In this document: positions 1 to 33,990 of the stretch, piece by piece | Position numbering within the stretch: the stretch's first letter is position 1 | How the letters are laid out: each line of letters opens with the position of its first letter | Source: a virus | DNA: 33,990 nucleotides | Reading direction: 5' to 3' (one strand) | Virus record (IMG/VR): IMGVR_UViG_3300020200_000089 | Location: 1 to 33,990 of that record | Program-made: the position numbers and the translations under genes | The notes under the pieces: model-generated | What the model saw: only the letters and a program-made list of their open reading frames with translations | Told to the model about the DNA's origin: nothing | Databases searched by the model: none

Positions 1-1
1 C

Positions 2-526
2 ATTCTGTTGTACGGATGTTACACGCAGCAGAAAGCGACATCACAGTTCAGCAGGGCTGCGGTGGCGTACCCGGAACTCCCGGCGGGTTATTGCGCTACG
101 GTTTACCCTGTAAGGGATAGTATTATAAAGGGAAAGGACAGCCTTGTGTTTGACACTATTTATACCGGTGGGGAAATTGAATACGATACTGTGTATTCGG
201 TTCTCCTTGATACGGTATTCGTCACTATCAACAGTATCTATCTGCCCAAAAAAACGATACGGGAAAGGATAATCAGAACAGATACGATTTATAAAGAGAA
301 TACAGCGGCACTTGACCTTTGTAATATTGAAAGAAGGAACGCTGTACTAAACGAAACAAGGGCTTTGGTCGAATCGGATAAGTGGCGCAAGATAGCAAAG
401 AAAAGGTTTTGGGTGATTATGGGCATGGGTGCCGGTATTGCGTTGGGTGTTTTTGCCCTGATAAGGAAACGGGCGGTTTCAAAAATTTATCATAAATTCT
501 TCACAAGAGAGGGGTTGGTAAAATGA
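2..526 (+). CDS. Candidate unimolecular spanin (lipoprotein with C-terminal TM), 5'-truncated
   Basis: The reading frame is open at the left edge, so the start lies outside the window. The first visible residues, ILLYGC, look like the end of a lipoprotein signal peptide with a relaxed lipobox; the putative lipidated Cys is encoded at 17-19. A middle part of about 120 residues has repeated DT(I/V)Y-type segments, suggesting a beta-rich periplasmic region. One strong hydrophobic segment, FWVIMGMGAGIALGVFALI, lies about 35 residues from the C-terminus and is followed by a basic tail. An outer-membrane lipid anchor plus a C-terminal inner-membrane anchor is the architecture of u-spanins (T1 gp11 type), which fuse the inner and outer membranes at the end of lysis. 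The next two genes, a membrane protein and an endolysin, support this role. Function is inferred from architecture and context. Alternative: an unrelated phage lipoprotein. Confidence 0.6.
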   Translation: MLLYGCYTQQKATSQFSRAAVAYPELPAGYCATVYPVRDSIIKGKDSLVFDTIYTGGEIEYDTVYSVLLDTVFVTINSIYLPKKTIRERIIRTDTIYKENTAALDLCNIERRNAVLNETRALVESDKWRKIAKKRFWVIMGMGAGIALGVFALIRKRAVSKIYHKFFTREGLVK

Positions 527-951
527 AATTCGTAGCCGGGATATTATTCGTTTGTATATCCGTATTATTTGCGGGCATCCACGCCAATGCAATAAACGAG
601 GGGCGTGGATATAAGCTGAAGAAGTGGGCGCATACATTGCTTTATTTTGGGTTGGCCGTATTGATTTCATGGCTTTCAGGATGGCAGAAGGATGGCTTTG
701 ATTGGGTGATGTTATTAAACGCATTTTTGATTCGGGTTGTATTCTTTAACATACCCCTGAACAGAATGAGAAAGCCGCCCCTTCCCTATTTTTATATTAC
801 CCATGAATTAAAGAATGTAAATGGCCTGTGGGATGCGATAGCGAAGCAGCGGTTTTTTGGTTGGATTGTTTACGGGGTATTCGGGAAAAACCAATGGATA
901 ATGTATGTACTTTGTTTTATCGGTTCAGTAATCCTAACAATTAAAAGATAA
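523..951 (+). CDS. Small multi-pass membrane protein, holin candidate
   Basis: A 142-residue protein whose ATG overlaps the previous stop in an ATGA arrangement; a purine-rich GAGAGGGG lies a few bases upstream. Hydrophobic stretches lie at about residues 2-21, 34-53, 60-77 and 112-139, giving perhaps four membrane segments. The C-terminus is short and basic (TIKR). I recognise no family motif. Its place between a candidate spanin and an endolysin makes a holin, the inner-membrane pore that times lysis, the simplest guess, although it is larger than most holins. It could instead be another lysis-associated membrane protein. Confidence 0.55.
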   Translation: MKFVAGILFVCISVLFAGIHANAINEGRGYKLKKWAHTLLYFGLAVLISWLSGWQKDGFDWVMLLNAFLIRVVFFNIPLNRMRKPPLPYFYITHELKNVNGLWDAIAKQRFFGWIVYGVFGKNQWIMYVLCFIGSVILTIKR

Positions 952-1568
952 TGGGCTTTTGGGGAACAATAAGGAAATCTGTTGATGAAGAAATACAAGG
1001 CGAAGAACTTGTAGTTTCTCAACCCATTCAAACGAAAACGGCGGGCAGGTTATTGACTACTGCTGAAATAATAAAGCACTACGGGCAACCCGGCGACCCA
1101 ACCAATCTTCAGCTTGTTATTACACCGTTTCCGTTCCGGCTTGACTGGAATTTAAGTCAGGAAACAAACAAGATAACAATGCACAAAAAGATTGTACCTA
1201 ACTTTTTGTCTGTGTGCGCTGGATTATTAAAACATTACGGAGGTGCAAAAATAAAAGAACTTGGTATTGATAATTTCGGAGGTTGCTATAATTTCCGGCC
1301 ACAGAGGGGGCTTGAAAAAAAATACGAAGCAGCTAAAAAAGCAAAAAATACTGCACTTGCCATGTCTTACCTTTCCCGCCATAGTTGGGCCATTGCAGTT
1401 GACCTTGACCCTGACCGTAACGCATTAAAAACAAAAGCCCCAAAAGCACAATTTTCAAAACCCGAATATGCAGCAATGAATGATATATTTTATGCCAACG
1501 GGTTTATTGGGTATGGCAGAAACAGAGGGAACGACTGGATGCACTTTGAAATTGGGGTGCTTCTTTAG
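951..1568 (+). CDS. Endolysin, M15-family peptidase (D-Ala-D-Ala/L-Ala-D-Glu type)
   Basis: A 205-residue protein that starts on the last base of the previous stop (TAATG). The C-terminal half carries the zinc-binding pattern of M15 peptidases: H144 and D151 in RHSWAIAVDLD, then H198 in DWMHFE near the C-terminus, with D195 in the place of the usual catalytic acid. M15 enzymes cut peptide cross-bridges or stem peptides of peptidoglycan and are common phage endolysins. The N-terminal ~60 residues have no motif I recognise and could help wall binding. There is no signal peptide, so export would depend on a holin, which fits the preceding gene. The family call is strong; bond specificity cannot be read from sequence. 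Confidence 0.85.
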   Translation: MGFWGTIRKSVDEEIQGEELVVSQPIQTKTAGRLLTTAEIIKHYGQPGDPTNLQLVITPFPFRLDWNLSQETNKITMHKKIVPNFLSVCAGLLKHYGGAKIKELGIDNFGGCYNFRPQRGLEKKYEAAKKAKNTALAMSYLSRHSWAIAVDLDPDRNALKTKAPKAQFSKPEYAAMNDIFYANGFIGYGRNRGNDWMHFEIGVLL

Positions 1569-1613
1569 CCTTTCAGTTCGCTTATAAACAGCAGCCCGAA
1601 AAGATCATTAATA

Positions 1614-1892
1614 ATGAACAAAAATAACAACATACTTACATCTTATGAAACGATAAGAAAGATACTTGACCTTGCGGTAGCAGATGAAAGATTGGGAAAA
1701 GCTGTTAAGGTGCTGGATGATTATACTAACCAACTGGCAGAAGAAATGAGTATTGAGTTTATGGAATGGCAACAACGATGGTATCCTGCGAATGGTACAA
1801 TCGTTGGGGACCAAGTTTGGTTTACTATAAAAGAGATATTCCAAAAATACCTTGCCGGAAGAAATAAAGCAACTGAAAAAAAAGATACTTAG
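1614..1892 (+). CDS. Small hypothetical protein at the end of the lysis cassette
   Basis: A 92-residue, mostly helical and acidic-to-neutral protein with no membrane segment and no motif I recognise. It follows the endolysin by 45 nt on the same strand and precedes a hairpin near 2011-2035, so it is probably the last gene of the lysis transcript. The minus-strand frame over the same bases is a shadow. Function unknown. Confidence 0.55.
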   Translation: MNKNNNILTSYETIRKILDLAVADERLGKAVKVLDDYTNQLAEEMSIEFMEWQQRWYPANGTIVGDQVWFTIKEIFQKYLAGRNKATEKKDT

Positions 1893-2010
1893 TTTGTTCT
1901 TTTGCCTGTTCTAAAGATGTTAACCTGTTGTTTATGACTTCGTTATTACCTTCGGCTTGTTCACCGGATCGGAGTATTTGGCAATTTTCATACGCAGTTG
2001 GTTTCGGTTG

Positions 2011-2035
2011 CCCCTGCTGTTTCCACAGCGGGGGT
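2011..2035 (+). terminator. Terminator-like hairpin after the lysis cassette
   Basis: CCCC-T-GCTGT and ACAGC-GGGG can pair around a TTCC loop with one bulged T. The following bases (TTCGTATTTCTC) are only moderately T-rich, so termination could be weak. It lies between the lysis genes and the tandem repeat and promoter-like motif of the head operon, where a terminator would be expected. Confidence 0.45.
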
Positions 2036-2052
2036 TCGTATTTCTCAAAACC

Positions 2053-2100
2053 CAAAATCCCCAATTAACCAATAAGCCAAATCCCCAATTAACCAATAGG
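2053..2100 (+). repeat. Two tandem 24-bp repeats upstream of the head operon
   Basis: Units at 2053-2076 and 2077-2100 match at about 22 of 24 positions, and a partial third unit (CCAAATTT) runs into the promoter-like motif. The core CCCCAATTAACCA recurs once more at 32559-32571, also upstream of a copy of the same motif. Regulator binding is possible. The rest of the ~255-nt gap between 1893 and 2147 has no convincing gene. Confidence 0.6.
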
Positions 2101-2102
2101 CC

Positions 2103-2118
2103 AAATTTGTCCTTTACC
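2103..2118 (+). promoter_or_regulatory. Late-promoter-like motif, copy A (head operon)
   Basis: AAATTTGTCCTTTACC contains the 13-mer TTTGTCCTTTACC, which also occurs at 10005-10017 and 32603-32615. Its TTTG, with an A four bases before it, resembles the Bacteroidota -7 element TAnnTTTG with the leading T missing. The motif ends 29 nt before the ATG at 2148, nearly the same spacing as the other two copies. I infer a phage late promoter; no clear -33 TTTG was found. Confidence 0.55.
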
Positions 2119-2147
2119 AACCCCGCATTAATAAAAATATTTGCAAC

Positions 2148-3050
2148 ATGAGTTTCAACCATACACTCAGCGCCGTACTAAGGGGCCGGTGGATGTTGCA
2201 GAGGGAATGGGCCGAAGCTCACTACCCATTAGTTCTTTCTTTATTGCAGGGCAAACCCATTTCATTTTTTGATCGTACCGGTAATGAACAGGTGGAACTA
2301 CCTTTTGCCATTGACCCCAAAACCATGCGGCGTTTTGAACTGTTTGGTATCTATGGAAAACCCAATGCAAACATCCCACCCGGTTCTGTTGGGGTACTCC
2401 CCATCAGCGGACCCATTACCAAATACAACGGCCAGTGCGGCGAACCCGGCGCCATACAGCGCAGTGCCTGGCTGGTCGATATGCAGCGGCGTGAAAACAT
2501 AAGCAGCGTGGTACTCCTGCTGGACACACCCGGCGGCGAAGCCAGAGCAGCCAACGGACTAACCACCGCCATCGGCCAAATGAAAAAACCCGTACTGGCT
2601 TATGTGGACGGTATGGCCGCCAGCCTGGGTCTGTGGATTACCGCAGCGGCAGATGAAGTGTACCTCGGCAGTAAAACAGATGAGATGGGAAGTGTCGGAA
2701 GTTTTGTAATGATACCCGATATGCTGGCTTGGTACGAAAGCCAGGGGTTGAAAGTGCATGAAATATATGCGCCGCAAAGCACCGACAAAAACAAAGATTA
2801 CCGGGATGCCCTGAAAGGAGATTATGAAGCTGTGAAAAAAGACTTGGCTGTGTATGTGAATGAATTTATCGGCTTCATAAAAACACAAAGGCCGAAGGTT
2901 GCCGCCACACAGGCGGAGTGGGACAGCGGCAAAATGTTTTATGCCGCCGATGCCATAAAACTGGGCCTTGCAGACGGTATAAGAAGTTTTGAACAAACCA
3001 TACAGAAAGCCGCCTGGAATGCGGCCCGACATAAAAAGAAGATGATTTAA
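2148..3050 (+). CDS. Head maturation protease, S49 (SppA/ClpP-fold) family
   Basis: A 300-residue phage protease. The S49 core runs from about residue 80 (GSVGVLPISGPI) to 275. DTPGGE at 126-131 forms the oxyanion-hole region, and Ser159 in DGMAASLG is the predicted nucleophile. K214 or K216, about 55 residues later, would be the general base of a Ser/Lys dyad, a spacing close to that in short SppA proteins. There is no signal peptide, which separates it from cellular SppA. In phage heads this family trims scaffold and capsid during assembly; a candidate scaffold and the capsid gene follow directly. First gene after promoter-like copy A. Confidence 0.88.
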   Translation: MSFNHTLSAVLRGRWMLQREWAEAHYPLVLSLLQGKPISFFDRTGNEQVELPFAIDPKTMRRFELFGIYGKPNANIPPGSVGVLPISGPITKYNGQCGEPGAIQRSAWLVDMQRRENISSVVLLLDTPGGEARAANGLTTAIGQMKKPVLAYVDGMAASLGLWITAAADEVYLGSKTDEMGSVGSFVMIPDMLAWYESQGLKVHEIYAPQSTDKNKDYRDALKGDYEAVKKDLAVYVNEFIGFIKTQRPKVAATQAEWDSGKMFYAADAIKLGLADGIRSFEQTIQKAAWNAARHKKKMI

Positions 3051-3059
3051 ACCAATACC

Positions 3060-3482
3060 ATGATGGAAAATAAGTTTGAAAACATAACCGCATTGGTGCC
3101 CGAAGGCGAGTATTTTGATGCCGCCGCAGTTAATGAAGGCGTTTTTCTTACTGGAAACCACCTTGTAAATATTGAAGCCAGCCTGGCCGGTCAGCAATCC
3201 GCCACAGCAGCTATGCTGCAGCAGGTGGATGGCGCCAACCAAGCAGCCACCGATGTGCAAGCAAAACTGGACACCGCCACCCAAACTATAACCGAAAAAG
3301 AAGCCACCATCAAGCAACTGCAGGATGAGGTAGCTGCCTTAAAAGCCAAACCTGCCAGCGATTTTAAAGAAAGCGGCAAAGAAAAAGATGAACATGGCGG
3401 CGGGGCCGTAGCGGAACTCAGTGAAATAACCAAAGAAGCAAACCAAAAGCGGGCAGCTATGGGCCTTCCGCTTATAAAATAA
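3060..3482 (+). CDS. Candidate capsid scaffold protein
   Basis: A 140-residue protein. About residues 40-95 are Ala/Gln/Lys/Glu-rich with a heptad-like coiled coil (TATQTITEKEATIKQLQDEV). A charged, low-complexity linker and a short C-terminal helix ending in PLIK follow. The size, the coiled coil and the position between an S49 protease and the capsid protein are typical of scaffolds. Two adjacent ATGs (3060, 3063) are possible starts. The role is inferred from position and composition. Confidence 0.6.
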   Translation: MMENKFENITALVPEGEYFDAAAVNEGVFLTGNHLVNIEASLAGQQSATAAMLQQVDGANQAATDVQAKLDTATQTITEKEATIKQLQDEVAALKAKPASDFKESGKEKDEHGGGAVAELSEITKEANQKRAAMGLPLIK

Positions 3483-3517
3483 TTTCATTAATCTAAACCT
3501 TTTAAAAACAATAAAAG

Positions 3518-4408
3518 ATGCCAACCTACACTTTTACAAACCTTGAAACAGCCTTTGTAGGTGCTGCTTCAGTGTTTCAAAAACAACTTCTTGGCTGGGA
3601 TATTGCTGAAGCCGGCGTGGAGTTACGAACCAACGTAACCACCCCACAGGCTATGGCAAAGTTTGCAACCAACGATGGCCCGCAGCCCTACCGTAAGCAG
3701 GATGATTTTGATGCCGGTACTTTTACTGACCGCACACTCACAGCTTTTCAGGCTAAGTATGATCAGGAACTGGACCCAGAAGATTTCCGCAACACCTATC
3801 TGGCCACCCTGCCAGAAATGCCGTTTGAGCAGTATGCGGTTGAGCATGCCGGTAAGCGTTTCTTAGATGCGCTGATGCGCAGCACCCTGTACCTTGGTGT
3901 GCGTGATGCTACCGGCACCGCCGCCGTGGATATATGCAATGGCTGGGGCACCATTATAGCCGCTGAAATTGCGGGCGCCACCATAACCCCCGTAGTTACC
4001 GGAGCTATTACCAATGCAAACGCAGTAACCAAAGTGGAAGATGTATATGATGCCAGCGATGTTATCCTGAAAAGGATGCCATCCAAAATGTATTGCTCAT
4101 ACAATCTTTTCCGTAAATATATGCAGCACTACCGCACCCTAAACGGCTTTGGATTTAAAAGGGATGAAAAAGGGAGATATACGCTGGATGGCACCGATTG
4201 CGAACTGACACCTGTGGCCTTTATGGGCACCAGCAGCCGGTTAATTATGACACTGCCCGGCAACCTGGTGTTTGGTACGGACACCGGCGGCCTTACCAGC
4301 CACCCCACCCGCCACCTGAACCTGCTGCGCAACAGAATACTGTTTCCTGCAGGCTGCCAGATAAAAGATATTGGTGCGGAAGTTCTGGTGGTTAACGATC
4401 AGGCATAA
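3518..4408 (+). CDS. Major capsid protein, HK97-fold candidate
   Basis: A 296-residue protein directly after protease and scaffold candidate, the usual position of the major capsid gene. Features include an acidic/aromatic central part (ELDPEDFRNTYL), a long Ala/Thr-rich stretch, and a C-terminal part with the strand-like pattern of capsid P-domains (SSRLIMTLPGNLVFGTDTGG, IGAEVLVVNDQA). No catalytic motif is present. A strong hairpin directly after its stop could raise or isolate its mRNA level, as expected for the most abundant virion protein. The fold assignment is inference. Confidence 0.75.
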   Translation: MPTYTFTNLETAFVGAASVFQKQLLGWDIAEAGVELRTNVTTPQAMAKFATNDGPQPYRKQDDFDAGTFTDRTLTAFQAKYDQELDPEDFRNTYLATLPEMPFEQYAVEHAGKRFLDALMRSTLYLGVRDATGTAAVDICNGWGTIIAAEIAGATITPVVTGAITNANAVTKVEDVYDASDVILKRMPSKMYCSYNLFRKYMQHYRTLNGFGFKRDEKGRYTLDGTDCELTPVAFMGTSSRLIMTLPGNLVFGTDTGGLTSHPTRHLNLLRNRILFPAGCQIKDIGAEVLVVNDQA

Positions 4409-4461
4409 AATAAGCGAAGGGTCGGTGGCTGGAACTGGTTTACCCATCGGCCCTCCTTATT
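4409..4461 (+). terminator. Strong hairpin after the capsid gene (attenuator or mRNA stabiliser)
   Basis: AATAAG (4409-4414) pairs with CTTATT (4456-4461). Inside, GGGTCGGTGG pairs with CCATCGGCCC through ten pairs including G-T wobbles; a small internal loop separates the stems. The next bases are AAAAAATATTTTT, so the T-run comes only after an A-run. It could act as a partial terminator that raises capsid over downstream tail transcripts, or as a 3' stabiliser. Confidence 0.55.
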
Positions 4462-4477
4462 AAAAAATATTTTTCAA

Positions 4478-4675
4478 GTGGCCACAAAAAAAACAAATGC
4501 CGAAACCCTTGCGGTTAATGAATTTAAACTGGATGGTAAAAAATACCGGTTCACCATTACCCGCTTCAGTGTGCCAGGTTTTGATGAAAGCACCCCGTTG
4601 GAGGCAAAAACCAATAAGGAGCTTTTAAAATACCTTTTAGCTGAAAAATCGGGGGTTATTGAAGAAATTGCCTGA
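4478..4675 (+). CDS. Small hypothetical virion-region protein
   Basis: A 65-residue Lys/Glu-rich protein with the start GTG at 4478. It reads MATKKTNAE, then a strand-like segment (FKLDGKKYRFTITRFSVPGF) and a C-terminal helix. It lies between the capsid hairpin and a putative tail protein, where head-tail joining or small decoration proteins often sit. No family motif recognised. Confidence 0.6.
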   Translation: MATKKTNAETLAVNEFKLDGKKYRFTITRFSVPGFDESTPLEAKTNKELLKYLLAEKSGVIEEIA

Positions 4676-4703
4676 CAAATTTGTAACCTTTAAAACTTAA
4701 AAT

Positions 4704-5246
4704 ATGCCTCTATACGCAAACATTACAACCGCCACACAGCCCAATAAAGATGGGGGCTATAAACCAACCCTCTTTTTTAGCCCCTTGGGTGATATTACCA
4801 CCTGGCAATACCCTACCGGCGCCGGCCTGGTACTGGGCGATTCAACAAATATCGCCATCGCACATACCTGGGCCGCCAACAAAGGCGCCTACCAGTGGGA
4901 AACAAAGATCGGCAGCGTAAAACTGACCGCCGATACCCAGGGTGATGAAGGCGCTAAAGTACCTGTGTGGAAGGCCGAAATAGAAATAATGGGCTTTGAT
5001 GCCGCCACCGTGGAGCAAATGGTAAACTCCCTGAACGATCAAAAAGCGATCTGGCTAAAAGACAGCAACTGTATTACCGCCAACCAAAATGTGCAGATGG
5101 GTGATGAGTGCAACCCCGTAACCGTAAGCTGGACCTTTGACGGCAAAGACAGCCTGCCCACCAGCACCGGCACAAAAGGTTTTATTGTAACCATTCTCAG
5201 CAAAAAACTGTACACCTACACCGCTGTAATTGACACCACCTTTTAA
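4704..5246 (+). CDS. Putative virion structural protein, possibly tail tube
   Basis: A 180-residue, beta-rich protein with few charged helices (Gly/Thr/Asp-rich, many alternating hydrophobics, ending YTYTAVIDTTF). Size and predicted beta content suit a tail tube protein of a long-tailed phage, and it lies upstream of the tape measure gene as tail tube genes usually do. The call is positional; a decoration protein is an alternative. Confidence 0.55.
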   Translation: MPLYANITTATQPNKDGGYKPTLFFSPLGDITTWQYPTGAGLVLGDSTNIAIAHTWAANKGAYQWETKIGSVKLTADTQGDEGAKVPVWKAEIEIMGFDAATVEQMVNSLNDQKAIWLKDSNCITANQNVQMGDECNPVTVSWTFDGKDSLPTSTGTKGFIVTILSKKLYTYTAVIDTTF

Positions 5247-5265
5247 CATCTAATCTCTGACACCT

Positions 5266-5502
5266 ATGGCCGAAACAATCATAAGAAAACAGTTTACAGA
5301 TAAAGAAGTGTCCGAAAAGTATGAGTATGGTGGCAGCTGGGATGCAAACGGAAAAGAAAAAAGAATTGTATTTGTAGGGGTATATGATGGCCTGCTGGTG
5401 GATATAACCGCCGCCACCGCCGAAAAATTACTGGGAGTAAAATACCCCGGCCTCAAAGCAAAAAGCAAAATATTAAAGGTGCCGGAATCCCCAAAAGCGT
5501 AA
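5266..5502 (+). CDS. Small hypothetical protein in the tail operon
   Basis: A 78-residue protein starting MAETIIRKQF, with a central region VFVGVYDGLLVDITAATAEKLLG and a basic C-terminus. It follows the putative tail tube gene by 19 nt, and an intrinsic terminator follows its stop. No recognisable motif. Position resembles that of small tail-assembly proteins, but this is not evidence of function. Confidence 0.6.
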   Translation: MAETIIRKQFTDKEVSEKYEYGGSWDANGKEKRIVFVGVYDGLLVDITAATAEKLLGVKYPGLKAKSKILKVPESPKA

Positions 5503-5525
5503 TCCCGGCACCCTATAAAAAAACG

Positions 5526-5561
5526 AAGCCCCAACCCGTAAAGGGCAGGGGCTTTTTTATT
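5526..5561 (+). terminator. Rho-independent terminator within the tail region
   Basis: AAGCCCC (5526-5532) pairs with GGGGCTT (5548-5554), an inner CCC/GGG pair sits around a GTAAA loop, and TTTTTTATT follows. This is a textbook intrinsic terminator, only a few bases before the next gene at 5568. Downstream tail genes must use read-through, antitermination or another promoter. Confidence 0.8.
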
Positions 5562-5567
5562 AAACCT

Positions 5568-6017
5568 ATGGCGCTATCTTTTGAAATACAAAATCAGCAG
5601 GTACAGCAATGGGTTACCGATACCGGCTTAGAACTGCAGCTAACCGGCACCAGCTACGGCATTACTCACCGGCAAAACAGCCCCAGCCCATTAGCCAGCC
5701 TGCCCAAAGTAAAAGGCCGCATACTGCTGGTTGATGGCAGCCCCAAAGCCATAAAGTTTACCGTGCCCCGCCACCTGTTTTATGTACACCACGGCGCCGG
5801 CAAAGGGCAGGGCGGCAGCAAGGGCAGCCGCTGGATCACCGCCTACGGCATACGCAAACAAACCAACCCAAAAAGCCTGGGCAAGGCCGGCGCCGGCAAC
5901 CGCAGGGAAAAACCATTTATTAAAGAAACGCTGGGCAGGCGGGTGCCCATACTGGCCGATATAGTGGCCACCACCGGCGCCTCCATTGTAACATCAGCAA
6001 TAAAATTTAACCCGTAA
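5568..6017 (+). CDS. Putative tail completion / HK97 gp10-like protein
   Basis: A 149-residue basic protein. It has Gly/Lys-rich stretches in the middle and a C-terminal part (REKPFIKETLGRRVPILADIV) resembling the end of HK97 gp10-type tail completion proteins, where a PF-x-x-x-L segment precedes a terminal helix. It starts 7 nt after the terminator T-run and ends 2 nt before the tape measure ATG, so it is coupled to tail assembly. The family call is tentative. Confidence 0.5.
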   Translation: MALSFEIQNQQVQQWVTDTGLELQLTGTSYGITHRQNSPSPLASLPKVKGRILLVDGSPKAIKFTVPRHLFYVHHGAGKGQGGSKGSRWITAYGIRKQTNPKSLGKAGAGNRREKPFIKETLGRRVPILADIVATTGASIVTSAIKFNP

Positions 6018-6019
6018 CT

Positions 6020-9000
6020 ATGGCACAGGTTGAAAACAGGCAGGTAATCGTTGAAATAGTGGCGGATGATGTGGTAAAGGCGCAGGAAATCCTCTATGCT
6101 AAACAAAAAAAGCTGAATGAGGAAATAAAGAAAACCAACGACCCAAAAGCCATTGCAGATTTTAATAAACAGCTAAAATTCACTGAGCAGCAAATACAGC
6201 GAAATGAAAAAGTGCTGAAGGGCGAACTGCTGCCCACCTTTAACCAGCTTAGTGCATCCGCAAAAAGATGTGCCGCTGAGTTTAAAAAAACCGGCGATCC
6301 TGAAGTATTGCGCAAGTACCACGAAGTAAACAATGTCCTTGGACAGATGAAAAGTGAAATGGCCGGACTTGCAAAACAAAGCCAGGGGCTTACCCAGAGC
6401 GGCATATTTTCAGAGGGCAGCGCAAAGATTATAGTGGGTGCTATGGAACAGGCAAAGGATAAGGTTGTTAAGCTGGAAAACGAATTTGGCAAACTATCAC
6501 CCCAGGCTTCAGAGGCAAGGAAAGAACTAAGTGCATTAAGCCTCATCACTCAGAACCCCAAGTTTTTAAATATTGCTTCCCGGGTGGGGGATGCAAACCA
6601 GGAATTGGGATTTTTTACTAAAACGCTTATTGAATTAGAGGACGCCGGCCTTAAAAACACCGAAGTTTACCGTGATGTACAGGCAAGATTGGCGCAATTA
6701 ACAGACCAAATTAGCGACACAAAGCAAGAGGTAAGGGCTATGGCCTCAGACACAAGGGGATTTGACCTTTTTGCGGGTGCCGTTTCGTTTACTGCCGATG
6801 TATTTCAAACCGCAGCCGGTGCAGCCTCTTTATTCGGCGCAAGTCAGGAAGATGTGACCAAAGCAATAAAAAACCTTATGGCCATACAGTCAGTAGCCAA
6901 TGGCGTTAAGGGAATCGCAATCCAATTTACCCAAAAGGGAACATTCGCCAACAAACTATTTACTTTTTCTCAGAACCAGTTGACAATAGCGGTGTCGGCA
7001 AGCTCAACAGCCTTTCAGAGGCTAAGGGCTATACTGATAACAACCGGAATCGGTGCTTTGGTGGTAGGTGTTGGCCTGTTGATAGCCAATTTTCAAAAGC
7101 TAAAAGACCTTTTTTCGGGTGTCAGCGCCTCACAAAAGAAGATGAACGATGCCTTGATAGAGGGTTCTAAGAACGCCGCAGCCGAAAGAAACAACCTTGA
7201 ACTGCTGTATAATGCCGCAACCAATACGGCAAAAGGTATAGATGCTCAGAAAAAAGCCGCAAAGGAGCTTCAGGATACCTATCCCTTAACCTTTGCCAAC
7301 TTCACTGCTGAGGAAATTGCACTCGGAAAAGCAAAAACGGCTTATGAAAGACTATCTCTAAGCATCCTTGCGGCATCATTAGCTAAAGCCAAACAGGCTA
7401 CAATCGACAAGGACGCCATGGATTTTGCTGAGAAAGACAAAAGTCTTGATATTGAAATTGACAAGCTTGAAAAGAAAAAAGCCCTTGCAAGTAGTGCCAA
7501 GAGGGAAATTGAAGATCTTGGCGAAAATAGAAGACGGTTAATAACGGTTGATGAAAAACAGGAAATTCAGAATCAGATTAATACGCTAAACATTAAAAAA
7601 GAGAATCTTAAAAAGGCTTTTTATGAAAATAACAAGATGTTCGCTGACTCCGTGGCTAAAGATAAAAAAGAAGCCGAAGAAGCTGAAAAAAATGAGGATG
7701 AGCGCATAAAAAGGAAGAATGAACAGGACCGACTAAAAAACCTAAGAGAACAGGCCCTTAAACATGCCGCTGAACAACGCAAACAATTATTAAAAGAGCT
7801 TTCCGAGTTCGAATTCAAAGAATCTATACGAGGATTGAGTGATTTAGGTGCTGCTTTGGTTGTTCTGGGAAAAAACTTTGACAAATTAAGGGAAATGGCA
7901 AAAGGAGATCAAGAGATAATAAAACGCATTAATCTAATTTTTGGAAAAGAACGGCTGGCCCTGATACGGGATTTTAACACGGCATTATTTACAAAAATCT
8001 TAAAAGACAGAGCGGATCAAATGGGCGCCATTGAAGAAGTAGAATTAAAAAAGTTCATGAAAAGACAAGAGGATTTCGTAAAATTCCGAAAAAAACTTTT
8101 AGATGATTTAGATGAAAGTGCAGAAAAATCAGAACGCAACCGAATGGCGGGGTTTGAATTAGATGTAGTACAAAAAAAGGGGAGAGCCCGGATGAAGGCT
8201 GAAAAGAAATTCCTTAACGAACAGGAAAAAAAAGAACTTTCCAACAAAAATCTAACCGAAAATGAAAAAACGCTGATTCAAGAAAAGTACAAGCAAAAAA
8301 GAACTGAAGTCGAAGAAAATTATTTAAAACGTGTTGTTGAATTAACGGCTGAACATACAGACAAGTTATTTAATATATGGGGTGCTTTTGCCACCGCCCG
8401 AACCAATAAAGAAAATGCTGAACTGGCCGCAGACCGCCGCCGCAATGATATAAAAGAGAGGAATCTGGCTGCCCGGCTTCGTAAAGGCCTTATCAGCGAG
8501 AAAGAATATAATAGGCAGATTGATGAACTGAAAAATAAGCAGGATGCAAAAGAAAAAGAATTTGCCGTTAAACAGTTTAAGAGAAACCAGCGCATTGCCA
8601 TCATGCAGGCCATCGTTAACGCTGCGATGGGAATTATGAGCACCTATTCGGCAAGGCCAGGATTGGCAGATATTTTTACGCTGGGGGTTGCCCGGGCGAT
8701 AGAGGTTGCTATTATTACGGCCAGCCTGGCCGCACAAATAGCCACCATCAAAAGCCAAAAACCACAATTTTCCAAAGGCGGTGTACTGGGTGGCCGCACC
8801 CATGCACAGGGCGGCAATGCCATTGTAGATGGCAGCGGCCGCAAGATTGCTGAAATAGAAGCGGGGGAGGGCATCATTAACCGCCGCACTATGGCCGATA
8901 AAAAAGTGTACCACTTTACCGGCACCCCCAGCCAGGTGGCCAGCTATATGAACAGTATGCATGGCGGCGTAAGCTGGAGCAAAGCCGCTAAGTATATGAA

Positions 9001-9187
9001 CTACGGCGCCATTAACAAAAGATATTATGAAGGCGGGGGTGTGTTTGGCAGCGGTAGTGATGGGCTTGCCCTGCAGCGGCTGAATGAGATTTTAGAGAAA
9101 GGCATCCAGGCATACCTGGTTTATAGCCATTTTGAAACGCAGCAGGATCGCATAAACAGGATCAGGGCCGATGCCCGGCTCAAATAG
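6020..9187 (+). CDS. Tail tape measure protein
   Basis: The largest gene (1055 residues). It has long charged coiled coils at about residues 15-120, 380-640 and 680-860, a hydrophobic segment near 336-358 (ILITTGIGALVVGVGLLIANF), and a second at about 857-910 (IAIMQAIVNAAMGIMSTYS). The Gly-rich C-terminal part (FSKGGVLGGRTHAQGG, then EIEAGEGIINRRTM) is a pattern I know from Bacteroidota tape measure proteins. The protein sets tail length and may enter the cell envelope with the DNA. Length implies a siphovirus-like tail. The central coding part looks AT-richer than both ends, suggesting mosaic exchange. Confidence 0.92.
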   Translation: MAQVENRQVIVEIVADDVVKAQEILYAKQKKLNEEIKKTNDPKAIADFNKQLKFTEQQIQRNEKVLKGELLPTFNQLSASAKRCAAEFKKTGDPEVLRKYHEVNNVLGQMKSEMAGLAKQSQGLTQSGIFSEGSAKIIVGAMEQAKDKVVKLENEFGKLSPQASEARKELSALSLITQNPKFLNIASRVGDANQELGFFTKTLIELEDAGLKNTEVYRDVQARLAQLTDQISDTKQEVRAMASDTRGFDLFAGAVSFTADVFQTAAGAASLFGASQEDVTKAIKNLMAIQSVANGVKGIAIQFTQKGTFANKLFTFSQNQLTIAVSASSTAFQRLRAILITTGIGALVVGVGLLIANFQKLKDLFSGVSASQKKMNDALIEGSKNAAAERNNLELLYNAATNTAKGIDAQKKAAKELQDTYPLTFANFTAEEIALGKAKTAYERLSLSILAASLAKAKQATIDKDAMDFAEKDKSLDIEIDKLEKKKALASSAKREIEDLGENRRRLITVDEKQEIQNQINTLNIKKENLKKAFYENNKMFADSVAKDKKEAEEAEKNEDERIKRKNEQDRLKNLREQALKHAAEQRKQLLKELSEFEFKESIRGLSDLGAALVVLGKNFDKLREMAKGDQEIIKRINLIFGKERLALIRDFNTALFTKILKDRADQMGAIEEVELKKFMKRQEDFVKFRKKLLDDLDESAEKSERNRMAGFELDVVQKKGRARMKAEKKFLNEQEKKELSNKNLTENEKTLIQEKYKQKRTEVEENYLKRVVELTAEHTDKLFNIWGAFATARTNKENAELAADRRRNDIKERNLAARLRKGLISEKEYNRQIDELKNKQDAKEKEFAVKQFKRNQRIAIMQAIVNAAMGIMSTYSARPGLADIFTLGVARAIEVAIITASLAAQIATIKSQKPQFSKGGVLGGRTHAQGGNAIVDGSGRKIAEIEAGEGIINRRTMADKKVYHFTGTPSQVASYMNSMHGGVSWSKAAKYMNYGAINKRYYEGGGVFGSGSDGLALQRLNEILEKGIQAYLVYSHFETQQDRINRIRADARLK

Positions 9188-9202
9188 CGCACTACAGAGG
9201 CA

Positions 9203-9223
9203 AGTTTGTTCTTTGAAATATTG
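9203..9223 (+). promoter_or_regulatory. boxA-like antitermination sequence
   Basis: AGTTTGTTCTTTGAAATATTG starts 15 nt after the tape measure stop. GTTCTTTGA followed by ATATTG is, from memory, like the boxA element of Bacteroidota rRNA operons, where Nus factors build an antitermination complex. The preceding CAAGTTTG is also one base from a TAnnTTTG -7 element. Phage use as promoter plus antiterminator is inference. A partial copy (AGTTTGTTCTTTTG) lies at 1891-1904. Confidence 0.35.
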
Positions 9224-9227
9224 TATA

Positions 9228-9344
9228 TGCCTACAAAAAGGGGGGGGCTGCCTACAAAAAAGGGGGGGGCGATACCATGTTTTTGATATAAGTAATTTAT
9301 TTTCATATTGTTATGTTGTAGGCAGTTGTAGGCGGTGTTTTTAG
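9228..9344. repeat. 117-bp palindromic-ended element, copy 1 (inverted relative to 27975-28091)
   Basis: One end (9228-9247, TGCCTACA, five A-positions and eight Gs) is the exact reverse complement of 28072-28091. The other end (9316-9344) matches the reverse complement of 27975-28003 at 28 of 29 positions. Both copies have 68 nt between these ends. Each carries GCCTACA units facing TGTAGGC units across an AT-rich centre, so it can fold back on itself. This copy has two G8 runs (9240-9247, 9262-9269). Origin, regulatory element and small mobile repeat are all possible. Confidence 0.8.
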
Positions 9345-9381
9345 GTTTGGTGGGGGCTGGGTTTATTTTAAATATTTTTTT

Positions 9382-9389
9382 TAGGTTTG
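9382..9389 (+). promoter_or_regulatory. Promoter-like -7 element for the structured RNA
   Basis: TAGGTTTG is a perfect match to the Bacteroidota -7 consensus TAnnTTTG. Transcription would begin a few bases later, about where the first strand of the folded RNA begins (9391). Another TAGGTTTG lies at 9342-9349. No clear -33 TTTG was found at normal spacing. Confidence 0.45.
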
Positions 9390-9390
9390 T

Positions 9391-9532
9391 GTTGCACAAT
9401 AGATATATTAGGTACTTAGAAGCAACGCAATCACTAATCAACAATAAGCCTCCACGGGCCGGTAAGACCGGTAAACTCGCAATGCTTCTAAAAGTATTTG
9501 TCTGTTGTGCAGCGTGGAGGTTTTTTCTTATT
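9391..9532 (+). ncRNA. Candidate pseudoknotted leader RNA / ncRNA with intrinsic terminator
   Basis: Stems seen by eye: P1, GTTGCACAATAGA (9391-9403) with TCTGTTGTGCAGC (9501-9513), 13 pairs including two G-U. P2, TACTT+AGAAGCA (9413-9424) with TGCTTCT+AAGTA (9483-9496), 12 pairs with a two-A bulge. P3, CCGGT/ACCGG (9459-9471). P4, CCTCCACG (9449-9456) with CGTGGAGG (9513-9520), followed by six Ts. The 5' strand of P4 lies inside the P2 loop while its 3' strand lies outside P1, so P4 makes a pseudoknot with P1/P2, or P4 alternates with them as a terminator. The P1 3' strand can also pair for 11 bp with 9547-9557, covering most of the next ATG. It fits either a cis-regulatory leader of the gene at 9546 or a separate ~135-nt RNA. 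I match it to no known family. Confidence 0.6.
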
Positions 9533-9545
9533 AAACCTTTAAAAC

Positions 9546-9902
9546 ATGCGCAACAGACATGGTTTACTCCCCAAAGAAGCCGACCGTATTTTAGAAAGCA
9601 TTACCGAAGCATGGAACAGTAAAATTGCTGAGGCAGAGCAAACCTCCATTAACCAGCCCATGCAGGGCCACAGCCGCCGCCACTACCAGGCCATTATGGC
9701 GGCCCTTATTTGTCTGCAGGCGGACTATAGTTACGAAGAAATACTGCACTGCCTGCAATTACAAAGTTGTGAAAACAGTATATTAATACTATACAGCGAA
9801 AGCAGTAAAGAGGCTAAAGAACAAATACTGCGGTTTAACATGATGGCGGCATCCCTTATGCGGCTGTTCCAGTTTTTGCAAGCCTATACTTTCAAAAAAT
9901 AA
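9546..9902 (+). CDS. Hypothetical helical protein downstream of the structured RNA
   Basis: A 118-residue, mainly helical protein starting MRNRHGLLPKEADRIL. The middle part (RRHYQAIMAALICLQADYSYEEILHCLQLQS) could contain a helix-turn-helix-like fold, but this is weak. The start overlaps sequence complementary to P1 of the upstream RNA, which suggests its translation is controlled by that RNA. It is separated from the following operon by a hairpin and promoter-like copy B. One possibility is a regulator of late transcription; there is no direct evidence. Confidence 0.6.
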   Translation: MRNRHGLLPKEADRILESITEAWNSKIAEAEQTSINQPMQGHSRRHYQAIMAALICLQADYSYEEILHCLQLQSCENSILILYSESSKEAKEQILRFNMMAASLMRLFQFLQAYTFKK

Positions 9903-9910
9903 TATGCAAT

Positions 9911-9935
9911 AAAAAAGCCCCGTGGAAACGGGGCT
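9911..9935 (-). terminator. GC-rich hairpin with U-run on the minus strand
   Basis: AGCCCCGT (9916-9923) and ACGGGGCT (9928-9935) pair around GGAA. Six As precede it on the plus strand, so the U-run needed for intrinsic termination would be on a minus-strand transcript. The plus-strand side continues CGGAATAC, not T-rich. It lies between the gene at 9546 and promoter-like copy B, and may still slow plus-strand polymerase. Confidence 0.55.
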
Positions 9936-10000
9936 CGGAATACTTCAAAAGACGTTAAGAATTTTTGTACTACGAATATAACAATAATTATAAAAATTAC

Positions 10001-10017
10001 GAACTTTGTCCTTTACC
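10001..10017 (+). promoter_or_regulatory. Late-promoter-like motif, copy B (portal operon)
   Basis: GAACTTTGTCCTTTACC contains the 13-mer shared with copies A and C, 31 nt before the ATG at 10049. GAACTTTG differs from TAnnTTTG at one base. Upstream sequence (9961-10000) is very AT-rich. A perfect AGGAGG lies at 10022-10027 in the leader, but 21 nt from the ATG, farther than normal. Confidence 0.55.
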
Positions 10018-10048
10018 CAACAGGAGGTAACCAATAATTTGCCTTTCT

Positions 10049-10372
10049 ATGAGCCAAACCGTAATTACCCGCTGGGAGGCGGTGCAGGAAATTAACAAGG
10101 GCTTGGCCTGCACTGTTGAATATGTGGAGTGCAACCGCACCAAAGGCACCGGCGGCAAACTGGTAAAGCTAACCAACTGGGCAAGGCTTACCAAAGACCT
10201 TGAACCGGGCGGGCTGGCGGGTATGTACCAAAGCAAAGAAACCTGGGAACGGCAGCATAATACGCTGAACCGGGAAATTATTATGCTATACAACCCCACA
10301 AACAACATGCAGCACCCAAAGCCGGTGCATTATTGGCTGCTTTGCAGCTTGAACTGTAAACGTATTGTATGA
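10049..10372 (+). CDS. Hypothetical protein preceding the portal gene
   Basis: A 107-residue protein with Lys/Gly-rich central part (CNRTKGTGGKLVKLTNWARL) and a C-terminus ending CSLNCKRIV. It overlaps the portal ATG in an ATGA arrangement, so it is translationally coupled to it. The AGGAGG at 10022-10027 would be well spaced for a non-standard ATT start at 10037, in frame, but ATG 10049 is preferred. No motif recognised; head-related by position only. Confidence 0.65.
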   Translation: MSQTVITRWEAVQEINKGLACTVEYVECNRTKGTGGKLVKLTNWARLTKDLEPGGLAGMYQSKETWERQHNTLNREIIMLYNPTNNMQHPKPVHYWLLCSLNCKRIV

Positions 10373-11790
10373 CAAACGGAATATATTTTGGCAGAAACAG
10401 CCGGGCCGCTTTTATTGACATGGAAGGCGCCGATGCCGCCATGCCGGCCCGCCCCATGCGGGAAAAACCACTGAGAAGTGATGATTACAAGTACATGCCC
10501 TGGAGCCCCTGGGGCGATGATAACCTGAAACCCCAAAAAATGTTGGATGATATTAAAAAATGCGCCAGCCTTACTGGAATAATCGGTATTAAAAGCCGCC
10601 TGGCTTTATGTGAAGGGTTGGTGCCCGCTATTGTTACAAGCGGCGAAACCGGCACCCGTATTATTGATAAGATTGTGGAAGATGAAGAAATAACGGAGTT
10701 CCTGGAAGCCAGTAACCATTTTTATCAAACCGCCGGGTGGATGGAAGATATTATCGGCCTGGCCAATGGCGCCTGCCGCTGGATGGTCAATAAAGAAGGC
10801 ACTAAAATAGCCGCCTTTAAGCGGCAGGATATGAGTGAGGTGCGGTATCAAAAACGGGGCCAGGATGGTTACATCAGCAATGTGTACATCAGCGCTGAGT
10901 GGGATAGGGTTTTTGCTGAAAAAAATGAACAGGTATTTACCCTGCCGCTATTAACAGATTGGGCGCCCTGGCACCATGCAAAAGAACTGATGGGTGGCAA
11001 TATAAAAGAATTTGTAAGCACCTTTCGCTACCCGGGCCGGGGTGAGCATTACTACAGCACCCCAAAATGGTATGCAGCATACAAATGGGTAAAGTATTGC
11101 CAGGCGGTGCCCGAAATAAAAGCAGCCCATGCGGACATCGCCATGCGGCCGGCTTACATGGTTACTGTTTATAAAGAATTTTGGCCCGCCATGTATGAGG
11201 ATTGGGATACTATTACCGACCCGGCTGAAAAGCAGACGAAGAAAGCCGCCCTGTTTGATACCATTGATGATAAACTTTCCGGTAAAGCCAATGCCGGAAA
11301 AAATATTTATGTGGGCGGCGAACTGAATATGGAATTTGGCAGGGCTATGGCCTTCATGGAAATAAAAGCAATGGAACAACCCAAAATTGATGGCGCCATG
11401 CTGCCGGATGCCGCTGCGGGTAATACTGAAATTGCCATTGCCGAAATGATGAACCTGGCCCTTGTGGGCGGCAACCAAAGCGATGGCCCCTATACTAAAA
11501 ACGAAGGCGGCAGCAGCATACGGGAAGCCAGCCTTTTCCAGGTGGTGCTGACAGAACTGGAAAGGCGGTTTATAAAAAACCTGATGAATATACCCAAGTA
11601 TGTGAACGAATGGCATAAAAAACATCCCGGGCTTGAGTTTATTATTCCTGCCACAGCATTAACCACTTTGGACACCGGCGGCGGCAGCAAGCCGGTAATT
11701 ACCGGTGGGGTACAACCTAAAACAAATAACAATGGCGCTAATAACAACGGTAACGGAGGTGAAGGCAACCCACCCCCGGCTGCTGAATAA
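10369..11790 (+). CDS. Portal protein
   Basis: A 473-residue protein with the overall pattern of Bacteroidota phage portals. An N-terminal segment (SPWGDDNLKPQKMLDDIKKC) is followed by a membrane-distal helical core. A later segment (GRGEHYYSTPKWYAAYKWVK) matches the conserved portal pattern in which the chain crosses the wing and stem. The C-terminal tail is Asn/Gly/Pro-rich and disordered. Portals form the dodecameric ring through which DNA is packed and released. The gene lies far downstream of protease and capsid genes, an unusual order. Its end overlaps the next gene by 59 nt. Confidence 0.82.
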   Translation: MTNGIYFGRNSRAAFIDMEGADAAMPARPMREKPLRSDDYKYMPWSPWGDDNLKPQKMLDDIKKCASLTGIIGIKSRLALCEGLVPAIVTSGETGTRIIDKIVEDEEITEFLEASNHFYQTAGWMEDIIGLANGACRWMVNKEGTKIAAFKRQDMSEVRYQKRGQDGYISNVYISAEWDRVFAEKNEQVFTLPLLTDWAPWHHAKELMGGNIKEFVSTFRYPGRGEHYYSTPKWYAAYKWVKYCQAVPEIKAAHADIAMRPAYMVTVYKEFWPAMYEDWDTITDPAEKQTKKAALFDTIDDKLSGKANAGKNIYVGGELNMEFGRAMAFMEIKAMEQPKIDGAMLPDAAAGNTEIAIAEMMNLALVGGNQSDGPYTKNEGGSSIREASLFQVVLTELERRFIKNLMNIPKYVNEWHKKHPGLEFIIPATALTTLDTGGGSKPVITGGVQPKTNNNGANNNGNGGEGNPPPAAE

Positions 11791-12736
11791 AACCAGTAAA
11801 GATACCTGGCTGCCCAACTTTGCCCATGTTGAATACAAGTACCTGGTGCCAATAATCGGCACAGCTTTGTATAATGACATCCAAATAAAATATACCGCCA
11901 ACACACTGGCTGGCTTGGAAATTACGCTGCACCAAAAAATACAGGCCATGCTGGTGCCCATTGCTTATTTTGATGAACTGCCCAGAGATGTGGGTAAGAT
12001 AACCGATGCCGGTCCGCAGAGTGATATTATTGGCGATCAAAAACTATTTGGCTGGCAATACCGGGAAATGAAGCAGGGCATTGCCAACCTGTATTTTGAT
12101 GCGCTGGAAGTGCTGCTGCGCTGGCTGTATGATAATAAGGCCAGCTTTGCCTTGTGGACCAGCAGCCCCGAATATACCCGCTACAGTAAACTGCTGATAA
12201 AAAACGGTACTGATTTTAGTGAGCAGTATGCCCTGCACCAACCCTTGCGGATGTACTGGACCATGCGGCCGCTGATACAGGATGTGCAGGATAATTACCA
12301 TAGCCTGGCGCTTGGGGCTGCTTTGTTTACCTATTTTATTGACATGGCCTCCCCCACTGCTGCAGAGGCTGATATATTAAGGGCTTTAAAAAAAGCTATG
12401 GCATTTTTAACCGTTTACCGCACCTGCCGCATGCATAGTGTACGTTTCGGGCATGATGGCTTTGCCATACTGCAAAATGATACGGAGGCGCAAAGCACCA
12501 GTAGTGCTGCTCCGCAGCTACCACTGCTGGATCACCACATGCGGGCGGCTGAACAGGATGGCTACCAGCAACTGGAAAGGGCAAAAAGACTGTGTAAGGA
12601 TTTAAGGGCGGCTGTAGGCGGTAAAGGCGCCGGTTATAATGCCGCTTTTGATGCCGGCCCGCTGGTAAACTATACCACCGCCAGTATTGCAGACAGGAAC
12701 GATGCATTAACCAGTGGCGTACGTTTAGGAATATGA
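11732..12736 (+). CDS. Head-tail connector-like protein (DUF6712-like)
   Basis: A 334-residue protein when started at ATG 11732 (MALITTVTEVKATHPRLL); an in-frame GTG at 11705 is less likely. The start lies inside the last 59 nt of the portal gene, so the portal's disordered tail and this N-terminus share DNA. The sequence is mostly helical, with a central WLYDNKASFALW-type segment. From memory it resembles the DUF6712 proteins that follow portals in Bacteroidota phages. A connector or head-completion role is inferred from position. Confidence 0.6.
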   Translation: MALITTVTEVKATHPRLLNKTSKDTWLPNFAHVEYKYLVPIIGTALYNDIQIKYTANTLAGLEITLHQKIQAMLVPIAYFDELPRDVGKITDAGPQSDIIGDQKLFGWQYREMKQGIANLYFDALEVLLRWLYDNKASFALWTSSPEYTRYSKLLIKNGTDFSEQYALHQPLRMYWTMRPLIQDVQDNYHSLALGAALFTYFIDMASPTAAEADILRALKKAMAFLTVYRTCRMHSVRFGHDGFAILQNDTEAQSTSSAAPQLPLLDHHMRAAEQDGYQQLERAKRLCKDLRAAVGGKGAGYNAAFDAGPLVNYTTASIADRNDALTSGVRLGI

Positions 12737-13476
12737 CAATTATCGAAATAAATAAAAGGCTGTGGCCATTCCCTGAAAGCTGGAATGAACTAACACCCCG
12801 CCAGGCGCTGCGGGTGATGAAGGTTATTTGCGGCGGGTACACCACCGGGCAAATGTACCTGCAGTTTATCCGCATACTAAGCGGCTGCGGCTGGTTTAAT
12901 TTTTTACGTGAACGAATGGATAAAAAGGCTGAATATTTTTACCTGTGTGAGTTTTTGATCAGCGAAAGCAGCCTTACCAAAAACCTGCTGCCGGTGTACC
13001 GTGGGCTGCATGGCCCCGCTGATAATTTTGATAACCTGCGGATGAATGAATATGCCTTTGCCCAAAATTATTTTGAGGCCGTAAGGGATGCGCAGGAACT
13101 GGGCGCCCTGGATAAGCTGGTGGCCACCCTGTACCGCCCCGAAGGCGGCGAAGTGGATATGGATGTGCGCCTGCCGTTTAAAGAAGGCGAAATGCTGCAG
13201 CGGGCTGCCTGGGTAAAGCAGTGGCCGCAGTATGTAAAGGAATTGGTTTTTGTGTGGTATGAGGGCTGCCTTGCCCAGTTGGTTAAGGATAACAGCGATT
13301 TATTTAACGGCGCCAGCGGCCAACCTGCACTGCATGGCATTGTGAGTGTGATGCGGAATGTGGCCAAGGAGGGCACTTATGGCGATTTTGAAAAAGTGGA
13401 GCGTCTGCATATAAAAATGCTGATGATTGAACTGAGGGAAAGCAAAGCCGAAGCGGAAAGGGATGCGAAAGTTTAA
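12733..13476 (+). CDS. Hypothetical protein of the portal-tail operon
   Basis: A 247-residue helical protein overlapping the previous stop by ATGA. It begins MTIIEINKRLWPFPESWNELTPRQALRVMK, a pattern I associate with Bacteroidota phage genes lying after the connector; a charged helical C-terminus ends it (ESKAEAERDAKV). Position is compatible with a head-tail or tail assembly role. Function unknown. Confidence 0.65.
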   Translation: MTIIEINKRLWPFPESWNELTPRQALRVMKVICGGYTTGQMYLQFIRILSGCGWFNFLRERMDKKAEYFYLCEFLISESSLTKNLLPVYRGLHGPADNFDNLRMNEYAFAQNYFEAVRDAQELGALDKLVATLYRPEGGEVDMDVRLPFKEGEMLQRAAWVKQWPQYVKELVFVWYEGCLAQLVKDNSDLFNGASGQPALHGIVSVMRNVAKEGTYGDFEKVERLHIKMLMIELRESKAEAERDAKV

Positions 13477-13478
13477 CC

Positions 13479-13991
13479 ATGTACATAGACGACATACAAG
13501 ATTATTTTGAAACGCTATGCATCGAGCACACCGATGTGGCACACACCACCACCGCAGGTGGCCGCCGGGCATTTTTTAAACTGCAAAGCATGGGCGAAAT
13601 GCAGCAACTGCCCAATAATGCCGGTGATACCCTGGTAATAATAGAACGCTTTACCGGCCGGGCTGTGGGGGAATATGATGCCAATAAATTGAGGCAGTTT
13701 GTTACCATCCGCTTTGCCAAACTGCTGGAACTGCCGGCAAATGGTGATCATGAAGCGGCCGTGGCCACCTGTATGGATGAAGTGTATTTGCTGATGCTGG
13801 ATTTTGTGAGCCGCATGCGGTTTGATTTTACTGCGGATAGCTGCGCCTGGCTGAAGTATGTTGATTTTAGCGGCATCAGTTGGGCGGAGTTTCAGGGGCC
13901 GGTTATTGAACGGCACTACGGCTGGAATCTGGATATTCCTTTTATCGCCCCCATGCCTACTTACCGTGCCGGTAAGTGGGTTATACCTTAA
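13479..13991 (+). CDS. Hypothetical head-tail joining or tail protein
   Basis: A 170-residue protein starting 3 nt after the previous stop. Mixed alpha/beta, with a middle part reading TLVIIERFTGRAVGEYDANKLRQFVTIRFAK and a Trp/Phe-rich end. Small proteins in this position often complete the neck or terminate the tail. No motif allows a firm call. Confidence 0.65.
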   Translation: MYIDDIQDYFETLCIEHTDVAHTTTAGGRRAFFKLQSMGEMQQLPNNAGDTLVIIERFTGRAVGEYDANKLRQFVTIRFAKLLELPANGDHEAAVATCMDEVYLLMLDFVSRMRFDFTADSCAWLKYVDFSGISWAEFQGPVIERHYGWNLDIPFIAPMPTYRAGKWVIP

Positions 13992-14000
13992 AAATCAACT

Positions 14001-15830
14001 ATGCCAATATCAATTTATAAAAGGCCTTTTGAATTTAGCTGGGCGGGCAACCCGGTGGTGTATCAGTTGTACTCCTCCGTTGGGTATTATGCGCCTGCCA
14101 CCACCAAAATTGAAGTAAAGCTGTGGTATAAATGGGTAAATGATATAGACTGGACAGAAATAACCACCCTTTCTTATTACACCGTGGCTGGTATTGCCAA
14201 TATAAACCTTGGCCCGCTGCTGGATAGTGTGTTGCAGTATGAACTGCCGGGCTATGATAGCGGGAATGAACGCAAATGCTGGTTTGCCCGCAAACAAAGC
14301 TGCCAGTATTATATCCAGCACCGGGAAATTACAGCAGCAACCCCCAACCCGGCCTGGGAAAACGCTGAACTACGGTTTGCTTTAAAGGGCGGCATTGATT
14401 TTATGCGGTGGCGGGGAAATAATTTTTTTGCAGAGTATATGGCGGCGGCAGAAAAACCACTGCTTACCTGGATGCCCCGCAGCCGCCAGGCGGCTTATAA
14501 TGAAAGGATGTACCTGATGTACCTGCATCTCACGGATGAGCCGGCACATGCAGTTCAAATGAGTTATACGCTGGTGAATGGTATTACTGGCGCCGAAAGT
14601 GAAAACATATACCTGCTCCCAATCCCCAAAGGCGCATTGTTTTTTATACCTGCCGGTGCGGCACAGTGGGATATTGATAACATTAACCCTGGCGAACCTC
14701 CTGTACATGAATGGGAAATAGAGGTAACCGAAGGCGTAAGTAATGACCCGGTAAGTGAGGCTTTTACTTTTACACGGGATAACCGGCAGGATTATAACCA
14801 GGTTAATCTTACTTACCGCAACAGCCTGGGCGGTGTTGACAGTGTTATGGCCCGTGGTGTAATTGAAACGGTTACGGAAGTGCCTTACGAAACTATTGAC
14901 CGGGTAACAGAATATAATTATTACAGCGGCACGGCCATTACCCCGCAGCGCATTGTTAACAACCCCGGTGAGAATGCGGTGTACCGGGGTGATGTGGGCT
15001 GGGTGCCTAAAGACTGGCAGGATCGGCTTCGGGATATGCATGTGCGCCGGGAGTTGTATGTATTTTTTGATGGCAAGTGGTGGCCCATGCTCGATGTTAC
15101 GGATAATTACAAGCTGCGCAGCAGCGAAGATCAGATATTCAGCATGCCGGTTACCTGGAAAAATGCGGCGCCGCCACAGCCTTATTACACCCCTGCCGAT
15201 GTTGACCTGGGTAATGCCACCAGCGAAAGCAATATCTGTTATGCAGGTATTCTTAATCTTGATATTGATGTGGATACCAGTGGCGCCACAGCCGAAATTG
15301 AAGTAAACCTGAATGTGGACGATATACGAGGCGTTGGTGTTGATAAAATAGAGTACCGCATACCGGGTGAGGTGGATGTATGGACAACGGTATTACTTAC
15401 TGCCGTGCCGTTTACGGTAACCGGCATACCAAAGAACAGTACATACCAGCTGCTTGTGCGCCCCGTTTGCCCGGATAATATACCTGGAAACACTACCATT
15501 GGCGGCTTTAATACCATTGGCGCAGGCAGCGGCACGGGTGATGCCAGCAGCTTTAAGAATAACACGGGTGTAAGCGTTACGCTGCAACTGCTGGTTAACA
15601 ATAATGTTATTATCAGCGGCCAGGTTATTGCTAACGGCGCCACACACAATTTTGCCCTTGCTGACACTTACGATGCGGATGTATATTTTAACCTTGTGGG
15701 CTTGCCGGGCATTACCACCGTGGTGGCGGCCAGCAATGCGGTGCCGTATAATAGCTGGGTAATAAGCGGCAACCAGGCAGAACACCAAGATATTGATATT
15801 GTGGGCGGCATTCAAATAACCGTTACCTGA
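14001..15830 (+). CDS. Large tail or baseplate protein with C-terminal beta domains
   Basis: A 609-residue protein, beta-rich throughout. The N-terminal 300 residues have frequent aromatic residues and short strands, as in distal tail or baseplate proteins. From about residue 410 the sequence has the spacing of fibronectin-III/Ig-like modules (IEVNLNVDDIRGVGVDKIEYRIPGEVD, then VPFTVTGIPKNSTYQLLVRP), followed by a Gly/Asn-rich beta domain. Such modules are common on exposed tail tips and can bind sugars. Its last base is the first base of the next ATG. Role inferred from size, composition and position. Confidence 0.6.
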   Translation: MPISIYKRPFEFSWAGNPVVYQLYSSVGYYAPATTKIEVKLWYKWVNDIDWTEITTLSYYTVAGIANINLGPLLDSVLQYELPGYDSGNERKCWFARKQSCQYYIQHREITAATPNPAWENAELRFALKGGIDFMRWRGNNFFAEYMAAAEKPLLTWMPRSRQAAYNERMYLMYLHLTDEPAHAVQMSYTLVNGITGAESENIYLLPIPKGALFFIPAGAAQWDIDNINPGEPPVHEWEIEVTEGVSNDPVSEAFTFTRDNRQDYNQVNLTYRNSLGGVDSVMARGVIETVTEVPYETIDRVTEYNYYSGTAITPQRIVNNPGENAVYRGDVGWVPKDWQDRLRDMHVRRELYVFFDGKWWPMLDVTDNYKLRSSEDQIFSMPVTWKNAAPPQPYYTPADVDLGNATSESNICYAGILNLDIDVDTSGATAEIEVNLNVDDIRGVGVDKIEYRIPGEVDVWTTVLLTAVPFTVTGIPKNSTYQLLVRPVCPDNIPGNTTIGGFNTIGAGSGTGDASSFKNNTGVSVTLQLLVNNNVIISGQVIANGATHNFALADTYDADVYFNLVGLPGITTVVAASNAVPYNSWVISGNQAEHQDIDIVGGIQITVT

Positions 15831-17596
15831 TGCTTGAAATAAGAATAAATAATGAGGTTTTGGATCTTGCCGAAGATGCCGAACTGCAGATGGAGATGCC
15901 CAACCCCTTTCTGCAGTTTCAGGATGTGGGTATTGATGGCAGTTATTCCTTTCCCTTCCAGGTTAAATACACTGAAAAAAACATGCGGCTGTTGCAGTAC
16001 AGCAATATTTTTCAAAAGCAGGTGAGCATTGCAGGTATAAATGCTTCTGTTTTTGAAAGCGGCCTTTTTATTTTTGCCGGGAAAATAAAAGTGGAACGGG
16101 TCAATATTAATATCAATAACCACCAGGCCACTTTTTTAGATTGCTATTTTGTAAGCGATGCCGCCGATTTTTACCAAGACGCAAAGGATGTTCGGATGCG
16201 GGATATTGATGCGGGTGGCACCCGCAGTTTTTTGGGTACGGATGCCAGCCCCTGGTATAACAGCCAGTTTGGGGTGCATGTGGAGAGTGTGGCCAAGGGT
16301 ATTGGCGGGCCTTATGATTATGCGTTTTTCCCGGTTAAAAACAGTAGCTGGGGGCTTGACCCAGGTGTGCTGGGCAATGATGGCGATGTGATGAACAAGG
16401 TGTACCAAACAGCCAGCGGTATGCGGATAGGCCCGATACTGGTGCCTTTCCCTTATTTAAAATACATACTGGTGCAGGCGGTAGAGCATGTGGGCTGGAC
16501 TATTGAAGGGTCTATTTTGGATGATGTGGATTTTAATCGGATCGTGCTGATTAATTTCCGGGCTATTGACTGGGCGAATTTCCGGGAAACCGGCGGCATC
16601 ACTTATGAACTGGACCCGATGGCCACCGTAACCTTCGACCTGAAGAACCACCTGCCGAATATCGGCATCGGGGAGTTTTTGATAGCCCTAAAAAACCGCT
16701 TTGGGTGGTGGTATGATTTTGATAGTAACAGCAAGATCATCACAATAAACAAATTAGCGGATGTACCCAATGGAATCCCGAAGGATATTAAAAACTGGTG
16801 CAACCCGCTGGTGCCAAAACCCGTGCTGCAAGAAAATGCGGTGTATGCACTGCGGAATAATTTTATTACCAACGGCGGGGATGGTATTGATATTAGCAAA
16901 CTGGATTACCGGGGCGCTGTGGATGGAGTGGCCGACCTGCCGGCGGCCGCACAGTCATTAAATGAGCAGGTGTATTTGGTGGAGGAAGAAAATAACTACT
17001 ATGCCTGCCTTCAGAATCCGAACGATGAGGCGGTATGGGAGTGGCAAATTATCAGCTATAATATTTATGACTATGCCCCTGCCGGCGTCAATAAGGATAT
17101 AACCACCACTGCCACTACGGTGGGGGTGGCAAAGTATGATGATTATATGGATATGATACCCGTTTGTGAGGGTATCGGCATCTGGAAAGACTTTACGGCT
17201 GAAGATAGCTGGGGGGTTCATCTTTGTTTTAACCTTGGCTGGATAGTGCGGAAGCTGGGACCCAGCGGGGGCTTTGCGTATAAATACCCGCAGGCCACCC
17301 ACCACCTGTATGATACACTGGGCAACCAGCTTACACAATGGAGCCTTGCCTTTAAGGGGCAGAAAACAGACGGCACTCAGGTGGGTTTTTATGACCTGAA
17401 CTGGAAGTCTTTTTTAGACATGCTTACCAGCAGCGAAAGCGCTGATCTGCTGCTGTACCCCACACGGGTGCAATACCTGCAGTTGCAGTGGCAGGATATA
17501 CTGATGATTGACGGGGTACGGTTTTTTATTGAAAAGCGGAAGGCCAGTTTCCCTTGGAAAAACAAATTGGAGGCAACGGCTAACCGGTTGTCTTAA
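15830..17596 (+). CDS. Baseplate or tail-tip hub protein candidate
   Basis: A 588-residue protein coupled to the previous gene by TGATG. The N-terminal part (MLEIRINNEVLDLAEDAELQMEMPNPFLQF, then SYSFPFQVKYTEKN) is a pattern I recall from Bacteroidota phage proteins lying next to fibronectin-like tail proteins. Mixed beta/alpha with many aromatic residues and no enzymatic motif. It may form the hub at the tail tip; tail spike is an alternative. Confidence 0.6.
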   Translation: MLEIRINNEVLDLAEDAELQMEMPNPFLQFQDVGIDGSYSFPFQVKYTEKNMRLLQYSNIFQKQVSIAGINASVFESGLFIFAGKIKVERVNININNHQATFLDCYFVSDAADFYQDAKDVRMRDIDAGGTRSFLGTDASPWYNSQFGVHVESVAKGIGGPYDYAFFPVKNSSWGLDPGVLGNDGDVMNKVYQTASGMRIGPILVPFPYLKYILVQAVEHVGWTIEGSILDDVDFNRIVLINFRAIDWANFRETGGITYELDPMATVTFDLKNHLPNIGIGEFLIALKNRFGWWYDFDSNSKIITINKLADVPNGIPKDIKNWCNPLVPKPVLQENAVYALRNNFITNGGDGIDISKLDYRGAVDGVADLPAAAQSLNEQVYLVEEENNYYACLQNPNDEAVWEWQIISYNIYDYAPAGVNKDITTTATTVGVAKYDDYMDMIPVCEGIGIWKDFTAEDSWGVHLCFNLGWIVRKLGPSGGFAYKYPQATHHLYDTLGNQLTQWSLAFKGQKTDGTQVGFYDLNWKSFLDMLTSSESADLLLYPTRVQYLQLQWQDILMIDGVRFFIEKRKASFPWKNKLEATANRLS

Positions 17597-17604
17597 ATTA
17601 CAGT

Positions 17605-18309
17605 ATGCAGCAGATTAAAGATTGGCTGAACAGCAGCCGGCCCTATGATGCCGGTGTGGCGCTGTACATGCGGTATGGCGATGATAAGCAGATGAAGGAA
17701 CTGTTTACTGAGCATCGTACCCCGTTTAAGGAAAAAAAGCTGGTGGAGTTGCTGAAAAGCCTGCTGAATAAAAGCGCAGCAGTAAAGCAGAAGGAAGATG
17801 CCAAAACCGAAAACTTAAAAGTTAATAGCTCCGCCACCTATGGCTGGCCCGCTAAAATGAGCAAGGAACTGGCCGCCCTGAAAGCTGTATGGCTACCGCT
17901 GTTTAAGCAAAGAGAAAACCTGTGCGCCAGGCTGTATGATGTGGCGCTGCTGGGCAAAACCGATAAGAACAAAGAAATGGAGGCCGGGCAAATGGCGCAC
18001 CGCATACTGGCCCTGCAGGATGAGATTAACGGCATATACCAGGACAGGGAATACTACATAAAGCATAATTGTTTCCCGGGCAAGGAACAGTTATTTAAAC
18101 CGGTGGTAAGCGATGTGAAGATCGCAGAAAGGCGGCTGACGGTGCGGCGCTATCTTACCCGGTTAAAAAATGAACTGTCAAAGCCTGGCAGTGAAAAGGT
18201 GAAACTGAAGCAGGAGAAAAAGTGGACGGAATATGTGGCTGAAATGAATTACATCAATGAAAAACTAAAACGCCCCTATGGTGAAGGCATACCTAAAAGG
18301 AAACAGTAA
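17605..18309 (+). CDS. Hypothetical helical protein upstream of the terminase genes
   Basis: A 234-residue, Lys/Glu/Leu-rich helical protein starting MQQIKDWLNSSRPYDAGVALYMRYG. The N-terminal pattern is familiar from Bacteroidota phages as an unnamed neighbour of the terminase genes. The last 32 nt overlap the start of the small terminase candidate. The coiled, basic C-terminus could bind DNA or the terminase, but no motif supports a specific role. Confidence 0.62.
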   Translation: MQQIKDWLNSSRPYDAGVALYMRYGDDKQMKELFTEHRTPFKEKKLVELLKSLLNKSAAVKQKEDAKTENLKVNSSATYGWPAKMSKELAALKAVWLPLFKQRENLCARLYDVALLGKTDKNKEMEAGQMAHRILALQDEINGIYQDREYYIKHNCFPGKEQLFKPVVSDVKIAERRLTVRRYLTRLKNELSKPGSEKVKLKQEKKWTEYVAEMNYINEKLKRPYGEGIPKRKQ

Positions 18310-18937
18310 GCTGAGTACGGCGAAGGAGCGGATAAGGCGCTGGCTTACCGAAGGCGATATTGTATTGCAGCCGGATGAAATTACCATACTGCAGCGGCTG
18401 GAATTTGCGGACAGGCTGATGAGCCAGGGCATTACGGTAACCGGCCTGCTGCGCAAACAAATTATGGATGAATTTGGCGTAAGCCAAAGCACTGCTGATG
18501 GTGATATATTTAATGCGCAGGAAATTTTTGGCGAAAGCCGCAAAATAAATAAGCGGTACCTTGGGCATCTGCACCTGCAGGATATACATGCCGATCTTAC
18601 CCGCATACGCAAAAAGCTGTTTGAGGATAAGAACATACCGGACCAAAAGGAAATGCAGGCGCTGGCAAGGCTGCATGATTCTTATACTTACCAGCTAAAC
18701 AGCCTTCCTGATACCGACCCGCCGCCGGCAGTAAAGCGGCCGATATTTGTTTTCATGCTGCCGCAGGGCCACGCCCCCAAAGCGCCGATGGAATTAACGG
18801 ATGCGATGGCTAAGGCTGATGAGTTTATTAACTATGAATTATTACCCAATGGAAAAATTGAAATGGAGAACGGAACAGCTGAAGGTAAAAGAACTGATAT
18901 AATAGAACGCATGGTAAAACTTGACCCATCCATTTAA
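18278..18937 (+). CDS. Terminase small subunit candidate
   Basis: A 219-residue protein with a helix-turn-helix-like segment at about residues 50-85 (GITVTGLLRKQIMDEFGVSQSTADGDIF). A helical oligomerisation-like region and an acidic C-terminus follow. Small terminases bind the packaging site through an N-terminal HTH and hand the DNA to the large subunit; this gene ends 9 nt before a clear large terminase gene. It overlaps the previous gene by 32 nt. Size and context fit well; the family call rests on HTH plus position. Confidence 0.7.
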   Translation: MVKAYLKGNSKLSTAKERIRRWLTEGDIVLQPDEITILQRLEFADRLMSQGITVTGLLRKQIMDEFGVSQSTADGDIFNAQEIFGESRKINKRYLGHLHLQDIHADLTRIRKKLFEDKNIPDQKEMQALARLHDSYTYQLNSLPDTDPPPAVKRPIFVFMLPQGHAPKAPMELTDAMAKADEFINYELLPNGKIEMENGTAEGKRTDIIERMVKLDPSI

Positions 18938-18946
18938 CGGCCAGAC

Positions 18947-20557
18947 ATGGAAATCATAAACTGGCAGGAAGATGACATAAAGCAGATAGTGCTAACTGAG
19001 CCGCTTATGCGGCTGCGGCTTATCCGTGCAAAAGAAACCTACCTGCTGGGCAGCCGGGGCAGCTTTAAAACCAGCAATGGCATAAGTTTTTATGTGGCGG
19101 ATTGCACCTACGAAATGCCCGGCGCCAGCGGTATTATTTGCGGCCCAAGCTTTGAGCATTTACTGGATAATACATTAAACCCCCTGTTTAACAGCCTTAG
19201 TAAATACGGGCTGGTGGAGGGGGTGCATTTTGTTATTGGCGCCCCGCCGCCCCGCAGCTGGCCAAAGCCGCATATACGGGTGCCCAGTAAGAAGTATGAT
19301 CATATTGTAAGCTGGCACAACGGAAGCAACCAGTACCTGATAAGTATGGCAAAAAAGGGCAGCGCCAACGGTATAAGCTGCCAGTATGGTGTGTTTGATG
19401 AGGCCAAGTTTTTGAACCCGGAAGAACTAAAAGAAATAGTTTTCCCTGCATTTAGAGGTAATGAACATTTATACAAAAACCACCCGCTTTACCTAAGCAA
19501 ATTTTTTGCAACAGATAAACTGGCTGAGCTTAGCAAGGTAGATTGGTTATTAAAGAAAAGGGGGGTTAACAACCCTGAAAAAAACGATGTAATAATAACC
19601 CTGCAGCTTGAACTAAACAGGCTACGGCTACAATACAATGATGCCGGAGTAAATAAAAAAGCGGCGCTGAAGCCGCAGATACACGCTATTGAAACCCGCT
19701 TGGCATTGCTGCGGCAGAATTTACAGTTGTATATCGAAACTAATGCAAAGGATAGCATACAGCTATTGGGTGAAAACTGGTATAAGGATAAGGTGGATAA
19801 CAGTACCCCTTATGTAAAGCGTATTGCTTACGATAATGAGGACCCTGACCGACCCGAAGAAGGTTTTTACCCGGACTTTACCAGGGAAAAGCATGTGCAT
19901 GCCCGGCATGATTATGATGCCGCCCTGCCCATTATTTTGGTGGCTGATTACCAGCACAGCGTTGCCCCTATTATACTGGCACAGATAAATAAACTGGTGC
20001 TGGGAGGTAAGCATAGCCTTAATATTATAGATGAGGTTTACACATTGGCGCCGTTGGGGCTGGATGAAGCGGTGGAAGAATTTTGCAACAAATACCGGCA
20101 CCACCTAAAAAAGGTGGTGTATTATGTTTATGATCAAACTGCCACCGGGAAAAGGATGAATGCAAAGAAGTATAAAGAAACGGTGATTGATGTGCTGCGC
20201 AAACACCGCTGGGCGGTGGTGGAGGTGTATATTGGCCAGCAGCCCCAGCACTATGATAAATATAAAGACACTAAAGCCTGGCTGAAAGAGGAAGATGCAA
20301 CCGCAATCCTGATACGCATCAATGCCAAATGTGTAAAAAGCATTAAGAGTATTGAAGGCGCCGCCGCTTATGTAGATACAAAGGGCGAAACCAAAAAGAA
20401 TAAAACCTACGAAAACACCACCAAATACCCGCACCTGGATCAAAGCGAAACCACCCACTTTAGTGATTGCTTTGACATGCTTACCGATGCTGTTTTAAAA
20501 AAGAAAAAGATACCGCTGAACTTTGGCGTAGGCCGTGATGATTTTGGAGTGCGGTAA
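18947..20557 (+). CDS. terL: Terminase large subunit (packaging ATPase/nuclease)
   Basis: A 536-residue protein. An N-terminal ATPase has a deviant Walker A, G35-SRGSFKT (K41), and Walker B at about 146-152 (QYGVFDE, with D151 and E152). The C-terminal part has an RNase-H-like nuclease pattern (IILVADYQHS near residue 330, YDQTATG near 400 and a late SDCFDMLTD) that would carry the metal-binding acids. The protein drives DNA into the prohead and cuts the concatemer. It ends the late operon and runs convergently into the minus-strand gene at 20581, with 23 nt between stops and no evident terminator. Confidence 0.92.
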   Translation: MEIINWQEDDIKQIVLTEPLMRLRLIRAKETYLLGSRGSFKTSNGISFYVADCTYEMPGASGIICGPSFEHLLDNTLNPLFNSLSKYGLVEGVHFVIGAPPPRSWPKPHIRVPSKKYDHIVSWHNGSNQYLISMAKKGSANGISCQYGVFDEAKFLNPEELKEIVFPAFRGNEHLYKNHPLYLSKFFATDKLAELSKVDWLLKKRGVNNPEKNDVIITLQLELNRLRLQYNDAGVNKKAALKPQIHAIETRLALLRQNLQLYIETNAKDSIQLLGENWYKDKVDNSTPYVKRIAYDNEDPDRPEEGFYPDFTREKHVHARHDYDAALPIILVADYQHSVAPIILAQINKLVLGGKHSLNIIDEVYTLAPLGLDEAVEEFCNKYRHHLKKVVYYVYDQTATGKRMNAKKYKETVIDVLRKHRWAVVEVYIGQQPQHYDKYKDTKAWLKEEDATAILIRINAKCVKSIKSIEGAAAYVDTKGETKKNKTYENTTKYPHLDQSETTHFSDCFDMLTDAVLKKKKIPLNFGVGRDDFGVR

Positions 20558-20580
20558 TTACCAGTTATCTTCAAGTATTT

Positions 20581-21000
20581 TCATTTTGATAGTTTTATCT
20601 GTTCATATACAAATTGCGGTCCCATGCTTCGGGCCTGTTTGTTCAACTTTATAGCCTTGCCAATTAAATATATTACCTCGGTCTTTGTATGCACTACTTC
20701 ATTGCCCGGGCGCCAGCCGCTTAGTATAAGCCACTTTATTTTGAAGTCGATGGTAACTGCTTCTCCCTTCTTTACTTTTTGCCTTATACTATTAACCAGG
20801 CTGTACATTCTCTTTAACTTAACAGGGTCGTTGCTTCTACAAATCACTTTGTAAACCCCCCTTTGTGATATAAGTGAAGCAAACCGGCTATTTACTTCGT
20901 CAATACTGCAATTCATATTTGTATAAAAATTATTATCCTCCGGCGAAAAAAACAGGGACGCCGCAAAAAACTCCATAGATATTCGTATGGGCCTACCCAT
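20581..21000 (-). CDS. Hypothetical minus-strand protein next to the repressor
   Basis: A 139-residue protein when started at ATG 21000; an upstream in-frame GTG at 21009 is possible, but AGGTG lies about 8 nt before the ATG. The sequence (MGRPIRISMEFF, then SRFASLISQRGVYKVICRSND) has alternating hydrophobics and a basic C-terminus. It lies 94 nt downstream of the repressor gene and could share its lysogenic transcript. Such positions often hold superinfection-exclusion or accessory immunity genes, but no motif is recognised. Confidence 0.6.
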   Translation of the reverse strand: MGRPIRISMEFFAASLFFSPEDNNFYTNMNCSIDEVNSRFASLISQRGVYKVICRSNDPVKLKRMYSLVNSIRQKVKKGEAVTIDFKIKWLILSGWRPGNEVVHTKTEVIYLIGKAIKLNKQARSMGPQFVYEQIKLSK

Positions 21001-21093
21001 TTCAATCACCTAATTTATTGGTAATCATAAACCCGTACAAATATTAGTGCTTATACTATTAATAACTACTGAATATCAACGAATTGTAATTGC

Positions 21094-21507
21094 CTAAAAA
21101 TTCAACCCTTTACCGGTTTTTTGTTTATAAATAGTCCTAATATCAGATATGGCCGCTGAAACTGGTTTATTTTTTAATTCAGCATAAATTTCAGCCTGGA
21201 TAAGCAAAGATGTGTGATGTAGGTCTAAAATTTCCTTAACCAGTTTTAGTGTCTGCCTGTAATTACTACCCGCTTCGCCATGCTCTGTGGGGCCTTCGTT
21301 TAATACATTTTGAGTCCTCAATAATTTTGCTTCATTAAATAAAGCCGAGCCAACCCTTTGCTCAATCTTACTTAATTCTAAGGCTGTGAACCTGTTGTGC
21401 TGCTCCTTTGATGAATAGGTAGATTGTACCATATTCAAATACTCGGCCATTTCAGCCTGTGTAATTTTTGCAGCCTTCCTTGCATCGGCAACATAGTGAT
21501 TATTCAT
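21094..21507 (-). CDS. HTH (XRE-family) phage repressor candidate
   Basis: A 137-residue protein from ATG 21507 (an in-frame TTG at 21525 is less likely). The N-terminal ~60 residues form an XRE-type helix-turn-helix: ARKAAKITQAEMAEYLNMVQSTYSSKEQ. The C-terminal part is helical and lacks a LexA-like protease motif, so induction would not occur by self-cleavage. The divergent promoter region, an adjacent small DNA-binding candidate on the plus strand and a perfect palindrome just upstream of the ATG support a CI-like role in the lysis-lysogeny switch. Confidence 0.75.
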   Translation of the reverse strand: MNNHYVADARKAAKITQAEMAEYLNMVQSTYSSKEQHNRFTALELSKIEQRVGSALFNEAKLLRTQNVLNEGPTEHGEAGSNYRQTLKLVKEILDLHHTSLLIQAEIYAELKNKPVSAAISDIRTIYKQKTGKGLNF

Positions 21508-21511
21508 AAAA

Positions 21512-21525
21512 TTGATTTGAATCAA
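21512..21525. promoter_or_regulatory. Candidate repressor operator (palindrome)
   Basis: TTGATT-TG-AATCAA is a perfect 6-bp inverted repeat with a 2-nt spacer, 4 nt upstream of the repressor ATG on the minus strand. XRE repressors bind such sites, so autoregulation is likely. No identical second copy was found in the divergent region. Confidence 0.45.
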
Positions 21526-21640
21526 CTATTTTAAAAATATTATTAGTAAAAGTGTTATTTTCGTTTTATTTGCTATTTTCGTACTATCGCAAACCATCTG
21601 TTATCAACTGTAAAAATAACTAATAAACCGAATAATCCAA
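21526..21640 (+). promoter_or_regulatory. Divergent early/lysogenic promoter region
   Basis: This AT-rich interval separates repressor and early operon. TATTTTCGT occurs at 21556-21564 and 21574-21582, 18 bp apart. TATTTTCG differs from TAnnTTTG at one base, so the second copy could be the early -7 element, or both could be operator half-sites for a Cro-like protein. Exact start sites cannot be set by eye. Confidence 0.45.
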
Positions 21641-21871
21641 ATGGTAATTAACCTTAACCGCATAAAGTCTAAACTTCCAAAGCAATACGGAAGGGCTATT
21701 GCTATGCGGCTAAATTCAAATTTTATTGATTCTCAAAAAGTAGTTAGGGTATTTAATGGGGAAATAACCGACCCGGATATTGTTGTGCCGGTGCTGGATG
21801 CCGCTGCCCAAATTATAGAAACCCATAAAAAAATTACCCGCCGTATAAGGAAAGCACTAAACCCCGCTTGA
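21641..21871 (+). CDS. Small DNA-binding (Cro/CII-like) candidate
   Basis: A 76-residue basic protein, first of the early operon. The segment LPKQYGRAIAMRLNSNFIDSQKVVRVFNGE, followed by a helix and a strongly basic tail (KKITRRIRKAL), has the length and helix pattern of a small HTH protein. Position directly opposite the repressor is that of Cro or CII. No exact family recognised. Confidence 0.6.
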   Translation: MVINLNRIKSKLPKQYGRAIAMRLNSNFIDSQKVVRVFNGEITDPDIVVPVLDAAAQIIETHKKITRRIRKALNPA

Positions 21872-21872
21872 T

Positions 21873-22292
21873 ATGAATACCCTTACATTTTACCGGAACC
21901 CCGTTAATAAAATTGGCGCCCCTATATTTTCGGACTTGCGGATATATGATGAGCAAAAGCACCTACAGGGTGCTTTGTTGAACGTAGTGTATAAAGGTAA
22001 TGTTATCGGCGGGGTGGAAATTAAAGCCTTTGTTTGTTTCTTCTTTGAGGGCGAAAGGTGTATCAACGAAACTACCGCCTGGTTATCATTTGCAAAACCA
22101 CTGCCGGAAGTTAAAAAGATTCTCACTCAGTTTTACCCCGGCATCCAGCCCAATACTAAAATGGCATTCCTTACGCTAAAGTGGGTGGACAGAAATATAA
22201 AAATGCAGGAAGCACTGCTGAAAGACTGGTGGGAAGAACAGCGCAGCCAGTACATGCCCAAGCCACAGATAGATATTGACTTCACCAAATAA
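21873..22292 (+). CDS. Early hypothetical protein
   Basis: A 139-residue mixed alpha/beta protein starting 1 nt after the previous stop. Central strands (LNVVYKGNVIGGVEIKAFVCFFFEG) and a helical C-terminus (MQEALLKDWWEEQ). Part of a tightly packed early operon leading to the primase. No motif recognised. Confidence 0.62.
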   Translation: MNTLTFYRNPVNKIGAPIFSDLRIYDEQKHLQGALLNVVYKGNVIGGVEIKAFVCFFFEGERCINETTAWLSFAKPLPEVKKILTQFYPGIQPNTKMAFLTLKWVDRNIKMQEALLKDWWEEQRSQYMPKPQIDIDFTK

Positions 22293-22301
22293 ACCAACAC
22301 T

Positions 22302-22739
22302 ATGGACATCCAGCAACACCTTAAAACCCTAAACCTGCCATTACACCAAAACTTTGTAGTCCCTATACTCTGCAAAGACTTACATGCCGCAGGCCTTTCT
22401 GATAAAACCGCCTACCAGTGGAAAATACAAAACGGCCAGGCTTTTATATGGACTACCGCTTTTGATCCTGATAATTACTACCGCCAGGCAGAAAGCATAA
22501 TTGATAGCCACATAATCACCACCATCATCCCCGCATACACTTCTGCCGATATGGAAAAAATAGTAGGTAACTTTTACCATACTTCCGTTTCTGGTGAGCA
22601 TGAAGTAAGGCCCTTACAGTTTGTCCGCATAGGTGTTCGCCGGGCGCCCCGCTACCCTGATGCACTGGCTATGGTGGCCGTAGAGCTTTTGATACGCCGC
22701 ATCATTCTCCCTGAAGCGGTAAACGGCATTGTTCAATAA
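22302..22739 (+). CDS. Early hypothetical protein
   Basis: A 145-residue protein of the early operon, 9 nt after the previous stop and 17 nt before the primase ATG. The segment LCKDLHAAGLSDKTAYQWKIQNGQ could be a DNA-binding helix pair. The C-terminus (PDALAMVAVELLIRRIILPEAV) is helical. Accessory replication role is possible by position only. Confidence 0.6.
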   Translation: MDIQQHLKTLNLPLHQNFVVPILCKDLHAAGLSDKTAYQWKIQNGQAFIWTTAFDPDNYYRQAESIIDSHIITTIIPAYTSADMEKIVGNFYHTSVSGEHEVRPLQFVRIGVRRAPRYPDALAMVAVELLIRRIILPEAVNGIVQ

Positions 22740-22756
22740 TACACATCGAACTGTAA

Positions 22757-23836
22757 ATGATCTCCCCCGCCACCATATCTGCCGTATTCGCTGCTGCCGA
22801 TATTATTGACATCATCGGCAGCGCCATACAGCTAAAAAGAAAGGGCGCAAACCATGAGGGCCTTTGCCCATTCCATAACGAAAAAACACCCTCTTTCATG
22901 GTATCCGCATCAAAAGGCATCTATAAATGTTTTGGCTGCGGCGCCAACGGTAATGCAATAAACTTTATAATAGCCTATGACAAAAAAACATACCCCGAAG
23001 CCATTGAATGCCTGGCCGACCGCTACAATATTACCATAGAATACGAAAAAAACACCCAGGCCGCCGCCGAAACCAGGGACACAAAAAAAGAAATGCACAG
23101 CATACTAAAATACTGTGCCACCCAGTACGAAGCCGCACTATACGGCCCCGAAGGACAAACAGCCCTGCAGTACCTCTACGGCCGGGGCTATACAGATGAA
23201 CGCATAAAAATGTGGGGCATGGGCTTTGCGCCCCTGCGGGATTTCAAATACATCACCAACCCGATCATCAATATGGGCAAACTCAGCACTGCCGAAGAAA
23301 TGGGAATTGTAAAAACCACCAACGGCATCAGCCGGGATTTCCTCATCAACCGCATCACCATACCCATACATGATGCACAGGGCACACTAACCGGCTTCGC
23401 CGGCCGCATATACCGGCCCGAAGATGATAAGTACCCCAAATGGATAAACCCGCCCAACTCCCTAATATACCAGAAAGGCCAGCAGTGGTACGGACTGCAC
23501 ACCGCACAAAAAGCAATACAGCAGCAGGGCTTTGCCTACCTGGTAGAGGGTTACCCCGACACACATGCCATGCAGGACAATGGCCTCACCAACACCATTG
23601 CCCCCTGCGGAAAAGAAATTGCAGAGGAACAAATAAAATATATTGCCCGCTTTACCAGGCATATTGTCTTTATTCCAAATATAGATGCAAACCAAAGCGG
23701 GCAAAAAGCAGTATTAAAACACATTAACCGCTTCATTGCTGCAGGCCTTCGCACCAGCGTAATACAACTGCCGCATAGCAATGATGCAGATGAATACATA
23801 AACCTTTTATTAAACCAAAAACTTCAGGCTGTATGA
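22757..23836 (+). CDS. DnaG-type primase, short, with atypical TOPRIM motif
   Basis: A 359-residue primase. The CHC2 zinc finger is complete (C37, H40, C58, C61 in CPFH...CFGC), and the primase core follows. The TOPRIM part has E264 and D268 in YLVEGYPD. The usual DxD is here D310-A-N312 (NIDANQSGQ), so the second metal-binding Asp is Asn. The C-terminal helicase-binding domain of cellular DnaG is absent, as in many phage primases. It makes RNA primers for phage replication, presumably with the ATPase encoded at 25627. The Asn could mean altered metal use or reduced activity. Confidence 0.85.
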   Translation: MISPATISAVFAAADIIDIIGSAIQLKRKGANHEGLCPFHNEKTPSFMVSASKGIYKCFGCGANGNAINFIIAYDKKTYPEAIECLADRYNITIEYEKNTQAAAETRDTKKEMHSILKYCATQYEAALYGPEGQTALQYLYGRGYTDERIKMWGMGFAPLRDFKYITNPIINMGKLSTAEEMGIVKTTNGISRDFLINRITIPIHDAQGTLTGFAGRIYRPEDDKYPKWINPPNSLIYQKGQQWYGLHTAQKAIQQQGFAYLVEGYPDTHAMQDNGLTNTIAPCGKEIAEEQIKYIARFTRHIVFIPNIDANQSGQKAVLKHINRFIAAGLRTSVIQLPHSNDADEYINLLLNQKLQAV

Positions 23837-23873
23837 AAACAATTATGCCCCGGGCCATTACTATAAATAACTA

Positions 23874-24083
23874 ATGCCAGAAACCCCAACCATACCAACC
23901 ATTAAATCCATATGTTTGCAACCCGCAAAAGTTGTAACATTACAACCCGCAAAAGTTGTAACATTACAACCCGTCCCGCCCCTTACCGAAAACGAAAAAA
24001 AAATCCTAACCCTGATGGCAACTGTTTATGTAAGTAAAATTGTAAACCATGCAGGCAATAGCATACATCAGGATAAGCACTAA
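23874..24083 (+). CDS. Small protein with internal LQPAKVVT repeat, upstream of integrase
   Basis: A 69-residue frame with two exact in-frame copies of LQPAKVVT plus a partial third, then a helical segment (TENEKKILTLMATVYVSKIV). It overlaps the integrase start by 35 nt. The 24-bp DNA repeat is in phase with codons, which supports coding, but the same DNA forms palindromes that could be the real selected feature. Possible small integrase partner or directionality factor; unproven. Confidence 0.45.
   Translation: MPETPTIPTIKSICLQPAKVVTLQPAKVVTLQPVPPLTENEKKILTLMATVYVSKIVNHAGNSIHQDKH
23919..23973 (+). repeat. Tandem 24-bp repeat with embedded palindromes
   Basis: Two exact 24-bp units (23919-23942, 23943-23966) plus a 7-bp partial unit. 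Each gives GTTGTAA-CA-TTACAAC, a 7-bp perfect inverted repeat (23931-23946 and 23955-23970). It lies 76 nt upstream of the integrase ATG, where serine integrase genes often have their attP or an operator. Confidence 0.75.
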
Positions 24084-25623
24084 AGACCAAAGCAACTTTA
24101 GTATAGAAGGCCAGCAGCGTTACATTACCGATCACTGCGCCAAAAATAATATGCACCTGCAGCAAACCTTTATAGATGATGGCCGCAGCGCAAAAAACTT
24201 CGACCGCCCCAACTGGAAAGCCCTGGAACAATTTATACAACACCACAAGCAGGTAAATTACTTAGTGGTGGTAAAGTATGACCGCTTTAGCCGCAACACC
24301 GCCAAAGGCCTGCAAAAAATTGAAGAACTTGAAAGGCGATACAACATCGTAATAATTTCAATATTTGAGCAAGTGTTTATTGATTATGATAGCCCCTACT
24401 TTTTCAAACAGCGGGCAGATATGCTGGTGCAGGCAGAATTTGAACTGCATGTTATCCGGGATCGCACAAAGTTTGGCATACACCAGGCACTCAGCAACGG
24501 CCGCTTTATAGGTAAAGCCCCTGTGGGCTATACTAATGCAAGGGATGAAAAAAACAAACCCATCATCATAATAAACCCCGCTACGGCACCCATCATCCAC
24601 CAAATATTTATTGATTACCTGGCTGGACACCCCTTTGGTTTTATCCGGCAAAAAGCAATAGCCGCCGGTTTAAAAAGCAAAGACCGCAGTTTTATACCCG
24701 CCGCACTTACTAACCCACTGTATGCGGGCATGGTGCATGTACCGGCATACCGAAAAGAACCAGCCAAAACAATAGATGCGCAGCACCCGGCCATCATTAG
24801 CAAGCACCAGTGGTACGAGGTGCAGCGCCGCCTACAAACCCGCAAAAATCCAAAGGTGCAAATGGCTGATGAAGTACCCTTGCGGGCAAATGTGGCACAT
24901 ACCTGCGGCCGAATGTTAACAGCAGGCAAAAGCAAAGGCCAGCGGCAATACTATTGGTATTACAAGTGCAACACCTGCCCCCGCACTAATTACAGCGCCA
25001 TCACTATGCATAAAAAGTTTGATGAAATGCTGCGGGGCTTATCCTTCAATCAGCAGCATATACAGTACCTAATATCCGAAGCCGAAACGCAGTTGTCGCA
25101 GCGCCAGCAGCAAAGCACAAATGCAATAGTGGCCCTGCGCAAAGAACTGCAGCAAACCATGCAGGATATGGAAGCGATGGAAGAAAAATACATCCGCAAC
25201 CAGATTAAAGCTGACACTTATGAAAAATTCCATCATCGGTACAGCAGCCAGATAGCCGCATTAAATTACCGGGTAAAGCAGCATGGTGCAGATGCCGGTC
25301 AGCAGTGGCGGGCCTTCCGGTCCGGGTTGCATCATTTAGAAAACCTGCAATGGTTATGGCAAAATGCCACCCTTATGCAAAAGCATGAGTTCCTGCGGCT
25401 GGTGTTCAACTCATCCTTGTACTATAATGGCGAAGTTTATCGAACACCTTATATTATGGAAATATTCCACCACAACTTATTAACCCTCAAACAAAAAAAC
25501 CTGCTCCACATAGACGAAGCAGGCCTTTCTTTGGTAAAAAGTATGGAATGTGCCCCCACCTCTACACCTATCGAAAAAACAGAACTCCTTTTGTCCCTTT
25601 TTAATAATATCAAGACTGCTTAA
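24049..25623 (+). CDS. Large serine recombinase (phage integrase)
   Basis: A 524-residue recombinase. Catalytic Ser10 lies in AYIRISTKDQS. The resolvase domain spans about 1-150, with the conserved YDRFSRN. A recombinase domain follows (IHQALSNGRFIGKAPVGY), then a zinc-ribbon region (HTCGRMLTAG ... YYKCNTC), a coiled coil at about 350-400 and a C-terminal tail. The zinc region has His-Thr-Cys where CxxC is more usual. These enzymes insert phage DNA at attB via attP without host supercoiling and need a directionality factor to excise. It lies between primase and replicative ATPase genes, not at an edge of the phage. Confidence 0.93.
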   Translation: MQAIAYIRISTKDQSNFSIEGQQRYITDHCAKNNMHLQQTFIDDGRSAKNFDRPNWKALEQFIQHHKQVNYLVVVKYDRFSRNTAKGLQKIEELERRYNIVIISIFEQVFIDYDSPYFFKQRADMLVQAEFELHVIRDRTKFGIHQALSNGRFIGKAPVGYTNARDEKNKPIIIINPATAPIIHQIFIDYLAGHPFGFIRQKAIAAGLKSKDRSFIPAALTNPLYAGMVHVPAYRKEPAKTIDAQHPAIISKHQWYEVQRRLQTRKNPKVQMADEVPLRANVAHTCGRMLTAGKSKGQRQYYWYYKCNTCPRTNYSAITMHKKFDEMLRGLSFNQQHIQYLISEAETQLSQRQQQSTNAIVALRKELQQTMQDMEAMEEKYIRNQIKADTYEKFHHRYSSQIAALNYRVKQHGADAGQQWRAFRSGLHHLENLQWLWQNATLMQKHEFLRLVFNSSLYYNGEVYRTPYIMEIFHHNLLTLKQKNLLHIDEAGLSLVKSMECAPTSTPIEKTELLLSLFNNIKTA

Positions 25624-25626
25624 CCC

Positions 25627-27978
25627 ATGCCCAACCTCCAAACCCACTTCGCCTCATTGCACCAGGATGCTATCACCTGGAAAGCTGGGTATATTTACAA
25701 CCAGGCCACCAACCCTGCCGACAAAGCCGCCGCCATTGATGCCATCGCCGCCACCATCACCTGCATACCCGGGGTAACAGCCCAAACCACCTATGCCGCT
25801 GAAATAGAACATCAGTTAAAGCTGAAAAAAAATATTGTAGCCAAAGCCATAGAGCAACTGCAAAAACAAAAAGCGCAGAAAGATAAAAAGAGGCGGGCCG
25901 CTATTGATACCAGCGGTGATGAAGAAGGCGGCATCGAAAGTGAGCAGGAAAGTAAAATGCCCAAATGGGTAACCAAAGAAGATGAACAGCACTGGCGCCG
26001 CCACGGCTACTTCCCTTGCAACAAAACAATAAGCGCCCCATCGGGGAATGGGGGTAACAAAAAAATCGGCTACTACTCCATTAATGTGCGGCAAACCGAA
26101 GCCGGGCCCGCTTACAACACCACCGAAATTACCAACTTCCTCACTACGCCCATTATGCATGTGTACAAAGGCGAAGAAAGCCGGCACATAATAGAAATAA
26201 CCAACGGCTATGTAACCGCCGTAAAAGAAATTCCCTCAAAGATCATCCCCAGCCGGGAGCAGTTCCAGGCCGCCCTCGTAACAGAAGGCTCCTTCGCCAT
26301 CTTCGGCAGTAACCTGCAATGGCTGCGCATCGCATCCGAACTGCTGCACAAATTCCCACGCTGTATTGAGCTTGAAGACCTGGGCTTCCACCCAGCCGGC
26401 TTCTTTGCCTACAGCGATTACATACACCAGCCCGGCATCGGTAAAATTGAAGTTGATGGGTACGGCATCCTGGAATCCGGCGGCAAAAAATACCTGCTGC
26501 CCCAGCAGTCCGAAGCCTTCGCACAACTACGGGGTACTGGTGGCGATCCGTTTGAAAATGACCGGGTATTAACTTATAAATTAAGCCCCGTAACCTTTCA
26601 GCAGTGGACCGAAAAAGTAAACCGGGTGTATGGCATCCAGGGCACCGTAGCCATAGCCTACTGCATCTTCACCCTGTTCAGGGATATAGTGGCCAGGGTA
26701 ACCGGCACCAGCCCACACCTGTATTTATACGGACCGCCGCAAAGCGGAAAATCTGTACTGGCCGAAACCATTTACAGCCTGTTTTACATCAACCGTAATT
26801 TCTTTATAGCCTATGAGGGAACGGTGCCGGCGTTCTATACCTACCTAACCCGTTTCATTAACTGCCCCGCAGTGGTTAACGAAGTAGATGCCGACACCAC
26901 CGACCCCGACAGGCTGCAGGCATTCAAGGGCGCTTTTGATTTGGAAGGACGGGAAAAAATGAACATCGCAGCCAAAAGCAACAAACGCAGCACCACCATC
27001 CAGCGCATCAACAGCAGCCTTGTATTGGTGGGGCAGTACATAATAACCAACGACAACAACGCAATTCTCACCCGCAGCATCATCGAAGATTTTTTGCCCA
27101 ACGATAGCCGCACCACCGCCGACATACATGCTTTTGATGAATTAAAACAACTGGGCAAACAAGGCATCACCAGCCTGTTAACAGAACTGGTAAATATGCG
27201 GCCTTATTTTGATACCAACTTCCGTAGCCTGTACTTAGCTCAGTTGGATGAATGGATAAAGCAAACCAGCCAGAAAGGTAGGCCCCTGATGCAGCGCATT
27301 ATGAATAACTATGCAATCCTGGCCACCTGTTATAAAATATTAAACACCCATTACCCGTCATTAAAAATTAAGCATGCAGAATTTACCGGCTACTGCCTCA
27401 AAAAGGCCACACAATGGAGCCAGTTTGTAAGCAGCAGCGACAGCCTCAGTGAGTTTTGGCGCTACATCACCCACATGTATGAAAGCGGGGTATTAAAAGA
27501 CCATGCAGATTTTATAATTGAAAAATCACACGCTGAACAAACCCGGGAAGGCAAGGCCCTGCAGTGGGATGCCGGCGAATATATCCTCTACCTCCGCATT
27601 AATAATGTACATAAGTTATACCAGTTAGAATACAGGAAGCGGACCGGTAAAGATGGCATCAGTATAGAGAACCTGGGCCACTATTTCAAAAGTAAAAAGT
27701 ATTATCTCGGCAAAAAGAAAGACAAACGCTTCCGCCGGTTTTTCGATACCGTGGAGCAGATAGGCGAACTACAGCAGCCCCACAAAAAAATCACCAGCCA
27801 GGAAGTGATAACCAGTTGTGATATGTTCCTATACACTGATTTGCAAAACAGCATTGAAGGCTTCCACCTTGGTAACAACGGGGCAGCCGAAAACCCAAAC
27901 ATTAAACAAAATGAAACCACTCAGCCCACACCAGCACAAAATTTTTCATTTTGGCAGCAAAATCCCGGTTGGGGCTAA
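25627..27978 (+). CDS. Replicative ATPase/helicase (P-loop, phage DNA replication)
   Basis: A 783-residue protein starting 3 nt after the integrase stop. The N-terminal ~110 residues are a charged helical region. The ATPase domain begins near 330: Walker A is G369-PPQSGKS (376), a Walker B-like CPAVVNEVDAD lies at about 413-423, and a later STTIQRINSSLVLVGQYIITN resembles a sensor/arginine-finger region. The arrangement resembles the DUF927/DUF3987-type ATPases found with phage primases. With the short primase it probably forms the initiation/unwinding machine. Its stop codon lies inside the 117-bp element, copy 2. Confidence 0.75.
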   Translation: MPNLQTHFASLHQDAITWKAGYIYNQATNPADKAAAIDAIAATITCIPGVTAQTTYAAEIEHQLKLKKNIVAKAIEQLQKQKAQKDKKRRAAIDTSGDEEGGIESEQESKMPKWVTKEDEQHWRRHGYFPCNKTISAPSGNGGNKKIGYYSINVRQTEAGPAYNTTEITNFLTTPIMHVYKGEESRHIIEITNGYVTAVKEIPSKIIPSREQFQAALVTEGSFAIFGSNLQWLRIASELLHKFPRCIELEDLGFHPAGFFAYSDYIHQPGIGKIEVDGYGILESGGKKYLLPQQSEAFAQLRGTGGDPFENDRVLTYKLSPVTFQQWTEKVNRVYGIQGTVAIAYCIFTLFRDIVARVTGTSPHLYLYGPPQSGKSVLAETIYSLFYINRNFFIAYEGTVPAFYTYLTRFINCPAVVNEVDADTTDPDRLQAFKGAFDLEGREKMNIAAKSNKRSTTIQRINSSLVLVGQYIITNDNNAILTRSIIEDFLPNDSRTTADIHAFDELKQLGKQGITSLLTELVNMRPYFDTNFRSLYLAQLDEWIKQTSQKGRPLMQRIMNNYAILATCYKILNTHYPSLKIKHAEFTGYCLKKATQWSQFVSSSDSLSEFWRYITHMYESGVLKDHADFIIEKSHAEQTREGKALQWDAGEYILYLRINNVHKLYQLEYRKRTGKDGISIENLGHYFKSKKYYLGKKKDKRFRRFFDTVEQIGELQQPHKKITSQEVITSCDMFLYTDLQNSIEGFHLGNNGAAENPNIKQNETTQPTPAQNFSFWQQNPGWG

Positions 27979-28091
27979 AAACACCGCCTACAGCTGCCTA
28001 CAAAATAATAACATAAAAATCAATTAATTATAATAAAAATGTTGTAGGCATGCTTAAAATTTGTAGGCACACCCCCCCTTTTTGTAGGCAT
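27975..28091. repeat. 117-bp palindromic-ended element, copy 2; candidate origin
   Basis: Same length and ends as copy 1 at 9228-9344, in opposite orientation. Two GCCTACA units face three TGTAGGC units across a very AT-rich core (about 28004-28040). Iterons around an AT-rich core, directly after a replicative ATPase gene, resemble a replication origin. The element contains the stop of that gene and the ATG at 28050, so it encodes the first ~13 residues of the methyltransferase. Confidence 0.75.
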
Positions 28092-29240
28092 GGATCTTTA
28101 TTTAGCGGTATTGGCGGTTTTGATTTAGCTGCTGAATGGATGGGATGGGAGAATGTATTTCACTGCGAGTGCAATTCCTTTGGGCAGAAGGTTCTAAAAC
28201 ACTACTGGCCTCAGGCAGAATCTTTTAACGATATAACAAAAACAGACTTTACAAAATATGCAAACAGAATTGATGTTCTCACAGGAGGATTCCCCTGCCA
28301 ACCGTATTCAATGGCTGGAAAGCGAAAGGGCAAAGAAGATGACCGGCATCTCTGGCCTGAAATGCTTAGAGCAATTAGAGAAATTCAGCCAGGTTGGGTT
28401 GTGGGCGAAAATGTTTTCGGCCTTATTAATTGGTCAGGGGGATTGGTTTTCCATGAGGTGCAGGCTGACCTGGAAGCTGCGGGGTACGAAGTTTGGCCGT
28501 ATGTACTTCCAGCTTGTGCCAAAAACGCACCCCACCGAAGGGATAGGGTCTGGTTTGTTGCCCATCTTACCAACCCCGACAGCAATGGACAGCAGCGGGG
28601 CAACGGCAAATATGAAAAGCACACAGGTGAAGGAGGGGAGTATGCACAGCGTAACATTAGCCAGGGCGGTGAATATGGGCTTACTCCCGACCCCACAGGC
28701 GAATTGCAGCAAGGGTATGAACCCGGAAAATATACAACAGAAGGGCGGCAAGTTTTACAACAAGAAAACGGGGACGCAAATTCAAAGCAGTCCGGAACAA
28801 TGGGCGAAAATGGGTTTACTTCCGACACCGACAACACAGGAAGCGGAAACGAATTGCGAACTGACGGAAACGGGGAGACGGAAAACAAAGGACGGGGAGG
28901 ACAGCCACAGCCTGAATCTTGGCAGGATGGCAACGATGGGATTTCTACCGACACCAACGGCACAACTTACAAAACACGGACACACGGAACAATATTGGAA
29001 CAACAGAATTGGGAAAAGGCAAATGGATTTATCAATGTGGAATGCAGAAACAAATGGCAAAACTTCCCAACTCAATCCCCGGTTTGTGGCGGAAATGATG
29101 GGCTTCCCCGAAAATTGGACGGAATTACCTTTTCAAAATGGAGAAACGAAAGCATAAAAGCCTATGGTAATGCAATAGTCCCCCAGGTAGCCTTTGAAAT
29201 TTTTAAAGCAATAGAGAGTGTCCACAGGCATTGCCCATAA
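28050..29240 (+). CDS. dcm: DNA (cytosine-5) methyltransferase, C-terminal half overlapped by a second gene
   Basis: A 396-residue C5-cytosine methyltransferase. Motif I is GSLFSGIGGFD (15-25), the catalytic Cys83 lies in GGFPCQPYS, motif VI is GENV (119-122), motif VIII is PHRRDRVWFVAH (161-172), and motif X near the end is AYGNAIVPQVAFEIF. The region between VIII and X (about 175-350) is low-complexity, Gly/Asn/Glu/Thr-rich and repetitive. It is unlike a normal target-recognition domain, which fits its DNA being constrained by the nested frame at 28258-29157. It probably protects phage DNA from restriction. The first ~13 residues come from the 117-bp element. No better in-frame start exists. 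Confidence 0.9.
   Translation: MLKICRHTPPFCRHGSLFSGIGGFDLAAEWMGWENVFHCECNSFGQKVLKHYWPQAESFNDITKTDFTKYANRIDVLTGGFPCQPYSMAGKRKGKEDDRHLWPEMLRAIREIQPGWVVGENVFGLINWSGGLVFHEVQADLEAAGYEVWPYVLPACAKNAPHRRDRVWFVAHLTNPDSNGQQRGNGKYEKHTGEGGEYAQRNISQGGEYGLTPDPTGELQQGYEPGKYTTEGRQVLQQENGDANSKQSGTMGENGFTSDTDNTGSGNELRTDGNGETENKGRGGQPQPESWQDGNDGISTDTNGTTYKTRTHGTILEQQNWEKANGFINVECRNKWQNFPTQSPVCGGNDGLPRKLDGITFSKWRNESIKAYGNAIVPQVAFEIFKAIESVHRHCP
28258..29157 (+). CDS. Nested gene in the +1 frame of dcm, LLPTPT-repeat protein
   Basis: A 299-codon frame wholly inside dcm, from ATG 28258. The sequence looks truly coding. The N-terminal part (MQTELMFSQEDSPANRI, then WAKMFSALLIGQGDW and CRLTWKLRGTKFGRMYFQLV) is a pattern I know from Bacteroidota phage proteins. 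It is followed by four spaced motifs of the kind GLLPTPT (LPILPTPTAMD, GLLPTPQAN, GLLPTPTTQ, GFLPTPTAQ) and a C-terminus LNPRFVAEMMGFPENWTELPF, often seen next to or fused to dcm-type genes. It may act with the methyltransferase, for example in target recognition; this is inference. The antisense frame 28385-28963 is a shadow. Confidence 0.7.
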   Translation: MQTELMFSQEDSPANRIQWLESERAKKMTGISGLKCLEQLEKFSQVGLWAKMFSALLIGQGDWFSMRCRLTWKLRGTKFGRMYFQLVPKTHPTEGIGSGLLPILPTPTAMDSSGATANMKSTQVKEGSMHSVTLARAVNMGLLPTPQANCSKGMNPENIQQKGGKFYNKKTGTQIQSSPEQWAKMGLLPTPTTQEAETNCELTETGRRKTKDGEDSHSLNLGRMATMGFLPTPTAQLTKHGHTEQYWNNRIGKRQMDLSMWNAETNGKTSQLNPRFVAEMMGFPENWTELPFQNGETKA

Positions 29241-29478
29241 CGCAAAAGGGGTTGGCGAAGTTTCTTTTTTGGGGACTTCAACCACCACAGCCGAAACAAA
29301 GAAACACAGTTTAATAAACCGATAAACTATGATAGAATTACTAACCCCCCAAAAAAGAAATTTTGCTAACCTAATTGTTATGCACAGTTGCTTCCACTAC
29401 ACTTCAATCGGAGGACAAGAAAAAACAAAGAAAAAATTTTACGGGAGGGGTGCGTTGGCATCTTTTAAAAAACAAAAT
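29241..29478 (+). other. Intergenic region between dcm and helicase, with attC-like pairing
   Basis: No convincing gene. An in-frame ATG at 29329 would add 50 residues to the helicase, but that extension lacks the look of the family. GGTT-GAAGT and ACTTC-AACC near 29250-29290 can form a hairpin. CATAAC (29236-29241) and GTTATG (29377-29382), with inner GTTGGC and GCTAAC, give an arrangement loosely like an integron attC site, though the outer boxes match the consensus imperfectly. Confidence 0.35.
29437..29460 (+). repeat. Left flank repeat of the helicase-methyltransferase cassette
   Basis: TTTTACGGGAG, then GGGTG, then CGTTGGCA. The same sequence with one mismatch and without the 5-nt GGGTG lies at 31858-31876, directly after the methyltransferase stop. 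The direct-repeat pair brackets the two-gene cassette. Confidence 0.5.
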
Positions 29479-30855
29479 ATGAACTATACAGAATTTTTAG
29501 AAAACAAAAAACACTCTGCAAGTAATTACGGAATTGAACCAACATTCATTCCTGATGCAATGTTTGATTATCAAAAGTATGTTACCGAATATCTGATTAG
29601 AAAAGGTCGTGCAGCTTGTTTCCTTGATACTGGATTAGGCAAAACAGTAATTGAATTGACTGTTGCAAAAAACTACATCCAGCACACAAATAAACCAGTG
29701 CTGATTATTTGCCCTTTGGCAGTTGCATTTCAGTTTATCAAAGAAGCAGAGAAATTTGGCATTGATGATATTTCTTATTCAAAGGATGGAAAGTATAAAA
29801 CAAAGATTGTTGTTTGCAATTACGAAAGGTTAGAACATTTTGAGCCAACTGATTTTGATTGTGTTATGTTAGATGAAAGTTCTATTCTCAAAAACTTTGA
29901 AGGGGCAACGAAACAACACATCACTACCTTTTTAAAGAAAGTAAAATACAGATTTCTTTTTACTGCGACACCAAGCCCGAATGATTATATTGAATTGGGA
30001 ACAAGTTCAGAGGCGTTGGGATATATGGGTTACACTGATATACTAACAAGGTTTTTTAAGAATAATAATAACACTATAAAAAGTTCAGGTTTGCATCGTG
30101 CAGGGGAAGAATGGTATTTGAAACCTCATGCCGAAAAAGATTTTTGGAAATGGATTGCGTCATGGAGTATTTCAATGCGTAAACCTTCGGACATTGGTTT
30201 TAGCGATGCACTCCACATTTTGCCAAAACTTATTGAGATTGAAACAATAGTCGCAAACTCAAACCCACTTGCAATAAACGGACAAACGCAAATGTTCAAT
30301 TTCCCTGCGGTTAATTTCTTTGAGATAAAAGCAGAAGTCCGGGCAACAATTAAAACCCGTTGTGAAATGGCTTTTGAAAAGGCAACTGACCATGATGCAA
30401 GTGTTTATTGGGTAAACTTGAATGATGAAGCAAGTTTGATTTCACAATTGGACAAAGAAGCACAGGAGGTAAAAGGGCAAATGGATATTGATAAAAAAGA
30501 AGAAATACTACTTGCATTTTCAATGGGAGAAATAAAAAAACTGATTACCAAAACTTCAATTACTGCCTTTGGTTTGAATTGGCAACACTGCAACCACACA
30601 ACATATTTTCCAACTTATTCTTATGAGCAATACTACCAAGCAATAAGAAGGTTTTGGAGGTTCGGGCAAAAAAGAGAAGTGTTTGTTGATTTGATTTTAA
30701 GCGATGGACAAACACGAATAATGCAAAGTTTGCAAGTGAAAAAAGACAAAGCAATTTCAATGTTTGAAAATCTAACCGCAAACACCAACAGCAACTTTGA
30801 AATAAAGACAAAAGAATTTAACAAAGAAATAATTTTACCAAACTTCATAAACTAA
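29479..30855 (+). CDS. SNF2/DEAD-like helicase of a modification cassette
   Basis: A 458-residue protein from ATG 29479 (MNYTEFLENKKH), the start I judge typical for the family; ATG 29329 is possible but would include the flank repeat. Motifs: Q-like FDYQKYV (29-35), Walker A D50-TGLGKT (56), motif II L131-DESS, motif III FTATPSPN (161-168), and a late motif VI region (YYQAIRRFWRFGQK). These are the features of superfamily 2 DNA translocases. The next gene is a DNA methyltransferase 6 nt downstream. Together they may act in DNA modification or defence avoidance. Base composition is clearly more AT-rich than the phage core. Confidence 0.85.
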   Translation: MNYTEFLENKKHSASNYGIEPTFIPDAMFDYQKYVTEYLIRKGRAACFLDTGLGKTVIELTVAKNYIQHTNKPVLIICPLAVAFQFIKEAEKFGIDDISYSKDGKYKTKIVVCNYERLEHFEPTDFDCVMLDESSILKNFEGATKQHITTFLKKVKYRFLFTATPSPNDYIELGTSSEALGYMGYTDILTRFFKNNNNTIKSSGLHRAGEEWYLKPHAEKDFWKWIASWSISMRKPSDIGFSDALHILPKLIEIETIVANSNPLAINGQTQMFNFPAVNFFEIKAEVRATIKTRCEMAFEKATDHDASVYWVNLNDEASLISQLDKEAQEVKGQMDIDKKEEILLAFSMGEIKKLITKTSITAFGLNWQHCNHTTYFPTYSYEQYYQAIRRFWRFGQKREVFVDLILSDGQTRIMQSLQVKKDKAISMFENLTANTNSNFEIKTKEFNKEIILPNFIN

Positions 30856-30861
30856 AACACA

Positions 30862-31845
30862 ATGATTAAAGAACAAGTTATCAAAGAAAATTACGCAATC
30901 TACAACGCTGATTGCATGGATGTAATTCAAACCTTGCCTGATGCAAGTATTGATTTATCGGTTTACTCCCCTCCGTTCGCTGGGTTGTATAATTATTCCA
31001 GTAGCGAAAAAGATTTTTCAAACTGTGAAAGCAAAGAACAATTTTTGGAGCAATACGAATTTTTAGTAAAGCAAATGTCAAGGGTTACAAAAACAGGTAG
31101 AATAAACGCTGTGCATTGCACAGATGTTTTTGATAACCGTTCTTTTCTTTGGGATTTTCCGCATGAGATTATCCGCATACATGAGAAATACGGTTTTCAT
31201 TATCGTAATAGAATTACGATTTGGAAAGAACCTTTGAAAGTTCGCATGAGAACAATGGTGCAAAGTTTAATGCACAAATTTATTGTTGAAGATAGCACAA
31301 GATGTTTTACGGCTATGCCTGATTATGTTTTGATATTTACAAAGGATGGTGATAGTTTAGTTCCTGTAACACATGAAAAAGGATTTACAGAATACTTTGG
31401 CGAAACTCCATTTTTACCCGCACACATTGAAACTTACGGCAACTATGAGGACTTTAAAAAGAAGTGGAAAAATTATGATGGTGAACCAAGCGGAAACAAG
31501 ATGAGCCATTTGATTTGGCAGCGTTACGCAAGTTCGGTTTGGGATGATATTAGAATTGATAATGTTTTGCCATTCAAAGAAAGCCGTGAGGAAGATGATG
31601 AAAAGCATGTTCACCCTTTGCAGTTAGATGTTATTGATAGAATAGTTGAACTATACAGCAACAAAGGCGAATTAGTATTTACTCCATTTATGGGAGTTGG
31701 TTCGGAAGTTTATAGCCCGATTTCACTCGGTAGAAAAGGATTAGGTGTTGAGTTGAAAGATAGTTATTTTAAACAGGCAGTAATGAATATGAAAGATGCT
31801 GAAACAAGGTTCAAAAAGTTTGAACAAACTACTTTAACCTTTTAA
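30862..31845 (+). CDS. DNA methyltransferase, N4-cytosine/N6-adenine class
   Basis: A 327-residue methyltransferase. Catalytic motif IV is S36-PPF (39) in DLSVYSPPF. The SAM-binding motif I comes late (FTPFMGVGS, about 276-280), then GLGVELKDSYF. This is the order of the beta class. SPPF does not decide between N4-cytosine and N6-adenine methylation. It is preceded by the helicase with a 6-nt gap and shares its AT-rich composition. Likely self-protection of phage DNA from host restriction, possibly coupled to the translocase. No restriction endonuclease gene is nearby. Confidence 0.88.
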   Translation: MIKEQVIKENYAIYNADCMDVIQTLPDASIDLSVYSPPFAGLYNYSSSEKDFSNCESKEQFLEQYEFLVKQMSRVTKTGRINAVHCTDVFDNRSFLWDFPHEIIRIHEKYGFHYRNRITIWKEPLKVRMRTMVQSLMHKFIVEDSTRCFTAMPDYVLIFTKDGDSLVPVTHEKGFTEYFGETPFLPAHIETYGNYEDFKKKWKNYDGEPSGNKMSHLIWQRYASSVWDDIRIDNVLPFKESREEDDEKHVHPLQLDVIDRIVELYSNKGELVFTPFMGVGSEVYSPISLGRKGLGVELKDSYFKQAVMNMKDAETRFKKFEQTTLTF

Positions 31846-32103
31846 AAATTGGAACAATTTTATGGGAGCGTTGGCAAAATTTTTTCTTTGTTTGCTGAAA
31901 ATCAAAAACTTAAAAATAGTATTGACGGCTATCGGAGTTTCGTTAATCCACGGACCCATCCCAAATTAAGATCATCCAACGGGCTAAGTATTTACAATAT
32001 ATCCCGGTTGGTTACATGCACATAACCGTTTTGCGGATTGACGAAGGAGGCGGAATTAGATACGAATAAAACGATATTTACGAAAACTATTAAATTTGCA
32101 ACA
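31846..32103 (+). other. Intergenic region after the modification cassette
   Basis: No gene supported. It contains the right flank repeat (31858-31876), a weak AT hairpin at 31845-31861 (AAAATTG/CAATTTT), and TAAATTTG at 32091-32098, a perfect match to the -7 consensus TAnnTTTG directly before the next gene. The part 31890-32040 looks like leftover sequence from an insertion, but nothing identifies it. Confidence 0.4.
31858..31876 (+). repeat. Right flank repeat of the helicase-methyltransferase cassette
   Basis: TTTTATGGGAGCGTTGGCA matches 29437-29460 except for one substitution and a missing 5-nt insert. With its partner it brackets 29461-31857, the AT-rich cassette. Confidence 0.5.
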
Positions 32104-32568
32104 GTGAACCAGCTACATATCCAGGCCGCCCCACACATCAAAAAATACATTGATGCCACCCTGGGCCACCCCGTACAGTTGCACCAGCGCAGCACCATCC
32201 ATGCCGCCCTGTATGCCGCCATCTTCCACAGCAGCCAACTGCAGGTATTTACCGAAAAAGAACAACGGCCACTTCCCTGCACCATCATCATCCAGGCCCC
32301 CCCCGAAAAATCCATCAACCCCAAAAACCTGCTGGAAAAAACCCGCATCACCACCCATTTTTTTGAAAACCTGTTTCTTGAAAACCTGAAAAAACACATG
32401 GATGCGCAGCCCATAAAAATAAACCGCCGCAAAGGCGCTCATAATATAAAATACCAACTGGCAGAGTTTTGCAGCCGCTATGAAATAATTATTAACCAGG
32501 ACATCACCGAAGATGCCCTGATAAAAAGGTACTACCGCTACCGAAAATGGCTACAAGCCCCCAATTAA
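32104..32568 (+). CDS. Hypothetical protein, start uncertain
   Basis: About 154 residues when started at GTG 32104; the open frame extends to a TTG at 32038 without any in-frame ATG. A perfect TAAATTTG at 32091-32098 just before the GTG suggests transcription starts near or at the start codon, so a leaderless or very short-leader mRNA is possible. Alternatively the real N-terminus was lost when the upstream cassette was inserted. The sequence has a helical N-terminal part and a basic C-terminus (RRKGAHNIKYQLAEFCSRYE, RYYRYRKW). Composition returns to the phage norm here. Function unknown. Confidence 0.5.
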   Translation: MNQLHIQAAPHIKKYIDATLGHPVQLHQRSTIHAALYAAIFHSSQLQVFTEKEQRPLPCTIIIQAPPEKSINPKNLLEKTRITTHFFENLFLENLKKHMDAQPIKINRRKGAHNIKYQLAEFCSRYEIIINQDITEDALIKRYYRYRKWLQAPN

Positions 32569-32615
32569 CCAGTTAACCAAACCTAATAAACCATTTACAA
32601 TTTTTGTCCTTTACC
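32559..32615 (+). promoter_or_regulatory. Late-promoter-like motif, copy C, with shared upstream box
   Basis: CCCCAATTAACCA (32559-32571) is followed 31 nt later by TTTGTCCTTTACC (32603-32615), as in the head-operon upstream region, where the first copy of the same box lies 34 nt before the 13-mer. The motif ends 29 nt before the ATG at 32645. Confidence 0.55.
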
Positions 32616-32644
32616 CGCCCCCGCCAAAGCACAACCTTTGGCTT

Positions 32645-33448
32645 ATGCCGTATTATAACACATACGCAGCATCCGAAACCCTGCACCGCCAACCCACCCT
32701 CATCCCGGGCGGCATCTGCAGCTTCCTCATCTTCCTGCACGAAGATGTGGAACAATGGCCCGTAATAAATCCCCAAACCGGCATTATACTCGACAGCGTA
32801 CAACTCTTTGCCGGAAAATCATACTACACCATTAGCCTTGCCGAAACCGACCGGTTTTTCAAAGAAGATCAGCAGCAAGGCCCCGGCGGCCCCTATCACA
32901 ACATCACCCTCAGCGGAAAATTTGCCGGCAACACCAACAACGCCACCCTGCTGCTTGGCAAGTACCAGCACCACCAGTTCGGCATCCTGGTAAAAGACCG
33001 CAACGGGGAGCAGCGCCTCATTGGCGATAAACACACCGGCGCCAGGATAACACATGATTACACCAGCGGCGATATAACCGAAAACCGGGGTAGAAACATC
33101 AGCTTCAGCTGGAAAAACCCACAGCCCACCCCCATTTACCACACCGGCGGCATCAGCGTCATCATTCCTCCGGTATGCTCATCTTACTACCTGGTTGATC
33201 GCTTCCGGGTAGGCGCACCCGGAGCCCCTATGGTAAACGGCGGCACTACCTACACCAATTCCGCCCTCATAAACCAAAACTTCATATTATTTGCCGATGG
33301 CATAGCCATACACCAAGTAACCGATACGGATACGCAGCGCTATTGCACAAAACCATTTGCATCAGACACCATTACATTCAACGGCGGCGTATATGGCCCG
33401 CCGGATACAGACCCCGGAGAGGTAATTGAAATTTATAAAGTCTTTTGA
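32645..33448 (+). CDS. Putative virion protein upstream of the fibre gene
   Basis: A 267-residue, beta-rich protein with many Gly, Thr, Asn and aromatic residues (LSGKFAGNTNNATLLLGKYQHHQF). First gene after copy C of the late-promoter-like motif, and followed 3 nt after its stop by a fibre-like gene, so a virion role is likely. No motif supports a precise name. Confidence 0.55.
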   Translation: MPYYNTYAASETLHRQPTLIPGGICSFLIFLHEDVEQWPVINPQTGIILDSVQLFAGKSYYTISLAETDRFFKEDQQQGPGGPYHNITLSGKFAGNTNNATLLLGKYQHHQFGILVKDRNGEQRLIGDKHTGARITHDYTSGDITENRGRNISFSWKNPQPTPIYHTGGISVIIPPVCSSYYLVDRFRVGAPGAPMVNGGTTYTNSALINQNFILFADGIAIHQVTDTDTQRYCTKPFASDTITFNGGVYGPPDTDPGEVIEIYKVF

Positions 33449-33451
33449 TAT

Positions 33452-33990
33452 ATGAAAAAAATCATAATAACAATACTGGCATTCATCTGCATACAATATG
33501 CAAAAGCCCAACTGCCCACCGGCGTTAGCCAAGACTACGGCTTTAAATATTACCGCTATAAAAATTACCTGCAGATTGACAGCGGCTTGCTGATACCCAC
33601 CCGGGCTACCAACTGGACACCTAAAGGCCCCGCCCTGCTATACTATCACCGGTATCTCCATTACTACGATACCACCGGCAACACCTGGCATAAAGTGGCC
33701 CGGTTTTCCGATATATCCGGTACAGTAACCGACTTCATATTTACCGATGGCAATGGGTTTGACGGTACTGTGACCACCAGTACAACTACGCCAACACTAT
33801 CGCTTACCACAACCGTAACGAATGGGCAGGTAATGTACTCCAATTCTGGGGCAATAGCCGGTGTTTCTGGAGCTACAAGCGATGGTACAAACATGACGTT
33901 TGGCAGTACGAATTTGAGGGCTGCAAGGCCACGCTTCACCACATCAATAGACGATGCTAACGGGAACGAAAGTATTATCCTTACGGCTAC
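33452..33990 (+). CDS. Fibre-like protein with signal peptide, 3'-truncated
   Basis: The frame is open at the right edge (179 codons visible). The N-terminus MKKIIITILAFICIQYAKAQ has the n-, h- and c-regions of a Sec signal peptide with an AKA-Q cleavage site, a common Bacteroidota form. After it come a Tyr-rich segment and, from about residue 90, a Gly/Thr/Ser/Asn-rich, beta-repeat-like region (TDGNGFDGTVTTSTTTPTLS, TNGQVMYSNSGAIAGVSGAT) typical of phage fibres and surface adhesins. A signal peptide on a virion fibre is odd; it could instead be a lysogenic surface protein. It lies in the operon started at copy C. Confidence 0.6.
   Translation, partial: MKKIIITILAFICIQYAKAQLPTGVSQDYGFKYYRYKNYLQIDSGLLIPTRATNWTPKGPALLYYHRYLHYYDTTGNTWHKVARFSDISGTVTDFIFTDGNGFDGTVTTSTTTPTLSLTTTVTNGQVMYSNSGAIAGVSGATSDGTNMTFGSTNLRAARPRFTTSIDDANGNESIILTA

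Follow-up and report, generated by a model that had tools for sequence, protein, structure and literature searches.

A 13-mer repeated in the 33,990-nt stretch of viral DNA analysed here (the window), TTTGTCCTTTACC, is well supported by comparison with relatives as the upstream half of a late promoter of Bacteroidota phages. We consider it rather likely that the sites form a late promoter class of these phages, silent until the product of the gene at 32038-32568 binds the core of the motif and holds RNA polymerase, with transcription starting at or near the start codon. The relevant features are collected in Table 1.

Table 1. Predicted late promoters of the window, the genes they precede and the candidate activator gene.
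Feature	Position	Strand	Basis
Promoter A, upstream core replacing the -33 element, TGTCCTTTAC	2108..2117	+	Exact matches and comparison with relatives
Promoter A, -7 box AnnTTTG, TTTG at offset 22	2137..2143	+	Spacing rule as described in PMC6847099
Promoter A, predicted transcription start, equal to the ATG	2148	+	Spacing rule as described in PMC6847099
Head maturation protease gene downstream of A, predicted to be driven by A	2148..3050	+	PHROG 53, E 3e-42
Promoter B, core TGTCCTTTAC	10007..10016	+	Exact matches and comparison with relatives
Promoter B, -7 TTTG at offset 21, with a predicted leader of about 3 nt	10038..10041	+	
Small conserved gene before the portal-like gene, predicted to be driven by B	10049..10372	+	Family in 11 of 14 records compared
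Portal-like gene	10369-11790		Synteny with Leef_1 and Ingeline_1
Gene of the 176-aa candidate late activator, the last one upstream of promoter C	32038..32568	+	Linkage to the motif
Promoter C, core TGTCCTTTAC	32605..32614	+	Exact matches and comparison with relatives
Promoter C, -7 box AnnTTTG, offset 22; predicted transcription start at ATG 32645	32634..32640	+	
First late gene after C	32645..33448	+	Comparison with Niastella caeni prophage

A scan of both strands of the window recovered exactly the three copies of the original prediction (2106-2118, 10005-10017 and 32603-32615, all on the + strand), while the reversed word gave no match on either strand and the expected count of any given 13-mer is about 0.001 for 34 kb and two strands. 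The fixed distance to late genes was likewise confirmed, the copies lying 29, 31 and 29 nt from the ATGs at 2148, 10049 and 32645. A further upstream box, AATTAACCA, had been proposed as part of the promoter, and we reject it, as it is present in none of the 396 loci fetched. The word CCCCAATTAACCA occurs at 2059, 2083 and 32559 with unequal spacing to the core; it is absent from all 396 loci and so is private to record IMGVR_UViG_3300020200_000089. The exact 13-mer is itself a poor probe, since most of its contexts in viral_contigs are chance-like: at least 119 stretches carry it together with an ATG, one copy each, and none of the 80 stretches listed has two. Among the genes of the window, the product of 32645..33448 shares 32% identity over 163 aa with that of the gene following the first promoter in the N. 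caeni prophage, the portal-like gene had no match in a PHROGs search, and no relatives were retrieved with the capsid-like query 3518-4408. The two open reading frames that run off the contig ends do not resemble one gene.

What is conserved in relatives is a 10-mer core, TGTCCTTT[A/C]C, followed by a second element, AnnTTTG, whose TTTG lies 22 nt past the core. The leading TTTG of the 13-mer varies; it had been read as the -7 element, and this part of the original prediction is not supported, as it is not kept in loci L120, L121, L138 and L141, and the downstream AnnTTTG takes its place as the -7 box. Going by its sequence and spacing, AnnTTTG is probably the known -7 element of the Bacteroidota sigma factor, usually without T(-12), and the core would span about -40 to -31, in place of the -33 element. 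We scored the box as A--TTTG, with 4 or more of the 5 bases at an offset of 21-23, in a set of 84 non-redundant TGTCCTTT sites on the late strand of 37 loci. It was found behind 66 of the 84 cores, compared with 14 of 336 background windows, and the offset was exactly 22 in 61 of these 66; at the other 18 sites a good box is missing. T(-12), near-invariant in the F. johnsoniae promoters described in PMC6847099, is present in only 16 of the 66 boxed sites, and no TTTG stands at -33, that region being occupied by TGTCCTTT[A/C]C. A wider scan of at least 122 core sites left at least 47 with no ORF start in range, a figure that mixes in chance matches and that we do not use as a rate. In another set, of 33 loci from 28 records, the records were picked for bearing matches, so that the counts are non-independent and some sites are counted twice.

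The proposal of a phage-specific late promoter is supported by relatives, in which the cores lie on the same strand and before late genes, and by host genomes, which show no enrichment and stay below the reversed-pattern control: 28 core matches against 95 in N. caeni, four of them in its prophage and on one strand, and 20 against 38 in 244 family genomes. The cultured phages Leef_1, Ingeline_1, 6H and laban6-1 have both members of the candidate activator family and cores before a similar -7 box. Their cores read TGTCCTTTT in Leef_1 and Ingeline_1, TGTCTTAAA in 6H and TGTCACAA in laban6-1, with counts on the late and the other strand of 6:0, 7:1, 4:0 and 5:0 in that order. A CDS starts within 110 nt of the core in 6 of 6 cases in Leef_1, 5 of 7 in Ingeline_1, 4 of 4 in 6H and 5 of 5 in laban6-1, compared with a fraction of 0.115-0.129 of random positions; in Ingeline_1, one core is internal to an early gene and one lies on the opposite strand. 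Permuted words reached the real core count in 13 of 2519 cases for 6H, 4 of 1679 for laban6-1 and 1 of 251 for Leef_1.

Late mRNAs of this group are predicted to be leaderless or nearly so, because transcription would begin at or next to the start codon, as at A and C in the window, with a leader of about 3 nt at B. Among the 66 boxed sites, 37 have the start codon between -1 and +3 relative to the predicted start site, and in 27 of them it lies exactly at 0. In 6H and laban6-1, both Flavobacterium phages, this promoter is predicted to give leaders of roughly 10-30 nt. As background, only about 3.7% of 5'UTRs in B. theta are given as shorter than 10 nt (PMC7366714), and 5.5% of F. psychrophilum mRNAs as leaderless (PMC9723704).

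A phage factor, which the original prediction held possible, is probably needed, but the early gene 9546-9902, suggested as its possible source, belongs to no family common to at least 4 of the 14 records compared, and 32038-32568 is the better candidate. Its product belongs to a new family of 165-200 aa proteins encoded before late genes, and has a predicted C-terminal helical domain resembling DNA-binding domains. Once plainly structural, packaging and primase classes are set aside, this is the sole family common to at least 8 of the 14 records; members occur in 10, the misses being G275 and the fragments L121, L122 and L141. No member was found among the at least 119 chance loci bearing the exact 13-mer plus an ATG. 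In 14 loci found through the family protein the core is distributed 35:4 in favor of the protein's (late) strand, with TTTG at 21-23 behind 28 of the 35, whereas 167 permuted 8-mers gave a mean of 3.6 and a maximum of 12 matches, or 0.10 and 3 when TTTG was required; this test is not wholly independent, since the query proteins were first seen at motif-bearing loci. Some memberships are weak by profile (Ingeline_1, E 4e-4; 6H, E 6e-6; G271, E 8e-7, a record with few good sites), and 6H gp40 is 35% identical to laban6-1 gp42. No Pfam, NCBIfam or PDB family exceeded threshold for these proteins, and their PHROG matches are stray and weak. Fold searches against the PDB gave no confident match (Z under 5); the weak rows for the C-terminal domain (homeodomains, TnpE and sigma domain 4, Z 2-4) are only compatible with a helix-turn-helix. 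The sole match under E 0.001 in a viral-library fold search is a Leef_1 protein of 157 aa, which its length and phage identify as gp39, already a family member.

We infer that this unnamed conserved gene is the best candidate for a MotA-like late activator, an assignment made through the linkage of gene to motif. The host primary sigma factor would read the AnnTTTG box, while the phage protein, most likely the 32038-32568 product, would use its C-terminal helical domain to bind the core, at about -40 to -31, and would hold RNA polymerase much as T4 MotA does, replacing the polymerase's -33 contact. Two features would keep the promoter silent without the phage protein, namely the usual lack of T(-12) and the occupation of the -33 region by the core. 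There is perhaps an even chance that the system is phylum-wide, with one undescribed activator family taking the -33 contact of Bacteroidota RNA polymerase at TGTC-box promoters, the TGTC half being kept while the other half (CTTT, TTAA, ACAA) diversified with the protein, and with leaderless virion mRNAs in much of the group, in hosts where these are rare.

It is possible, although rather improbable, that the promoter is as described and the factor is some other protein of the phage, whether an early regulator of LuxR type, a sigma-like protein or one unseen, 32038-32568 being a mere neighbor. That gene is a candidate only, by linkage, and Leef_1 and laban6-1 have annotated LuxR-like early regulators, with related proteins in Ingeline_1, 6H, G269, G270 and G272. 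However, LuxR-like regulators were rejected as the general factor, a search for relatives having found none in the window, the Niastella prophage, G268 and G274, all of which bear 3 to 9 late-strand cores, and only the 32038-32568 family is shared by at least 8 records outside the structural, packaging and primase classes.

A repressor silencing late genes in the prophage might instead use the core as its operator, and at several tape-measure promoters an inverted repeat, TGTCCTTTCC-N10-GGAAAGGACA, typical of a dimer operator, does cover the -33 region. We think this very unlikely: most sites show the left half only, the linked gene sits directly before late genes, and the usually substandard -7 box, with its T(-12) in just those 16 of 66, fits activation better than repression. 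A palindrome count of zero in the 84-site set reflects its make-up, since the loci with palindromic sites (L236, L255, L259 and L264) lie outside it. Hardly more credible is the idea that the TTTG within the 13-mer is the -7 element and that transcripts start inside TCCTTTACC with leaders of 25-30 nt. The match in the window is literal, and B. theta leaders are usually 23-32 nt as described in PMC7366714, but the sequence just ahead of TGTCCTTT is variable in relatives, whereas TGTCCTTT itself and the AnnTTTG box behind it are both retained, with a constant interval between them. The shared mRNA 5' end proposed inside TCCTTTACC is not supported. An element that works at the RNA level, either as a 5' leader or as a signal for translation set at a constant distance from the start codon, would account for the spacing of 29-31 nt from core to start codon at 65 of 122 sites among the matches listed and at 29 of 48 in a second set. 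We give it very little weight, as it is the distance to AnnTTTG that is fixed, while that to the start codon varies (40-59 in 6H and laban6-1, 30-60 in Leef_1), and L139:9472, L155 and L156 have core and TTTG with no start codon at 30.

In phages of other phyla, the control of late genes is well known. The late activators of the phage Mu C/Mor type are small proteins encoded just before the late genes, and some of their sites are inverted repeats, as is the case here; the Mor family was not among the Pfam matches of 19 family members at E up to 1. We found no late promoter or activator for this group of Bacteroidota phages in the open-licence PMC literature, and the word "promoter" does not occur in the available text of PMC8776804, on Leef and Ingeline. 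If the activated promoter that we favor is real, late operons could be annotated by rule across a large set of uncultured viruses, a gene at present labelled "hypothetical" would gain a candidate function, and phage-controlled promoters would become available for Bacteroidota; it would also raise the question of why virion genes here would be leaderless.

Bacteroidota primary-sigma promoters, as described in PMC6847099, have TTTG at -33 and TAHHTTTG at -7. The phage promoters resemble them in A(-11) and TTTG(-8 to -5), 4-5 nt before the predicted start, and differ in the 10-bp phage core in place of the -33 TTTG, the mostly absent T(-12) and a start on or near the start codon. Compared with the T4 MotA system, the box sequence, host sigma factor, gene class (here late) and protein sequence differ, an AsiA-like partner was not identified here, and the MotA box is centred at -30 while the phage core lies at about -35.5. 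Searches of Pfam, NCBIfam, the PDB and PHROGs gave no sequence match of the family to MotA, whose absence from the listed fold matches does not exclude kinship. In architecture, and in architecture only, these are MotA-type promoters: as in the T4 middle promoters described in PMC2988021, where sigma appropriation joins a MotA box to the host -10 element, a host core element is combined with a phage box that replaces the -35/-33 element.

The window, a linear IMG/VR virus record of 33,990 bases, was searched directly, and the three copies of the 13-mer TTTGTCCTTTACC named in the original prediction were found in place, 29, 31 and 29 nt upstream of the ATGs of the head maturation protease gene (promoter A), a small gene that precedes the portal-like gene (promoter B) and a virion-like gene (promoter C). 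Besides these it carries genes for terminase, primase, helicase, methylases and a recombinase and one of lysis type, all of them on the + strand; the label "late" is taken from gene content. The box CCCCAATTAACCA that was also proposed upstream of A and C is indeed there, but its distances from the conserved core of the promoters are unequal and it occurs in 0 of the 396 loci fetched. By eye, GC-rich hairpins are seen upstream of promoters A and B, resembling terminators of the preceding operon; related loci L138 and L141 have a similar arrangement. Two further features were noticed by eye: complementary arms, CCTCCACG ... CGTGGAGG, perhaps forming a structured RNA or a terminator, and a G-rich near-repeat in which CCTACAAAAA is followed by a G run, two times.

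Positions of features in the window
Feature	Position	Location
CCCCAATTAACCA repeat	2059-2071	upstream of promoter A
CCCCAATTAACCA repeat	2083-2095	upstream of promoter A
CCCCAATTAACCA repeat	32559-32571	upstream of promoter C
GC-rich hairpin	2008-2036	upstream of promoter A
GC-rich hairpin	9915-9936	upstream of promoter B
Stretch with complementary arms	9440-9530	intergenic, before ORF 9546-9902
G-rich near-repeat	9228-9272	after tape-measure gene
Candidate activator gene	32038-32568	upstream of promoter C

As the original prediction had recommended, the motif was sought in relatives, and terminase and protease relatives carry the same element upstream of the same kinds of gene. The part kept is TGTCCTTT, then mostly A/C, then C, while the preceding bases differ: L141 and the near-identical L120 have ATTG, L121 has CCTG and the Niastella caeni prophage has CTTG. 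In the first 13 sites aligned, counted by eye, this 10-mer lies exactly 30 nt upstream of the start codon in 10 and 31 or 32 nt in 3, with TTT or TTTG at a fixed place in between. At the tape-measure gene promoters of L236, L255, L259 and L264 the core forms an inverted repeat, TGTCCTTTCC-N10-GGAAAGGACA, that is near-perfect and ends at the -7 box; this sequence symmetry points to a dimer at some promoters. In phage contig L268, a probable chance match is surrounded by an array of TGTCCTTTA-like words.

ORFs were compared across 14 records or fragments, and the families present in at least 8 of them, named by position and by gene searches of the window, are structural, packaging or primase genes plus one unknown, the candidate activator. 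Its gene ends 36 nt from the first downstream core in the window (promoter C), 17 nt in N. caeni and 59 nt in L139; in others it is several hundred nt upstream. The family profile matches loci of all main subgroups and found no member in any of the 119 chance 13-mer loci listed. A scan of viral_contigs with four family members gave 14 loci, each of which carries, on the strand of the protein, one or more cores with TTT in the -7 position. Cores there number 35 on that strand and 4 on the opposite one, against a mean of 3.6 and a maximum of 12 for 167 permuted 8-mers. No Pfam, NCBIfam or PDB relative of family members scored above threshold, and nine PHROG families each weakly match a single member (best E 9e-4). 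Two AlphaFold models (pLDDT 81 and 82, pTM 0.69 and 0.71) concur in an N-terminal part of alpha/beta type followed by three C-terminal helices. The C-terminal part gives weak structural matches to homeodomain-like and other helix-turn-helix proteins, and the only invariant residue of family alignment A5 is an arginine, R143, in the last long helix; these features are no more than compatible with DNA binding by the candidate activator.

In the loci found through the protein, the 35 unique late-strand sites were aligned by the 8-mer core alone. TTTG is at offset 22 in 25 of them and at 21-23 in 28, compared with TTTG at 21-23 in 5 of 195 core sites of control loci, the chance 13-mer matches listed; A is at offset 19 in 89% and T at offset 18 in 11%. 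Pooling 37 loci gave 84 non-redundant sites; A--TTTG with at least 4 of 5 bases was found at 21-23 in 66 of these versus 14 of 336 background windows, and 61 of the 66 boxed sites are at exactly 22. Many of these loci are mutually related metagenomic fragments, duplicates being removed by site sequence rather than by phylogeny; L121, L122 and L141 are included with no family member in hand, their strand set from late genes, and L309 is a further stretch of L138's record. In the published Bacteroidota -7 element, TAHHTTTG, the T lies at -12 and the final G at -5, and the start site follows 4-5 nt later (PMC6847099). T(-12) is nearly invariant in F. johnsoniae promoters; it is present in only 16 of the 66 boxed sites. 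If the G of TTTG is taken as -5, the predicted start site falls at offset 30, and in many of these genes that is where the start codon lies. The predicted start is 0 nt from an ATG or GTG that opens an ORF of at least 60 codons in 27 of 66 sites; in 37 of 66 the distance is from -1 to +3. On this numbering the core would span the region of the -33 element, from -40 to -31.

Four cultured phages have family members, clear in Polaribacter phage Leef_1 (gp39; E 1e-44 with a profile including it, 9e-22 with one excluding it), good in Flavobacterium phage laban6-1 (gp42, E 9e-13), and weak in 6H (gp40, E 6e-6, 35% identical to laban6-1 gp42) and Ingeline_1 (gp41, E 4e-4). The gene precedes the protease gene in Ingeline_1 and is immediately upstream of a late promoter in 6H and laban6-1. 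Leef_1 has TGTCCTTTT six times, on the late strand only, 30 nt upstream of the annotated gp05 and gp46 starts and 32 upstream of gp02; Ingeline_1 has it seven times on the late strand and once on the other, with gp01 and gp29 starting 30 nt downstream of a copy and gp07 32 nt downstream. The late strand alone carries four copies of TGTCTTAAA in 6H and five of TGTCACAA in laban6-1, with a TTTG, TTCG or TTG box near the same offset at all sites except one in 6H. Thus TGTC is common to the cores and the next four bases vary with the phage group, which is what joint change of protein and site would give, although a statistical test would need more than two variant groups.

We considered whether the element might be an RNA or translation signal, or a promoter of the host. 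The former was rejected on the basis of L139 (9472), L155 and L156, which keep the usual core-to-TTTG spacing but have no start codon at 30, and of the variable distance from 10-mer to start codon (40-59 nt in 6H and laban6-1, 30-60 in Leef_1). The constant spacing is that from core to -7, not from core to start codon. A host promoter was likewise rejected, as the N. caeni genome has 28 copies of the 10-mer versus 95 of the reversed pattern, 4 of the 28 being inside the prophage on one strand only, and 244 genomes drawn evenly from the host family gave 20 matches to the full pattern, in 19 genomes, versus 38 control matches. Two of those 20 are the N. caeni prophage. The factor might instead be an early, LuxR-like regulator (about 190 aa) that is common to Leef_1, Ingeline_1, 6H and laban6-1 (L379, L380, L381, L396) and to prophages G269, G270 and G272, but no such protein turned up in four others that have the promoters: the window, the Niastella prophage, G268 and G274.

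A phage late promoter of this kind has the same architecture as the T4 middle promoter, which is described as a host core element joined to a phage box that replaces the upstream sigma contact (PMC2988021). By analogy, the late promoter would work in the same way, its phage box substituting for that contact, and the candidate activator may be likened to MotA for its promoter architecture, not as an established member of the MotA family.

Follow-up and report, generated by a model that had tools for sequence, protein, structure and literature searches.

The window examined here, a virus record of 33,990 bases from IMG/VR, carries a dcm gene inside which a second gene of 299 codons lies in the +1 frame. 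This nested open reading frame is a real, selected gene, and we consider it very probable (about 0.84) that the locus encodes a two-subunit C5-cytosine methyltransferase in overlapping frames, with the nested chain, beta, carrying target-recognition modules and motif IX. Both frames are under selection, the overlap is conserved, the motif contents of the two chains are complementary, the modules vary in position and order, and single-chain relatives exist. The features of the locus are listed below.

28050..29240, plus strand: dcm frame, putative alpha subunit, 396 aa, with C5-cytosine methyltransferase motifs I-VIII and X and no motif IX; PF00145, E 2.5e-44
28098..28118, plus strand: dcm motif I, LFSGIGG, read from the sequence; invariant or nearly so in 112 homologues
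28258..29157, plus strand: nested +1-frame gene, proposed beta subunit, 299 aa; uninterrupted open reading frame inside dcm
28284..28310, plus strand: dcm motif IV, GGFPCQPYS, with the catalytic Cys, read from the sequence; core invariant in the 112 homologues
28354..28524, plus strand: nested N-terminal domain, residues 33-89, a predicted helix-helix-hairpin; AF2 block with pLDDT 62-88; dcm synonymous rate lowered
28407..28415, plus strand: dcm motif VI, ENV, read from the sequence; invariant in the 112 homologues
28533..28547, plus strand: dcm motif VIII, HRRDR, read from the sequence; H162 and R164 invariant in the 112 homologues
28564..28680, plus strand: nested module 1, LPTPTAMDSSGATANMKSTQVKEGSMHSVTL, from the module analysis
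28572..29085, plus strand: dcm spacer between motifs VIII and X, disordered and neutrally evolving, from rates in 25 close pairs and pLDDT
28681..28815, plus strand: nested module 2, LLPTPQANCSKG..., from the module analysis
28816..28941, plus strand: nested module 3, LLPTPTTQEAE..., whose module family occurs at positions 1-4 in other proteins
28942..29070, plus strand: nested module 4, FLPTPTAQLTKHGH..., whose module family occurs at positions 2-4 in other proteins
29071..29118, plus strand: nested motif IX-like sequence, LNPRFVAEMMGFPENW; best hhalign match is motif IX of single-chain dcms
29166..29186, plus strand: dcm motif X, GNAIVPQ, read from the sequence; G373, N374, A375, V377, P378 and Q379 nearly invariant

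A first-pass annotation, made from the sequence of the window, had recognised motifs IV, VI, VIII and X in the dcm frame. All four are present together with motif I, which sits 5' of the overlap, and the dcm frame holds the PF00145 motifs I, IV (PCQ), VI (ENV), VIII and X. Neither a motif IX nor a folded recognition domain was found on the dcm chain, there being no in-frame motif IX and the spacer being disordered; both missing parts are attributed to the nested chain. In the AF2 model, produced from alignment rows without phage-record sequences, a good catalytic domain (pLDDT mostly >90 at residues 11-80 and 101-150, with fair to good values on to about residue 180) is followed by a disordered stretch and then by the motif X helices. 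The stretch, at about residues 181-360, has pLDDT mostly <50 and is of low complexity, as had been remarked for dcm past motif VIII. In a Foldseek comparison of the model with the PDB, the match to M.HhaI spans only about 165-175 of 327 residues, and alpha by itself is predicted to be without the small domain.

The four LLPTPT-type motifs reported earlier for the nested protein were recovered as LPTP motifs starting near residues 103, 142, 187 and 229, and its C-terminal LNPRFVAEMMGFPENW, also singled out earlier, ranks among the most conserved stretches of the family. The N-terminal domain overlaps dcm motif VI and extends almost to motif VIII, and a module similar to module 1 is present in Lacticaseibacillus phage R9.1. 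The nested frame gave no match in Pfam or NCBIfam and it matches PHROG_1008 with an E of 1.4e-30. That profile is labelled DNA methyltransferase, yet no catalytic motif occurs in the nested chain, and PHROG_1008 would better be named a methyltransferase specificity-subunit candidate. The AF2 model of the nested protein is weak (pLDDT 62, pTM 0.28) and moderately confident only for the helix-helix-hairpin at residues 33-89, as might be expected for a chain that needs a partner. Comparison of this model with the PDB gave no fold match, and the nested profile gave no match to PDB sequences.

Evidence for selection was sought in both frames. When the synonymous codons of dcm were shuffled in 20,000 trials, the nested frame stayed open in 0.015% of them, with a mean of 5.8 stops, and when codons were resampled from the other genes of the window the figure was 0.005%. 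Substitutions were sorted by their effect on both frames in close pairs of sequences (<10% divergence). Those altering both proteins were the rarest (dNN 0.023), while the rates were 0.101 for changes to dcm only (dNS), 0.065 for changes to the nested protein only (dSN) and 0.158 for those affecting neither (dSS). In the motif IV-VIII region of 25 close pairs the ratio was 0.11 for dcm and 0.37 for the nested frame; after motif VIII, NN/SN for dcm was 1.23 as against an NN/NS of 0.16 for the nested frame, and the C-terminal part gave 0.45 and 0.24, respectively. Both frames are constrained between motifs IV and VIII, dcm is neutral and the nested frame strongly constrained past motif VIII, and the dominant frame under selection switches at that motif. 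It had been suggested that the recognition region of dcm is shaped by the second frame; the second frame is indeed selected there, but the dcm frame is a neutral spacer and the modules and the motif IX-like sequence are in the nested frame.

Relative to the non-overlapping 5' part of dcm, the synonymous rate in its overlapped catalytic half was 0.28-0.48 when pairs differed by 6-25% and 0.90 when they differed by <6%. Simulations of the catalytic half with selection on dcm only yielded nested ratios of 0.74-1.03, and a stop was gained in the nested frame in 54-70% of lineages by 6% divergence. The window and its sister contig differ at one position in dcm, 28821 T/C, which changes Ser to Pro in the dcm spacer; it is a third position of the nested frame, and the nested protein is identical in the two.

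The nested LNPRFVAEMMGFPENW aligned best to motif IX (LTPRECARLQGFPDNF) of single-chain dcms, with a weak E of 0.032 in one comparison over a short match, and it lies 31.7 codons upstream of dcm motif X as against mostly 29 in the single-chain enzymes. Among 39 classified Bacteroidota dcms, which came from genomes reached through our loci and are not a random sample, 14 possess an in-frame motif IX, and between motifs IV and IX their +1 frame is broken by 4-22 stops; the other 25 lack it, have zero +1 stops and show an IX-like motif in the +1 frame. Dcm genes with an interrupted +1 frame, which the first-pass annotation had named as grounds for doubting the nested gene, do exist, but they are exactly those with an in-frame motif IX. 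The putative homology to motif IX is a short match backed by its position, by this mutual exclusivity and by the single-chain relatives.

Those relatives are found in actinobacteriophages. In gp70 of Mycobacterium phage ShiLan (L320:1292-2461) the dcm profile matches residues 1-175, the nested-family profile about 155-352 (E 2.3e-9, scaled to 1e5 sequences) and a terminal motif X follows, all in one frame. Daenerys gp70, Silvy gp53 and Gordonia phage Lennon gp05, the last with an annotation that begins mid-gene, are similar single chains, and all four unite dcm-type motifs, nested-family LPTP modules, an IX-like motif and motif X, with the modules placed between motifs VIII and IX. ShiLan gp70 still has two LPTP stretches in its +1 frame, upstream of the in-frame ones, which suggests that the fusion may have arisen by frameshift within a nested-type ancestor. 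In Wander, gp79 and gp78 are split end to end after motif VIII, and the split between gp32 and gp33 of Lilbooboo looks similar, with a nested-profile match that is not significant.

We infer a mechanism in which the dcm frame would yield alpha, with motifs I-VIII, an unstructured spacer and motif X, responsible for SAM binding and catalysis, and internal initiation just upstream of motif IV would yield beta. The latter would begin with an N-terminal domain of about 95 aa, continue with LPTP-headed modules of about 40 aa, four of them in tandem, and finish with the motif IX-like sequence, and in a heterodimer it would supply alpha in trans with its missing small, DNA-recognising half. Each module, a candidate for a recognition-domain fold, may form one target-recognition unit, and the array could confer several methylation specificities, which would guard the phage DNA against several host restriction enzymes. 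LPTP-headed modules number up to seven per nested protein, most often two to four, with a median length of 40 aa; several module families sit at different positions and several module pairs occur in both orders. The family counts are rough because single-linkage clustering merged 317 of the 545 modules into one family.

The earlier suggestion of a specificity or regulatory partner for the methyltransferase holds best in its first part. That the nested protein is a purely structural or regulatory partner with motif IX, and that targets are recognised elsewhere, for example by the alpha spacer, appears improbable: the spacer shows no amino-acid constraint (NN/SN 1.23) and is predicted to be disordered, while the modules of the nested frame are conserved, modular and placed between motifs VIII and IX in the single-chain relatives. 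A programmed +1 frameshift after motif VIII, producing an alpha-beta fusion rather than a separately initiated beta, is a still poorer candidate. Fused and tandem forms do exist in actinobacteriophages, but a frameshift at that point would leave the +1 frame between motifs IV and VIII free to close or to drift, whereas there it is open and constrained, and the product of the shift would be without motif X. Moreover, the nested frame extends upstream of dcm motif IV for a median of about 30 codons before it is closed (227 loci), and every one of these loci offers a start codon for it; on these grounds we think the fusion unlikely. Candidate Shine-Dalgarno-like sequences occur near the nested ATG in several members from Firmicutes and Gammaproteobacteria (L081, L255, L256 and L257). 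Finally, although the N-terminal half of the nested frame overlaps strongly conserved dcm motifs, the view that it is no gene but a chance open frame, brought about by the conservation of dcm and its codon usage, deserves practically no credence, being contradicted by the codon shuffles, frame-specific rates, reduced dcm synonymous rate, simulations and motif IX dichotomy.

If beta acts as a specificity subunit, the enzyme obtained from dcm by itself should be inactive or lack specificity, and the modules would form a code, open to testing, by which phages evade host restriction. Enzyme chemistry and an apparent DNA-recognition part share nucleotides here in two frames, with selection passing between the frames at motif VIII, and the family provides a large natural data set on overlapping genes, to which its single-chain and tandem relatives can be compared.

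The arrangement recurs in Bacteroidota phages, as the first-pass annotation had suggested it might, and far beyond them. The nested frame lies in the +1 frame of a dcm open reading frame covering more than half of it at 241 of 243 loci, a count in which the open nested frame is partly ascertained, the loci having been collected via the nested protein; such ascertainment affects the rate tests and the PF00145-based control less. The best 80 of 213 relatives were taken from a viral-contig scan with the nested protein, the best 80 of 485 from one with a conserved-region query, and the best 80 of 111, mostly Bacteroidota, from a scan of GTDB genomes. Distant relatives with the same +1 layout occur in phages or plasmids of Paenibacillus, Lacticaseibacillus, Escherichia, Klebsiella, Salmonella, Pseudomonas, Vibrio, Citrobacter, Mycobacterium and Synechococcus, and the arrangement extends across several host phyla. 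The gene was found in only 2 of 198 sampled Bacteroidota genomes, one of which had served as centre; it is sparse in chromosomes and probably mostly prophage-borne. At the two exceptional loci, L242 and L243, the nested frame is open beside a stop inside dcm, an observation that counts against the two-subunit reading.

In these loci, from a Bacteroides MAG and Bacteroides faecalis, respectively, the dcm stop is at about 2886-2889, after the catalytic half. Separately, the dcm match of the genome search in B. xylanisolvens (G028, the genome of locus L230) contains TGA stops.

In M.EcoHK31I, the large open reading frame contains the small one, which is read in a different frame. The larger of its two polypeptides carries motifs I-VIII, X and a predicted TRD, and the smaller only motif IX (PMC3404938, citing Lee, Kam and Shaw 1995). 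Totally overlapping C5-MTase genes have been reported for the 5093-group phages of S. thermophilus, with S. pneumoniae phage MM1 and Tn5252 noted as well; the portion of the article consulted gives no mechanism for them (PMC5601072). The joint function had earlier been thought undescribed, but two-polypeptide C5 methyltransferases and overlapping phage C5-MTase genes are a kind already known. Compared by description, M.EcoHK31I appears to be the closest known enzyme, sharing a large chain with motifs I-VIII and X without IX and a small chain with the IX-like motif, and the 5093-group phages likewise encode two C5-MTase-like products in different frames of the same DNA. The Streptococcus phage dcms IPP62 and Javan122 are ordinary, with +1 stops. 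The window differs from M.EcoHK31I in that the recognition-like modules are tandem, shuffled and in the nested frame, and by analogy the TRD predicted in the larger M.EcoHK31I subunit would count against recognition by the modules. We lean slightly towards a combinatorial recognition-module array in the nested frame, exchanged and re-ordered by phages of several phyla and giving a multi-specific enzyme; were this true, specificity would reside in the overlapping frame, and placing the TRD of M.EcoHK31I-type enzymes on the large subunit would be an error. What is new here is the breadth, the frame-swapped selection that leaves the alpha spacer neutral, and an array of recognition-like modules encoded by the nested frame.

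In multispecific C5-MTases of the SPbeta type, several TRDs of about 40 aa follow one another between motifs VIII and IX. The nested protein has candidate recognition modules of about 40 aa in tandem; the SPbeta-type enzymes, unlike the nested pair, are single chains, MtbP has 41 stops in its +1 frame, and the nested modules show no detectable sequence similarity to MtbP. M.AquI is split inside the variable region (PMC3404938), and Wander gp79/gp78 resembles it in being divided after motif VIII, gp78 having LPTP modules, an IX-like motif and motif X. Unlike these end-to-end splits with motif X on the second polypeptide, beta is fully nested and motif X is on alpha, in the dcm frame, and the second chain here does not carry both IX and X as in M.AquI.

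Homologous nested +1 proteins, shorter and with fewer LPTP-type modules than that of the window, occur in Paenibacillus larvae phage Shelly (gp55/gp56) and E. coli phage K1G (ORF31/ORF30). They are known from annotation alone, as 'g55 internal gene' and 'Mte8-like protein', respectively, Shelly gp56 being annotated DNA methyltransferase; the sections consulted of a paper on 48 P. larvae phages do not discuss the overlap, and a search for 'Mte8' yielded just a gene name. Both genes are annotated in these records, and only dcm is annotated in two Bacteroides phage records. With the second gene missed or called a second methyltransferase in many records, the annotation of methyltransferases is incomplete in many phages and prophages. 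In uncultured phage KM23-C739 (L248), the annotated dcm is shortened (1294-1536) and the nested gene is listed as a cytosine-specific methyltransferase.

The neighbours of dcm in the window include a serine recombinase/integrase, a DnaG-type primase, an SNF2/DEAD-type helicase and an N6/N4 DNA methylase, a set fitting a phage with several DNA-modification genes. The helicase (29329-30855) and the methylase (30862-31845) lie directly downstream of dcm and align to separate parts of a single PHROG profile, phrog_16, a pattern that would fit the splitting of a fused helicase-methylase into two genes.
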